The notes below the pieces were generated by a model. It did not search any database. It worked only from the letters and a program-made list of their open reading frames with translations, and was not told the origin of the DNA. From Cordylochernes scorpioides (lineage: Eukaryota > Arthropoda > Arachnida > Pseudoscorpiones > Chernetidae): DNA of 64,000 nucleotides. Location: the NCBI GenBank assembly GCA_030710605.1, contig CP092863.1, positions 143,312,623 to 143,376,622 of the forward strand, read 5' to 3'. The position numbers were made by a program, and so were the translations under genes. This document shows positions 1 to 64,000 of this stretch, in pieces (position 1 is the stretch's first letter; the number at the start of each line of letters is the position of its first letter).

Positions 1-290
1 TAAAACATTTGGCAAAGGTCAAGATGCCTGAAGGACCAGTTTTTTGGTCGTTGAGGTACAGCTTGCACCACGCTGATGAGGGCCAACAGCCCGAAACGCG
101 TACATGGTTAACTTTTCTTGATTAATCAAGAATGGGTAATTGGCCAATTCTGTAATAATTAGAAGTCAACGAGAATAGTTGATATTTATTCTGATAGATG
201 GCGCAAGCCATCAGCAACTTTCAGTTGCTCAATAAGCAGATGCATTTTTAATAATGTATGCATCTTATCCCAGTACAATATCACATTTGT
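1..290 (+). repeat. Group A hammerhead element, one arm
   Basis: This dispersed repeat contains the hammerhead core at 67-108. It continues through a strand rich in short inverted repeats (TTGATTAATCAAG at 118-130) to the tail CAACTTTCAGTTGC near 220. The same order of blocks recurs at 45405-45550 and, inverted, at 46770-47095. No protein is encoded. I read it as a short non-autonomous RNA-derived element; its left edge is cut by the window. Confidence 0.7.
67..108 (+). ncRNA. Hammerhead ribozyme, group A
   Basis: The core CTGATGA is at 73-79. Helix II is GGGC/GCCC (80-83 with 89-92) closed by loop CAACA. GAA is at 93-95, helix III is the palindrome ACGCGT (96-101), and the predicted cleavage base is A102. 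Helix I is ACCACG (67-72) with CATGGT (103-108), five of six pairs, one C-A mismatch. A self-complementary helix III without a loop cannot close inside one molecule, so activity would be expected in dimers or tandem transcripts, as described for hammerheads of Penelope-like elements and animal retrozymes. All conserved core bases are present. Confidence 0.8.
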
Positions 291-409
291 ACTATTTCTT
301 CATATTTGGCAAAGCGTTAAAAATTATTCTTAGATTATAATTTCGCCTATTGAAGAGCGAGTATTCGAATGCTTGGGGTGTTTTTGTAATAAAGAAACGT
401 ATTGCGTAA

Positions 410-760
410 TTTAGGAAAAAGGCATCTCCTTATCGTGCCACTTAAAGTTTCTGATGGCTTGCGCCATCTATCGGAATAAATATCAATTATTCTTCGATTT
501 TTTGGTTAATTATTCCAGAATTTATAAAGAGACAAAGGTCGTCTCTCCCGTCAAAATAGACCTCAAATCTAGACGCTATCTATTCCAGAATTGAATAAAT
601 ATACGCAAGTTATCAGCAACTTTAAGCTGCATGTAAAGGAAATCCTTTTTCTTAATTTATACACCTTATCCCAGTACAATATCACTTTTGTACTGTTTTT
701 TTCTTATTGCGTAAAGTTTTTAGATATCTTATTATGTATTAAACATAGCTAGATATTAAT
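410..760. repeat. Decayed group A and B element fragments
   Basis: At 420-500 the group A outer arm (GGCATCTCC, then GGCTTGCGCCATCTATCGG) is present in inverted orientation. At 530-585 there is a piece of the group B terminus (CTCTCCCGTCAAAATAGAC). At 600-710 the A tail and the extension ending CCCAGTACAATATCAC occur again. No ribozyme core survives here. Confidence 0.55.
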
Positions 761-776
761 TTGATATCGCCTACTT

Positions 777-833
777 CTACCTACCATGATTATCATGGCC
801 TGTAACACGTGTACTAGGGATAAGCAAAAAAAA
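777..833 (+). repeat. SINE 3' tail fragment
   Basis: CTACCATGATTATCATGG followed by an ACACGTGTACTAGGGATAAGC end and a poly-A run matches the 3' end of the full tRNA-derived SINE at 10785-11090. The tRNA-like head is missing. The stretch 834-1080 is AT-rich and shows nothing else. Confidence 0.7.
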
Positions 834-1120
834 AAGATTTTAATTTGAAGAGATTCGTCTGATTATACTCAGAGAATAAATGAAATTTATTTTTCTTCTT
901 TACTTATTAAAAGAAAAGGGAAAAAACAGCTTTTTTCAATATATCCAATTTTCATCCAATATTTTGGTGATAATTATTTTTGTGTCTAAATATAGAAATG
1001 TTGTATGTGAACTATTGATAAATCAATAAGTTAAAATGATTCATATGATGGGAATTTTTCAGATTTAATTTAAACATACCTTATTTTATGACGCATTAGC
1101 GCGCCATCTGTTATGAAAAT

Positions 1121-1400
1121 TCGAAACTATTATAGACACGTATGATTCTTTTTAAAAATAAACAATTTCTTCTGCCCTTACTTCAATGGAAAAATTAATA
1201 GGAGGGCCTGGCTCATCAGTGGTGAACCCTCCCAGCGGTTTCGACAGTTTAATCTATTATATAATAGATTAAACTGGCGAAAAATCTGGGAGGGTTCACC
1301 ACTGATGAGCCAGGCCCTCCTATTAATTTTTCCATTGAAGTAAGGGCAGAAGAAATTGTTTATTCTCAAAAAGAATCATACACGTCTATAATAGTTTCGA
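1121..1400. repeat. FB1 foldback element
   Basis: A near-perfect palindrome of about 280 bp. Both arms carry TCGAAACTATTATAGAC, CTGCCCTTAC and a GAGGGCCTGGCTCATCAG block, and the tip is near 1258-1262. It is flanked by the GCGCGCCATCTGTTATGA sequence shared by other copies. The right arm has CTGGC-GAA (1274-1281) and later CTGATGA-GCCAG (1304-1315), the hammerhead-like blocks discussed in the findings. Any open frame here only reads the palindrome. Confidence 0.75.
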
Positions 1401-1683
1401 ATACCTTATTTTTTCAAAAGGTTTTTTTTTTTCAATTAAATCAAAGTTACGTCTAGTTTATTAATCATAAAGAAAAATATATTAAACATATCTCTTATAT
1501 TGAATTACATATTTCATTTTAAAAAAATATGATCCAAAAAACATAATTTGTAAACAGAACAAATAATAATGCATATAGATAAACATCTAATCATTTCATT
1601 AGATCAAAAATAGCTAGATATGAAAAAACACTAGAAAAAAAAATAATAAAAAATAAAAAGATCAGGTGTTGATATAAAAAATA

Positions 1684-1856
1684 AAAAAGGCATATCCTGA
1701 CCAGGAGCACATGTGCTTTTCAGAAGGCAGAACGCCATCTGGTGGAACAGAAATCAACTATTCTAAAATGTTTAGTTGAATTCTGTTCCACCAGATGGCG
1801 CTCTGCCTTCTGAAAAAAACATGTGCTCCTGGTCAGGATATGCCTTTTTTATTTTT
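1684..1856. repeat. Foldback of group A2 arms, no ribozyme
   Basis: The arms start AAAAAAGGCATATCCTGACC and meet at about 1765-1770. The same arms flank hammerhead cores at 17300-17620, 34795-35080 and 39860-40090. Here the ribozyme segment is absent and only outer arms remain. Confidence 0.65.
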
Positions 1857-1944
1857 AATAGCTAGATATACAGAGTTAACAGCAATAGAATTATATTATA
1901 TATACGATTTTTAAAAATATGTAAAATAGATTTTAACACATATA

Positions 1945-3260
1945 CGAGGTGTGTTCAAAAAGTATCGCGACCTTTGAATTTTCGCGGGTTACATATCTTC
2001 GAATTTCGATCTTTTTGTGGCTTTATGTTGGTACTCATGTCTCTCACTTATGCCGACAAGCTCGGCCATTTTGAATGTTCACTTAATTGTTGACAGCTGC
2101 TTTGCTTGCAGGTGTTTTGGATCGTCTTCGATTTTTACCTATTAAAAAAATGGATCAAAGAACCTGTATCAAATTTTGTGTGAAAAACGAAATTAAGTGC
2201 GCGGATGCATTCCGAATGTTAACTGTGGCATACGGAGAAGCTACCTTGGACCGAAGCAACGTTTATCGGTGGTACAAAATGTTCTCAGAAGGCCGAGAAG
2301 ATGTGAACGACGAAGAGCGTGCCGGACGCCCGAGCACTCTAACAACAGACGAAAAAAATAATGAAGTGGAGAAAATGATATTGGCCAATCATCGAATCAC
2401 CGTTAGAGAAGTTGCTGAGGACCTAAACATATCGATTGGCTCGTGCCATTCGAATTTTATCAATGATTTGGGCATGAGACGGGTCGCCGCGAAATTCGTA
2501 CCAAAATTGCTCAATTGCGACCAAAAACAGCATCGCATGAACATTGCTAATGAGATGTTGGACTCTGTCCGCGACGACCCAAATTTGCTCCAGAGGGTCA
2601 TTACTGGTCACGAAGCGTGGGTTTATGGTTATGACGTGGAAATACCAAAGCTCAATCATCTCAATGGAAGCTGCCGCACGAACCAAGACCGAAAAAAGCG
2701 CGCCAAATTCGGTCGAATGTGAAGGTTTTGCTGACAGTTTTCTTCGATTGCAGGGGCGTGGTGCATCATGAGTTCTTGCCACAGGGTAGAACGGTCAATA
2801 AGGAATATTACATGCAGGTTATGCGCAATTTGCGCGAAGCAATCCGCCAGAAACGCCCGGATTTGTGGAAGAACAAAAATTGGCTTTTGCACCACGATAA
2901 CGCCCCTGCTCGCACATCGTGGCTTGTGCGCGACTTTTTGGCCAAAAACAACACACCGCGCAGCCACCGTATTCCCCAGATATGGCCCCCTGTGACTTTT
3001 TCTTGTTCCCCAAACTGAAGAGGCCCATGAAAGGACGACGTTACGCTACGCTTGACGAGATAAAGACAGCATCGAAGGAGGAGCTGAAAAATATTTTTAA
3101 AAATGATTTTTTGAAGTGCTTCGAAAATAGTAAAAACCGTTGGCACAAGTGTATAATATCTCATGGGGATTACTTTGAAGGGGACAAAATAGGTGTTCAT
3201 GAATAAATAAATAATTTTTGAAAAAACACAAAAGTCGCGATACTCTTTGAACACACCTCG
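1945..3260 (+). mobile_element. Mariner element, copy 1
   Basis: The element is bounded by inverted repeats CGAGGTGTGTTCAAAAAGTA at the left and its complement at the right, each next to a TA dinucleotide (1943-1944 and 3261-3262). This is the target-site rule of the Tc1/mariner superfamily. The length of 1316 bp is normal for mariner. It carries one transposase pseudogene on the plus strand and is closely related to copy 2 at 5820-7142. Confidence 0.93.
2150..3206 (+). pseudogene. Mariner transposase, frameshifted, catalytic Asp lost
   Basis: The start chosen is ATG 2150 (MDQRTC), which aligns with the start of copy 2. The N-terminal part has the paired helix-turn-helix region (YRWYKMF, then REVAEDL). 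The family uses a D,D34D triad. The first Asp of the TGDE motif is His here (codon 2609-2611, GHEAW), the second is in HHDNAPA, the third in YSPDMAPCD. Compared with copy 2 there is a 2-nt insertion near 2640 and a 7-nt deletion near 2960, so the protein is split over three frames. It cannot make active transposase. Confidence 0.9.
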
Positions 3261-3267
3261 TATATAT

Positions 3268-4100
3268 TTAAAAGGCTTATATTGGATTGAATAAAATATT
3301 TATTTGCCAATATTTCGGTTAGCTGAACGCCAAACCTTGTAATTAATAGATACATATATCGTAATTTAAACAATGTGATATGTAAGTAATAAAGTATGAC
3401 GTTTTTTCTAGTCGTCTCAAAGTGACACCAGCTTGCCACGGGACACCCGGGGGTCCAGAGAGGAACAAAGAAGGGGCGTTGGTCCGGATGTTGACAGTTA
3501 GTTAGGTTACAGTGGATATTTTCGGACAGCCCCGCTCGGTTCTAGGCCATTATTATCTCACGACAGGCCCGCTTAGTACTAGGTTCGTGGTCATCTCACG
3601 ACGGCCCTCGTGGCCGCCTTTTTGGCTCTTCTCTGCCTCCGCGGCTTCATGCTGGACGCCGAGCTTTCCTCAGTTAATCCTCAACTTTCCCCTGGTCCTG
3701 GTGCCACGTGAGACGTACTAGGAGAGCGTCTTTTGATCCCAAACTTTGTCCTTACTGTCCCGTGCGGACTTCCCACTCTGCACGCCTTGCCACTCAACCC
3801 CGACTGCTTCCAACTCACTTGTTGGCTTACCCGGATTTGCGAAACAAATATTTTAAAATATAAGATAGACCTCATTATTTTTTCTCCCTTAATATTTTAA
3901 AATATTTAACTTATTCTGATTGTAACTTTTATAATAATATTTGTTTGCACAGATTTCCCCCACGTACATTGTATTTTAAATTATTTCAACTGTGAGTTTG
4001 TGTATACAAAAATGTAATGCCTTGATAAAGGTTGGCGTTCAGCCAACCGATATATTGACAAATAAATCTTTTATTCAATCTAATAAATGTCTTTTTATTA
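3268..4100. repeat. Group E foldback with a GC-rich insert
   Basis: The left arm begins AAAAGGCTTATATTGGATTG and carries a decayed E core in minus orientation (about 3320-3352). The right arm carries an E core in plus orientation (4016-4060) and ends TAATAAATGTCTTTTTATT. Between them, 3418-3830 is clearly more GC-rich than the surroundings, with two loosely repeated blocks (GTTCTAGG... and GTACTAGG... each followed by ATCTCACGAC). I do not recognise the insert; its open frames are short. Confidence 0.5.
4016..4060 (+). ncRNA. Hammerhead-like motif, group E, decayed
   Basis: The core position reads TTGATAA (4022-4028). Helix II is a perfect 7-bp GGTTGGC/GCCAACC (4030-4036 with 4042-4048) with loop GTTCA. 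The following GAA is mutated to GAT, and ATAT and the helix I side follow. One extra A (4029) sits between core and helix. Both C3 and G8 are changed (to U and A), which would keep the 3-8 base pair. Confidence 0.5.
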
Positions 4101-4189
4101 TCTAATGGTTTAAGTATGGATTGCTCTATTTTCAGAAATATATATATATGGAAATTTTGACGGTAGGATATTGATCGAAAGAGACAAAG

Positions 4190-4545
4190 GTCGCCTCTCC
4201 CGTCAAAATAGACGTCAAAAACAAGACGCCATCTATTGACCGTCCCCGCAAACTAGCGGCCTCGGGTCGGTGACAAAACCACAACACCAGCTTTGGCAAA
4301 CTGAGAAGCGTCCACCTAGAGATCATGGTTTCGGGCTAATGGCCTTTGTCAGTCTAGGGCGGACTTTATTCTATGAGATCCACACGGGATCTAATGGAAT
4401 CTTGACAATCTGCCAAAGAGGTGTTTAGCTGGCAAAGTGGCTGGGTCATATCTATGGCTATAATATAGATGTCTATAATAGATGGCGTCTAGTTTTTGAC
4501 GTCTATTTTGACGGGAGAGGCGACTTTTGTCTTTTTAGATATATA
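4190..4545. repeat. Group B hammerhead element
   Basis: The termini are inverted copies of a roughly 55-bp sequence containing GGTCGCCTCTCCCGTCAAAA and GACGCCATCTATT. Inside lies a minus-strand ribozyme (4315-4358) flanked by a conserved CGGGTCGGTGACAAA block and CACACGGGATCTAATGGAAT. It encodes no protein. It has the same layout as 47940-48985, and an arms-only version is at 34515-34745. Confidence 0.7.
4315..4358 (-). ncRNA. Hammerhead ribozyme, group B, core mutated
   Basis: On the minus strand helix I is CCTAGA/TCTAGG (perfect), helix II is AGGC/GCCC with loop CATTA, and GAA is followed by ACCATGAT. The core reads CTGACAA, so G8 is A while C3 is unchanged. The 3-8 pair is broken, so activity is not expected. 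The intact relatives are 48008-48051 and 48797-48840. Confidence 0.65.
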
Positions 4546-4559
4546 TATGTCTAAACTTG

Positions 4560-5436
4560 TATATAAATTCAGCATGAAAAAGAACTCCAGAATCTCTGTG
4601 TTGAAGAGCATATTGACCTGAAACCTTAGAAATAAAAGAAATAAGAAACTAAACCTTTGATTTCTTATTTATTAAATCGAAATGTAAAATCGGAGAAAAA
4701 TCTATATTATAAATAATAAAGAAAAAACAATAAAATTCTATTTCCTTTCAAAAAAATATAAATATTATAAACATGGTTTACTTGAAAAAAACAGAAATAA
4801 GAAAAAAAACAGATAATACAAAAAGGAAATTAGTCACACAAACATTTTTTTCTTCCAAAAACTAAAATGAAGTTGTGTTATTCTCAAAGGAAAAATTAGT
4901 AAACAAGTTTCTCTCTACATTATTGCTCCATTTCCATAAAACAAATTTAATTTAGCTATAATCTAAGAAATGTTTTCTTTAATATCCAGATGGGTAACAT
5001 TTTGTTGATAGGAAAAAAAAGATCGCTTTTAGTAATTGATTAGATTTTTGTAATGGGGGTGGGTTTTGTCATGGTGTTGTAAATATTCATGATATGTAAA
5101 TAAGTTTTAGTACAACGCCCAAAACATATGTAAATAACCCATCACCAATGATGTGATGTACATTTTTTTATCATACGAAACAACGTGTTATTTATTAGAA
5201 AAAAAATGTATTGAGAATTTTATGACAAAAAAAAAAGTTAAATAATTTCATCGTCTGCATTTTATTCTAATTTCGCCATTTTGTTTTTGTTAAATTGAAT
5301 ATTATTTTTGATGATATCTCTCAATACTTTTCAATTAAATACTTTTCATTGATGTTTTTTATATAGATATTCCATAGTTATTTTAAACTTTTATAAAATA
5401 ATATTTTTGAAAATAAAGCAATATATAAATAAATAT
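4560..5436. other. AT-rich stretch, nothing recognised
   Basis: It is strongly AT-rich with homopolymer runs. I see no open frame of note, no terminal repeats and no RNA-gene signal. Confidence 0.5.
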
Positions 5437-5527
5437 TTAATTAAAAAGGCATATATTGGATGAAAATATCATGAAATATTGGTAAAATAAATGATATTTT
5501 GATCCAATATATGCCTTTTTAATTAAA
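5437..5527. repeat. Short group E foldback (arms only)
   Basis: A small palindrome starts AATTAAAAAGGCATATATTGG and ends with its complement, with an ATATTTCA/TGATATTT centre. It equals the outer ends of the E elements at 13506-13750 and 27790-28320 with the core deleted. Confidence 0.65.
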
Positions 5528-5819
5528 AATAAAATAATATGTAATTAGTTATTTATACTTTGCGTATTCATATGAATTTTATTAATAAATAAATATAAAA
5601 TTATTGTTTATATGTTTTTAATTTGAAGTTTTAGGTTTACTCAATGAAAAATTAAATACAGTTTTTGCTCAATGTGGAATTTTGGAATTTTACCATACCG
5701 CTTTTTAGAGCTCTAATACTGTATTGGTCTATTAAATGTGATTCTACTGTCCTAAAAGCTTATGTCCACAGTTTACTTGAATACCCTTTCTAAGCTTCCA
5801 TCCTTCAGTGTAGCATATA

Positions 5820-7142
5820 CGAGGTGTGTTCAAAAGGTTTCGCGAATTTTGAATTTTCGCGGGTTACGTATATTCAAATTTCGATCTTTTTGTGGCTTTA
5901 TGTTGGTACTCATGTCTCTCACTTATGCCGACAAGCTCGGCCATTTTGAATGTTCACTTAATTGTTGACAGCTGCTTTCCTTGCAGGTGTTTTGGATCGT
6001 CTTCGATTTTTACCTATTAAAATAAATGGATCGAAGAAGCTGTATCAAATTTTGTGCGAAAAATGAATTTAAGTGCGCGGATGCATTCCGAATGTTGACT
6101 GTGGCATACGGAGAAACTACCTTGGACCGAAGCAACGTTTATCGGTGGTACAAAATGTTCTCAGAAGGCCGAGAAGATGTGAACGACGAAGAGCGTGTCG
6201 GACGCCCGAGCACTTCAACAACAGACGAAAAAATTAATGAAGTGGAGAAAATGATATTGGCCAATCGTCGAATCACCGTTAGAGAAGTTGCTGAGGACCT
6301 AAACATATCGATTGGCCCGTGCCATTCGATTTTTATCAATGATTTGGGCATGAGACGGGTCGCCGCGAAATTCGTACCAAAATTGCTCAATTGCGACCAA
6401 AAACAGCATCGCATGAACATTGCTAATGAGATGTTGGACTCTGTCCGCGACGACCCAAATTTGCTCCAGAGGGTCATAACTGGTGACGAAGCGTGGATTT
6501 ATGGTTATGACGTGGAAACCAAAGCTCAATAATCTCAATGGAAGCTGCCGCACGAACCAAGACCGAAAAAGCGCGCCAAGTTCGGTCGAATGTGAAGGTT
6601 TTGCTGACAGTTTTCTTCGATTGCAGGGGCGTGGTGCATCATGAGTTCTTGCCACAGGGTAGAACGGTCAATAAGGAATATTACCTGCAAGTTATGCGCA
6701 ATTTGCGCGAAGCATTCCGCCAGAAACGCCCGGATTTGTGGAAGAACAAAAATTGGCTTTTGCACCACGATAACGCCCCTGCCTACACATCGTTGCTTGT
6801 GCGCGACCTTTTGGCCAAAACCAACACACTAATGATGCCGCAGCCACCATATTCCCCAGATCTGGCCCCCTGTGACTTTTTCTTGTTCCCTAAACTGAAG
6901 AGGCCCATGAAAGGACGACGTTACGCTACGCTTGACGAGATAAAGACGGCATCGAAGGAGGAGCTGAAAAAGATTTTTTTTAAATGATTTTTTGAAGTGC
7001 TTCGAAGATTGGAAAAACCGTTGGCACAAGTGTATAATATCTCATGGGGATTACTTTGAAGGGGACAAAATAGGTATTCATGAATAAATAAATAATTTTT
7101 GAAAAAAACACAAAGGTCGCGATACTTTTTGAACACACCTCG
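5820..7142 (+). mobile_element. Mariner element, copy 2
   Basis: The inverted terminal repeats start CGAGGTGTGTTCAAAAGG and the flanking TA pairs are at 5818-5819 and 7143-7144. It is 1323 bp and nearly identical along its length to copy 1. It carries a transposase pseudogene whose lesions differ from those of copy 1. It inserted into an FB1 tip. Confidence 0.93.
6026..7085 (+). pseudogene. Mariner transposase, copy 2, nonsense and frameshifts
   Basis: The reading frame opens with MDRRSC and keeps the full DNA-binding half. All three catalytic aspartates survive: TGDEAW, HHDNAPA and YSPDLAPCD. An in-frame TAA at 6530-6532 replaces a Ser codon seen in copy 1. One A is missing from the A-run near 6565-6569 (copy 1 has six, this has five), and the T-run near 6975 shifts the frame again before the C-terminal DFFEVL-like end. 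It is inactive as it stands. The lesions are independent of copy 1. Confidence 0.9.
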
Positions 7143-7271
7143 TATAAGCAGAATGATCCAATACAGTATTAGAGATCTAAAGAAGCGGTCTGGTAAATTA
7201 AATTGGCGAAACCGCTAGGAGGCTTCACCACTGATGAACCAAGCCCTCCCAATATATTGTTTCATATGTAA

Positions 7272-7655
7272 AATAAACTTGCGTGTTTTAAATATTTTTA
7301 TTTTCTTATATAAATATCGTATTTATTTTGATTCTTAATAATTAAAATGGTTTTTGATGAATCTATTAAGAATATACGTTTAGCGGCTAAAGAATGTCTA
7401 GACGCTTATGCTTCAAACAAACTTGAGAAAAATATTTTATGTGGATTTTTTAAAATTTATGTTTTTTCTAGATTTTTGAAAACTAATATCTGATATTCAT
7501 ATTTTACATAAATAGCTTTTCTGAAAGAATTTACATAACCAATCTTTTTTTGAAAAATTAAAACTCTCACTATAAACGTATTAACATATACACTAAATAA
7601 ACATTTTAAATTTACTATATTCGTAATTCACACGTAAAAACTCGTAATTATTTAT
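7272..7655. other. AT-rich stretch, nothing recognised
   Basis: No gene, repeat boundary or RNA signal that I can support. Confidence 0.5.
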
Positions 7656-7659
7656 ATAT

Positions 7660-8625
7660 ATATTCTCATAGACAGAACTTAAGGAAGTTGTACCTTTCAG
7701 CATGTATATCGGGATTGAGACAATAACTCTGAAAGATATTACAGTGACTTTATTGAAGACACACGAGATAACCAAGTGTGTATACACTCATAGACAAAAC
7801 TTAAGGAAGTTGTACTTTTAAGCATGTTAATCGGGATTGAGACAATAGCCCTGAAAGATATTACAGTGACCTTTATTGAAGACACACGAGATAATCAATA
7901 TACACTGATAAACAAAACTTAAGGAAGTTGTACCTTACAGCATGTATATCGGGATTGAGACAATAACTCTGAAAGATATTACAGTGACCTTTATTGAAGA
8001 CACACGAGATAACCAAGTGTGTATACACTCATAGACAAAATTTAAGGAAGTTGTACTTTTAAGCATGTTAATCGGGATTGAGACAATAGCCCTGAAAGAT
8101 ATTACAGTGACCTTTATTGAAGACACACGAGATAACCAATATACACTGATGAACAAAACTTAAGGAAGTTGTACCTTTCAGCATGTATATCGGGATTCAG
8201 ACAATAACTCTGAAAGATATTACAGTGACTTTTATTGAAGACACACGAGATAACCAAGTGTGTATACACTCATGGACAAAACTTAAGGAAGTTGTACCTT
8301 TCAGCATGTATATCGGGATTGAGACAATAACTTTGAAAGATATTACAGTAATCTTTATTGAAGACACACGAGATAACCAATATACACTGATGAACAAAAC
8401 TTAAGGAAGTTGTACCTTTCAGCATGTATATCGGGATTCAGACAATAACTCTGAAAGATATTACAGTGACCTTTATTGAAGACACACGAGATAACCAATA
8501 TACACTCATGGACAAAACTTAAGGAAGTTGTACTTTTCAGCATGTATATCTGGATTCAGACAATAACTCTTTAAGATATTACAGTGATCTTTATTGAAGA
8601 CACAAGATAACCAAGTATAAACAAA
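7660..8625 (+). repeat. 123-bp satellite array (small)
   Basis: About eight units of the form GACAAAACTTAAGGAAGTTGT ... ATCGGGATTGAGACAATAAC ... GAAGACACACGAGATAACCA. Two unit types alternate, one ending AGTGTGTATACACTCATGG and a shorter one ending CAATATACACTGATG. It is the same family as 30810-32375. Short open frames on both strands are products of the periodicity. Confidence 0.9.
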
Positions 8626-8639
8626 ATTACCTTTGTGTT

Positions 8640-9470
8640 CTTTAAAAAAAAGACGACCATCGACATCAAAAACTTTCCACTTCCTTACGTTTTATCTATG
8701 AATGTATATCGTGACATAAAATATTAATATATGAAAATAAATCAATATTAAAATTTAATATATACCTTCAAATCTAGAGCAATTATATATATATATATAT
8801 ATATGATGTAATTCTACTGTGAAAAAAATATTTAGCAGTCGTTTGTGGCTGTCTCCACCTCAATCATCATCTCTTTATTTTTCAAATATTTTTAAACAAA
8901 AAAAATTTACATACTCCATTTAGTTAAATCTTCAGTAAAAACAAAAAAAAGTTACATTCTATCATTCAAAATGTATCATATATATATAATTTGTGTAAAA
9001 TTATTAAACATTAATATTTAATTATTTTACGATCAATAAACATTAATAAAACATACAAATACACATTCTAAGATTGGTCCATTTCCCCAGAGATTATCTA
9101 ACGCCAATAAACAGAGTGATTTAAAAACTCTTGAAGGCAATTAAATTCATCCTTTCACGGCATGTTTGGCCACAAAAAGTTTAGCTATATCACTAACTAT
9201 TCAAAAAACACCAAAAGGTTATAACCATAAACCAAACATATTAATGCTAGCTATATTTCCTTACACTATCGTAAACATTTTAATATTTTATGATCCGAAA
9301 AATGATTTTAAAATAGCCGTAAGCGATTGAAAAATCTGTGATATAGATTTTTGGGAGTTTTAAAATAAATTTTTACCATATTAAATTTGATGTTTAAAAA
9401 TATGTTTTCTTGTTAAATTTATCATAATATTTCTCATATTTATTTATTTTTAAATCAATATATTTATTAT
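8640..9470. other. AT-rich stretch, nothing recognised
   Basis: It includes an (AT)n run at about 8785-8805. No open frame, RNA gene or element boundary is visible. Confidence 0.5.
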
Positions 9471-9476
9471 TTTACA

Positions 9477-9765
9477 CATATAAATTTACTGGCAATGCGC
9501 CTCTTTTAAATATCATCAAATATTATCTCTAAATACCTTACTGCAATGATATGAGTTATTGAATGAGAGGGCTTGGCTGATCAGTAGTGAACCCTCTCAG
9601 CGGTTTAGCCAAATTAATCTCTAGACCGCTTGGCGAAACTGCTGAGGGGTTCACTACTGATGAGCCAAGCCCTCTCATTCAATAACTCATATCATTGCAG
9701 TAAGGTCTGTAGTGATAATATTTGATGATATTTAAAACAAGCGCATTGCCAGTAAATTTATTTGT
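9477..9765. repeat. FB1 subfamily foldback
   Basis: A long palindrome whose outer arms are AAATTTACTGGCAATGCGC and whose inner arms are GAGAGGGCTTGGCTGATCAG. It belongs to the TTGGC/GCCAA subfamily. The tip is near 9612-9618. On the plus strand TTGGC-GAA at 9632-9639 precedes CTGATGA-GCCAA. Confidence 0.75.
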
Positions 9766-9789
9766 GTAAAATTTTAACGATAGATGGCA

Positions 9790-9957
9790 ATTTAATTTAA
9801 TTTACTAATATTTATTATTCTTTGGAAAAATTGTTCATTTTCTTTTTGACCATTCTGTTATCTACTCTACTACAATTATTGTAAAGAGTTTCACGCACAA
9901 TTATCTAGATCGGATATAGCGTGTCTTATTTGCAATTGATAAATAAATAAAATAAAA
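9790..9957 (+). repeat. LINE 3' end fragment
   Basis: It shares CTACTCTACTACAATTATTG and the following hairpin (CACGC ... TATC ... GATA TAGCGTG, 9892-9923) with 23490-23635. It ends in an A-rich AAATAAATAAAATAAAA tail. The hairpin type matches the 3' ends of the LINE at 19035-21344 and the tail at 62270-62600. It is severely 5'-truncated. Confidence 0.65.
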
Positions 9958-9959
9958 TT

Positions 9960-10780
9960 CTATGAAAAGATTTTTAATTTCTGTTTGATCGTTTTTGAAG
10001 ACAACTCTCAGATTTATAAAATTAATTTATTAAACTTTAAACATTTTTAGATATAGAGAGAGAAACGGTTACCTCGTATTTAAGGCAACAAAAGAATCAT
10101 CTAATTTACATACATGGTTCAAACCAGATTCAACTTGTGCAAAACAGACGACAAATAAAAATAAGCAAATTAATGGTAGAGGGTAAGTTCCTATTTTTAC
10201 AAGCTTTCACACTCAAAGAATAATCATTTTCTTGCTTCAATTTCGATATTTGTATTTTGATATACTGTAAATTTTTCTTATTGCTTCTCTAATATTTTAT
10301 TAGTTTTAATTTAGTTTTAAATAAAATAAATTGCTTTGTCATTCTGAAGTTTGTTTTTCCTTATTTTCTATGTTACATTATTTTGAGGTGGTTACGCCTG
10401 TAAATGGGTTTTTTCCACACTACAATTTAGAAGTTTTAAAATAACTTTTTCAAATAATTGAACTTTTTCATTTTAAAAGAAAATAGCTGTGACTTTTTGA
10501 CATCTAAAAAGACATATGGGAGAGAATTTCATTTCTGGATTTGGCAGACGATGATTCTGTAGCCAATCAAATGGAAGAAATTTTGACATTAGAAATTTAA
10601 CCACTTTATCTTTTTTATTTGATATTAATGGTTACTTGGCCAATTATATTTCAAATATATAATTTCTATATATTTATAATAATTTTAAATATTGTGACGA
10701 GAAACTTTAATTTATATTTTATTATTTAATTTAATTATTCAATGAAAATATTTTGAAACAGATTTATTACTTTATATTTG
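9960..10780. other. AT-rich stretch, nothing recognised
   Basis: I see no gene or repeat I can name. Confidence 0.45.
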
Positions 10781-10784
10781 TAAA

Positions 10785-11090
10785 TTGGGGGGTCGGTGGA
10801 GGGCTGGTTAAACCGTTTGGTTTTCGAATACTACGACCCGGGTTCGATTCCCGCATTGGACACTTTTTTCTGTTTAAAAAAAATGTTCCAATGGCCCCCC
10901 GATTCTTGCAAATGTCCAACCCCACCAGCGAGTGCAAGTAACAAAACGGGGCTCTGGCACATTTGTAAGTGCAAAGTTGAACTGCTTTCACATGTGTAGA
11001 CATGTGGTCCGCTTACAGTAAAAGCAGTCGCTAACTACCCACCATGATTATCATGGCCTGTACCACGTGTACTAGGGATAAGCAAAATAA
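10785..11090 (+). mobile_element. tRNA-derived SINE, full copy
   Basis: The head (10787-10862) is tRNA-like: a TGGTTAAACCG A-box region and a perfect GGTTCGATTCC B-box with flanking CCGG/CCCG, the internal Pol III promoter. The unrelated body contains ACCAGCGAGTGCAAGT and a palindromic ACATGTGTAGACATGTGG. The 3' end reads ACCATGATTATCATGG then GTACTAGGGATAAGC and A-rich sequence. The same body is seen at 40525-40842, 41660-41975 and 49050-49260. It is not a functional tRNA because the anticodon and acceptor arms do not pair. Confidence 0.85.
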
Positions 11091-11305
11091 TTTTTTGTAA
11101 AATTATCATTTAGTTACCTAGCTTGCTTGTTCAATATTCTCTAGCTGTAGATAGTTTTGGTTGATTGGTTAATAATTGTCGACAGGACGTGGTAACATCA
11201 TCAATAAATACTTTCACATTTTCAGATATACAAAGACCTGATATCTACGCTACAATATCATCTATAGTTATAAATTATGTTATTTTATTAATATTTGTTT
11301 CTTAT
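11091..11305. other. Unassigned AT-rich sequence
   Basis: Nothing recognised. Confidence 0.4.
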
Positions 11306-11307
11306 TA

Positions 11308-11581
11308 CACCAATACCTCGCTTTACGTCGTTTCGTTTTGCGTTTTTTTTTTTTCGAAGTTGCGTCGCTGCTTAATTTTTACTGATTTTCACTGTGCGTC
11401 GTTAGATTTTCGAAGTTGCGTTGTTTTGGATTCGAGTCTTTATTTTTTTTTCCTAAAATATGGCAACACCTTTGTTTTTGATTGCGCTATGCCGTCAAAA
11501 TTTTATTTTCACTTTGCGTCGTTTCAATTTTCGTCGTGTTTTTTTGGAACGTTTCCCCCGACGTAAAGCGAGGTATGGGTG
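11308..11581. mobile_element. MITE with TA target site
   Basis: The terminal inverted repeats pair CACC-ATACCTCGCTTTACGTCG with CGACGTAAAGCGAGGTATGG-GTG, next to TA on both sides. The interior holds two diverged copies of a TTCGAAGTTGCGTCG block and long T runs. The ends and TA target fit the Tc1/mariner/pogo superfamily. There is no transposase; the apparent 133-residue frame is a by-product. Confidence 0.7.
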
Positions 11582-11815
11582 TATATAATAAAACAGGTTT
11601 TTCTGGAGATATAAGTTTCTTTACATTTTATTTAAAACAGTCTCAAGATATCGAATATCTCTGTCAGTAGAGGAAGTCATCGAAGAAAGAGTATAAAATA
11701 AAATAAGAAATTCACCCTCAAAAGCTGTTTTATCTATTATTCATATACATTTAAACCTGTTTATAGCGCCTCCTTCTCTATAGAGCCCGATTTTAAATAC
11801 GTAGTACGACGCGAT

Positions 11816-12514
11816 TTACATTAAAAGTGACCTGTCTATAGCGCCCGAATTCAAACACGTAGTACGATGCGATTTACATTAAAAGTGACCTGTCTATAGC
11901 GCCCGAATTCAAACACGTAGTACGATGCGATTTACATTAAAAGTGACCTGTCTATAGCGCCCGAATTCAAACACGTAGTACGATGCGATTTACATTAAAA
12001 GTGACCTGTCTATAGCGCCCGAATTTAAACACGTAGTACGATGCGATTTACATTAAAAGTGACCTGTCTATAGCGCCCGAATTCAAACACGTAGTACGAT
12101 GCGATTTACATTAAAAGTGACCTGTCTATAGCGCCCGAATTCAAACACGTAGTACGATGCGATTTACATTAAAAGTGACCTGTCTATAGCGCCCGAATTT
12201 AAACACGTAGTACGATGCGATTTACATTAAAAGTGACCTGTCTATAGCGCCCGAATTCAAACACGTAGTACGATGCGATTTACATTAAAAGTGACCTGTC
12301 TATAGCGCCCGAATTTAAATACGTAGTACGATGCGATTTACATTAAAAGTGACCTGTCTATAGCACCCGAATTTAAATACGTAGTACGATGCGATTTACA
12401 TTAAAAGTGACCTGTCTATAGCGTCCAAATTTAAACACGCAGTACGATGCGATTTACATTTAAGTGACCTGTCTATAGCGCCCGAATTTAAATACATAGC
12501 ACGATGCGATTTAC
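11816..12514 (+). repeat. 58-bp tandem array
   Basis: About twelve head-to-tail units starting TGACCTGTCTATAGCGCCCG and ending GATTTACATTAAAAG. They differ by single substitutions (for example AATTCAAACAC and AATTTAAATAC). The unit contains the TIR-like word CCTGTCTATAGCGCC, so the array looks grown from an internal copy of the terminal repeat. Confidence 0.9.
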
Positions 12515-12556
12515 TTGAAAATAAAGATACTTCGGCCAGTAAATATTTTTTATTAT

Positions 12557-12595
12557 CTCAACGTTTCGACAAAAATCTTTTGTCCTCGTCAGGAG
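12557..12595 (-). ncRNA. Hammerhead ribozyme, group C, left
   Basis: On the minus strand: helix I CTC/GAG, core CTGACGA, an extra G, helix II GACAAAA/TTTTGTC (7 bp) with loop GAT, GAA, helix III ACGT, cleavage base T. The single extra G between core and helix II departs from the consensus. It is a mirror image of 12669-12707. Confidence 0.65.
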
Positions 12596-12668
12596 CGAAC
12601 AGAAATTAAAACATTTGGCAAGGCGCTGAAATTTTTTAACGCCTTGCCAAATGTTTAAATTTTGTTTG

Positions 12669-12707
12669 CTCCTGACGAGGACAAAAGATTTTTGTCGAAA
12701 CGTCGAG
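12669..12707 (+). ncRNA. Hammerhead ribozyme, group C, right
   Basis: The core CTGACGA is at 12672-12678. G12679 is extra. Helix II pairs 12680-12686 with 12690-12696, GAA is at 12697-12699, the palindromic helix III ACGT is at 12700-12703, and the cleavage base is C12704. Helix I is three pairs, 12669-12671 with 12705-12707. The short palindromic helix III again suggests dimeric action. Confidence 0.65.
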
Positions 12708-12894
12708 GTAATAAAAATATTTACTGGCCGAAGTATCTTTAATTTGAAGAACTATGAATTCCGGCCAGGCAGCCTCTATCTTTACGATGCGATTTACATT
12801 AAAAGTGACCTGTCTATCTATAGCACCCCCTCTCTATAGCGCCCTATTTTGGTGAGTCCCAAGAGGGGGCGCTATAGACAGGTTTAACTGTATA

Positions 12895-13500
12895 TTACAG
12901 AGTATTTTATTTCTCCTTATTACATATCTACGCATTCATTTGATATTCATTATTAGATAGAATAACATAAATATCGTAAATATTATATTTGTTTTCCAAC
13001 TTTGCATATTGGCATACAGTATGTAGAAAACCACTCTTAATTATAAATCGCTTTGAAAGCTTGTCATTCGATATATATGAACTGTAGACGTAGTAACTGA
13101 TAAAATTTGCATAACTAGCTAGTCCAATATGCAACAACGGTGGGTTTATTAATTAGATTGGACTTAATTATTATTCCTTGTCATGAATTGCCCCTCTAAT
13201 TATTCTGTCATATTTCTTTGATTTACGGATGGAAGAGTTATTAATGGCATTCGTGGATATAAACACCAGTAATTGAATTGTCCTTCCCTATGAATATCAT
13301 AAATATTTGACAATATTTAGTGAGTTAGGTTTACATACCATGGAAAATACACTCATGGATAAACCGTAAGGAAGTGAAGACAATGACAATTAACATATAT
13401 TTATTGACATTTTGTCAATACAAGGCTAAAGTGCAAAATCCGAACAAATCAGGAAAATATTTAACAAAAATTTTAAAAAGATTAATAATACAACAACATA
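12895..13500. other. AT-rich stretch with one satellite scrap
   Basis: A scrap of the 123-bp satellite (ACACTCATGGATAAACC) is at about 13350-13368. The rest is AT-rich and unassigned. Confidence 0.45.
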
Positions 13501-13505
13501 TATAT

Positions 13506-13750
13506 ATTTAATTTAAAAGGCATATATTTGATCAAAATATCATTTGTTTTACCAATATTTCAGTTGGCTAAACGCCAACTTTTATCAAGGTGTTATAACA
13601 TATTAATATGTGTCAATAATTGTTGGCAATGTTGTTGACACACATTAAATATGTTATAACACCTTTATAAAGGTTGGCGTTCAGCCAACTGAAATATTGG
13701 TAAAACAAATGATATTTTGATCCAATATATGCCTTTTTAATTTAAGATTT
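13506..13750. repeat. Group E foldback, uninterrupted copy
   Basis: The arms begin AAAAGGCATATATTTGATC and end ATATGCCTTTTTAATTTA. Each arm carries an E-type hammerhead-like motif: minus 13551-13592 and plus 13658-13700. The tip has GTTGTTGACACACATTAAAT and its inverse. This copy gives the empty-site sequence used to date the nested insertions at 27790-28320. Confidence 0.7.
13551..13592 (-). ncRNA. Hammerhead-like motif, group E
   Basis: On the minus strand: ACC, core TTGATAA, an extra A, helix II AGTTGGC/GCCAACT (perfect 7 bp) with loop GTTTA, GAA, ATAT, T, GGT. Helix I is ACC/GGT. C3 is U and G8 is A, so the pair between these core positions is kept as U-A. The facing plus-strand copy at 13658-13700 reads TTTATAA and is more decayed. 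Confidence 0.5.
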
Positions 13751-13789
13751 ATTTATGGATTGCTCTATTTTCAAAATATATATACATCA

Positions 13790-13995
13790 GACAGAACCCT
13801 CAATGATTTGACGTCTGGAATTGAGTTTCACAAGCCTTAAGGTGGCTTGTGCCAGCCTTATATTCGGATAGCTTCTGGGTTATATAGTGGTCACTGTCCC
13901 CAATACTCGCTATCTCACGGTCGAGGAGCCCCGCCAGAATGATCTTTTAAGGAAGTGGAGAGTCTTTGATGTCACCAGTTGTATGTTTTTTTAAA
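13790..13995. other. Unassigned moderately GC-rich sequence
   Basis: It contains a small inverted pair (CACAAGCC-TTAAGG-TGGCTTGTG at about 13830-13855). I do not recognise the sequence. Confidence 0.35.
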
Positions 13996-14004
13996 AAGAC
14001 AAAA

Positions 14005-14600
14005 GCTATTTTGTTAACATTTGGCTATCTCGTGTGTCTTCAATAAAGGTCACTGTAATATATTTCAGAGTTATTGTCTGAATCTCGCTATACATGCTAA
14101 AAGGTACAACTTCCTTAAGTTTTGTTCACACTTGGTTATCTCGTATGTCTTCAATAAAGGTCACTGTAATATCTTTCAGAGTTATTGTCTCAATCTCGAT
14201 ATACATGCTAAAAGGTACAACTTCCTTAAGTTTTGTTCACACTTGGTTATCTCGCGTGTCTTTAATAAAGGTCACTGTATCTTTGCAATAATTTGCAATA
14301 AATTTCTTTATCAGTTTAAAATCGCAAGCTTTTTTTCAAGCGTCAGTTCATAATCAGACCATTGGTTTCACAAATATTTACAATACACTCATGGACAAAA
14401 CTCTAGGAAGTTGTACCTTTTAGCATGTAAATCGGGATTCAGACAAAAATTCTGAAATATATTAGTGACCTTTTTTTACCTCTATTACACAGAAGAAAAC
14501 CAAGTGTGAACTAAATTGTCTCTGTCTCCTTTAAAAAAAATACAGACGACCAGCGACATCAAAACCTTTCGACCTACTTAAATTTTGTCAATAAGTGTAA
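14005..14600. repeat. Satellite fragments in both orientations
   Basis: About 2.5 units of the 123-bp satellite in minus orientation (14020-14280), then one decayed unit in plus orientation (14385-14600) whose 3' flank has AAAAAGACGACCAGCGACATC. That flank also follows the arrays near 8650, 28775 and 62935, so it is likely part of the parent element. Confidence 0.75.
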
Positions 14601-14604
14601 TATC

Positions 14605-15155
14605 TTATATTCAAATTTTACATAAATTTATTTTAAAAATATATAATGTACCGCGTTTATCTATTTTATTTTAAATTAAAACTTTTAATATATAAAGTAT
14701 CCACATATTTCTAAAAAAAAAAAAACAGACATCTGACGACATCAAAGAATTCCATTTCCTTAAGTCATGTTCATAGCTATCAAAAATCAAAGGTTTCTAC
14801 CTTTATTTTTTTACCCTCCTCTTCATACCGAACATCAAAAGTGTAAAAAAGAAAAACAAATTTACATCAAATAATATCCATTAACGTTTATTTTAATGAA
14901 CATCATAATGTCATTATAGTTAATGAAATTATTTTCTTCCATTTTTAGCTAATTATATGTGTTAATTATATAGAAGTAGATATATCTCCAGGTTTATTTT
15001 TTCATTATAAAAAGAAAAATTTATTTAATAAGTAAAATTAACTATAAAAATATTTTATATAATTATCTCGAATCTTATTTTTTATAAAAAGAATAAATTC
15101 ACAAAAGATGTCCATATATTACTATATTAACGAATAAATACAATACAATATAATG
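14605..15155. other. AT-rich stretch, nothing recognised
   Basis: No supported feature. Confidence 0.45.
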
Positions 15156-15159
15156 CGGC

Positions 15160-15425
15160 TTGTGATTGTAAAACGACATTTTAAAATTATCCCGCATGTG
15201 TTTCTTTTCAACGAAAAATCTAAATATATTTTAAGGAGAAATATTGATTATTTCTAACCTTAGGGATGAAGTATGAAAGGATGAATTGTGAAGCACAAAT
15301 ACATCCTTTCATACTTCATCCCTAAGGTTAGAAATAATCATTATTTCTCTCCTTAAAATAAATTTGGATTTTTCGTTGAAAAGAAACACATGCGGGATAA
15401 TTTTAAAATGTCGTTTAACGAATAT
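15160..15425. repeat. H foldback element
   Basis: A palindrome with arms AAAACGACATTTTAAAATTA, CCCGCATGTGTTTCTTTTC and CTTAGGGATGAAGTATGAAA; the tip is near 15295. Further copies are at 26765-27085, 30165-30335 and 63165-63435. I found no hammerhead core in it and no coding frame. Confidence 0.75.
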
Positions 15426-15518
15426 ATATTCATAAAATTCCGTATAAAAGAATAACTAAGCTATATATTACAGTATATTCGTGTATCATTAACAAATTTT
15501 GATTATGTTTTAATTATA

Positions 15519-16840
15519 CAAGGTGCGTTCATTAATTTCCAGGACTGCTCTGTATCTTTGAAAAAATAAAACAAATAAAAAACGAATTTAATATTTTTCA
15601 AAATATGCCCCTCCTGCCTCAATACACCTGTTCCATCTTTTTTTCCAATTGTCGAAGCAGGAGATAAAATCACTTTTTGAGAGGTTCCTCAAGGTTGCCT
15701 TCGATTCAGCTTGTATCATATCAACGTTGTCAAATTTCCTTCCTTTTAACTTGATTTTCAATTTAGGATAGAGGAAAAAGTCATTGGGGGCTAAGTCGGG
15801 GGAATAGGGTGGATGAGGGATCTGTATGGTTGAATGCTTGGCTAAGAACTGCAAAACAACATGGGCTGTGTGCGGCCGCGCATTATCGACGTGAAGTATC
15901 CAGTCATTGTTTTGCCATCTTTCAGGTCTTTTAAGGCGCACTGTCTCCCTTAAGCACCTCATTATCCCCAAATAAACCTCTTGATTAATTGTACGTCCGA
16001 AAGGAATAAATTAATGGTGAACCAAACCATTAATATCAAAAAATGTAACAAGCAATGTCTTGACTTTGGATTTCGTAAATCTTGCCTTTTTGGGTTTCGG
16101 TTCCCCTCTTTCAATCCATTGGCTGGATTGACGTTTAGTTTCCGGGTCATACTGATACATCCATGTCTCATCCCCGGTAATGATTTTTTTGCATCCATTC
16201 TGGATCGATCCGAGTCATTTCAACCATGTTTTTTGCAGACATCCATTCTAACCTCCTTTTGTTCCTCTGTTAGAATCCGGGAAACAAATTTTGAAGACGT
16301 CCGGATCATGTCCAAATATTTTGTTACTATTTGATGACACAGTCATACAGATAGTCCAGTCTCTGAAGATAAGTCTTTAATATAAATTCTTCTGTTAGAT
16401 TTAATTAATTCCTTTATTTTGAGCTTGCTTTCCTCGCAACGTAATGATCTTGGACGCCCAGTATGCTGATAATCGTTTACCTTTTCCCGACCTTTTTGGA
16501 AGCGTGAAAACCATTCAAAAGTTCTTGAACGGGATAAAGCTGCATCGCCAAAAGCTTCTTTAATCAATTCATACGTCTCAGTAGCACCTTTTTTCAATTT
16601 AAAACAAAACTTAATGCAGATTCTCTGCTCTTCGAAAATGGCCATTTTAAAATTAGAAATGCGAACCTTACAAGGAAGTTGTTTTGTTCTATTTTTAGAC
16701 GGCGCGTGCGCCACGAGACTCGTGCTTTCAGTCAGGTGTGGTCGAATGTATAATATTCAACTCTGTATAAAAATATTTTCTTTGGCTTTTTTATTTATTT
16801 TATTTTTTAACAAGTCCTGGAAATTAATGAACGCACCTTG
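15519..16840 (-). mobile_element. Mariner element, second lineage
   Basis: The terminal inverted repeats CAAGGTGCGTTCATTAATTT and complement lie next to TA on both sides (15517-15518, 16841-16842). The length is 1322 bp. It is clearly different from the 1945 and 5820 copies in ends and protein. The transposase is on the minus strand and broken. Confidence 0.92.
15588..16714 (-). pseudogene. Mariner transposase, second lineage, broken
   Basis: The N-terminal piece (16714 to 16343) has the mariner DNA-binding region (FEWFSRFQKGRE, GRPRS, then KDLSSETGLS). The middle piece keeps a GDETW codon series in another frame near 16165-16180. The C-terminal piece (15971 to 15588) has HVDNARPH and YSPDLAPND, giving the D,D34D pattern, and ends in GGAYFEKY. 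At least two frameshifts separate the pieces. The ATG of the transposase proper is probably MAIFEEQ, 22 codons inside the longest frame. Confidence 0.87.
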
Positions 16841-16894
16841 TATATTTAAAAAAGAGAAATTTTAGAGTACGAAAGATTCTTTTACACATAAAAC

Positions 16895-17170
16895 AAAATT
16901 CTACTATCCTTACTGCGATGACAAAAATATATTGGAAGGGCTTGGTTCATCAGTAGTGAACCTTCCCAGCAGTTTCGCCAATTTAATCTACCAGACCACT
17001 TTTTAAAGCTCTAATACTGTATTGGACGATTCTGCTTTTTATATGTTACACTGAAGGGGGATCTAATAAGCAGTCTGGTAGATTAAATTGGCGAAACCGC
17101 TGGGAGGGTTCACCACTGATGAGACAAGCCTTTCTAATATATATTTTTTCATCGCAGTAAGGACAATAGA
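16895..17170. repeat. FB1 foldback (TTGGC subfamily)
   Basis: Arms GGAAGGGCTTGGTTCATCAG and complement surround the GAGCTCTAATACTGTATTGG tip. The outer ends are the TCCTTACTGC-GATGA arms. Some arm positions have diverged. Confidence 0.7.
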
Positions 17171-17299
17171 AGTTTGTATTGTATATAAAAGAAACATTCG
17201 TGCTTAAATCCTTTCATTATATATATAAATGTATATCAACACCTTATCAACACCTGAACTTTTCATTATTTTATTTTTTCTATTGTTTTTTCACATGTT

Positions 17300-17620
17300 A
17301 ACGAAATTACGTCACATTGTTACGAAATTTTGGCCTAAAATACCTATTTCTTAGTTTCTCAAGAAGCCTCTGGAACCAAATTTCTTTTTGGTTGCTGTGG
17401 TACAGCCTACTCCACGCTGACGAGCGCCAACAGCACGAAACACGTTCGTGGATGGCTTTTCTTGATTTATTAAGAAATTGGGTAGGCCAAATATCAGAGA
17501 ACAGGTTAAATCAATGTTTAGTTGATTGCGCTCTGCCTTCTGAAAAGTACATGTGCTCCTGGTCAGGATATGCCTTTTTTATTTTTGTTATCAAAACCTG
17601 ACCTTTTTATTTATTATTTT
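17300..17620. repeat. Group A2 hammerhead element
   Basis: It runs from TTTCTCAAGAAGCCTCTGG through the ribozyme at 17411-17452, an inverted TCTTGATTTATTAAGA, and ends GCTCCTGGTCAGGATATGCC. Its right end equals the arm of the ribozyme-free foldback at 1684-1856. Confidence 0.7.
17411..17452 (+). ncRNA. Hammerhead ribozyme, group A2
   Basis: Helix I TCCACG/CGTGGA is perfect (17411-17416 with 17447-17452). The core CTGACGA is at 17417-17423. Helix II is GCGC/GCAC with loop CAACA (one mismatch). GAA is followed by ACACGT, a damaged palindrome; the cleavage base is T17446. It is probably weakened relative to 34892-34933. Confidence 0.72.
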
Positions 17621-17657
17621 TTCTATTGTTTTTTCACATATAAATGTATATTGTAAC

Positions 17658-17916
17658 TGTTGAAAGTTACAATTTCAGATATTTATACGATACAATACTC
17701 TTGTGTTTACATAGTATTTCAGTATTGTCTATGCAAATTGACATCTCTGCATATATCTCAGCTTTGTTGGATTGTTAGTTAGGCTAGCGGTTATTGGATA
17801 AGGCAGGCGGCGTGAGCTGCTGATGTAAATATAATTTGTTCTTCTTTTATAGTTTTATATCTTTAGGTAATAAAGGTTCTTTCTCTTCCTCTACGAATCT
17901 ACAATTTTTCCCAACA
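17658..17916 (+). mobile_element. Possible solo LTR
   Basis: The sequence starts TGTTGAAAG and ends CCCAACA, with GTAAC before and GTATC after (four of five matching as a possible target duplication). An AATAAAGG polyadenylation-type word is at about 17867. The TGTTG...CAACA ends resemble BEL/Pao-type LTRs, but no internal region is present. It could be coincidence. Confidence 0.35.
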
Positions 17917-17967
17917 GTATCAAGACATTCCATCAGAGTAAATAAATAAAGGGATTTTTATCAAAAA

Positions 17968-18330
17968 TTGGAGCGGTTGAAGACTTTAGCTGTCATTGTG
18001 GCAACAATTTACAGGACTCAAGACACCTACTGCTGTAATGCCCACTCTTCTTCACCGCTAGACAACAGACAATGTTGTAGATCTATATATCAATTTGTAA
18101 ATAGTAGAGAGAATTATCATAGATTTATCTATTTTTGTAAATATATTTATGATTATCTTTCAAATCTGAAAGGTTCAGGTTCCTAATATATATTATTGTT
18201 TCTCTTTTTTATTTTTGATTACTTTTTTCTTGTATAATATGTTAATAACTGTTTCTGTTTGGAAAAAATGTAAATCGACGTAATTATCTTTAGCCGGGCG
18301 TTTTGTGTGTTGAAATAAATAAGAGGAACC
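17968..18330 (+). pseudogene. LINE 3' end fragment
   Basis: A C-terminal reading frame includes TPTAVMPTLL-like scraps and then FCKYIYDYLSNL before a stop near 18184. The matching piece of the 19035 LINE reads FCKYIYNFLLKW and that at 62270 reads FCKYILNFLQNL. The 3' untranslated part ends in AAATAAATAAG near 18324. It is strongly 5'-truncated. Confidence 0.6.
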
Positions 18331-18334
18331 ACGG

Positions 18335-18760
18335 TGAGAGTTTACTGGGGGAAAAAATTCTAATTTACTTCAATGAACCGTGACTAATCAACCAATCAAA
18401 GAATCACTGGTTTAGAGAGAGGGAATATTAATTAACGTATTAATTAGTAAACGGTAACTTAACTATTTAATCAGGCAAATAATAGTTGAAGTAGTTATCG
18501 CCCTATGGGCAAAATCTCTCCAAAATCTACTTCAACCAGACATATAACATTTGATAATTTATTCTTTAACTTTTATTTTAATTAAAACTTTTATTTTTTT
18601 AAGTTCGTAGAATAAATATTGGCTACAAATATCTTCCTATAAACTTTATATTAATAAAAAAAAAAACACTACTATAGTTCAATAATTAAAAGATAAAACA
18701 GCAAAACAATTCTAAATATGAAAAATAGAACAAATTCATCTTGATATATATTTTATTATT
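18335..18760. other. AT-rich stretch, nothing recognised
   Basis: A weak inverted pair (GTGAGAGTTTACT / AGTAAACGGTAAC) is the only structure seen. Confidence 0.35.
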
Positions 18761-19034
18761 ATTATCTCTTCTTCTTTTTATCTCCACTCAATCATATTAA
18801 GGTATCAAGCTTGTAAAACTTGAGACTTTTAAAGATGTCGACGGCCGATGCAGCATAGTGGGGAGATTTGACAACCATCATGACTGGGTGAAGTAAAATG
18901 CGTCTGTCTTTGTCATTAAGACTGGGAGCACTACTCAGTGGCAAGCCGACTTAGCTCCAATAGAAATGGCTGCCTCTGACATGAGGAACAGACACCATGT
19001 ACAGCCGCTCCTAACATGGAGTACAAACGCTGCT

Positions 19035-21141
19035 ATATTAGAAATTTGTATTATCGGCACGGATTGGTCTATGAAAAGACCTATAAATCAATGAGAAATA
19101 AATATTTAAATAAAATTAAAAAGGCAAAAAGAGCGAGTTGGAGAAATTTTATAGAAGAAAGTCATTCAACTAACGCATTTGGTAATGCTTATAGGATTTA
19201 CAAGTCATTGAGATCGAAAAATAGGAATCTAGGATTACCTCTAATAGATAATTTACCAGATCATTTAAAGATCGACAAAATAAAAAGTTTAATGAACGAT
19301 CTATTTCAGGATGATATTGGAGGTTTAGATGAAGATGATCATATTTTGATTAGAAATTATACGCCTAAATATAAAAATAAAAATAGTGTTTATATTGAAT
19401 CCAAGGAAATATAGAGGAAACAATCTTAAAAACTAATATTAAAAAGGCACCGGGCCCTGATTACATTAGTAACAATATGATCAGACAAGCTAAAATAAAA
19501 ATAATCCCAATTCTGCATCAATTATTCAATAAATGCATAGAAATGGGATACTATCCGGATGAATGGAAAAAAATCATTCTTAAAAATAATTCCAAAACCA
19601 GGCAAAACGAATTATGAAGTAAATAAAAGTTATAGACCTATATCATTGACATCTAATCTCTCTAAAACATTTGAGAATATAATAAAAAATAAATTAAGTA
19701 ACTATTATTTAGAAAATAATCTAATGAGCTCAAGGCAGCACGGCTTTATGAAATCTAGATCAACTATTACAGGAATGGAAAAAATTATAGAAACTATATT
19801 GAAACATAAACAAAAAGAATTGACTTCCTTGATAGCTATAGATATAGCTGGTGCATTCGACAATGCATGGTGGCCTGCGATTATAAAACGAATGGATAAT
19901 GATAATGTTCCCTCAGATTTAATACGGATCATAAAATCTTATTTGAATAATGAAAGGGAGGTGAAATTTACATACGAATCAGAAACCTTTTATAAGAAAC
20001 TAACTAAAGGATGTCCACAGGGTGGACCTGTATCACCACTTCTATGGAATATTTTGCTAAATGATTTGTTGATAAATTTTGAATCAATGAATGCAGATAT
20101 TATATGTTATGCAGACGACGTTACAATAATTTGCTGGAATAAGACTATCGAAGGACTAAAAACCGCAAGTGAATACATCTTAAATTATGTGATCCAATGG
20201 TGTAATAGAAATAAATTAACGATCAGTACAGAGAAAACTAATTTGCTATACCTGCATAACAGAGAAAAAATACCTATTGAGGTTAATAACAAATTAATTA
20301 GGCCGGTCAAGCAAGTAAAAATTCTGGGAATGAAATTTTCAAATCACAAATGGAAAAATAAAGTTAACTTTACTCCGCATGTAATTGATATTCTGTGTAA
20401 GGCAGGGCGTATGAAAAATTTATTATGTTCACTAAGCGGCAATATGTGGGGTTTAGATACTCAAAAGAGGTTAACTTTATATAAAACAATAATAAGGCCT
20501 GTACTTACATACGGATCAGAAATTTGGTTTAAATATTTAAACAATCGTTCTAAACAAAAACTGAATTCCATGCAGTACCAGATCATTTTATGGGCAGTCA
20601 GAGCATATAAAACTACTTCATCAAACTGTGTGCATAGTTTGGCAAAAATTCCACTCCTAACAGACTATATAGAATCTAGAATAATCAAATATGATCTAGC
20701 TCATCTGTCCACTGAAGATCTAATTGCTTACGAACCCCATGCTCCAAGTATAGTCAAATCATTCTTACACGCAAAATGAAAGAAATTTTTGATAATACTA
20801 ATGAAATTTTCAGAAGCTTTTTCGTGTCTGGAATCCCAAGATTTTTTCGTCCAAATTTTTATAATATCCAATTCATTACAGACCATGGTAATTTTGGGAA
20901 ATTTTTGTCAACTATCGGCGCGGTGAAGGAACCGGGATGCTTCTGCGGAGGTGAAATTCAGGACTCGAAACATTTACTAAGGAATTGCCCAATTTTCCGG
21001 GTTTATAAGGAAAACAAGTTTGGTCGTATTGGACAGCTTGATGAATTTGTAGACGATAAAGAGAGGTGTAAAAGTTTTGATCAATTTTGCAAATATATTT
21101 ACAACTTTCTTTTGAAATGGAAAAGGGAGAGGGAAACTTAG
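19035..21141 (+). pseudogene. LINE reverse transcriptase (ORF2), broken
   Basis: The order of motifs is: pre-RT region, APGPDYI, YRPISLTSNLSKTFE, the RT fingers with AFDNAWW, GCPQGGPVSPLLWNILLNDL, the catalytic YADD (about 20108-20119), a LGMKFS motif, the connection domain, and a C-terminal CCHC-like CFCGG...HLLRNC (20938-20985). The GCPQGG/SPLLWN signature points to the R1/LOA group. The apparent ATG at 19016 is spurious, since it lies in host sequence before the target duplication. Frame breaks are near 19405, in the A-run near 19575, and at 20776. Confidence 0.85.
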
Positions 21142-21344
21142 AAGGAAAAGATTACGATGCTTGCTTTGTTGTTTTGCTTTGTTGTTTGTTTTTCTCTTCG
21201 GACAATTTTATTTGGTTAATTATGTAAAATAATGAATTGAACAGGATTGTATATAGCCGATTTGTTGTGATGTAGAGAGAGGTATCGACGCAAATGTCCC
21301 TGAGTTTGGGATATCGCGTTTCATGATGTTAATAAATAAATAAT
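19035..21344 (+). mobile_element. R1/LOA-like non-LTR retrotransposon, 5'-truncated
   Basis: The element is bounded by the duplicated target AACGCTGCT (19026-19034 and 21345-21353). It has lost its 5' half (ORF1 and endonuclease) and ends in AAATAAATAAATAA. A hairpin CGC ... TGTCCC ... GGGATA ... CGCG at 21285-21319 precedes the tail. It inserted in the left arm of the F foldback. Confidence 0.88.
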
Positions 21345-22199
21345 AACGCTGCTCATCCTGTACCCCTGGAGTCCTTACAGGGTACTAACAGCCGGGCCAG
21401 CTGAACCCAGGTTTTTTAGTGAGCTTGTTACTGCTCCCCCTCCTCCTTTTTCATCCAAGCTTGGGACCAGCAAAGGCGGAGTTTCATTATTATCCTTTTG
21501 TATGAAATTATACAAAGACTAAATTCATAAATAAAATTCACAATCTTGGTGTCTCAAGATCTACAAGCCTGATACCCTAAATATGATTGAGTGGAGATAA
21601 GAAATAAGAAAGAAGAAAGACAATCTTGGTAATGTGGTTGGAATATTGATAATCTGTAAATTGTTTTATTAACACTAATAGCAAAATAATTAAAGAGTCA
21701 AACATCAAAAACAATCCTAAATATGAAAAATAAAATAGAAAAAAGTGAAATTTTACTGGGATCAGGTGGATACCTTAAGAAAAATGCAAACTCCGCCTTT
21801 GCCGGTCCCAAGCCCGGATGAAAAAGGAGGAGGGGGAGCAGTAACAAGCTCACTAAAAAACCTGGGTTCAGCTGGCCCGGCTGATAGTACCCTGTAAGGG
21901 CTCCAGGGATACAGGATGAGCAGCGTTTGTACTCCATGTTAGGAGTGGTTGCACATGGCGTCTGTTCCTCATGTCAGAGGCGGCCATTTCATTTGGAGCT
22001 AATTCGGCCTGCTACTAAGTAGTGCTCCCAGTCTTATTGACAAAGGCAGATGCATTTTACTTCACCCAGTCATGATGGATGTCAAGTCTCTCAAGCTCTA
22101 CAAGCTTGATACCCTAATATGATTGAGTGAAGATAAGAAAGAAGAAGAAGAGAGAAAAAGGCATATTCTGATCGTGAAACTAAAATTTTTACTGATGGT

Positions 22200-22740
22200 T
22201 TGTGCCAACTATCGGAATTCCAGTCCTAGATCTTCGGGACAGGTCTGATAAAAGACGATCTGGCCATCGGCGAAATCAAGAATTAACCGATACTTCATCC
22301 AGGTCGGACTGGGCCAGACCATCGAGGACCCCGTCATCAGCTGGAGGAGAACACTATCGCGGTGGGGAAGAACACCTGGCTGATTGTATATAGTTCTTTT
22401 GAACTATTTCATGTAAATATTGAATTGTCAAATTATATTAACGAATATTTGCACTCTTATCCTATTTCTTTAGTGCGAAGACCGTTGTTTTTATCAGATA
22501 AGTAAACCGATCTCTCAAGCATTCTAATTGGACGAATGTGGCCATGTTTGTATATAAAGGGGGTTTAAAGGAATACGTGAGGCCACTGTGGTTAGAATGT
22601 TTTGTGTAGAGACGCTTATAGTGTTCTCTTCGTATTTTTATCCGTGTCTGGTGATCTCTTCGCATTCCCTGTGTAAACCCGGTCCGATCCCTACCTAAGC
22701 AGCAATAAAGATAAGTACTGTGTTTTTTTAATTTTATTTA
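22200..22740 (+). mobile_element. Possible LTR-retrotransposon 3' end
   Basis: A GC-rich stretch (22210-22395) is followed by an AT-rich region with a TATA-type TATATAAAGG at about 22552 and an AATAAAGAT word at about 22705. This layout resembles an LTR with the end of an internal region. I could not define both ends or a duplication. Confidence 0.3.
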
Positions 22741-22859
22741 ACCAATTGTGAGTTTATTTTTCTCCCTTTTTTGCTGTACTTTTGAGTGTACGTTTTTGTA
22801 TTAACACCTATAGAGTAACATTTGTCAGACTAAGAAGTCAATAAAAGTGTTCTAATTGT

Positions 22860-23020
22860 CAATTGTCATCTATCGGAAAAAATATATACTAAGCGTTAAT
22901 TATTCCATAATTGTCCAAATACCCAATTCTTGATTGATTCGGATTCCTAAAAGATCAGTTTTTTATTTATTTGGTGGTGGTTGAGATATAGCTTGCACCA
23001 CGCTGATAAGGGCCAACATC
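22860..23020 (+). repeat. Decayed group A hammerhead element
   Basis: It has the ATCTATCGG, CCAAATACCCAATTCTTGATT and TAGCTTGCACCACG blocks, then a core read as CTGATAA at 23002-23008 with GGGC, but the GAAA side is gone (CATCACTTAAC). It is not a functional ribozyme. Confidence 0.55.
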
Positions 23021-23035
23021 ACTTAACTGCTAGTA

Positions 23036-23425
23036 GATTTAATTAATAAGTTACTTTAGAATATAACTCATTGTAAATAACTCAACATGATCAACTTTCT
23101 CTCTCCACGATACTAATTATTATAGATAACTTCATCCACTTTCATCATTGCTTAACATACTGTAAATAATTAATAAGTTACTTTAGAACATAACTCATTG
23201 TAAATAACTCAACTTGATCAACTTTCTCTCTCCACGATACTAATTATTATAGATAACTTCATCCACTTTCATCATTGCTTAACATATTGTAAATAATTAA
23301 TAAGTTACTTTAGAACATAACTCATTGTAAATAACTCAACTTGATCAACTTTCTCTCTCCACGATACTAATTATTACAGATAACTTCATCAACTTCCATC
23401 ATTGTTTAACATATTGTAAATAACT
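23036..23425 (+). repeat. 127-bp tandem repeat, three units
   Basis: The units start at about 23045, 23172 and 23299 with AATAAGTTACTTTAGAA. Each includes CAACTTTCTCTCTCCACGAT and ATAACTTCATC. They are nearly identical. No other copy is seen in the window. Confidence 0.9.
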
Positions 23426-23489
23426 ACCTGGCGATTTCTTCTATTTGCTTATGTTGTTGCTTATTTGTTTAATGTATATGTTTATTTAA

Positions 23490-23640
23490 TGTTCTTTTTC
23501 TTAATTGTTTATTTTCTTTTTGACAATTCTGTTACCTACTCTACTACAATTATTGTAAATAGTTTCACGCGCAATTATCCAGATCGGATATAGCGTGTCT
23601 TATTTGTAACTGGTAATAAATAAATGATAAATAATCTAGT
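23490..23640 (+). repeat. LINE 3' end fragment
   Basis: It is the same tail as 9790-9957, with a perfect hairpin CACGCG ... TATCC-AGATC-GGATA ... GCGTG at 23566-23597 and an AATAAATAAATGATAAAT end. Confidence 0.65.
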
Positions 23641-24215
23641 AGAGCTCTAGAAAGCAGTATGATAGATTAAACTGACGAAACCGCTGGGAGGGTTCATTAC
23701 AGATGAGTCCAGGCTCTCCCTATATTTTTCTCATTGCACTTAAAAGAAGATGTATTTTATTTGAAGAAGAAAAAAAATTGAAAATTTCGTACTTCAATAC
23801 TTTTATATTTAGATAATATATGTTAACAAATGAAGACATTAAGACGCGAATTTTTCTTTTTCACAAATAAAATAAACTTCTATTGTCCTTAGTTCTATGA
23901 AAAAATAGTGGGAGGGCTTGGCTCATCAGTGGTGAACCCTCACAGCGGTTTCGCCAATTTAATCTACTAGATCTGTTCTTTGGAGCTCTAATACTGTCCA
24001 TAGTTTGCTTAATTACCATTTCTAAGATTCTACCCTTCAGTGTAGCATATAAAAGTAGAATGATCCAATACAGTATTAGAGCTCTGAGAAGCTGTCTGGT
24101 AGATTAAATTGGTGAAGCCGCTGGTAGGGTTCACCACTGATGAGCCGAGCCCTCCCAATATTTTTTCATCGAAGTAAGGACAGTAGAGGTTCGATTTATT
24201 TGTGAAAAGAAACAT
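23641..24215. repeat. FB1 copies, one half and one full foldback
   Basis: At 23641-23765 is a single right arm (AAACTGACGAAACCGCTGGG). At 23870-24215 is a full foldback with arms GGGAGGGCTTGGCTCATCAG and the GTGTAGCATATAAAAG tip. The arms have scattered substitutions. Confidence 0.7.
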
Positions 24216-24271
24216 TCGTATGTTAATTTTTTCATTTGTTATATATAGATGGCGTGTTATTGCTTTATATA

Positions 24272-24460
24272 AATATACTAGACGTAAGGCCCGGGCAACG
24301 CCCGGGGTTTACCCGAGTGCGTATATATTTTAGAAATGTTTTAATTAAAATACTATTCGTTACAATTATAAATTGGCGCCGTGGATGTCTCTCTTGTGAA
24401 ACTTCCCGCCCCAAACTGTGTGTGTCTTGAAAATATAAAATTAGAATTGTGGATTTTCAT
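24272..24460 (+). repeat. GC-hairpin dispersed repeat, 5' part
   Basis: It begins CTAGACGTAAGGCCCGGGC and CGCCCGGGGTTTACCCG, a strong GC hairpin, followed by ATAAATTGGCGCCGTGG and AAACTTCCCGCCCCAAAC. Related starts are at 32850, 38725, 41275, 43600 and 52238. The tail type at 44690-44720 (CAGACAGACAG then TATATATATAGATT) is common in arthropod RTE-like elements; that assignment is inference. Confidence 0.55.
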
Positions 24461-24464
24461 AAAG

Positions 24465-25950
24465 AGTGGTCGCTATAGTCAGGGTGGTCTGTATAGACAG
24501 GTGTATGTATCACACTGCTGTTAACAGGGTTGCCTAGAGTGACCGCTATAGACAGGGTGGTCTGTATAGACAGGTGTATTTATCACACTGATGATAACAG
24601 GGTTGTCTAGAGTGGCCGCTATAGACAGGTGGATGTATCACTCAGCTGATAACAGGGTTGCCTAGGGTGACCGCTATGACAGGGTGGTCTGTATAGACAG
24701 GTGGATGTATCACTCAGTTCATAACAGGGTTGCCTAGGGTGACCGCTATAACAGGGTGGTCTGTATAGACAGGTGGATGTATCACACAGCTGATAACAGG
24801 GTTGCCTAGGGTGACCGCTATGACAGGGTGGTCTGTATAGACAGGTGGATGTATCACACAGCAGATTACAGGGTTGCCTAGGGTGACCGCTATGACAGGG
24901 TGGTCTGTATAGACAGGTGGATGTATCACTCAGCTGATAACAGGGTCGCCTAGGGTGACCGCTATGACAGGGTGGTCTGTATAGACAGGTGGATGTATCA
25001 CACAGCTGATAACAGGGTTGCCTAGGGTGACCGCTATGACAGGTGGTCTGTATAGACAGGTGGATGTATCACACAGCAGATAACAGGGTTGCCTAGGGTG
25101 ACCGCTATGACAGGGTGGTCTGTATAGACAGGTGGATGTATCACTCAGCTGATAACAGGGTTGCCTAGGGTGACCGCTATGGCAGGGTGGTCTGTATAGA
25201 CAGGTGGATGTATCACTCAGCTGATAACAGGGTTGCCTAGGGTGACCGCTATGACAGGGTGGTCTGTATAGACAGGTGGATGTATCACACAGCTGATAAC
25301 AGGGTTGCCTAGGGTGACCGCTATGACAGGGTGGTCTGTATAGACAGGTGGATGTATCACTCAGCTGATAACAGGGTTGCCTAGGGTGACCGCTATGACA
25401 GGGTGGTCTGTATAGACAGGTGGATGTATCACACAGCTGATAACAGGGTTGCCTAGGGTGACCGCTATGACAGGGTGGTCTGTATAGACAGGTGGATGTA
25501 TCACTCAGCTGATAACAGGGTTGCCTAGGGTGACCGCTATGACAGGGTGGTCTGTATAGACAGGTGGATGTATCACAGAGCTGATAACAGGGTTGCCTAG
25601 AGTGACCGCTATGACAGGGTGGTTTGTATAGACAGGTGGATGTATCACACAGCTGATAACAGGGTTGCCTAGGGTGACCGCTATGACAGGGTGGTCTGTC
25701 TAGACAGGTGGATGTATCACACAGTTGATAACAGGGTTGCCTAGGGTGACCGCTATGACAGGGTGGTCTTATAGACAGGTGGATGTATCACACAGCTGAT
25801 AACAGGGTTGCCTAGGGTGACCGCTATGACAGGGTGGTCTGTATAGACAGGTGGATGTATCACTCAGCTGATAACAGGGTTGTCTAGAGTGGCCGCTATA
25901 GACAGGTGTATGTATCGCACAGCTGATAACAGGGTTGTCTAGAGGGGGGC
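24465..25950 (+). repeat. 72-bp tandem array
   Basis: About twenty units containing GATAACAGGGTTGCCTAGGG, GACCGCTATGACAGGGTGG and TCTGTATAGACAGGTGG, then ATGTATCAC with CACAGC or CTCAGC. The period is exactly 72 in the centre. The array is much more GC-rich than its surroundings. The word CTATAGACAGG is shared with the ends of the 11748-12890 MITE, hinting at common ancestry. Open frames on the minus strand are periodic by-products. Confidence 0.92.
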
Positions 25951-26044
25951 AGGGAGGCCACGTGTTCGCTGGCAGCCAATGGGCGCGCATTCTATCCGTG
26001 AGCTTCAGACAAACAGACAGAATAAGGCAAATATATAAGTAGAT

Positions 26045-26765
26045 GTTACTAGCGTATGTACCCGGCTTCGCCCGGGTTTTACCCGAGTAAAGGTTTGTCT
26101 AACGAACATTTATTAAAACAATTCTCTTAAAAACTTATAAAAAAAAATAATAGATATATATTTGATAATTTGAAACTCGTAAATTTGAATCTCTCGATAA
26201 AGTGAACATTTTTCCCGGTCCCTTGAAAAATACTCGATAAGTTGAATAAAATCAATATTAATTGGTTCCCTCGGTAATTGAAAGTTAAAGGAATAGTATC
26301 TTGCCTTGGAATTGTATCATTATTCTTGTCTCAAATAAATTGCCGTGTCATCCTGAATTTTGTCTTTCCTAATTTTCTACATTACAAAATCATCATTTTA
26401 TCTATTCTCCCAATATATATGTTGTAGATAAATGATAAAACTAACTTTGACTTGTGCGCAATTAATAGGTATAAAATCTTACTTTTGATAAATAATCTTT
26501 AAGATAATAAACTTAGTGATAATAAAACTTATAGATAAAAAAAATTGTTATCATCGTAGCAATGGGGGCGCTGCTTGCGAGTTAAATCTACAAATCTGCA
26601 AATAACTCTAAGGATATTAAAGATATTCGAGATATTATTTTTCAAACACCTTCCCGGGGATATACCTAACAATTTCCCAGAATTTCACGGCGATTGGATG
26701 TATGGTTTTTGAATCTATAGAGTACAAACATACAGACAGACATTCAATTTTATATATATATATAG
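26045..26765 (+). repeat. GC-hairpin dispersed repeat, longer subtype
   Basis: It starts CTAGCGTATGTACCCGGC and CGCCCGGGTTTTACCCGAG. It contains CCCGGTCCCTTGAAAAATAC, GGCGATTGGATGTATGG and ends in ACATACAGACAGACATTC followed by a (TA)n AGATTA tail. A duplicated version is at 43600-44725. No protein is encoded in what remains. Confidence 0.6.
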
Positions 26766-27090
26766 ATTAGAACGACATTTGAAAATTATCCCGCATGTGT
26801 TTCTTTTGAACGAAAAATCGAAATTTATTTTAAGAAGAAATAACGATTATTTCTAAACCTTAGGGATGAAGTAGGAAAGAATAAATTGTGAAAAGTAATG
26901 ATAAACGGAAAAAGAATGTGTATTTTAATAAGTATTTTTCCGTTTATTATTACTCTTCACAATTCATCCTTTCATACTTCATCCCTAAGGTTAGAAATAA
27001 ATGTTAGTTCTCCTTAAAATAAATTTCTATTTTTCGTTTAAAAGAAACACATGCGGGATATTTTTCAAATGTCATTCTACAATCATAAGC
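26766..27090. repeat. H foldback element
   Basis: Arms CCCGCATGTGTTTCTTTTGA and CTTAGGGATGAAGTA are present on both sides; the tip is GATAAACGGAAAAA / TTTTTCCGTTTAT. The edges carry ATCATAAGCCGC as in other copies. Confidence 0.75.
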
Positions 27091-27104
27091 CGCAGAATAT
27101 TGTA

Positions 27105-27375
27105 ATATATATTAAAAAAGGCATATCCTGACCAGGAGCACATGTGCTTTACAGAAGGCAAAGCGCCATCTGGTAGAACAGAAATCAACTAAACATTGAT
27201 TTAGCCTGTTCCCTGATTTGGCTAAATCAATGTTTAGTTGATTTCTGTTCTACCAGATGGCGCTCTGCCTTCTGTAAAGCACATGTGCTCCTGGTCAAGA
27301 TATGCCTTTTTTAATATTGATTTCAACACCTGATCTTTTTATCTTTTATTATTTTCTTTCGTTTTTTCATTGTAA
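27105..27375. repeat. Group A2 foldback, arms only
   Basis: Arms CATATCCTGACCAGGAGCAC and complement, with CTGTTCCCTGATTTGGC near the tip. The ribozyme segment is missing. It is flanked by the ATCAACACCTGATCTTTTTA sequence that also surrounds the copies at 17240 and 34790. Confidence 0.65.
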
Positions 27376-27785
27376 TATATGTTATTAAAAACGATACATT
27401 TACCAAACTGATAACAGAATCTCGATATAAAAATGATAAAATGGTTAAGATGAGTTTAAAAATGGACCAAAGGGGGACAATAAAAGAGATAGGGGGGAGG
27501 GGAGTTATCTGGGGTGACATAGTGAGATAGATGGTGTCATCAAACAGTCCCCGAGGGACTCCCTCCCCCTATGGGTCATTAGTCCACAGTCCCCCCCACC
27601 CCCTTACGTCAGGGACTAGGGACCATTGTTCGTACAGTCACCAACTGAGGCCTCTTTCTCACGTATAGGTCCTTAATTAAAACTCTCCACACTTCTCTTA
27701 TCAACTCTTATCTTCCACTCATCTAGTTGTTTCAAGATCCTCTTATTCAACCTGCATATTTCCTAATCCAGATAAACACACATAA
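27376..27785. other. Unassigned sequence
   Basis: It includes G-rich (GATAGGGGGGAGGGGAG, about 27489) and C-rich tracts (27555-27610). No gene is recognised. Confidence 0.35.
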
Positions 27786-27840
27786 AAGAGATATTTTTAA
27801 TTAAAAAAGCATATATTTGTATCAAAATATAATTTATTTT

Positions 27841-27882
27841 ATCAATATTTCAGTTGGCTGAACGCCAACCTTTATCAAGATT
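27841..27882 (-). ncRNA. Hammerhead-like motif, group E
   Basis: On the minus strand: core TTGATAA, helix II GTTGGC/GCCAAC with loop GTTCA, a base of A/T plus one bulged G, then GAA and ATAT. The 3 and 8 positions are U and A. Helix I was interrupted by the 53-bp insertion at 27880. Confidence 0.45.
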
Positions 27883-28005
27883 TGAGTCAAAACCTTTTTC
27901 TTTACAGATCCAGGTACGCCCTTTTATATCATTTTATCAAGGTGTTATAACATATTTAATGTGTGTCAACTATTGTTGACAATGTTGTTGACACACATTA
28001 AATAT

Positions 28006-28205
28006 TCGAAACTATTTTAAACGTGTATGATTCTTTTTGAAATTAAACAATTTCTACTGCCCTTACTGTAATGGAAAAATTAAAGGGAGGGCCTTTTTTT
28101 CCATTACAGTAAGGTCAGTAGAAATTGTTTAATTTCAAAAAGAATCTTGCGCGTTTAAAATAGTTTCGAATTTTGATAACAGATGGCGCGGTGGTGCATC
28201 ATATT
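28006..28205. mobile_element. FB1 insertion with 13-bp target duplication
   Basis: The insertion begins TCGAAACTATTTTAAACG, folds back around a short AGGGAGGGCC tip, and ends with GATAACAGATGGCGCGGTGG and TGCATCATATT. ACACATTAAATAT is duplicated (27993-28005 and 28206-28218). The empty site is visible in the E copy at 13640-13660. This defines the true ends of an FB1 copy: a palindrome plus a one-sided 3' tail. Confidence 0.8.
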
Positions 28206-28424
28206 ACACATTAAATATGTTATAATACCTTGATAAAGGTTGGCGTTCAGCCAACTAAAATATTGGTAAAATAAATGATATTTTGATCCACTATATGCCT
28301 TTTTATTTAAAGATTTATTTATGGATTGTTCTATTTTCAAAATAAAAGAGATTAACCTAGAGAAATGACAAGACCTCGGTAGATGACTAGGTAGGAAATT
28401 GATACCAAAAAAGCATAGGATTAT

Positions 28425-28580
28425 TAGCACGAAACCATGATCTCTAGGTGGACGCTTCTCAGTTTGTCAAAGCTGGTGTTATGGCTTTGTTACCGACCTG
28501 AGGCTTCTAGTTTGCGGCGACGGTCAATAGATGGCGTCTAGTTTTGACGTCTATTTTGACGGGAGAGGTGCCCTATGCTT
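28425..28580 (+). repeat. Truncated group B hammerhead element
   Basis: It keeps the 3' half of the ribozyme (GAAACCATGATCTCTAGG at 28431-28448), GACCTGAGGCTTCTAG, and the outer arm ending TGACGGGAGAGG. The CTGANGA half is missing. Confidence 0.6.
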
Positions 28581-28585
28581 TTTTG

Positions 28586-28760
28586 TTAAGACATCGGTAG
28601 ACGAGTGGTTAAAAAATGTAGAATTTCTACAAGCACGACCCAGGTTCGATTCCCGCATTGGACATTATTTTTTCCTGCGTGTATTTAAGATGTATATAAG
28701 CCTGAAAGATATTATAGTGACCTTTATTGAAGACACAAGATAACCAAGTGTAAACAAAAA
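28586..28760 (+). repeat. SINE head fragment and satellite scrap
   Basis: 28588-28664 is a tRNA-like head (GGTAGACGAGTGGTTAAA; B-box GGTTCGATTCC; GCATTGGACA). At 28690-28750 a partial 123-bp satellite unit follows. The SINE body is absent. Confidence 0.55.
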
Positions 28761-29005
28761 TGTCTCCGTCTCCTTCAAAAGAAAAACACAAGACCGGCGA
28801 TATCAAATATTTTTCTCTTCCTTAAGTTTTGTCTATGATTGTAAATATAGAAGGTATGTTTTAAATAAATATGAATATAAACGAATTTTCTTATAAATAA
28901 GAAATAGAAAAATAAGTATTTTTTCAAATATTCTACAAATGAGACGCATTAAAAAAGGTTAAAAATTACTTTTAGTATCATTTTAAATTTAATTGAATAT
29001 AAATG

Positions 29006-29364
29006 CAGTAGAACCACCCTGTAAAGGACAACACCTAATTGCAGAGCCAAAGTGTCCTTTAGGGAGAGGTGTCCTCTTACCAGAGAGTTGCTACAGTAGA
29101 ACTACCTCTCTGTAAAGGCAACACCTATTTACAGAGCCAAAGTGTCCTTTAAGGAAAGATGTCCTCTTTCCAGAGAGTTGCTACAGTAGAACTACCTACC
29201 TGTTAAGGACAACACCTAATTGCAGAGCCAAAGTGTCCTTTAGGGAGAGATGTCCTCTTACCAGAGAATTACTAAATAGTAAAATTGGTAATTTTGCAAA
29301 TGAAAACTGTCCTTTGTAGAGAGGTGTCCTCTAGCGGGGTGTCCACTAAAGGGAGATTCTACTG
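29006..29364 (-). mobile_element. pogo-like MITE with a 91-bp array
   Basis: The ends are CAGTAGAACCACCCTGTAAA and the inverse-type GGGAGATTCTACTG. About 3.5 units of roughly 91 bp (CAGAGCCAAAGTGTCCTTTA, GTCCTCTTACCAGAGAGTTG) fill it. It is the opposite orientation of the copy at 33641-34268. Confidence 0.75.
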
Positions 29365-29369
29365 TATAT

Positions 29370-30155
29370 AAATGTGTGTGAAGATAAAAAAATATATAAT
29401 TTGCACAATCAGAAAAACTAAAAACAAACAACATATGTTTAAAAGAGTTATTTTTATGTTATTAAAATATTATTACATATTATAGATATAAATAGTTAGG
29501 TAAAAATGCTTGAGAAAATATAGTAACTGAAGATTTATAAAACTCAAAAAGTATTTATATTTCAAATTTATAAAATAAAACTTTACCTATAACTGATATA
29601 TATACATTTTATAAAGTTTCAAACACTTCTTCCAAAAAAATAGAAACAAAAAAAATTCACCCAAAAATTTGCCGAAAAGGGAGAAATACATTACTCTGTA
29701 AACTTCAATAAAAACATTTTTATCTAAAAGAGAGAGAGAAAGGGAAAATGGTGTTTATTCCATAAATTCACACCATTTTGTCTTTAAACGGAGCCACTTG
29801 TAAAGAGGGGGGGGGGGAAATCAATAGCAAAATAGAATTTATACAAAAAGGTGATAGAAAATCTAGCAAGTTTGTAGATATTACACAAGAAGAGAAAAGG
29901 TAAGAAAAGAAGAGATATTTTTAGAGAAGATCTAGTTTAGGTTTGCCTGAAGGGTTGTTTGGTATCATGCTTGTTATAGAGATATATCAGGGGAATAGGA
30001 AGGCAATGTGGGAGAAATATATTCTTCATCTTTTGGTTGCAATTTCCTCCCCTCATCAAATTTAATAATAAAGAGGATAGTTTGTGGCGAGTTATAAAAC
30101 AGATATTGTATATTTTTATATTTCTCCTATATATTATATATATATATATATATTT
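29370..30155. other. AT-rich stretch, nothing recognised
   Basis: A run of ten or more G is at about 29807-29817 and (TA)n at 30129-30152. No gene is seen. Confidence 0.45.
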
Positions 30156-30164
30156 AAAATACGA

Positions 30165-30545
30165 TATAACGCGGCTTATGATTGTAAAACGAAAATTGCA
30201 ATTATACCGCGTATGTTTCTTTTAAACGAAAAATCGAAATTCATTTTAAAGAGAAATAGCGATTATTTCTAACTTTAAGGATGAAGTATGATAGGATGAA
30301 TTGTCAAGAGTAATGATAAACGGAAAAATAAAAGTGTCCAGGGATGAGACATCAAAATTCGAAACTATTATAGACGCATATGATTCTTTTTAAAAATAAA
30401 CAATTTATACTGCCCTTACTGCAATGAAAAAATAAATAGGAGGGGTTTCCATTGCAGTAAGGGCAGTAGATATTGTTTATTTTTCAGAAAGAATCATACA
30501 CGTCTATAATAGTTTCGAATTTTGATAACAGATGGTGCTCTAATG
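30165..30545. repeat. Truncated H element followed by FB1
   Basis: 30165-30345 holds one H arm. 30356-30540 is an FB1 palindrome with arms TCGAAACTATTATAGACGC and CTGCCCTTACTGCAATG, a short GGAGGGG tip, and the GATAACAGATGG tail. Confidence 0.7.
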
Positions 30546-30809
30546 CATAATGATATAAACACTACATCTATATGGAACATCACGTAGAGAAAATAGATAA
30601 CAATTCTTAAAGATATGAAAACCTTTATTTCTTTAGATATTGCCCTCAAGAGAACCGTTTGGTTGTCATATGTGCTACTAAATATTATACACACACAGTC
30701 GCCCCCATGAGAAATAAACAATAAAAAAAGAAATTTGAAAGTGATCCAGTCTTTTGTTTTTTAATATCATTACCTGACTATTTTAAAAATATTTTTAAAA
30801 TAGAAATAG

Positions 30810-32375
30810 TATATTCACTCATGTACAAAACCTAAGGAAGTTGTACTTTTTAGCATGTACTAGTATATCGGAATTCAGACAATAACTCTGAAAGATATTA
30901 CAATGACCTTTATTGAAGACACACGAGATAAGAAGTGTGAACAAAACTTAAGGAAGTTGTACCTTTAAGCATGTATATCGGAATTCAGACAATAACTCTG
31001 AAAGATAGTACCGTGCCCTTTATTGAAGACACATGAGATAACCAAGTGTGTATACACTCATGGAGACAAAACCTAAGGAAGTTGTACCTTTCAGCATGTA
31101 TATCGGGATTGAGACAATAACTCTGAAAGTTATTACAATAACCTTTATTGAAGACACATGAGATAACCAAGTGTGAACAAAACTTAAGGAAGTTGTACAT
31201 TTTAGCATGTATATCGGGAATGAGACAATAACTCTGAAAGATATTACAGTGACCTTTATTGAAGACACACGAGATAACCAAGTGTGTATACACTCATGGA
31301 CAAAATTTAAAGAAGTTGTACCTTTTATCATGTATATCAGGATTCAGACAATAACTCTGAAATATATTACAGTGACCTTTATTGAAGACACACGAGATAA
31401 CCAAGTGTGTATACACTCATGGACAAAATTTAAGGGAGTTGTATCTTTTACCATGTATATCGGGAATGAGACAATAACTCTGAAATATATTACAGTGACC
31501 TTTATTGAAGACACACGAGATAACCAAGTGTGTATACACTCATGGACAAAACTTAAGGGAGTTGTATCTTTTACCATGTATATCGGGAATGAGACAATAA
31601 CTCTGAAATATATTACAGTGACCTTTATTGAAGACACACGAGATAACCAAGTGTGTATACACTCATGGACAAAACTTAAGGGAGTTGTATCTTTTACCAT
31701 GTATATCGGGAATGAGACAATAACTCTGAAATATATTACAGTGACCTTTATTGAAGACACACGAGATAACCAAGTGTGTATACACTCATGGACAAAATTT
31801 AAGGGAGTTGTATCTTTTACCATGTATATCGGGAATGAGACAATAACTCTGAAATATATTACAGTGACCTTTATTGAAGACACACGAGATAACCAAGTGT
31901 GTATACACTCATGGACAAAACTTAAGGGAGTTGTATCTTTTACCATGTATATCGGGAATGAGACAATAACTCTGAAATATATTACAATGACCTTTATTGA
32001 AGACACACGAGATAACCAAGTGTGTATACACTCATGGACAAAACTAAAGAAAGTTGTACCTTTCATCACGGATTCAGACAATAACTCTGAAAGATATTAC
32101 AATGACCTTTATTGAAGACACACGAGATAACCAAGTGTGTATACACTCATGGACAAAACTAAAGAAAGTTGTACCTTTCATCACGGATTCAGACAATAAC
32201 TCTGAAAGATATTACAATGACCTTTATTGAAGACACACGAGATAACCAAGTGTGTATACACTCATGGACAAAACTAAAGAAAGTTGTACCTTTCATCACG
32301 GATTCAGACAATAACACTGAAAGATATTACAGTGACTTTAATTGAAGTCACATGAGATAACCAAGTGTGAACAAA
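30810..32375 (+). repeat. 123-bp satellite array (large)
   Basis: About thirteen units. The central six (about 31320-32060) are almost identical with a strict 123-bp period; a later triplicate (32060-32300) has a shortened unit of about 114 bp (CATCACGGATTCAGACAAT). 123 is a multiple of three, so an open frame of 302 codons (31207-32115, plus) and one of 245 codons (31344-32081, minus) exist, each repeating a 41-residue period. With both strands open this is a satellite, not a gene. Confidence 0.93.
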
Positions 32376-32745
32376 ATTGACTCTCTCTCCTTAAAAACCA
32401 ATTCCTAAATTGACTTTTTCTTTTCATTCAACCTTATCTATGCATATGTTAATTAAACAAATTAAGCTTTCTGGAAATGAGAGTTTCTTCTATCATTATT
32501 ATACATAAACAAAAAATATTTATTAAGACATTTTAGTCTTATTCTTCAAGCAGAAATATAGGATACATTCAAGAAAAATAGTAATAGTACCTTAATGGTA
32601 ATATGAAAATTATACAGGAAAACTTAATTAAGACAATCAAGCTAATAATTGAAATTCTCTTGTAATTTTATCTTTATTAAACGTAATTTCGAGCTTTCGG
32701 GCATCTCTTCCCTTCTACAGGGGAGTACATAGAAACACAAAATTA
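32376..32745. other. AT-rich stretch, nothing recognised
   Basis: No supported feature. Confidence 0.4.
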
Positions 32746-32975
32746 CCACCCTCCCAATATTTTTATTATCGCAGTAAGGTCAGTGGAAGTTTGATTTATT
32801 TGTGAAAGAAACACGCGCCTCTTTTAATATTTTCATTTGTTATAGAAAAACAAGACTAGCCGAATGACCCGGGCAACGCCCGGGTTTTACCCGATTAAAT
32901 GCTTTTATTAAAATACTATTCGTTACAATTATAAATTGGCGCCGTGGATTGCATTCTTGTATAATATAAAAATGA
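32746..32975. repeat. FB1 arm scrap and GC-hairpin repeat
   Basis: 32746-32830 is an FB1 arm remnant (CACCCTCCCAATATTTTTAT, GCAGTAAGGTCAG). 32850-32960 is the start of the GC-hairpin repeat (CCCGGGCAACGCCCGGG, then ATAAATTGGCGCCGTGG). Confidence 0.6.
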
Positions 32976-32999
32976 GTTTTAAAAAGTGTAAAAAAAAAA

Positions 33000-33070
33000 T
33001 GCATCGGCAGGGAATCGAACCCGGGCCGCCCGCGTGGCAGGCGAGTATTTTACCACTGAACTACCGATGC
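33000..33070 (-). tRNA. tRNA-Gly (GCC)
   Basis: The minus strand reads a 71-nt cloverleaf with acceptor GCATCGG/CCGATGC and discriminator A, anticodon loop CTGCCAC (anticodon GCC), anticodon stem CTCGC/GCGGG, and T-loop TTCGATT. A run of T follows at once (32990-32999 on the complement), a good Pol III terminator. Box A is TAGTTCAGTGGTA and box B is GGTTCGATTCC. Two positions do not pair: C13-A22 in the D stem and C50-T64 in the T stem. It may therefore be a weak or decaying gene copy. Unlike the SINE heads, it has no SINE body. Confidence 0.8.
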
Positions 33071-33074
33071 TTAT

Positions 33075-33638
33075 AAGAAATGGCCATATTTGGGTATTTA
33101 TTCCATTCACAAAAGCACAAACGGTGACAGAATTAAGAATTGATTGATGACTCTGATACTTGTATTTTTAAATATATATTCAATATAAAGAAAAGGTTTA
33201 ACCTAAGTATCAATCTACAGTATCTAGATATTTAATAAATAATCATAAGACAATTTTTTCCTATACAACGGAATGACACATACAAAAACACAAAATATTC
33301 TTTATGAACAAATATTCTATTTAAATATCAACAGTTTGATGATGGTTTTTCTACTTAAATAATAAAAAAGAGGGAAATATTAATAACCCTAAATGATAAA
33401 TTGTCTTTAAGAAAAATGTCGTCTTAAAAAAATATCATTTAAAAAAAATCGAAGCCTAATGGTTGTCTTCTTGATGGTCAAAAGTCATAAAATATTTTTT
33501 TCTGAAAAAAAGAAATATCACAGATAATTTTTTAAAGTTGTATTTCACTCTCTGGACTATATATTATTATTACAAAACCAAGCGATGAGTAAAATTACAA
33601 TTTTTTTAAATTATTCAATTTATATGAAAAATTTCATG
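33075..33638. other. AT-rich stretch, nothing recognised
   Basis: No supported feature. Confidence 0.45.
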
Positions 33639-33640
33639 TA

Positions 33641-34268
33641 CAGTAAAACCTCCCTTTAGCGGACACCCCGCTAGAGGACACCTCTCAATTAAGGAGAGTT
33701 TTCATTTGCAAAATTACCATTTTTACTATTCAGCAACTCTCTGGTAAGAAGACAACTCTCTCTGAAGAACACTTTGGCTCTGTAACTAGGTGTTGTCCTT
33801 TACAGAGAGGTAGTTCTACGGTAGCAACTCTCTGGTAAGAGGACACCTCTCCCTAAAGGACACTTTGGCTCTGTAACTAGGTGTTGTCCTTTACAGATAG
33901 GTTGTTATACTGTAGCAACTCTCTGGTAAGAGGACATCTCTCCCTAAAGGACACTCTGTAACTAGGTGTTGTCCTTTACAGAGAGGTAGTTCTACTGTAG
34001 CAACTCTCTGGTAAGAGGACATCTCTCCCTAAAGGACACTTTGGCTCTGTAACTAGGTGTTGTCCTTTACAGAGAGGTAGTTCTACTGTAGCAACTCTCT
34101 GGTAAGAGGACACCTCTCTCTAAAGAACACTTTGGCTCTGTAACTAGGTGTTGTCCTTTAGAGAGGTAGTTCTACTGTAGCAACTCTCTGGTAAGAGGAC
34201 ACCTCTCCTTAAAGGACACTTTGGCTCTGTAACTAGGTGTTGTCCTTTACAGAGAGGTAGTTCTACTG
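33641..34268 (+). mobile_element. pogo-like MITE with an expanded 91-bp array
   Basis: The left end CAGTAAAACCTCCCTTTAGC and right end GAGGTAGTTCTACTG lie next to TA (33639-33640, 34269-34270). Units restart with AGCAACTCTCTGGTAAGA at about 33732, 33823, 33914, 33999, 34090 and 34179; the period is 91 with 85 and 89 variants. No transposase. Confidence 0.8.
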
Positions 34269-34299
34269 TATTAGTATTTCCTGATGTTGTATCTCATTC

Positions 34300-34745
34300 T
34301 TTATCATCATTAATAAAGGTTCTACTAGGGTGATAAACATAATACTTCGTTCCGATACATATTTAAAGGGAGAGGTGCCTCTTATGGTACATGAATATCA
34401 TCCTCCCGTAAATTTATGTTATATAAAAGTGTATATGATTACTATTATAATTTGAATAATCATCTGGAATAGTATATTATTAAAAGGACAAAATCGCAAG
34501 GAAGAAAAGTGTCGATATACATACATATATGGAAGCAATGGTCGCCTCTCCCGTCAAAATAAACGTCACAATCTGACGCCATCTATTGATGTTGGTCTAG
34601 TTGGTGTTGTGGCTTTGTCACCGACCCGATGCCGCTAGTTGCGGCGACGGTCAATAGATGGCGTCAGATTCTGACGTTTATTTTGACGGGAGAGGGACCA
34701 TTGCTTCCATGGATAAATTCCTCCCGGCAAATTTTCCATCTATAT
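34300..34745. repeat. Group D end and group B foldback without ribozyme
   Basis: 34300-34415 matches the group D terminus (GGTGATAAACATAAT, AAAGGGAGAGGTGCC). 34515-34745 is a B foldback: inverted AATGGTCGCCTCTCCCGTCA ends, CGCCATCTATTGA, and a GTCACCGACCCGATGCCGCT interior, with the ribozyme deleted. Confidence 0.65.
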
Positions 34746-34749
34746 ACAT

Positions 34750-35085
34750 ATATATATGAAAAAAAACAATAGAAAAAAATAAAAGATAAGTGGGTCAGGT
34801 GTTGATATTAAAAATAAAGAAGGCATTTCTTGATTTCTCGGGAAGCCTCTGGGACCAAAAAATATTTTTGGTCGTAGTGGTTACAGCCTACTCCACGCTG
34901 ACGAGCGCCAACAGCGCGAAACGCGTTCGTGGATGACTTTTCTTGATTTATCAAGAAATTGGGTTGACTAAATATCACAGGGCAAGCTGAATAAACGTTT
35001 AGTTTACTTTTGCTCCACTAGATGGCGCTCTGCCATCTAAAAAGCGCATGTGCTCGTGGTCAGGAGATACCTTCTTTATTTTTAA
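34750..35085. repeat. Group A2 hammerhead element
   Basis: The edges are GTCAGGTGTTGATATTAAAA and GGTCAGGAGATACCTTC. Inside are AGCCTCTGGGACC, the ribozyme at 34892-34933, TTGATTTATCAAGAAATT and GATGGCGCTCTGCCATC. It is the mirror-image partner of 39820-40090. Confidence 0.75.
34892..34933 (+). ncRNA. Hammerhead ribozyme, group A2, fully consensus
   Basis: Helix I TCCACG/CGTGGA is perfect (34892-34897 with 34928-34933). The core CTGACGA is at 34898-34904. Helix II GCGC/GCGC is perfect (34905-34908 with 34914-34917), loop CAACA. GAA is at 34918-34920, the palindromic helix III ACGCGT at 34921-34926, and cleavage is expected after T34927. Every conserved core position agrees with the hammerhead consensus. 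Helix III cannot form within one molecule, so two copies would pair. This is the best candidate for an assay. Confidence 0.88.
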
Positions 35086-35087
35086 TA

Positions 35088-36581
35088 CACTGGTGTCCAA
35101 AAAATAAGAAGCTTAACCAATATTGAAATTTCTCAAAAGCTAATTTATTAACAAATATAAAATTTAGTATACAAATAGTTTAAACTATGGAGAATTTGAC
35201 TAGCTATATGAAAATTAAAAAATATATTTGAAATTATGAAATATGCAAATTATTACCAACATACCCAAAGCTAAGGTTCCAGATCTTAAAGAAATAAGAT
35301 ATCAATAGGGAGTATGATCACCTCTAACAGCTATCAAGGTCTCACAGCGAGCTCTCATACTGTTTACCAGGCTTTGGAGGAGGTCCAGGGGTAGTAAACC
35401 CCACTCCTCCAATAGGGCAGTTCTTAGCTCAACGAGGGTTCTGGGAGAGGGGTGACGAGCTCCAATACGCCTCCCTAGAGCATCCCACACATTCTCTATT
35501 GGATTCAGGTCCGGAGATCTGGCTGGCCAATCCATCCTTCGAATATTCTCACTCTGGAGATATTCATTGACTAGCCTAGCCCTATGCGGACGAGCATTAT
35601 CGTCCATAAAAATAAATTTGTGACCAATTTGATCTCTATAAGGTCTTAGATAGGGCTCAAGGATCTCGTTCCTGTACCTTTGGGCAGTTAAAGTGCCCCC
35701 AGAAAAAATTTGGAGGGGTGTGCGACTGCTAGAACTGATGCCAGTCCAGATTAAGAGACTGCCCCCTCTAAAACTGTCTATTTCCTTGATGTTACTGGGA
35801 TGATAGCGGGTTCCAGGCTTCCTCCAGATGAAAACTCGTCGAGAATCTGTGCTTAAACTAAATCTTGACTCGTCACTGAAGAGAACATTGGCCCACTGAT
35901 CATGAGTCCAGGCGTGATGTTCCAAGCACCAATTCAAGCGGGCTCTCCTGTGAGAAGAGGTTAAAGGGATACAGACCATTGGTCGTCTTGCATAAAGAGC
36001 ACCTTCGTGAAGCCTTCGGTAAACAGTTTGTCTTGAAATTCTCGTTCCAGTAGCACTTGAGAGTTCATTAGAAAGTTGAATAGCTGTCATCTCCCTATGG
36101 CGCTTGGCAGTTACGACCAGATAACGGTCTTCAGAGGTAGCTGTTTTTCTTTTTCTACCAGAACCTTCTTTTTTTTTTGATGGTTCCTGTCTCAATGAAC
36201 TGTTTCCATATTTTGCTGACCACATATTTATTCACATTTAGCCATTTTGCTACTTCAACTTGTGATTGCCTTGCCTCTATTCTTCCAACAGCTCTCCATT
36301 TTAAATCATCTGCTAAATTTTTCGTAAACTCATAATTAACTAAGGATTAAATAAAATTATAATTGGACAATTCTTAGATGGGGTAAACGACACGCCAAAT
36401 AGCACACTTATAAAGACAATCATAAATTAGCATATTTTCAATTTTACCGAATCGAATGGTTGCGATAAATAAATTCTAAGACTTAAAATACATAATTAAA
36501 TTACTTTTTAGCTTTTAGCGTTGTATATTTCAAAACATATCATTAAAAAACAAAAAGTTTCCTATTTTTTGGACACCAGTG
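35088..36581 (-). mobile_element. Tc1-like transposon, nearly intact
   Basis: The inverted repeats CACTGGTGTCCAAAAAATA and complement are next to TA on both sides (35086-35087, 36582-36583). The length of 1494 bp is typical for Tc1. It has one transposase gene on the minus strand with a single visible lesion. Confidence 0.94.
35302..36333 (-). pseudogene. Tc1 transposase, one frameshift in a poly-A tract
   Basis: The true start is probably ATG at 36333 (MSLRKN), giving the first helix-turn-helix (EVAKWLNVNKYVVSKIW). It runs out of frame at a run of ten A (36168-36177 on the complement). From there the second frame, open for 307 codons, carries GSGRKRK, the second HTH (ISRQTVYRRL), and the catalytic D,D34E set FSDESRF, MDDNARPH and SPDLNPIENVWD. 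A nine-A tract would make one frame. The C-terminal two thirds look undamaged, so the insertion is young. The shift could also be a sequencing error. Confidence 0.9.
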
Positions 36582-36599
36582 TATATGTATATATATAGA

Positions 36600-36780
36600 T
36601 ATGTTAATAAAAAACAATTTAAAAATCAGGTAAAAAGTTTCTTTTAATTTTGAATTTGCAAGCTTTCGAGCAAATATACTGTTCTTCAAAGTTTGCAAAT
36701 TCAAAATTAAAAAAAAAAAACTTTTTAGCTAATTTTTATTTTTTCTTTTTCGAATAATTTCTGTGTAACTATTGTTTACA
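36600..36780. repeat. Small foldback
   Basis: AATTTTGAATTTGCAAGCTT and GTTTGCAAATTCAAAATT are inverted around 36665-36690, with poly-A/T shoulders. It is unrelated to the other families. Confidence 0.5.
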
Positions 36781-36984
36781 TAAAACAATGTATCCTCTTA
36801 TACGTTCTTATTTGTACTCCTGTAAAAGGACAGAAAAACTCGAAAGCTCGTCTAAATAAATAATTTTTATTTCACGATTTTTTTTTTCTTTCTTTATAAT
36901 GTATATAATTACTAGGATTAATTTTAAAACTATAAATAAATACATTTATAATTTTTATAAATTCAATTGCCATCTATACAGTTT

Positions 36985-37530
36985 GTCTCAAGGACCACGC
37001 CATCACCATCACCTCAGCGGCGAAGTACGCGATCTACGTTTTCTTTGTAAATCACGGCATACGTGGTGTCGCTGGAGACCCGCTGGTGATTCTCCACCAA
37101 ACTCTGCAGAGGTGGCAGAGGCGCCATATTCATTGTACATAATATATATAATGCATATTATCTTTTTTTTTAATAGTGCAGACTGTGCACTTTGCATGTA
37201 TTGACAAGATGTCAATAAAATTACACCTATCCCCCGATTTACACGGTACTTGTTTTACACGTTTCCGCTTTTACACGGTTTTCCAAATAAGTTTTATTTT
37301 GTTTGTTTTTAACGCACTATACTAAATGCTACTGTGATTGAACACATGCGCTGTGTACACATCTCACGAGGAATCCCGAGCTTATGTGCTGACTACATAT
37401 TTTAACCTGTCAATGCATTTTATTTTTATTTCTGTGTATACCTATCCCCCGATTTACACGTTTTTCTCAGGAACGTATCTACCGTGTAAATCGGGGGATA
37501 GGTGTATTTTAATTGTCAATTGTCTATTGA
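36985..37530 (+). repeat. R repeat, copy 1, split by a MITE
   Basis: It shares ACCACGCCATCACCATC, GTACGCGATCTACG, ATACGTGGTGTCGCTGGAG and CTCCACCAAACTCTGCAG with 51836-52095. The 3' end has TTGACAAG and TCAATAAAAT, then the MITE 37224-37504, then TTTTAATTGTCAATTG. The TCAATAAA word and A/T tail suggest the 3' end of a longer transcript-derived element that I cannot name. Confidence 0.6.
37224..37504. mobile_element. MITE with verified TA duplication
   Basis: The terminal inverted repeats are CACCTATCCCCCGATTTACA and complement. TA flanks both sides (37222-37223, 37505-37506). The R repeat copy at 52070-52080 shows the empty site with a single TA, proving the duplication. A third, internal copy of the end (37439-37460) makes the element end-heavy. 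Confidence 0.85.
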
Positions 37531-37559
37531 TAAAATTTGTAACAAAATCAATTGAATGG

Positions 37560-37695
37560 CAATATGTTTCTTTTCGATAATATCATCAAATATTATCATT
37601 ATCATTTTTTTATCATTGTAGTAAGGTCTGTAGAAATAATATTTGATGAGAGTATTATAAAGAAACATATATTTCCAGTAAATTTATTCTTATTA
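37560..37695. repeat. FB1-related outer arms only
   Basis: ATATCATCAAATATTATCAT and its complement surround CATTGTAGTAAGGTCTGTAG. The same outer arms occur at 9500-9760. Confidence 0.55.
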
Positions 37696-37699
37696 CAAA

Positions 37700-38720
37700 T
37701 ATTTATAATTATTCCAGTATTTAAAAACAAAACTATTTCTCAATATTTATAACTTTAAAATAAACATTTTTTTAAATTTTGAAAATCTCGTTTGGTATTT
37801 TTTTTAACTCGAAAAAATAATTTTAGTCAAAATTGATTAAAAATATATATTCGAATTATTTTCATAGAGTTAATAATATATATATTTTATGAATTATTTT
37901 TGTAAATAAAAGAATTGAATAGTATAGTCGTGATATAAAAGAATAAATAGAGAATTTATATATAATATATATATACACCACAGATCACTAAAAGATTTTT
38001 TGACTGAGCTCTGGCATTAAAAAAAAGGAGTAATTTCCTTCGCATGGATTCACCCCACAAACTGGAATAGAAGCTCTTAAGAACATTTTAGAAGGACAAG
38101 TTTTTTGTTTCAACTTCCATTAGACCAAAGAAGCATCTTGTCTCCAACCTAAACATTAGAAATAAATATACACATGTCCTTAGCGCTACTTTTTTGATGG
38201 GAAAGAAGAGAGAGAAAAAAAAAAGTTATGAAAAATTTCCAAAAAACTTTTTTTATGATTATTTTTTTAAAGTTGTTATTTGGTAACTTTTTAAAAATTA
38301 GTTTCCTAAAAGTTTTGCGTTATTTTTATTTATTAAAATTTTTTTAGTAAATATGACTCAAAAAGCGTTGGGTGGAATTTTTTTTTTTATAAATAGGGAT
38401 TGAAAAGACTGTTGTAGTTAGTGCTTTGTGTGTGTTTTTTTTAGGGAAGTGTAGATTTTTTTTTACCCGTGTGTTAACAGCTTGTAAAATGTGGTGAATT
38501 GATTCTTCATTATTTTTAAGAAAGTTTTTTTAAAAAGCTTTCGATAATATATCTTTAATATTTACTTCGATAATATGTAAAATTTCCAATAATTCTGTTT
38601 TTTTTTTTTTTCTGTGTGGAATCTACACTCCCATAACATCTCAATTATTGTTAGAAAAACAAAATGCTAAAGATATTTTGATATTCTCTTCAATTTCCTA
38701 TTAGTACGAATTTTATTTTT
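37700..38720. other. AT-rich stretch, nothing recognised
   Basis: Long T and A runs; no element ends, no open frame of interest. Confidence 0.45.
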
Positions 38721-38724
38721 TACT

Positions 38725-39465
38725 ATCCGAATGACCCGGGCAACGCCCCGGTTTTACCCAATTAAATGTTTTTATTCAAACACTTTTCGTTACAATTATA
38801 AATTGGCGCCGTGGATGTCACTCTTGTGAAACGTCCCGCTCCAAACTTTGTGTGTTTTCAAAATATAAAAATGTAAATTCTCACAACGATATTTGAAAAT
38901 TCTATTATTTTGATTTCCAAATACTATTCGTTACGATTATAAATTGGCGCCGTGGATGTCACTCTTGTGAAACGTCCCGCTCCAAACTTTGTGTGTTTTC
39001 AAAATATAAAAATGTAAATTTTCACAACGATATTTGAAAATTCTATTATTTTGATTTCCAAATACTATTCGTTACAATTATAAATTGGCGCCGTGGATGT
39101 CACTCTTGTGAAACGTCCCGCTCCAAACTTTGTGTGTTTTTAAAATATAAATATTTTCACAACGATATTTGAAAATTCTATTATTTTGATTTCCAAATAC
39201 TATTCGTTACAATTATAAATTGGCGCCGTGGATGTCACTCTTGTGAAACGTCCCGCTACAAACTTTGTGTGTTTTTAAAATATAAATATTTTCACAACGA
39301 TATTTGAAAATTGTATTATTTTGATTTCCAAATACTATTCGTTACAATTATAAATTGGCGCCGTGGATGTCACTCTTGTGAAACGTCCCGCTACAAACTT
39401 TGTGTGTTTTTAAAATATAAAAATGTAAATTTTCACAACGATATTTGAAAATTGTATTATTTTTA
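38725..39465 (+). repeat. Tandem array within the GC-hairpin repeat
   Basis: It starts with ACCCGGGCAACGCCCCGG, then five units whose TTGGCGCCGTGG word begins at 38803, 38944, 39085, 39220 and 39355 (periods 141, 141, 135, 135). Units contain GTGAAACGTCCCGCTCCAAA. Elsewhere in the window this piece is single-copy, so the array is a local expansion. Confidence 0.85.
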
Positions 39466-39469
39466 TATG

Positions 39470-39815
39470 AATATATTTTTAATTTGATATACATATAAAA
39501 TGATAGCAAGTGATTTATTATCCCTACGTCGTATTATAATTATCAGTTACGTATTGTGGACGTGTATAGCCGACAAACATACACTGACTTTTATATATAT
39601 AAAGGGATTTAATGTGAAAATCTGATAGTGTAACAAACAAAAAGGGAGGCGAATTCGTAAATGGGTTAACAGTTGGAATATTACACAGAGTAACAATGGC
39701 TATATATGAGCTCGTGTTTGAAAAGGAACTTGTATGTATATTATAAATATAGTTTTTGTTGTTTTCATGTAGACATATATATACCAAGATTTGTTTTGTA
39801 TAATTACTATTAATA
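39470..39815. other. Unassigned AT-rich sequence
   Basis: Nothing recognised; the long minus-strand frame here has no family features. Confidence 0.4.
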
Positions 39816-39819
39816 ATAA

Positions 39820-40090
39820 AGAATATGAAAAAACAATAGAAAAAATAAAAGATAAGTGGGTCAGGTGTTGATATTAAAAATAAAGAAGGCATCTCCTGAC
39901 CACGAGCACATGTGTTTTTTAGATGGCAGAGCGCCATCTAGTGGAGCAAAAATAAACTAAACGTTTATTTAGCTTGCTCCGAGATATTTGGCCAACCTAA
40001 TTTCTTGATAAATCAAAAAAAGCCATCCACGAACGTGTTTCGCGCTGTTGGCGCTCGTCAGCGTGGAGAAGGCTGTAACCACTGTAACAA
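39820..40090. repeat. Group A2 hammerhead element (inverted)
   Basis: It begins GTCAGGTGTTGATATTAAAA and CATCTCCTGACCACGAGCAC and carries the minus-strand ribozyme 40026-40067. The far end is cut at about 40090 (CTGTAACAAAATAATA). Confidence 0.7.
40026..40067 (-). ncRNA. Hammerhead ribozyme, group A2
   Basis: On the minus strand: helix I TCCACG/CGTGGA, core CTGACGA, helix II GCGC/GCGC with loop CAACA, GAA, then ACACGT, T. All is consensus except one base in the helix III palindrome (A for G), which leaves a mismatch. Confidence 0.78.
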
Positions 40091-40229
40091 AATAATAATA
40101 TTTATTTTTAATAAATAATATGCAACGGTAAATTGGTTACGTCCTTCTTACTTACTTTAATTACATAACAATAACAACATTCTCTTGAAGATGACGTTAC
40201 CTGGCCGGCATTTATATTTCTGTAAAAAA

Positions 40230-40345
40230 ATAGCAATTTCGGCCAGTTAGAGTTTTTATTTTCTCAACGTTTCAACAAATATCTTTTATCCTCGTCATTG
40301 CCAAATGCTTTAATTTCTCATGATGAGGATGAAAGATTTTCATAT
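40230..40345. repeat. Decayed group C hammerhead element
   Basis: TTTCGGCCAGTTAGAG and a minus-strand core relic at 40263-40301 (ATGACGA for CTGACGA, helix II GATAAAA/TATTTGTT, GAA, ACGT) match 12515-12783. The second core (40319-40345) is truncated. Confidence 0.6.
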
Positions 40346-40361
40346 CTATTACATATCTACA

Positions 40362-40445
40362 CATGCAGTGCACTTACAGTAAAAGCATTCTTTAACTACC
40401 TACCATGATTATCATAGCCTGTACCACGTGTACTTTAGGGGTAAC
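40362..40445 (+). repeat. SINE 3' tail fragment
   Basis: CTTACAGTAAAAGCA, CTACCATGATTATCA and ACCACGTGTACT match the SINE tail. The head is missing. Confidence 0.6.
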
Positions 40446-40454
40446 TTGAAAAAT

Positions 40455-40925
40455 ATATTATTAAAAAAGGCATCTCTTTATCGTGCAACTGAAAGTTGCT
40501 GATGGCTTGCGCCATCTATCGGAATTTTTTTTTTTTTTTGCTTATCCCTAGTACACGTGGTACAGGCCATGATAATCATGGTGGGTAGTTAGCGACTGCT
40601 TTTTTTTTTTTTTACTGTAAGCGCACCACATGTCTACACATGTGAAAAGCAGTTCGACTTTGCACTTACAAATGCCAGAGCCCCGTTTGGTTACTTGCAC
40701 TCGCTGGTGGGGTTAAACTTTTGCAAGAATCGGGGGCCATTGGAGCATTTTTTTAACAGAAAAAAGTGTCCAATGCGGGAATCGAACCCGGGTCCTAGTG
40801 GTCGAAAACCAAACGGTTTAACCAGCCTTCCACCGACCCCCCCATCTATCGGAATAAATATCAACTATTCTCGTTGATTTTTAATTATTCCAGAATTGGC
40901 CAAATACCTATTCTTGATTAATCAA
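40455..40925. repeat. Group A arm split by a SINE
   Basis: AAAAGGCATCTCTTTATCGT ... GCGCCATCTATCGGAA runs to 40524 and continues at 40843 with CATCTATCGGAATAAATATC ... ATTCTTGATTAATCAAGAA. No ribozyme core remains. Confidence 0.7.
40525..40842 (-). mobile_element. tRNA-derived SINE with target duplication
   Basis: A complete SINE on the minus strand. The tRNA-like head is near 40765-40840 (B-box complement GGAATCGAACC), and the tail is at 40525-40560 with a T-run (poly-A). CATCTATCGGAA is duplicated at 40513-40524 and 40843-40854. A long T-run at 40601-40612 interrupts the body. Confidence 0.88.
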
Positions 40926-41274
40926 GAAAAAATTTTGAAAAATATAAATTATATACTCTAAAAATTCAAATATTTTATATTTTAAAAACATGTATTTTAC
41001 TTTCATCACTGATTGTTCTTCATTTTTTACCATAGGTTTTAGAACACTTTGAACATTGTTGTAAATATGTATAGTTAACATACCTTTTTTTAATTCACTA
41101 ATATAGGATTCATTTTATAGGTTCTATATATATAATTGTAATAAATATTTAATGCATAATTTGCTTCAAGTAATTGAAAATAAAAACTACTTGATAAGTA
41201 AATAATTATCTTTCCTTTTTCACAACTGTTCCTTCAATTCTCTATCTTTTCAACAACATTATATTTATAATATA

Positions 41275-41605
41275 CTAGACGGGTGACCCGGGCTTCGCCC
41301 CGGGATTGACCCGTGTGCATATCTACCCGAGTGATATATATTTAGATAAGATTTTTTAAATACTTGTTTGTTATTAGCATTATCTATTTGTTTGCATCAG
41401 CATAATTTAATCTTTGATAGAGGGCGCTGTTCGTGAGCTAAGTAGAATAATTTGAATATATAGTTTTAATAATTGATTTATATATTTTTTAAAATAGCCT
41501 ATCGTCTTCCCCGTATTTTTTTTACCTATGTATGGAAATTTTGGTTTGAATCAGTGAACTAATGCGAATTTGTATACCGGACATACAAACATATAAAAAG
41601 AGAAA
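41275..41605 (+). repeat. GC-hairpin dispersed repeat, divergent subtype
   Basis: It opens ACTAGACGGGTGACCCGGGC and CGCCCCGGGATTGACCC. Later come GAGGGCGCTGTTCGTGAGC and TTGTATACCGGACATACAAA. The same 3' part precedes the 31-bp array at 52680-52770. Confidence 0.6.
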
Positions 41606-41659
41606 AATATATCATAATAATATATAATAATGATTAAAAAAAGACTATATGATAAACTT

Positions 41660-41975
41660 TTTTATTATTATTATCCCTAGTACACGAGGTGTACAGGCCT
41701 TGATAATCATGGTGGGTAGTTAGCGACTGCTTTTACTGTAAGTATACCACATGTCTATACATGTGTCAAAAGCATTTCGACTTTGCACTTACAAATGTGC
41801 CAGAGCTCCATTTGGTTACTTGCACTCGCTGGTGGGGTTGGACCTTTGCAAGAATCGGGGGGTCATTGGAGCATTTTTTTAATTATAAAAAAAAAAAAAA
41901 AAAGTGCCCAAAGCGGGATTTGATCACGGGTCGTAGCGGTCCAAAACCAATGGTTTAGATCACCCATGATAAAAT
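41660..41975 (-). mobile_element. tRNA-derived SINE
   Basis: A full body and head on the minus strand. The head (41903-41965) is damaged (GGTTTTGGACC; B-box complement GATTTGATCAC). ATATGATAA on both sides (about 41645 and 41978) is a possible target duplication. Confidence 0.78.
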
Positions 41976-42114
41976 ATGATAAGGCTATATTATAATAATA
42001 TAGATTCTCTCCTATTGGATATGGGGAGAACCCCCTAACTGTCTGACTGTCTGAAGGAGGACACGTTGTCGTTGTCTCCTGGACTGTACATAACTGTATA
42101 TACAATAAAAGGAT

Positions 42115-42545
42115 TTAAAAGCGCGAATGTTTCTTTTATACATAAAACGAACTTCTACTGTCCTTACTGCGATGAAAAAATATATTGGGAGGGCTTGGCT
42201 CATCAGTGGTGAACCCTCCCAGCGGTTTCGCCAATTTAATCCACCAGACCGCTTCTCAGAGCTCTAATACTGTATTGGATCATTCTGCTTTTATATGCTA
42301 CACTGAAGGGTGGAATCTTAGAAATGGTTTTCAAGTAAACAATGGACATAAGCTTATACAATATTACAATAATACAATATTAGAGCTCTGAGAAGCGGTC
42401 TGGTGGATTAAATTGGCGAAACCGCTGGGAGGGTTCACCACTGATGAGCCAAGCCCTCCCAATATATTTTTTCATCGCAGTAAGGACAGTAGAAGTTTGT
42501 TTTATGTATAAAAGAAACATTCGCGCTTTTAAATCCTTTTATTTT
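42115..42545. repeat. FB1 foldback with complete tip
   Basis: It is a full-length copy of the TTGGC subfamily: outer arms GAATGTTTCTTTTATACATA, inner arms GGGAGGGCTTGGCTCATCAG, tip GAGCTCTAATACTGTATTGG and TTCAAGTAAACAATGGACAT. It serves as the reference for the interrupted copies at 5690 and 23870. Confidence 0.78.
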
Positions 42546-42659
42546 ATATGTATAGATGGCGCGTTATTGCTTTGTGATAACTGTATATAGTTTACTCTTT
42601 TAGTTTATCTTTCTCATATATATAGGTTTTTAACTTAAAATTAAAGATTTTTAATTTTA

Positions 42660-43100
42660 AATTAAAGTTTATAGTTTTCTCTCCCTCGGTTTATATAGAT
42701 TCTACAAGGCCGCAGTCAATGTCCGTTGGAGAAAAATGGATTCGCCGAATGTCGTGGTTTGCTTGGAGGAAGAAAGCGAAGATTGAATGCGGCTGATTCC
42801 ACACTAGCCCTCTCAATGATATCTTAACCTTGACATACTCTAAACATTGGTACTTTAATTTAAATATTTAATCATGTACGGTTCCTTTTGCTCTGTATGT
42901 TTATTTTTTTTTTTTTTTGTATATATGGTTATATTTCTTTTTGTTTGGTTTTTCTTTCTTCTCTCTTTCCTTATTACTTCTTGTATTCTAGTTTTTACTT
43001 TTGAAATATCTTCCTTTCCTGAATCCCGTAGAGGGGAATCATGTATAGGGCTGGATGCCCCAATAAAAAGGCTTATGTGTGTGCGTGTGTGTGAGTAATT
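42660..43100 (+). other. Possible retroelement 3' end
   Basis: The stretch has a T-rich middle, TTCCTGAATCCCGTAGAGG, GGATGCCCCAATAAAAAGG with a polyadenylation-type signal, then a (TG)n tail. I could not place it in a family. Confidence 0.3.
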
Positions 43101-43106
43101 ATAGTT

Positions 43107-43302
43107 TTCTATCACCATATTCCCCCATGTTAAATCCTATAGAAAAGGTGTTTTCAAAAATAAAATTGTCTGCACAAAATTTTCTGGCCGATCCACAAAA
43201 TACTTAAAATTTGGTACAGATTATTGGAGTGACCACTTCTACTGATTGCAACAATGTTGACATGTCTAGGAAACTGGCTGTAGCAGAACAACCGTTGCAT
43301 TA
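43107..43302 (+). pseudogene. DDE transposase C-terminal fragment
   Basis: The frame reads FLSPYSPMLNPIEKVFSKIK, the last catalytic block (NPIE) of IS630/Tc1-type DDE transposases, then about 40 residues with one internal stop (near 43206), ending in TAA at 43300-43302. The rest of the gene is missing. It differs from the Tc1 and mariner proteins elsewhere in the window. Confidence 0.55.
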
Positions 43303-43599
43303 AATGCTTTGTCCAAATTGCTTTATTTAACTTTTTTTTATTCTTATTCTTGTTAGTATTCATTTTTTATTGAAAATATTCAATATTATATTAATAAACT
43401 TTAATTTGAATTTAAAAAATAATAATTTGAAATTAAAAAACTTTAATTTGAAGTTAAAAACCTATATATATGTTATGAATACTTTGTTTGTTAGATAAAG
43501 GGTTGATAAGACAAAGGATCGATAAGATAAAGGGTTGAAGGTGCAGTCGTGATAAAAAAAAAGATAATTATTTACCATCAAGTAGCTTTTATTTTCAAC

Positions 43600-44725
43600 T
43601 AGCGGATGTACCCGGCTTCGCCCGTGTTTTACCCGAGTAAAGGTTTGTCTAACGAATCTCTCGATAATGTGAAAAATTTTTCCCGGTCCCTTCAAAAATA
43701 CTCGATAAGTTGAATAAAATCAATATTAATCGGTACCCGAGCAAAGGTTTGTCTAACGAACATTTGTTAAAACAATTCTCTATAAACTTATTAGAAAAAT
43801 AATAGATATATTTTGATAATTTGAAATTCGTAAATTTGAATCTCTCGATAAAGTGATCATTTTTTCCCGGTCCCTGTGTGCCGTGCCGTGTCATTCTGAA
43901 TTTTGTGTTTCCTAATTTTCTACATTACAAAATCATCGTTTTATCTAGTAAACATTTTTTCCCGGTCCCTTGAAAAATACTTGATAAGATGAATAAAATC
44001 AATATTAATCGGTACCCGAGCAAAGGTTTGTCTAACGAACATTTGTTAAAACAATTCTCTATAAACTTATTAGAAAAATAATAGATATATTTTGATAATT
44101 TGAAACTCGTAAATTTGAATCTCTCGATAAAGTGATCATTTTTTCCCGGTCCCTGTGTGCCGTGTCATTCTGAATTTTGTCTTTCCTAATTTTCTACATT
44201 ACAAAATCATCGTTTTATCTAGTGAACATTTTTCCCCGGTCCCTTGAAAAATACTCGATAAGTTGAATAAAATCATGGTCGTTTATGGAAGATGGACGAA
44301 GTTCCCGGAGGTCATCTTGAGCAAGCCCCCGCGAGGCTTTTTTTCTTGTCTACTTGGCACAGCTGTGTCATCAACTCTGCCCCCGCCTGCCAGGACATCT
44401 TGACCCCTCTGATTGGTCGGTGGGTACTTGGACTGTCCATCCGGCCGGCGGCCAGACGATTACATTCTCTCGACAGGGGGTGGGGCAGACCTAAGCCTAT
44501 CTCCGTCGCAAGGTGGCGCAGCTTGCGAGTTAAAGCTACAAATCTGCAAACAACTCTAAGGATATTCAAGATATTCAAGAAATTATTTTTTGAAAACCTT
44601 TCCGGGGATATACCTAATAATATCCCAAAATTTCACGGCGATTGGATGTATGGTTTTTGAATCTATAGAGTACACACACACAGACACAGACAGACAGACA
44701 TTAATTTTTATATATATATAGATTA
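43600..44725 (+). repeat. GC-hairpin dispersed repeat, internally duplicated
   Basis: It starts CTAGCGGATGTACCCGGC. The block with CCCGGTCCCT, ACTCGATAAGTTGAATAAAA and CGAGCAAAGGTTTGTCTAAC occurs about three times (43620-44280). A GC-rich insert follows (44285-44520). The 3' end GGCGATTGGATGTATGG, ACAGACAGACAG and (TA)n AGATTA matches 26690-26765. No coding frame is supported. Confidence 0.6.
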
Positions 44726-44729
44726 CTTG

Positions 44730-45400
44730 AGGAAATATTACACATTAGTTATTTTCACATTATATAGAATTTAAAAAGTTAATCCTATATTAGTGATTCA
44801 AAAAGATAGACATGTTAACTACGCATATTTACAACAAAACTGAAAGTCATTCTAAAAAACGATGATAACAAAAATAGAAATATCAATGAATAAAAATAAA
44901 ATATATATATTTTTTGAAATATATAAATATTTGAGTTTTTAGATTATATAATGTATATATATATATTAATTATCCCTTTTTTATGATTTTTTTATAATAC
45001 CACCATTGACTTATGTATGATGTTAATAAAATATTTTTGAATATCAAATCCCTCCTATAGGTAGCCGTAATGTGAGAAAAACGTAGATCAACGTGAGACA
45101 CCCGACACTGGACATTTGGTGACACTCAGGAATGACGGATGTCTGCCCATCTCACCGGTGATAGATTGTGACAGCTCGCCGTTTGATTGGACAATCATAC
45201 GTCACTGAGGATTGGATCAGATTCTATTTGTTTCCTGATTGGTTAAAACATAGGGTATTGTTATCTCTCATATATCATCGTGTTTATTTAGAATTAATCA
45301 AATATAAGAAAATTACAATGTACTTATATAAAAATATCAAAACTTATTTTAATGATGTGCGTCCTTACGCAATTCTCTGACCTTAACTACCCATTTCATG
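44730..45400. other. Unassigned AT-rich sequence
   Basis: No gene or element that I recognise. Confidence 0.4.
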
Positions 45401-45404
45401 ATTT

Positions 45405-45550
45405 TTCAGGAAGCCTGAATGTTTTTTGATCGTTGAGGTACAGCTTACACCACGTTGACGAGGGCCAACAGCCCGAAACGCGTACGTGGTTAACTTTTCT
45501 TGATTATTCAATAATGGGTATTAAGTCAATTCTGTAGCTTACACTTGGTA
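45405..45550 (+). repeat. Group A hammerhead element, one arm
   Basis: It has TTCAGGAAGCCTGAATG, TTGAGGTACAGCTTACACC, the ribozyme, and TTAACTTTTCTTGATTATTC. The rest of the element is missing. Confidence 0.65.
45449..45490 (+). ncRNA. Hammerhead ribozyme, group A, C3 mutated
   Basis: Helix I ACCACG/CGTGGT is perfect (45449-45454 with 45485-45490). Helix II GGGC/GCCC with loop CAACA is perfect, as are GAA and ACGCGT. The core is TTGACGA: C3 is U while G8 is unchanged, so this copy should be inactive. Confidence 0.75.
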
Positions 45551-45589
45551 TAAAATAAAATCTTCAAGGTTCTAAATTAGTCAGCAAAA

Positions 45590-45780
45590 CACCATATTCC
45601 CATTAAGATTAAGGTAAAAAGAACAACTCTTTTTCAATAACAAGGTAATAAGACCAAATCTATATAAATAAATAGTGTGTGATGTTTCCGTAACAACGTT
45701 ATTACTGAAAACGTCACACACTATTAATTTATTTTTATTAGGTCTTATTTTCTTGTAGCTATAATTATAGCTTATAATAT
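45590..45780. repeat. Small foldback
   Basis: AATAAGACC ... TAGTGTGTGA and its complement TCACACACTA ... GGTCTTATT form a hairpin of about 110 bp around 45695. It is unrelated to other families. Confidence 0.5.
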
Positions 45781-46299
45781 ATAATCCAAAATTTGCTTTA
45801 TCAACAATAGAATAGCATTTATTCCGATAGATGGTGCTACAAATCTTTTCAACGTATAGCAACATAATCAGGAGCCATCATTTGTCATTATAAAAACTTT
45901 ATTTTGTTGGAGGGGAGAAATCGTAATTTAAAAAAGGAACTATTTAACCTGCTAACTATTTTAAATGAATTCAATTAAGAAATAAATTGATGAACTAATA
46001 GAAGAAATTGGTATTCAATTCGAATGTTAATTTCGTAACCAGTAAAAAAAGAAATCGTTTAAAAAATGGCCTAAAAAATCAATGTAGCTATTCATTGTAT
46101 AAATTAATTAAATCTTTAGAGAGGAGAACTATATAAAAAAAACTGACATTTTTAACGTATTATTGTTTCCAACCCGTTTTTTAGTTCGCGCATGCGCAAA
46201 CCGTTATATTTTTATATACATTTTATAGTTTAAACGTAAGGCAATTAGAGTGTCATCTATATACCAAAATTGAAACTATTTATCGCGATTTTTTTATTT

Positions 46300-46670
46300 G
46301 ATGAATAAAAACGCTTCTATTTTTACTGCAATGGGAAAATTTTGGAAGGGCCTGGCTCATCAGTGGTGAACCCTTTCAGTGGTTTCGCCAGTTGATTCTA
46401 CAATATCGCTATAATATAGAATGTATCCATTACACTCATAAACAAAACTTAAGGAAGTTGTATCTTTTAGTATGTATATTTGAATTCAGACAATAAAACT
46501 CTCTGAAAGTTCTTTTAAAAAAGCATAGAGCTCCTCTCCCGTCAAAATAAACGTCAAAACTATACGCCATAAATTCACACTTCTTTAGACACAACACAAT
46601 AGAAACACATAGATGGCGTCTAGTTTTGATGTCTATTTTGACTGAAGAGGCGTTGATTCTGAGACCTTCT
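46300..46670. repeat. FB1 half, satellite scrap, B foldback remnant
   Basis: 46300-46420 is one FB1 arm (GAAGGGCCTGGCTCATCAG). 46435-46500 is a partial 123-bp satellite unit. 46510-46665 is a B foldback with arms CTCTCCCGTCAAAATAAACG and TCTAGTTTTGATGTCTATTT; its ribozyme is lost. Confidence 0.6.
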
Positions 46671-46769
46671 TCAAAGAAATGAGGTAGCACAACATTCCCT
46701 TCGGTACTAATAACCTATCTCTAAAGGTGGATACATATTAATCAATAAATATATCTTTATAAATTTTTC

Positions 46770-47095
46770 AAAAGGCATCTCCTTTTCGTGCAACTGAAAG
46801 TTGCTGATGGCTTGCGTCATCTATCGGAATAAATATCAACTATTCTCGCTGATTTTTAATTATTGGCCAAATACCCATTCTTGATTAATCAAGTAAAGCT
46901 AACCACGGACGCGTTTCGGGCTGTTGGCCCTCATCAGCGTTGTGCAAGCTGTACCTCAAGAGAATAGTTGATATTTATTCCGATAGATGGGGCAAGCCAT
47001 CAACAACTTTCAGTTGCACGATAAGAAGATGCCCTTTTTCTTAATTTATGCACCTTATCCCAGTACAATATCATATTTGTACTATTTTTTCATAT
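46770..47095. repeat. Group A hammerhead foldback
   Basis: The inverted arms GGCATCTCCTTTTCGTGCAA and TTGCACGATAAGAAGATGCC enclose a minus-strand ribozyme (46901-46942) beside the tip. A one-sided tail CCCAGTACAATATCATATTT follows at 47054-47090. This is the clearest whole A element: palindrome, single ribozyme, single 3' tail. Confidence 0.75.
46901..46942 (-). ncRNA. Hammerhead ribozyme, group A
   Basis: On the minus strand: helix I ACAACG/CGTGGT (one mismatch), core CTGATGA, helix II GGGC/GCCC with loop CAACA, GAA, ACGCGT, cleavage base C. The core is fully consensus. Confidence 0.8.
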
Positions 47096-47159
47096 ATTTA
47101 TAAGTTACCAGATAAACAAATAAAAACGATAGATTTTCTTTTCTTACACAAATCGTATA

Positions 47160-47530
47160 ACTTGTAGGTATGGGTATAAACTTGGAAGGTACTTACAGAG
47201 AGAGTCGCGATACACAAGAAAAGTGAAGGTATCCAGCACGTTCTTCAATAAAAAGAAAGAGAAATCGTGCTCCAGATGGAAGAAAACAAACAGTCGGGGC
47301 AATTAAATAGTATCTAATCCATTCTGAACTACCTGAGAGCTATTCAGGCAAATGTTCTTGGACCATTATGGAAATAGGGACTTTTTTACTGCACTGGACT
47401 TCCCTTGGGGATATTCCCTTGACTAGCTTCTTGTGTAGTCAGTCCGTAGGGACTCCTGAATAAACTATTTTTATTGTTTTTATTATCCTTAGTCTTTCTC
47501 CATACCTGTACCTAGACCGAGTGGATTTTT
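47160..47530. other. Unassigned sequence, LTR-like flavour
   Basis: It contains CTGAATAAACTATTTTTATTG near 47456 and moderate GC content. I could not find paired ends or coding features. Confidence 0.3.
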
Positions 47531-47534
47531 TATT

Positions 47535-47935
47535 GCAAATTGATGTTTTTTTATCTATTTTTCTCTATTTGAAATTCTATCAACCAATTGTAAAGATATA
47601 GTATTATTTTTTAGTTAATTCGATATAAAATTGAAGAACAAAACAAAAGTGGTTATTTTGTTTAGGAGTATAAATTTGATTCCGATGTCTTCTGTATCTT
47701 TAGTGTCATATTTTTATGTAAATATATATATTTGTGGTGAGTGGAGAAAATAGGTTGATAACGTAGGTTAGTTAGCTTTCAGAATTTTAAAAAAGGGAAA
47801 CGTATAGTAAAGCTAATTTTAACAAACTAGGCTAAATTAAACTACTATATTGTCTCTGGTAGTATGAACAACTTCATATCATGGTTATATGTATTTAAAT
47901 CCTATGCCTCACATACAACCATTTACACATACATA
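47535..47935. other. AT-rich stretch, nothing recognised
   Basis: No supported feature. Confidence 0.4.
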
Positions 47936-48007
47936 TTTATACAAACTAGTGGCCTCGGGTCGGTGACAAAGCCACAACACCAGCTTTGGTAAACTGACAA
48001 GCGTCCA

Positions 48008-48051
48008 CCTAGAGACCATGGTTTCGGGCTAATGGTCCTCGTCAGTCTAGG
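48008..48051 (-). ncRNA. Hammerhead ribozyme, group B, consensus
   Basis: On the minus strand: helix I CCTAGA/TCTAGG (perfect), core CTGACGA, helix II GGAC/GCCC with loop CATTA (one A-C pair), GAA, helix III palindrome ACCATGGT, cleavage base C. As a monomer, helix III would be three pairs around a two-base loop, so a dimer is more plausible. Confidence 0.83.
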
Positions 48052-48244
48052 GCGGACTTTATTCCATGAGATCTACACGGGATCTAATGGAATCTTCACA
48101 ATCTACCAAAGAGATGTTTAGCTGGTAAAGTGTTGTCTGGAAAAGTTTATCTGGCCAAAATATAGATAGAAATTTTGCCGGGAGGAAAATGATTTGAAAA
48201 AAACAAAGGACGCCTCATCCGTCAAAATAGACGCTAAATCTAAG

Positions 48245-48594
48245 TGTTGGAGTTTATTATATTTTAATCTATGTATTATTCTGTTATATTTTTTAAATTT
48301 AATTTGACCACGGACGTCTGGTCACGTGTTTATTTTGAAATTTATAAATTGTGATGGAAAATAAAGTAGAGTAGTCACCAGATAATCGTGTCAGCCTCAT
48401 CCTTGTTAGTTGGTACTCCCGTGTGCGAGGTACCGCATCCTCTAAAGAAAAGAGCCTCCCTCATCCTTAGGTCGCCGGCAGTTCGGATCTTCCCTCAGAG
48501 AAATCAAATAATACAGTCCTCTAAAGACGGCGGAGTAAGGTATAACAGGTTAGCGCCTTTCAAGTGGAACCCCTCCTCCAGCCCAGGTTAAACA
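48245..48594 (+). mobile_element. Solo LTR with 5-bp target duplication
   Basis: It starts TGTTGGAG and ends TTAAACA, with CTAAG on both sides (48240-48244 and 48595-48599). It is 350 bp long, with an AATAAAG word near 48360 and a GC-rich second half. Five-base duplication and TG...CA ends are typical of LTR retrotransposons. The two ribozyme element pieces join cleanly when it is removed. The family is not identified. Confidence 0.8.
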
Positions 48595-48796
48595 CTAAGC
48601 GCAAATTAACGGGCTCGGGTCGGCGACAAAGTCACAACACCAGCTTAGTTTTAGCATCTATTTTTATATTTTGGAAATTTTTCCATCTATATTTCAGCCA
48701 TGGATTTGGCCTAGCCACTTTACCAGCTAAACACCTCTTTGGTAGATTGTGAAGATTCCATTAGATCCCGTGTGGATCTCATTGAATAAAGTCCGC

Positions 48797-48840
48797 CCTA
48801 GACTGACGAGGACCATTAGCCCGAAACCATGGTCTCTAGG
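48797..48840 (+). ncRNA. Hammerhead ribozyme, group B, consensus
   Basis: Helix I pairs 48797-48802 with 48835-48840. The core CTGACGA is at 48803-48809, helix II GGAC/GCCC (48810-48813 with 48819-48822), loop CATTA, GAA 48823-48825, ACCATGGT 48826-48833, cleavage after C48834. It is identical in the core to 48008-48051 and faces it. Confidence 0.83.
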
Positions 48841-49049
48841 TAGACGCTTCTCAGTTTGCCAAAGCTGGTGTTGTGGCTTTGTCACCGACCCGAGGCCGCT
48901 AGTTTGCAAAGACGGTCAATAGATGGTGCTTGGTTTTAACGTTTATTTTGACGGAAGAGGCGACCTTTGTTTTTACAGAACAATATTATTCCGGCCAAAT
49001 ATCTATCTTTACATGTTAACAAAAAATTAATAAATAATTTACCGCCCAA

Positions 49050-49260
49050 GTAGAAAGCAGTTCGACTTTTACACTTCAAAATGTGCCAGAACCCCATTTG
49101 TTAACTTTCACTTACTGGAAGATAGAACTTTTTCAAGAATCGGAAACCATTGAAGCAATTTTATAATATAAAAAAAAGTACCCAAAGCGGGATTCGAACC
49201 CGGGTCATTACTGTCAAAATTCAACAGTTTAATCCACTACACCACCGAGCCTCCTGAAAA
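49050..49260 (-). mobile_element. tRNA-derived SINE, older copy
   Basis: On the minus strand the head (49180-49256) reads CGGTGGTGTAGTGGATTAAA and B-box GGTTCGAATCC, more tRNA-like than the other copies. The body (GAACCCCATTTGTTAACTTT complement) is diverged and the 3' tail is missing. Confidence 0.75.
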
Positions 49261-49464
49261 TTGTAGAGGTCTCAGCCTATTTAAAGGAGAAGAAGCGACT
49301 GTAAAACATCCATATAGATTAAACGATAAGTTCCAATCACGTGATATGGCGTGACTTCACAAAGAAGGCTAACAGAGAGTGTTACAACCATGATAATAAT
49401 TCTACTAAGCCTTGAAAAAATCTATAATCGTTATTTAACCTATATACAGATATACATATATATT

Positions 49465-49735
49465 TGAAACTATTATAGACGCGTATGATTCTTTTATAAA
49501 TTAAACAATTTCTGCTGTCTCCTTACTGCAATGGAAAAATTAATGGGAGGGCCTGGCTCATCAGTGGTGAACCCTCATAGCGGTTTCGCCAGTTTAATCT
49601 ACCATACCGCTTATATATTGAATTTTTCCATTGCAGTAATGGCAGTAGAAATTGTTTAATTAAAAAAAAAGAATCGTAAACGTCTATAATAGTTTCGTAT
49701 TTTCATAACAGATGGCGCGCTAATGTATCATAATA
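49465..49735. repeat. FB1 foldback, shortened right arm
   Basis: The outer arms ATTATAGACGCGTATGATTC / AATCGTAAACGTCTATAATAG are complete. The left inner arm GGGAGGGCCTGGCTCATCAG is present and its partner is deleted at about 49615. Confidence 0.7.
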
Positions 49736-49901
49736 CATATATATATAACCTATATGTATACCTAGAGGGGCATCTCTCCCTTTAATTATCCATCAGAAGT
49801 AAGCATTATGTTTATCACCCTAGTAAAAAAAACTTTACTCGAGTTAATAAAGAATAAGCCACAACACCAGTTTAGGAAAATTCAGATAAAAAGCCAACAA
49901 C

Positions 49902-49948
49902 TAGTGTACCATGGTTTCAGGCTATGGTCTTCATCAATACAGGAAAGA
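49902..49948 (-). ncRNA. Hammerhead relic, group D
   Basis: On the minus strand: TTGATGA (C3 changed), a CATA loop between AGAC and GCCT, GAA, the ACCATGGT palindrome, A. It is a relative of group B by its helix III. Helix I is poor. Probably inactive. Confidence 0.45.
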
Positions 49949-50009
49949 CATTTTGGTAAATTCGACCGATATCAGAACCCCTCTCTAGATAGGATGTTAT
50001 GAAATAGAA

Positions 50010-50435
50010 GACGCTCCTATACCAAGGTTCGGCAACTTTTTGAGTTGGAAGAGTCAAAATTTACAATTTACAAAATTTCAAAGTTTTTAAAGAACCCCAC
50101 ATTTTTTTCTTGCCAACAATAAATAGTACTCACATAAATAAAGTTTTTATTTATAGTAGTACTACATTCATCTTCATATCCAAAGAGCCTCGTGTTGCCG
50201 AGACCTCTTCTCTATGAATATAGGGTTAAATAATTCCAATTTTCACACCTAGATGGCGCGGTGTTAAACTTTGTGTGTTATAAAAGTTACATTTTTGTAA
50301 ATGTAAATATTTAATTATTCTTTATTATTATTTATTATATTTTAATTGTAAACAATATATTATATTTCTTTATTGCTAGAATACCATTTGACTAAAAATT
50401 GTATGCCTAAATAAGTCGAGAGACTTTTTGAAATA
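50010..50435. other. Unassigned sequence
   Basis: A repeat of AAATTTACAATTTACAAAAT type and AT-rich flanks; no gene is recognised. Confidence 0.35.
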
Positions 50436-50439
50436 AAAA

Positions 50440-50758
50440 CAATCAGCCTATCAAACAAGATACCGAAGAAGGACTTGAACCAACCCGATCTAGAAGATAT
50501 GTACCAAACTTCCGTTAAGAAATTATACCTTCAAATGCAAAATTCAAATAATCCAACCATACAAGATATTCTACAAAATAAAGGAGATATCAATCCCCGA
50601 TTCCGACGACCCGGCCATCGCCCAACAGCTGCCCTCCTGCAAGGCCTAGGGGGACCACCTCTACTCCACCAACTCGCCATGTGTAAATAGCCAGGACAAG
50701 GTGACTCGCGAGCTGTGCTCGAATGTAACACCTGTAAATTGAGACGAAATAAATAAAT
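50440..50758 (+). other. Possible LINE or RTE 3' end
   Basis: A frame from 50475 (MNQPDL) to 50690 and then an untranslated part ending GACGAAATAAATAAAT just before the gap. The A/T-simple tail argues for a retrotransposon 3' end, but no protein motif is recognisable. It could be a short host-like fragment. Confidence 0.35.
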
Positions 50759-50858
50759 NNNNNNNNNNNNNNNNNNNNNNNNNNNNNNNNNNNNNNNNNN
50801 NNNNNNNNNNNNNNNNNNNNNNNNNNNNNNNNNNNNNNNNNNNNNNNNNNNNNNNNNN
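50759..50858. other. Assembly gap (100 N)
   Basis: A run of exactly 100 N, a conventional placeholder for a gap of unknown size. It lies between the AAATAAATAAAT tail and a matching AAATAAATAAA, so a tandem or tail region was probably not resolved. Confidence 0.99.
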
Positions 50859-51116
50859 AAATAAATAAAAACAAATTTAGTGATAACCGTGTCTGTGGTG
50901 ATTAATGATCCTACATACTGATGAGGATCATAGCATTGGCTTTTTGTCTGAATTTGTTTAAACTGGTGTTGTGGGTCATTCTTTTTATAATCACTAGTTT
51001 AGTTTCTTTAGTGGGGCGATAAACATAATGCATATATCTGGTGCATAAATAAAGGGAGAGGTGCAAGTCATATGTACATAAATATCTTTCTCTCACAACT
51101 TTAAGAGTTATATATA

Positions 51117-51276
51117 CAGTTAAACTTGTCTATAGCGCCCCCTCTTGGGACTCACCAAAATAGGGTCCTATAGAGAGGGGGTGCTATAGACAGGTCACTT
51201 TTAATTTAAATCGCATCGTACTACGTATTTAAAATCGGGCGCTATTTAGAGGAGGCGCTATAGACAGGTTTAACTG
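51117..51276. mobile_element. Compact pogo-like MITE
   Basis: CAGTTAAACTTGTCTATAGC and complement lie next to TA (51115-51116, 51277-51278). The interior has one ACTTTTAATTTAAATCGCATC-type segment corresponding to a single 58-bp unit of 11816-12514. It is 160 bp long. Confidence 0.8.
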
Positions 51277-51299
51277 TATGTTATATTAAAATTGTATTT

Positions 51300-51830
51300 T
51301 ATTTCAAAATTATATTTCATAGATTAAAATACTCTGTTAAATCGACCACCAGAGGTCGCCGTTTTTCACTATATAAACTCCATTGTTGTTGTTTCCTGAT
51401 GGCCGGCTCAAACCTTTTGTACATTATGTAAATACGTTTTTCATTTTTTTGATTCTTACGCCTTAAGTCAGGCATACCTTTCTCAAATTATGTTTTCTAT
51501 ATTCCATAACCTATATAAATATATAGGTTAATATTTACAAACCCAATATTAGAAAGCATTATTACCAAAAAAAGACAAATAATCAAAGTTTTTAATAAAG
51601 TAAATTCCTTATTGTTGCTAGGCGATCGTCTACAATGAACTATTGTTTTTATTATATTTTTATTAGATGATCTAAATCAATATTTAATATAATACAGTTG
51701 ATGTATTCGATGAAAGAACCCGTTGTTTTAAATAACAAGAAAGTCTTCTATTGGACTCTACTTGAGATGGTCGCTTTCTTTGTGGTCATTGGAGACATGA
51801 TTATCATTTCTAAGAAATAAATTTTTCTTT
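51300..51830. other. AT-rich stretch, nothing recognised
   Basis: No supported feature. Confidence 0.4.
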
Positions 51831-51835
51831 CAAAT

Positions 51836-52095
51836 TGGTCTCGAAGACCACGCCATCACCATCTCCTAAGCGGTGAAGTACGCGATCTACGTATTCTTCG
51901 TAGATCGCGAAATACGTGGTGTCGCTGGAGACCCACTGGCGTTTCTCCACCAAACTCTGCAGCGGTGGTAGAGACGCCATATTCATTGTATATAGTGTAT
52001 ATAATGTATATTATCTTTTTTTAAATAGTGCAGACTGTGCACTGTGAATGTATTGACAAGAATTCAATAAAATTATTTTAATTGTCAAAAATATT
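51836..52095 (+). repeat. R repeat, copy 2, uninterrupted
   Basis: It matches 36985-37530. A strong hairpin CGCGATCTACG / CGTAGATCGCG is at 51890-51918. The 3' end TTCAATAAAATTATTTTAAT shows the empty MITE site (TA at 52074-52075). Confidence 0.65.
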
Positions 52096-52237
52096 GTCTA
52101 AGAAATGAATCTATCAAATTACAAAACTATTTTAGACGCGTAATATTCTTTTTAAAATAAAACAATTTCTACTGCCCTTACTGCAATGGATATTTGCGGA
52201 AGAGCGATTGCTCGAAGCATATTATATATTTATAATT

Positions 52238-52770
52238 ATACTAGCCGAATGACCCGGGCAACGCCCGGGTTTTACCCGATTAAATGTTTTTATTCAAATA
52301 CTATTCGTTACAATTATAAATTGGCGCCGTGGATGTCACTCTTGTGAAACGTCCCGCTCCAAACTTTGTGTCTGAGAAGCGATATTTTTATAGAAAGATG
52401 ATCTGGCTTTTGTTTTCTGCTCGAATGAATGTTTTTCTGTTAGAATTTTGTTCCTGCGTACAAAATAATGAACTGGTTTCACCCGTGGCCTCTGCTTTTT
52501 GGAATTTTTCCCGATATAATTTTGTATCTGATAATCAAACATGATACAGCAATATCGTCATCATCATTTTCTGACTAAAAATATATAGTTTTAATAATTG
52601 ATATATATATATTTTTAAATAGTCTATCGTCTTCCCCGTATTTTTTTTACCTATGTATGGAAATTTTGGTTTGAATTAGTGAACTACTGCGAATTTGTAT
52701 ACCGGACATACAAACAAACATACAAACAGACAAACATACAAACATTCATTTTTATATATATAGAGATTTA
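52238..52770 (+). repeat. GC-hairpin dispersed repeat
   Basis: It begins ACTAGCCGAATGACCCGGGC and CGCCCGGGTTTTACCCG, then TTGGCGCCGTGG, and ends TTGTATACCGGACATACAAA with repeated ACAAACA and a TATATATAGAG tail. It is nested inside the FB1 copy. Confidence 0.62.
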
Positions 52771-53500
52771 CTCTTCATTGTTGGCTTTTTATATTATATT
52801 TACTCTTCATTGTTGGCTTTTTATCTTACATTCACTCTGTTGGCTTTTTATATTACATTTACTCTTCATTGTTGGCTTTTTATCTTACATTCATTCTTCA
52901 TTGTTGGCTTTTTATATTACATTCACTCTTCATTGTTGGCTTTTTATCTTATATTCACTCTGTTGGCTTTTTATATTACATTTACTCTTCATTGTTGGCT
53001 TTTTATCTTACATTCACTCTTCATTGTTGGCTTTTTATATTATATTTACTCTTTATTGTTGGCTTTTTATCTTACATTCATTCTTCATTGTTTGCTTTTT
53101 ATATTATATTTACTCTTCATTGTTGGCTTTTAATCTTACATTCATTCTTCATTGTTGGCTTTTTATATTACATTTACTATTCATTGTTGGCTTTTTATCT
53201 TACATTCACTCTTCATTGTTGGTTTTTTATCTTACATTCACTCTTCATTGTTGGCTTTTTATATTATATTTACTCTTCATTGTTGGCTTTTTATCTTACA
53301 TTTATTCTTCATTGTTGGCTTTTTGTATTACATTTACTCTTCATTGTTGGCTTTTTATCTTACATTCATTCTTCATTGTTGGCTTTTTATATCATATTTA
53401 CTCTTCATTGTTGGCTTTTTATCTTACATTAATTCTTCATTGTTGGCTTTTTATCTTACATTTATTCTTCATTGTTGGCTTTTTATATTATATTAAAATA
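52770..53500 (+). repeat. 31-bp tandem array
   Basis: About 24 units of TTCATTGTTGGCTTTTTAT plus CTTACATTCACTC or ATTATATTTACTC, period about 31 with shorter 27-bp units. All three plus frames stay open and encode Leu/Phe-rich repeats, because the unit lacks stop triplets on this strand. The array begins exactly at the tail of the preceding repeat, as if grown from its 3' end. Not a gene. Confidence 0.9.
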
Positions 53501-53800
53501 TTAAAATTGCTTGTATTGAATATTTTTTAGATTGAGATTATTAGCTAGTATGTAAAAAAATTAACTCTGTTGAAATTTAATTTTGTATTTATATATAAAT
53601 AAAATTAACTCTGTTGATTTTTTTTGTATTTAATCGATAACAGCGAAGTTACGCATGTTAAAGTTAGGAAAAATATTTTGATGTTAAGCAAAACCTGCTC
53701 CATCTCGTTTTACATAAATGTTGAAAATTTGGTTGAAATTGATGCATTGTAACGAAAGTTTTTAGCGAACAACACTTATGAAATTTGCATTTTATTAATA
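53501..53800. other. AT-rich end of the nested insert
   Basis: AT-rich, with ACAGCGAAGTTACGC and AATATAGATG at its end, probably part of the nested repeat. Nothing else is recognised. Confidence 0.35.
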
Positions 53801-54149
53801 TAGATGTATTTCTGCTGTCCTAAAAGCTTATGTCCATAGTTCATCTAAAATACCCATTCGAAGAGTCAAGCAACAGTTACACTATAAAAGGAAGTTCCAA
53901 AAATGCAATATAACAGCGGTATGGTAGATTAAACTGGCGAAATCGCTGGGAGGGTTCACCACTGATGAGCCAGGCCCTCCCTTTAATTTTTCCATTGCAG
54001 TAAGGGCAGTAGAAATTGTTTTATTTTAAAAAGAATATTACGCGTCTGAAATAGTTTTGTAATTTGATAACAGATGGCGCGCTAGTGCAACGAAATGAAT
54101 TTATATTGAGAGAGAGAGAGAGAATATACATTTTCTCTTTCTAATAAAA

Positions 54150-54540
54150 CAGACATCTTCTTTCTTATCTCCACTCAATCATATTAAGGTATAAAGCCTG
54201 TAGAGCTTGGTGTCTGCTGGGGATGAGTAGAGTTCATCAAAGAAGATTTGATATCCATTATAACTGGATGAAGTAGAATGTGTCTGACATTAAGACTGGG
54301 AGCACTAATTAGTAGCAGGCCACTGACTTAGATTCAATATGAAATGGCTGCCTCTGATACGAGAAACAGACACCATGTACAGCCGCTCCTAACATGGAGT
54401 ACAGACTCATCCTGGATCCCTTACAAGGTACTATCAGCCAGGCCAGCTGAGCCCAGGTTTTTTAGTGATCTTGTTACTGCTCCCCCTCCTCCTTTTTCAT
54501 CCGGGCTTGGGACCGGTAAAGGTGGAGTTTCAGACATCCT
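54150..54540 (+). repeat. F element, single arm
   Basis: It matches 18765-19034 joined to 21345-21480 without the LINE: ATCTCCACTCAATCATATTA, GACTGGGAGCACTAATTAG, CATGGAGTACAGACTCATCC and CTCCTCCTTTTTCATCCGG. It therefore shows the empty LINE site. Confidence 0.75.
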
Positions 54541-54589
54541 AATGTTCTTGAACAGTTTGGAGTTCTACTATTGTATTGGACAAATATGC

Positions 54590-54840
54590 TTATATACACT
54601 CATGGACAAAACTTAAGGAAGTTGTACCTTTGAGCATGTATATTAGGATTCAGATAATAACTCTGAAAGATATTACAGTGACCTTTATTGAAGACACACG
54701 AGATAACCAAGTGTGTATACACTCATGGACAAAACTTAAGGAAGTTGTACCTTTCAGCATGTATATCGGGATTGAGACAATAACTCTGAAAGATATTACA
54801 GTGACCTTTATTGAAGACACACGAGATAACCTAGTGTTAT
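54590..54840 (+). repeat. 123-bp satellite, two units
   Basis: Two units beginning ACACTCATGGACAAAACTTA, nearly identical to those at 8260-8360. The 88-codon open frame is periodic. Confidence 0.88.
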
Positions 54841-55140
54841 AAGAAATTTAAACTATTTTTGACGCGTATGATTATTTTGAAATAAAATAATGGTAGACAA
54901 TTTGACAATATAAACACAGTTTGAGTCAAAAGGCGATCCATTAATTAAGATTATATAAAAGGGCGTACCTGGATCTGTAAAGAAAAAAAAACAATTTTTT
55001 TCTTAAAATATTCCGAGAGATTGCTCCCTCTTTATCAATTTATTGCACAGTGAATTTAATTTACAATTTATTGTGCATCATATGGAAACAATTTTGTCAT
55101 TGGTCAAAAATAAATATTAATAATGATAAATATATATATA

Positions 55141-55702
55141 TGTAGTATATTTTGACATAGATAGATCACAGCCTTCTTCTAATAGTTATTATAACACCAT
55201 ATCTATATAAAAATGTATCGATCTTGTAAAAATAGTGACAAATAAAACAAAAGGAGTAGAGGTAGTCCAGACGACAAAGGCCAGACGTGATAAACAACCC
55301 AGACTAACAGGTGTTTATGCTAATGAGTTCATTCCCCCGTCAGCAGGTGGCCAGACATAATTAATAACCCAACGCTTGACAGGTGGCGTGATTACGGGAA
55401 CCAATCAGAACTCGCAGCCATCTGCGAGCGTCTCATATAAAAGCCCCCCAAGATTGGGACAAAGTAGTTGTTCAGTTAGCTGTTTTCAGAGCCACGCCGT
55501 TATACGGTCGGGTCTCTCACCCCTATCCGCGATGTAGGCATCCGCGGCGCCCGTGGTTCGACTTGCCTTCGTCCGTGGTCTACCTCTTCCTCTTGGAGTT
55601 ACCATCTAGACCTGCCTCTGTCTCTTGCTGTCCCAGTGCGGGAATCCCATCACTCACCCACTACCACGACTGCCCAGTACATTCCACCTCGGGATTACTA
55701 CA
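55141..55702 (+). repeat. 5' LTR
   Basis: Promoter elements are visible: CCAATCAG at 55401-55408 and TATAAAAG at 55436-55443, with a likely start about 30 bp downstream near GTAGTTGTTCAGTTAGC (about 55465). The second half is GC-rich. Confidence 0.88.
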
Positions 55703-55978
55703 GAACCCGTTAAAGTCGACAGGATAACTGAGGACAGCAGCATGCAGAGGATGACGGAGGTCAGGGACGACTACGTCGCGGATGCCCTCACCAACATGAA
55801 ACCCCACTGCGAAGATCTAAGGAGGCCCTCATCTCCTCTTTCGACGGATCCCACGCAACAAACAACCTTCTTCCAAACAGCCATCTCCAGAGATCAACTC
55901 CAGCCAGCATCAGCCATTTCAAGGTACTTTAAACTTGTTTCTGACATTTTCCCCATAAATTTTATATTTTCACTTTAA
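55625..55978 (+). CDS. Short open frame of unknown product
   Basis: 117 codons begin inside the 5' LTR (MLSQCG). A more plausible start is the ATG at 55742 (MQRMTEVRDDYVADAL). The middle is polar and Ser/Thr/Gln-rich, the end hydrophobic. It sits where a gag would begin, so it may be a gag remnant, but no matrix, capsid or zinc-knuckle motif is present. It could be non-coding. Confidence 0.25.
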   Translation: MLSQCGNPITHPLPRLPSTFHLGITTEPVKVDRITEDSSMQRMTEVRDDYVADALTNMKPHCEDLRRPSSPLSTDPTQQTTFFQTAISRDQLQPASAISRYFKLVSDIFPINFIFSL

Positions 55979-55979
55979 G

Positions 55980-58900
55980 CATTTAAAAAAATCAATTATA
56001 ACCTTTTTTATAACATTTTTATTCAAATTTTAAAACTTTCACACTCTCATTTATCATTTTTACCTTATTTTAATCAAATTATAAATTTTAATTCATCATT
56101 TTCAAGTTTATTATTAAAAATATTCAATCACGCATTTTTGCCAATTTACTAATCTTACATGCCTTTCTTAAATTCACCTAAAATGGCATTATCCAAATAT
56201 GCAACTTTCAATTTTACATAAAAAATCATATTATATTTTAATTACTCGAATCATATTTTCTAAACTCATTTGTGTTATTTTTTTTAATACCTTATTTGTG
56301 GCCATAGTATTAATAATTAAATTTATTACACTCTTTATTTTACTTGACCTATTACTATTCCAATTGATATTTCTCAATATTTAAAAGTTTTAAAAACTAG
56401 TCCTAGATTTGTAATTTTATAAATATCAATTTTAAATTATCTCATCTCAAAATGTGCGTCCCATTTTTCCCACAATTACAAATACAACTATAAATGTAAT
56501 ATGCGAAAACTGATAGCATACCATAAAATCTCCATACCCCATTGCATTTCATTCCTGACTGTGTTAAATTGTTATTTACGTATTAAATACATTTTTATTT
56601 CGCACTTCTACATTGTTCACATCAATTTTAATTCCTCTCGCATTTCCCATATCCCATTAACACATTTCGCATAATCATAACACATTTATTTATACAATAG
56701 TTAATTAATTAATTCTTTTATAGCCTACCTTTTCCCAATTATTCACACCCACGATTTCAATATTACAGATTAAATTTAATATCCTTCTAACAGAGGAACC
56801 TGCCAGATTAAAACGGAGAGGAAAATTATATTAAATCCCCAAAACGGCGTCCATCGCCACGACAATATTCCAATCTTCATCCCAACGACAAACAAATCAA
56901 GGACGCACTGATCTCCCCCTAATTGTTTTTTTCTACTTCGTCTTTTCCCTCCCTACTTCTAAAGGGGTGGAATGACCTTGTACTCACCATTAGCAGATAG
57001 CCCTTCCTACTTCCACACTCTTACCTGTCAATTATTCAATTATAGGCCGTCCATACTTCTCTCGTCTCTTGATCATTTTCCATTGGCCTTCTATGCCTTC
57101 GTTCTAACCACCCCTCGTCCATCGCAGAGTTCCTGTTTGCCGACTTTTTTTATTTACACCCAGGTCACCGTCCAAGCATTCTTTATTTCATTCTTTTTTT
57201 TCCTCAAACCCAGGCCATCATCAGCACGATGCGCCCACTCATTTTTCGTTTAATTTTATTTTTCATCTGGTCGAGCTCAATCACCGACAGCAGCGCAGCT
57301 CTTGAGCCACCATCTCTTTTTAACCTCTCTCAGAAAAGTTTTCTTTCCCATATTCTCCCATTAACTACCTCTCCTTCCATCTTCACGCTTTTTACCCATC
57401 TGATCTAATGCTACTTACAGAGCATCTTGAGATTGCTGACCCCTGAAAACAATACCTCGCTTCTAAGCTCGTATTGCAGGGCAGGACTCCTGAGATGTCC
57501 TTTGCAGAAACCAATTCAGACCTTCTTCCTCTATTCCTCACTGCGTCACTACCTATCGCAACCCTTTTGCTTAAGTCAATTTTCTTTTATATTCTATTTT
57601 ACTCTTATTATCTCTACTTCTCCTCCTTCCTGTATTACATCCCTGAAACTATGTTGTAAATATTCAAGACACCTTAAGTAACACACTACTGTGTGTGTTT
57701 ACTTTAAATTTATCCTTCCTATGTACTCCTCTTATATATTTTTTGTAGTTTTATAATATTATATCAATGTGTCACCACTACTCCCCTTTATCTTTATTTT
57801 ATTCTAGTAACTAATTTGTGCCCCAAGTTATTTCCCATTTAATAGGTTTGCTAGCTTTTCTCTCATTTATTGTAAATAGACTTGCAGTTTACCTAGTTTT
57901 GTGGTGCTGGACTTTGTTTTTTAACTTACAGATGTAGATAAAACATTTCAATATTAATCGATGATATCATTTTGTTTATTAATCAACATTAATGCCTTAA
58001 ACTACCAATCAACCCTTTATATATTATTACCTTTAATATTTTTATTTTTTCTCTTTTTCTCATCATGTTCAGACTTAGCATTTTACAACTTCAACTATCT
58101 TAGGCACCATTTAAAAAACCTACACCTAACAATATTTATAATATTTCTTTAACAGGTAAAACATTTATCATTTTATTTTTCTTTGTAGATTTCAAAATGT
58201 TATTTTTGACGCTTCCCTTACAACCTCTAACTCTATCCCATGAACCTTTCCTCCCAACTTTTTACAGCCATCAAGAGATTGTTGTTCGTCAACCATTTTC
58301 TTTTTTTTTTTTTCTGTTGATTAACTAACTAGAAGACCCTTCCTCGCTGTACATTTCCCAACAGTGAGCTCAGGAAACCCAGTTAGTTTTTTATTTTTTT
58401 CTCTCATCGTCCGGCTCATCATTTTTATCATTTTTCAACTTTTTCTTTTCACCACACAAGCCGGACACAATCAAAATTGACAGCAATAATTCTCTTACAC
58501 CCACCTCTCCTTTTCCGCATCCTTCAAACCTCCAACCTTCCAAGGGATTCCAGTTCGCCGAACATTCTTGTTTTTTTTCATCGATTAATCCGACTGGAAC
58601 ACTCCTTCCTCGCTATACCATTCCCGATAATGAGTTCAGAATATCCAGCGCGATATTTTTTTTTTCTCATCGCCCGACGCATCATATCAATTCATCATTT
58701 TTTCAACTTTTCACTTTTTTTTTCACAATTCAACCGGGCACAATCATTATGGACAACAGGGATCCCTCTTACCTCTACCTCCCCCTTTTACCTCCATCAA
58801 TCTTCCCACCTCTTTCCACTGTCTGAGCTAATGATGCAGACGGAATATCTTAGGCCTTCTGTTAATGAAAACAATGCCTCACTTTAACAAGTTCGCATTG

Positions 58901-59330
58901 CATTGCAGAATGTTTGGGATACTACTTTGCAGAAACATGCTCGGATACACCCTTTCCCTTTTTCAACCTTAGCGTCACATTATACGTTCAGTTAATAAAC
59001 TAACTAAATATTTTTCTCCTCTCATCTTTTATGCAATAAGATATTATTTTCCTTGTACGATTCATTTTACAATATTTACCATTTTGTATTATATACTTTC
59101 TCTTAATCTTTTATCATTCATTTTTGTACGTTTTTATTTTTATAACCTTGATTTTTATTTCATTGATACACCACCATTACAGCATCTTTCTCTTTTTAAT
59201 TTATAGCTTAATAATAATTTAACTAATTTGTACACAAATTATTTCTTTTATTTTTTATAATAGGTTTGTTAGGTTATCATTCATTACATGTCATTCCCCC
59301 AACCAAACCTTCATCACCGGGGACACATTC
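55980..59330 (+). other. Interior of the LTR element, non-coding
   Basis: A pyrimidine-rich, T/C-biased plus strand with poly-T tracts. It holds diverged internal duplications: 57430-57530 against 58825-58940 (shared AACAATACCTC/AACAATGCCTC and TTTGCAGAAAC), and 58320-58500 against 58585-58760 (CCTTCCTCGCT, ATAATGAGTTCAG-like, CATCGTCCGGCTCATCA / CATCGCCCGACGCATCA). The longest frame, 136 codons at 58477, has no motif. Confidence 0.55.
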
Positions 59331-59892
59331 TGTAGTATATTTTGACATAGATAGATCACAGCCTTCTTCTAATAGTTATTATAACACCATATCTATATAA
59401 AAATGTATCGATCTTGTAAAAATAGTGACAAATAAAACAAAAGGAGTAGAGGTAGTCCAGACGACAAAGGCCAGACGTGATAAACAACCCAGACTAACAG
59501 GTGTTTATGCTAATGAGTTCATTACCCCGTCAGCAGGTGGCCAGACATAATTAATAACCCAGCGCTTGACAGGTGGCGTGATTACGGGAACCAATCAGAA
59601 CTCGCAGCCATCTGCGAGCGTCTCATATAAAAGCCCCCCAAGATTGGGACAAAGTAGTTGTTCAGTTAGCTGTTTTCAGAGCCACGCCGTTATACGGTCG
59701 GGTCTCTCACCCCTATCCGCGATGTAGGCATCCGCGGCGCCCGTGGTTCGACTTGCCTTCGTCCGTGGTCTACCTCTTCCTCTTGGAGTTACCATCTAGA
59801 CCTGCCTCTGTCTCTTGCTGTCCCAGTGCGGGAATCCCATCACTCACCCACTACCACGACTGCCCAGTACATTCCACCTCGGGATTACTACA
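59331..59892 (+). repeat. 3' LTR
   Basis: Same length as the 5' LTR, with CCAATCAG at 59591-59598 and TATAAAAG at 59626-59633. It is preceded by CACCGGGGACACATTC, a weak candidate for a polypurine tract. Confidence 0.88.
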
Positions 59893-60025
59893 TATATATA
59901 TAATAAAATATTTTGAAAATTAAAGGCTTTTTAGTAATGCAGTAATTTATAATGTTATTGAAACAAAATTTAAGGAAATAAAAATAAGAAACAAATTAAG
60001 TTGACTGCGATTATTAGAAAAAAAA

Positions 60026-60619
60026 TTAAGTTAAAAGAGACAAATAAGGTTCGGGGATTTCTTCGTATCTATTTACACTAGCAGGATCCTTCATTGATGC
60101 TATGGCCTCCAGAAACTTCCTTTGGTGCGAGTTCTGGATGCCCCTGTAAATAGTGGAAGTATTTTCCCAATCTGGCTGATGTCCCGATCGGAGACCATGC
60201 TCCACCATGGCAAACCTTTCCTTTGCATACTTCCAAGAAGATTTGTGTTCTTGGAGTCTGGTCCCAAGGAAACGGCCTGTCTCTCCAATGTAGGATACAT
60301 TGCAGCTTTTACATGGGATCCTATACACAACGTCCTTTGTGTTCCCTATCTCCACCTTCTGCTTTGTAATTGTATTTCGGACTATAGTCTTTAAAGATGG
60401 TGCATTTTTGAAAACAGTGGTTATTCCAGAATTTTTTAAAATATGAGCTATTTTCTCAGCTCCTGCTCCATATGGCATTATACATTTATTTTTCAATATT
60501 TTTTTACTATGAAAGCTATTAATTTTATACGAATGTTTTTTGATGAATTCCTTTGTATATCCATTCGATATACCTTCAATATTAATCATACCTTCATTCA
60601 GAATTACCTTCAAATACAA
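60026..60619 (-). pseudogene. Penelope-like C-terminal domain with GIY-YIG, inverted partial copy
   Basis: An open frame of 197 codons on the minus strand. It has the linker KNAPSLKTIVRN, DVVYRIPCKSC, and the GIY-YIG core (SYIGETGR, then R and LQEHKSSW), ending YEEIPEPYLSLLT and stop. The RT is missing because this is the truncated inverted copy that sits upstream of the main unit. The ATG at 60619 lies at the junction and is probably not a real start. The nuclease core looks intact. Confidence 0.82.
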
Positions 60620-61685
60620 TCTTATATTTAATTGAGATCTGTTTAGAATTTTCCTATTTCTGTTTCAATAACAACATATACCAGCAAGTTAATGGTATTC
60701 CAATGGGAAGTCCCCTCTCTCCATTCTTAGCTGATCTCGTCTTAAACTGTCTTGACATCCTGGTAAATGAAAGATTCAATACCACCATTAAGTACTGGGC
60801 AAGATATGTTGATGACGTGATGGCTATAGTGGCTACAGACCATATTGAGAATACCTTGGCATTTTTAAATAGCTTTCACCCCCTCTTAAAATTCACAACT
60901 GAAAATGAGTCTAATGGCTACCTACCCTTTTTAGATATACTTTTCGAAAATAAATTAAATTATCTTCAAACCACTGTTTTTAGAAAACCTAGTCACTCAC
61001 CAGTATACCTCCATGCCAACTCCTTTGGTCCTATCTCCCATAAAATTTCCCTTGTAAAAACTCTCACCAAACGTGCCTTCACACATTGCTCCACTGATAA
61101 ACTTAAATATATAGAATTGAACACTATCCAGGAAGAATTAATATCGAATGGATATACAAAGGAATTCATCAAAAAACATTCATATAAAATTAATAGCTTT
61201 CATAGTAAAAAAGAATTGAAAAATAAATGTATAATGTCATATGGAGCAGGAGCTGAGAAATTAGCTCATATTTCAAAAAATTCTGGAATAACCACTGTTT
61301 TCAAAAATGCACCATCTTTAAAGACTATAGTCCGAAATCCAATTACAAAGCAGAAGCTGGAGATAGGGAACACAAAGGACGTTGTGTATAGGATCCCATG
61401 TAAAAACTGCAATGTATCCTACATTGGAGAGACAGGCCGTTTCCTTGGGACCAGACTCCAAGAACACAAATCTTCTTGGAAGTATGCAAAGGAAAGGTTT
61501 GCCATGGTGGAGCATGGTCTCCGATCGGGACATCAGCCAGATTGGGAAAATCTTCCACTATTTACAGGGTCATCCAGAACTCGCACCAAAGGAAGTTCCT
61601 GGAGGCCATAGCATCAATGAAGGATCCTGCTAGTGTAAATAGATACGAAGAAATCCCCGAACCTTATTTGTCTCTTTTAACTTAA
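60600..61685 (+). pseudogene. Penelope-like RT and GIY-YIG, 5'-truncated and frameshifted
   Basis: The frame is open from before the ATG at 60703, giving the RT palm: FNNNIYQQVNGIPMGSPLSP, then the catalytic YVDD (about 60808-60819), LPFLDI, and VFRKPSHSP of the thumb. A GIY-YIG domain follows (DVVYRIPCKNCNVSYIGETG, LQEHK). Finger motifs of the RT are lost at the junction near 60620. Relative to the inverted copy, one base is missing near 61550, so the frame ends at 61611 while the last 45 codons continue in the next frame to 61685. Confidence 0.86.
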
Positions 61686-62014
61686 TTTTCTTTTCTAATA
61701 ATCGCAGTCAACTTAATTTGTTTCTTATTTTTATTTCCTTAAATTTTGTTTCAAAAACATTAAAAAATACTGCATTACTAAAAAGCCTTTAATTTTCAAA
61801 ATATTTTATTATATATATATATATTTTTTATCATTATCAATAATTATTTTTGACCAATGACAAATTTGTTTCCATATGATGTACAATAAATTGTAAATTA
61901 AATTCACTGTGCAATAAATTGATAAAGAGGGAGCAATCTCTCGAAATATTTTAAGAAAAAAAAATGTTTTTTTTTTTCTTTACAGATCCAGGTACGCCCT
62001 TTTATATAATATAA

Positions 62015-62120
62015 ACACAATTATATTGATTCTTCTAATCAATTAGAGAAAATTATTTTGATCATATAAATGATAATATATAATAAAGCAATAAATAAAG
62101 GGTAAATAAAATGTGTAGGG
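62015..62120. other. AT-rich spacer
   Basis: Nothing recognised. Confidence 0.35.
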
Positions 62121-62129
62121 AAATATATA

Positions 62130-62685
62130 TATAGTCGTGATACATTAGCGCGCCATCTGTTATGAAAATTGGAAACTATTATAGACGTGTATGATTCTTT
62201 TAAAAATAAAAGAAATTCTACTGTCCTTACTGCAATGGAAAATGTGTCCTCTCATTAATTTTTCCATATTGTTAATTCCATATTTCCAAGTTGCCTTTGT
62301 GGTATTGAGGAACAAACCTCAAGACATCTACTGATCGATTGCCCAGCATTTCGAGATTATAGAATGAAAAATGAAATAGTTGTTTGTAAACTTAACGATT
62401 TGAATTCCGATAAAAAATCATATTTAAAGTTCAATTTATTTTGTAAATACATTCTAAACTTTCTACAAAATCTGGATCTCTAATGTTTTCATGTGTTGTA
62501 TAATGTAAATAACTTATGTAAATAAATTTTTCTTCTTGTTTGGCGCAAGTATCCCTTGCGGGATATAGCGCTTTGGAAATAAAATAATTGATAATTGATA
62601 TTACAGTAAGGGCAGTAGAAATTGTTCAATTTTTAAAAGAATCATAAGCGTCTATAATAGTTTCCAATATATAGTTGTATATGTG
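62130..62685. repeat. FB1 element split by a LINE tail
   Basis: The left arm (GCGCGCCATCTGTTATGAAA, ACTATTATAGACGTGTATG) reaches 62268. The complementary arm (TTACAGTAAGGGCAGTAGA ... TATAATAGTTTCCA) resumes at 62603. Confidence 0.65.
62270..62602 (+). pseudogene. LINE 3' end with zinc-finger-like C terminus
   Basis: The frame SKLPLWY.../CLCGIEEQTSRHLLIDCPAF gives a C-C-H-C spacing like the C terminus of the 19035 LINE. The C-terminal FCKYILNFLQNLDL precedes the stop near 62482. A perfect hairpin TATCCC-TTGC-GGGATA framed by GGCGC and TAGCGC is at 62542-62571, then AAATAAAATAATTGATAATTGATA. It is a severely truncated member of the same clade. Confidence 0.7.
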
Positions 62686-62739
62686 TACAAATTTCTTCAG
62701 CAAGGGAGGCTACCCAACCTTGAGAGAGTCCTCCTCCAG

Positions 62740-62890
62740 ACAAAATAATGGTAGATTAAACTGGCGAAACTGCTAGGAGGGTTCACCACTGATGAGACAG
62801 GCCCTCCCATTATTTAATCATTACAGTAAAGGCAGTAAAAAATTGTTTTATTTGAAAAAGAATCATACCCGTTAAAAATAGTTAAAATTC
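62740..62890 (+). repeat. FB1 single arm
   Basis: AAACTGGCGAAACTGCTAGG, TCACCACTGATGAGACAGG and a 3' CAGTAAAGGCAGTA arm. The other arm is missing. Confidence 0.65.
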
Positions 62891-62899
62891 TTATAACTA

Positions 62900-63145
62900 A
62901 GTGTGAACAAAAAATTGACTCTATCTCCTCATTCAAAAAAAGACGACCGGCGACATTAAAATATGAATTTTATTATTAATGTTAAAAATAGTACAAATGT
63001 GAAATTAGCCAATATATGGTGGCCAATGTGTATTTAACCAACTCTGAAATAATTGAAAAATCAATGAATAGTTTATATTTATTCCGATAGATGGCGCAAG
63101 TCATCAGCAACTTTCAGTTGAATGATAAGAAGATGCCTTTTTCTT
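62900..63145. repeat. Satellite flank scrap and group A tail
   Basis: 62905-62960 carries the post-satellite flank (GACGACCGGCGACATTAAAA). 63080-63145 is the A tail (GATAGATGGCGCAAGTCATC, AACTTTCAGTTG, AAGATGCC). Confidence 0.55.
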
Positions 63146-63164
63146 AATATATTACTAATGTCAG

Positions 63165-63440
63165 TAGAACGACATTTGAAAATTATCCCACATGTGTTTA
63201 TTTTGAACGAAAAATCGAAATTTATTTTAAGGAGAAATAACCCATCTTAAGGAGATATTTCCCATCCCTGGACACTTTATTTATCATTACTCTTCACAAT
63301 TCATCCTTTCATACTTCATCCATAAGGTTAGAAATAATCGTTATTTCTCCTTAAAATAAATTTCGATTTTTCGTTCAAAAGAAACACATGCGGGATAATT
63401 TTCAAATGTGGTTCTACAATCATAAGCCGCATTATATTGT
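63165..63440. repeat. H foldback element
   Basis: Arms AGAACGACATTTGAAAATTA, CCACATGTGTTTATTTTGA and complements. The tip is shortened (TTCCCATCCCTGGACACTTT). Confidence 0.72.
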
Positions 63441-64000
63441 ATTACTAATGTTAGTGTGATATATAAAAATATAAGATAATTAAAAGATAAAACTTTATAA
63501 AAATTAAGATTAAATCTATAATTTTTAAATTCGTTTCGGAGAATACCGACTAGTTTTTTTTCCAATACTTTCATAAATATAAATTTCTCTTTCTCAAAAT
63601 TCAGATATACATCACAATATCTAATTATAAAGATAGAATATAAAAGGATGAAAAAAAAACTGAGATTAAATTGTTTAAAAAAAACTTTTTTTTTCATTTT
63701 CTTCAATCTTTTACCTTTTCCACAGAGTCTTAAAAATTAAACCTTAAGCTTTTCATTAAAAAATTGTTTTAAAAAAAGGAAAGAAAACCGAATTATATAA
63801 GGATGCATTTTGAAAGTAATTTTACTTCTTTTTTTTTTTCGGAGCGTGTTCCTCTTTGGGTATTGATTTCCCATTAAAATTCATTTATAGCTAAATTGGT
63901 TGTCTTTGAACAATGGTGTTGATTGGGTATGCAATTAAATAGAAATTCTTTTATTTACACAATAGATTTCTTTGAGAATATAATTTTGTAAATAATTACA
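63441..64000. other. AT-rich stretch, nothing recognised
   Basis: Long A and T runs; the 121-codon minus frame at 63341-63706 begins in the H element and has no family features. Confidence 0.45.

Follow-up and report, generated by a model that had tools for sequence, protein, structure and literature searches.

Minimal hammerhead variants of Penelope-like elements (PLEs), those of Lunse 2017, reportedly cleave as dimers. A PLE of Anolis, according to passages of PMC11167929, cuts and extends both strands at AT-rich targets, and two start sites bound its tail. In parts of PMC7229834, PLEs are presented as strong candidates for the movers of retrozymes, from shared features and co-occurrence. 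That PLEs move retrozymes is already a published hypothesis, and we found no positional evidence for it in print. Here we analyzed a 64,000-nt stretch of the Cordylochernes scorpioides genome (the window) together with the 2.62-Gb assembly. We consider it highly probable that the hammerhead-bearing families A, B and C, and probably E, are retrozyme-type nonautonomous retroelements whose insertion was carried out by PLE enzymes that primed on each of the two DNA strands.

Hammerhead motifs of the window

The pattern CTGANGA...GAAA matched 15 times in the 64,000-nt window, compared with 3.8 matches expected, and none of 100 shuffles contained 15 or more. On manual reading, nine of the 15 are canonical type I hammerheads with the short palindromic helix III that had been described before: five cores of A (73, 17417 and 34898 on the plus strand, 40061 and 46937 on the minus strand), two of B (48045 minus, 48803 plus) and two of C (12592 minus, 12672 plus). 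All three families, when examined by hand, possess the CUGANGA core, GAA(A), a UH cleavage site and stems I and II. Among the other six matches, those at 3015 and 6895 lie inside two mariner transposase copies, and those at 46642, 57186, 57199 and 62661 were not recovered by helix scans, which also missed some true copies. Strict motif scans overlooked most of the copies, whose helices contain mismatches. Three decayed hammerheads were found in addition: two of A, at 45455 plus (TTGACGA, with the first core base changed) and at 22984-23044 plus (broken core), and one of B at about 4352 minus (CTGACAA). No convincing GAAA partner was found for the CTGATGA at 50918. A sequence-only reading of this locus had counted about a dozen such hammerheads on both strands; the nine canonical and three decayed copies found here belong to A, B and C, and the hammerheads assigned to group D, which has no core where it could be placed, and to group E, which has TTGATAA, could not be upheld as canonical ones.

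The features are given below by position, strand and content. Site 1 (outer) and site 2 (inner) are the two sites at which 3' ends cluster, and a tailed arm carries an extra 30-50 bp.

19..305, plus: A element (338-bp subfamily), hammerhead 54-119; unit 52-338, 91%; 91.2 bits, but a model-building copy
403..522, minus: A (338) arm without hammerhead; unit 295-179
1620..1859, unstranded: A (350) head-to-head insertion, hammerhead not included; site 1 left, site 2 right; unit 348-210 minus / 207-299 plus
4144..4524, minus: B head-to-head insertion, decayed hammerhead 4303-4371 minus; unit 318-9 minus / 226-272 plus; 17.6 bits; arms 91%; left end at site 1, right arm untailed and matched to 12 bp short of site 2
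12514..12788, unstranded: C head-to-head insertion, hammerheads 12544-12613 minus and 12651-12721 plus; palindrome 90.8%; right arm tailed, left untailed (ends compared with genome copies by eye)
13500..13776, unstranded: E head-to-head insertion, hammerhead-like motif whose core position is taken by TTGATAA (left arm) and TTTATAA (right arm); right arm tailed (approximate end)
17320..17636, plus: A element (350), hammerhead 17398-17463; model-building copy, 93.8 bits
21784..21838, plus: type-P1 twister ribozyme match, 46.7 bits, E 5.3e-9 in 1 kb, below gathering 67.2; separate from the hammerhead elements; a second such match lies at 21434-21488 minus
22969..23018, plus: decayed A fragment with the broken core; 19.5 bits
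27098..27370, unstranded: A (350) head-to-head insertion without hammerhead; site 2 left, site 1 right; unit 306-171 minus / 198-348 plus
28417..28580, plus: B fragment, hammerhead cut off; unit 118-280
34529..34743, unstranded: B-family head-to-head insertion without core (taken as D type); site 2 left, site 1 right; 98% to B unit
34761..35086, plus: A (350) head-to-head insertion, hammerhead 34879-34944; site 1 left, site 2 right; model-building copy, 95.3 bits
39825..40103, minus: A element (350), hammerhead 40015-40080; model-building copy, 94.1 bits; Rfam HH9 27.2 bits
45359..45534, plus: A element (338), hammerhead 45436-45501, its first core base altered; model-building copy, 94.5 bits
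46759..47095, minus: A (338) head-to-head insertion, hammerhead 46891-46956 minus; site 2 left, site 1 right; unit 292-84 minus / 199-338 plus; model-building copy, 90.2 bits
47944..49008, unstranded: B copies head-to-head, hammerheads 47996-48064 minus and 48784-48852 plus; 20.1 and 22.9 bits; arms 96%
59889..62000, plus: PLE fragment, head-to-head arms 59889-60571 / 61141-61823; right end at least 62000

The covariance-model check that had been suggested gave a divided answer. No hammerhead in the whole window reached the Rfam gathering score: the best match in bases 1-52000 was HH9 with 27.2 bits (E 0.011), and the best overall, in a genome array, was HH9 with 31.3 bits (E 1.5e-4), both below the gathering score of 52. 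A model trained on six A copies alone, and therefore blind to B and C, nevertheless recovered the B hammerheads with 22.9, 20.1 and 17.6 bits (E 8e-4, 0.005 and 0.03) and the decayed copy at 22984 with 19.5 bits, the following match having 15.5 bits; it did not recover the C hammerheads of the window. In an alignment of 10 A and B copies that was fitted to the hammerhead structure, 88% of the pair cells hold standard pairs (maximum in slid controls, 46.5%) and 18 cells are changed on both sides, values as high as which were seen in 0 of 500 shuffles. In the same copies, the numbers of pairs with a change on both sides (6; equally high in 111 of 500 shuffles) and of further pair types (6; 499 of 500) were not outstanding. 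Dimers were predicted to be more stable than two monomers by 5.4 to 9.7 kcal/mol, but the predicted minimum-energy folds pair part of the core. We conclude that the hammerhead motifs of groups A, B and C are real.

Units and families across the genome

Pattern searches of the 2.62-Gb assembly yielded 32,847 matches for A, 222 for B, 3,191 for C and 14,100 for E, about 50,000 for the four families together, and none for reversed control patterns; the A core pattern had 0 matches in viral contigs. A is a tandem-unit element with two subfamilies of 338 and 350 bp (G+C of 0.41 and 0.40), and the tandem unit of B measures 319 bp (G+C of 0.49), so that both families match retrozymes in their type I hammerhead, their low G+C and a tandem unit length within about 150-450 bp. 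The 338-bp units of one array (L032) are at least 99.4% alike, and in another (L031) four plus-strand units have a single sequence, shared by the one unit of the minus strand with which they were compared. C and E were seen singly or head-to-head only, with none in tandem. The longest stop-to-stop runs in doubled A and B units (49, 65 and 115 codons) indicate that these units have no coding capacity, and a reading frame for reverse transcriptase and GIY-YIG endonuclease is absent from A and B units. Circles of the unit are predicted to be strongly self-paired (z of -8.2 and -7.0 against 60 shuffles).

At least five related families, in groups A to E, had been proposed. A, B and C stand as hammerhead families, but A and A2 are subfamilies of one element, and D, where it can be placed, consists of B-family arms without the core (34529-34743 and others). 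The common ends reported for these groups, AAAAAGGCAT in A, A2 and E and GGGAGAGG in B and D, were confirmed to exceed shuffles, and of the two 3' ends that A and E elements have, it is the inner one at which AAAAAGGCAT lies. It was likewise borne out that inverted-repeat elements devoid of protein carry hammerheads of several related families. E retains helix II and GAAAUAU, but UUGAUAA replaces its CUGANGA core: among the first 100 copies listed, 92 have UUGAUAA and none has CUGAUGA, which places E outside the type I core definition.

These data bear on whether the hammerhead is a passive passenger, with A, B and C riding PLE enzymes by their end sequences while the ribozyme is now idle. Hammerhead mutants of the Anolis PLE are described in passages of PMC11167929 as inserting in vitro unchanged, and E combines its many matches with the changed core. 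However, the hammerhead stays paired while it changes on both sides, and between the 338- and 350-bp units it is 81% identical (47/58) compared with 65% (196/301) for the rest. We therefore regard an idle ribozyme as unlikely.

Orientation, ends and target sites of the insertions

We surveyed 77 loci, which cover 100 listed A places and contain 124 elements. Among these elements, 40 were head-to-head and 1 was tail-to-tail (47 and 6 steps, respectively, with compound elements included), and 76 of the 124 had one orientation only. Among the first 100 listed places of each family, head-to-head outnumbered tail-to-tail arrangements of opposite neighbors within 700 bp by 10 to 0 in C, 7 to 1 in A and 13 to 0 in E. 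The 3' ends of head-to-head insertions face outward and cluster at the two sites; of 163 A 3' ends, 70 were at site 2, 50 at site 1 and 43 at neither. Exactly one arm was tailed in 47 of 52 scored head-to-head insertions (P 6e-10), the rule being broken in the other 5: 28/32 in A (P 9e-6), 7/7 in B, 8/8 in C and 4/5 in E, with the B, C and E ends assigned by eye. This scoring left out 7 of the 40 head-to-head elements of A, in which an end lay at neither of the two sites, the repeat L002, an ambiguous B insertion (L093) and one E insertion (L118).

The flanks of A insertions shared 11.1 bp, compared with 6.6 bp for re-paired flanks (0 of 1,000 as high), indicating target-site duplication at an AT-rich target. 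Flanks sharing 8 bp or more including G or C were found in 14 of 32 A insertions (control mean, 2.0; largest, 5). These duplication data come from A alone, and a good many of the duplications consist of simple AT repeats.

Inverted arms, short target-site duplications, the absence of protein and the Tc1/mariner-type transposases in the window would also suit foldback/MITE-type DNA transposons that captured hammerheads, the arms being terminal inverted repeats cut by a transposase. Equivalent terminal repeats were not found, however, as the arm ends differ in the 47 insertions with a single tail. Since terminal inverted repeats predict neither these unequal ends nor the variable center, the single-orientation elements or the near-identical unit arrays, this explanation is largely refuted and very improbable. 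Another concern is assembly or amplification artifacts, given that inverted chimeras are a known problem and that at one locus (L070) the flanks are palindromic too. Yet the arms of the same element differ by substitutions (mean identity of 95.3%), flank identity exceeds that of re-paired flanks, and orientation and ends obey rules in four families, so that an artifactual origin is hardly credible. Arms of different elements were 91.8 and 89.5% identical, and same-element identity exceeded every other comparison in only 8 of 26 cases.

A PLE-type insertion might also become head-to-head if one strand primed itself (snap-back) in place of two primed strands. Passages of PMC3846280 propose this for rotifer PLEs from palindromes at the inverted junction, and one A element (L001) has matching inner ends. 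Snap-back nevertheless predicts arms that start at nearly the same unit position; the inner ends lay within 15 nt of each other in only 1 of 32 A elements, with 2.8 expected if they were independent. It also leaves the pairing of one tailed with one untailed arm unexplained, and we consider it improbable. A point against the two-strand reading is that the untailed arm was the longer one in 20 of 28 A insertions. As regards PLE insertion in general, the data agree with two primed strands and agree poorly with snap-back.

The window itself contains a PLE (59889..62000) that encodes a reverse transcriptase, with RVT_1 just below its cut-off, and a GIY-YIG-type endonuclease. It had 119 genome matches, and its relatives carry PF00078/PF26215 and some PF01541 (read on relative L081). 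Its head-to-head shape is that of the hammerhead elements, and opposite PLE neighbors within 6 kb were head-to-head in 12 cases and tail-to-tail in none among the 119 matches. Pattern scans of two PLE copies outside the window, L081 and L082, detected no canonical hammerhead, and BLAST gave no match linking PLE with A units. The arms of L082 are nearly equal; the one-tail rule was counted on nonautonomous elements alone. As E arms lie on both sides of the PLE in L081 and adjoin the end of a PLE near window position 27.9 kb, we considered whether E is part of the PLE's own terminal repeat. L082 ends without E, and a nested E insertion is therefore at least as likely.

Proposed insertion route and relation to known systems

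The reading of A, B, C and probably E as retrozyme-type elements inserted by PLE enzymes has its observed basis in the unit arrays, the orientation rule, the two main end sites and the one tail per head-to-head insertion, and further in the duplications and unrelated inner ends of A and in PLEs of the same orientation. Tandem arrays would be transcribed, and neighboring minimal type I hammerheads may pair with each other via their palindromic helix III, cleaving the transcript to RNA of unit length, which may then be circularized. A PLE enzyme of the kind present in the window, presumably acting in trans, would cut both strands of AT-rich DNA, and each DNA 3' end would prime reverse transcription on the retrozyme RNA, one strand at inner site 2 and the other at outer site 1. 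Joining of the two first strands in the middle of the element would leave a foldback in head-to-head order, with a tail on one arm only and with a duplicated target site; more than one round on a circular or multimeric template could place tandem units inside one arm.

The broader interpretation stands at even chances in our estimate: two-strand, two-site insertion would be recorded here thousands of times, with PLE enzymes, probably as a dimer, making the foldback directly and moving retrozymes in trans, and E would be a natural variant whose core C3-G8 pair became U3-A8. The hammerhead elements themselves carry the marks of PLE insertion in countable form, and the set lends itself readily to testing, as its RNAs are defined and its start sites predicted.

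So diversified a set of foldback carriers in one locus had been taken as probably undescribed; a new class of foldbacks they are not. Their inverted repeat is best read as made by insertion, usually with one tailed arm and, in A, with duplications, as passages of PMC3846280 describe for PLEs. The hairpin shape thus bears Penelope-type insertion marks, and the elements are therefore of a known kind, within which they are unusual and informative. The comparison with PLEs and retrozymes already drawn in the sequence-only reading was right.

Apart from the hammerheads, the type-P1 twister match of the window starts a LINE-like repeat (by eye), resembling the truncated twister that parts of PMC7761336 place at the 5' end of RTE retrotransposons. 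The minimal PLE hammerheads of Lunse 2017, a study cited in PMC7761336, share with the present ones a very short helix III, type I topology and very many copies, but those of Cordylochernes reside in unit-sized elements without a PLE reading frame. Endonuclease-bearing PLEs, as portrayed in sections of PMC3846280 and PMC11167929, have the same head-to-head order, duplications of 8-10 bp, AT-rich targets, hammerhead motifs and an optional tail on one inverted repeat; A and B units differ in lacking protein, and the tail rule was counted here on nonautonomous elements. Metazoan non-LTR retrozymes, in the account given in parts of PMC7229834, resemble our elements in the type I hammerhead, tandem units of a few hundred bp, low G+C, lack of protein, highly self-paired predicted RNA and target-site duplications. 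In contrast to them, many Cordylochernes copies are dispersed head-to-head foldbacks, and helix III is a bare palindrome, like that of PLE hammerheads.

Hammerhead groups in the window and the genome

A core pattern matched the window 15 times against 3.8 expected, and 15 was reached in 0 of 100 shuffles. Judging the helices by hand, we read nine of the 15 as hammerheads, all of type I with stem I outward-open: five in foldback group A, two in B and two in C. Their stem II loop was CAACA, CATTA or GAT, and helix III was indeed, as the sequence-only reading had proposed, a short palindrome: ACGCGT (ACACGT in two copies), ACCATGGT or ACGT. Three decayed copies were added by a covariance model or a loose scan. 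The several hammerhead groups claimed earlier held for A, B and C; D, where placeable, consisted of B-family arms without a core, and E had a changed core.

The nearest Rfam hammerhead model was HH9, under the gathering cut-off. Scores were above noise for part of the set: a covariance model built from six A copies alone found three B copies and one decayed A copy, and did not recover C in the window. Across ten aligned A and B copies, in an alignment fitted to the hammerhead structure, standard pairs made up 88% of pair cells and 18 cells had both partners substituted, figures that none of 500 shuffles matched; slid-structure controls had at most 46.5% standard pairs. Two other counts from these ten copies were unremarkable: six pairs altered at both partners, a number reached in 111 of 500 shuffles, and six further pair types, reached in 499 of 500. 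By eye, outer stem I read AGCT/AGCT in 338-bp and AGCC/GGCT in 350-bp A units, with all four pairs kept in only three of six window A copies.

Pattern searches covered the 2.62-Gb assembly of 24 contigs, in which the window is C1:143312623-143376622. Matches on the two strands numbered 16,422 + 16,425 for A, 126 + 96 for B, 1,581 + 1,610 for C and 6,995 + 7,105 for E (reversed controls, 0 each), totals that are not comparable as copy numbers since B and C were searched with one exact string each and A and E with degenerate strings. A splits into two subfamilies whose tandem units measure 338 bp and 350 bp; five units at one locus (L032) were at least 99.4% alike, and at another (L031) a minus-strand unit was identical to four units on the plus strand, themselves all identical. 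The B tandem unit is 319 bp, and C and E were seen only singly or head-to-head. Predicted circles of 338 and 350 nt would be strongly self-paired (z = -8.2 and -7.0; 60 shuffles), and in their structures, as read by eye, the hammerhead caps a long hairpin.

The window also carries tandem repeat arrays of differing unit lengths (11777-12521, 24619-25787, 31177-32115, 38769-39463, 52619-53530) and the following transposase:

35302-36231, Tc1-type transposase, 93% identity over 84% of length to proteins of the pseudoscorpion Cordylochernes scorpioides

One tail per foldback insertion

We mapped A units on 77 loci, the set left when three overlapping loci were removed from 80, which together represent 100 listed places. 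They held 124 A elements: 40 were head-to-head (inverted arms, 3' ends outward), 1 was tail-to-tail and 76 had a single orientation, the rest being compound (5) or cut (2); steps were head-to-head in 47 cases and tail-to-tail in 6. Among 163 outward 3' ends, 70 lay at the inner site 2 (unit 276-295 or 290-308), 50 at the outer site 1 (unit 330-338 or 341-350) and 43 at neither. Between the sites lies the tail, of roughly 50 bp in A elements, 35 bp in B, 34 bp in C and 30 bp in E, and the AAAAAGGCAT end pointed out by the sequence-only reading lies at site 2 in A and E.

Both arms ended at sites in 33 of the 40 head-to-head A elements, or 32 once L002, a repeat of L001, was dropped. One arm was tailed and the other untailed in 28 of these 32, against 16 expected (P = 9e-6); the untailed arm was the longer in 20 of the 28. 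The same rule was followed in B by 7/7 (12 loci; the ambiguous L093 excluded), in C by 8/8 head-to-head elements with both cores intact (out of 22 loci; ends by eye) and in E by 4/5 (six loci; L118 excluded; by eye), giving 47/52 when pooled (P = 6e-10). All eight head-to-head window insertions with readable ends obeyed it (four A, two B, one C, one E), the untailed end of one B insertion stopping 12 bp short of site 2.

Insertion of the whole A foldback at once fits the shared flanks. Flank identity in the 32 elements averaged 11.1 bp, versus 6.6 when re-paired (0 of 1000), and 14 shared at least 8 bp including G or C (control mean 2.0, largest 5). Many other matches were AT repeats. No more than 7 bp was shared in three elements: L005, L058 and one of those at L051. 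In 29 of the 32, the two arms overlapped or were separated by no more than 10 bp at their junction. A foldback could also form by snap-back of one strand, which predicts adjoining inner ends; however, these lay within 15 nt in just 1 of 32 elements (2.8 expected if independent), and inner-end distances did not depart from uniform at 5% (KS p = 0.07). Since snap-back would bring the inner ends together, it fits less well, and two separately started strands fit the A foldback better.

At one head-to-head A element (L070) the flanking DNA is palindromic for about 30 bp. Six more inverted-repeat elements, none seen with a hammerhead, lie at 1119-1402, 9459-9782, 15168-15419, 26768-27079, 42098-42549 and 63155-63426; some seem longer-flanked on one side only, like tailed arms, and they may be other families with the same insertion mode.

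The E core, the Penelope-like element and twister matches

The canonical core claimed for E did not appear: among the first 100 listed copies, UUGAUAA occurred in 92, UUGAUGA in 1 and CUGAUGA in 0. The changed positions are, as we take it, core pair C3-G8, both partners of which appear to have changed together to U3-A8. With a stem I of three to four pairs only (by eye), E is hammerhead-like, a putative ribozyme.

The window also contains a Penelope-like element (PLE):

59.9-62.0 kb, PLE, head-to-head

In five arms its 3' region, and that of related loci, shows both TTGATAA and GAAATAT along with a short GAG/CTC helix, with the U3/A8 core letters of E, about 100 nt ahead of the PLE 3' end:

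61919 (+), hammerhead-like motif, window
L081 3748 (+) and 908 (-), hammerhead-like motif
L082 5462 (+) and 277 (-), hammerhead-like motif

Near that end, at 61960-61985, a pyrimidine run leading into CTTTACAG resembles a 3' splice site. The window frame scored 29.5 for RVT_1, just below the cut-off of 29.6, and the related locus L081 has a 739-aa open frame (41.8 bits). No Pfam endonuclease matched either frame. Protein relatives of L081, an Anolis carolinensis protein among them, combine PF00078 with PF26215 and in some cases PF01541. From its motif, and from protein names of the kind 'predicted GIY-YIG superfamily endonuclease' among these relatives, we identify the putative PLE endonuclease as GIY-YIG. 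One PLE-like protein (P0124) is filed under a Wolbachia endosymbiont of the pseudoscorpion Atemnus politus and is perhaps host contamination. Among the 119 genome matches listed (best candidates), PLE neighbours within 6 kb were head-to-head in 12 cases, tail-to-tail in 0 and same-direction in 3.

Type-P1 twister matches, all under gathering, mark the start of an apparent short LINE-like repeat, the window pair standing head-to-head:

21784-21838 (+), 46.7 bits
21434-21488 (-), 27.8 bits
L031:5417-5471, 45.9 bits

With these alongside the hammerheads, the window seems to hold two unrelated self-cleaving ribozyme classes.

Comparison with published PLEs and retrozymes

PMC3846280 describes inverted pLTRs in PLEs, mostly head-to-head, with an optional 31-bp tail on one of them, duplications of 8-10 bp that are absent from some copies, and other sequences moved by pLTRs in trans. 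PMC11167929 has both strands cut and extended, a tail bounded by two start sites and no start-site difference between top and bottom strand; that last result speaks neither for nor against start-site pairing inside one insertion. PMC7229834 and PMC7761336 propose PLEs as likely movers of retrozymes. No report of foldback retrozymes or of one-tail-per-insertion counts was found in the literature searched, which included few subscription papers. Up to RNA production the elements described here would resemble retrozymes; at insertion they resemble PLEs, as known from positions alone.
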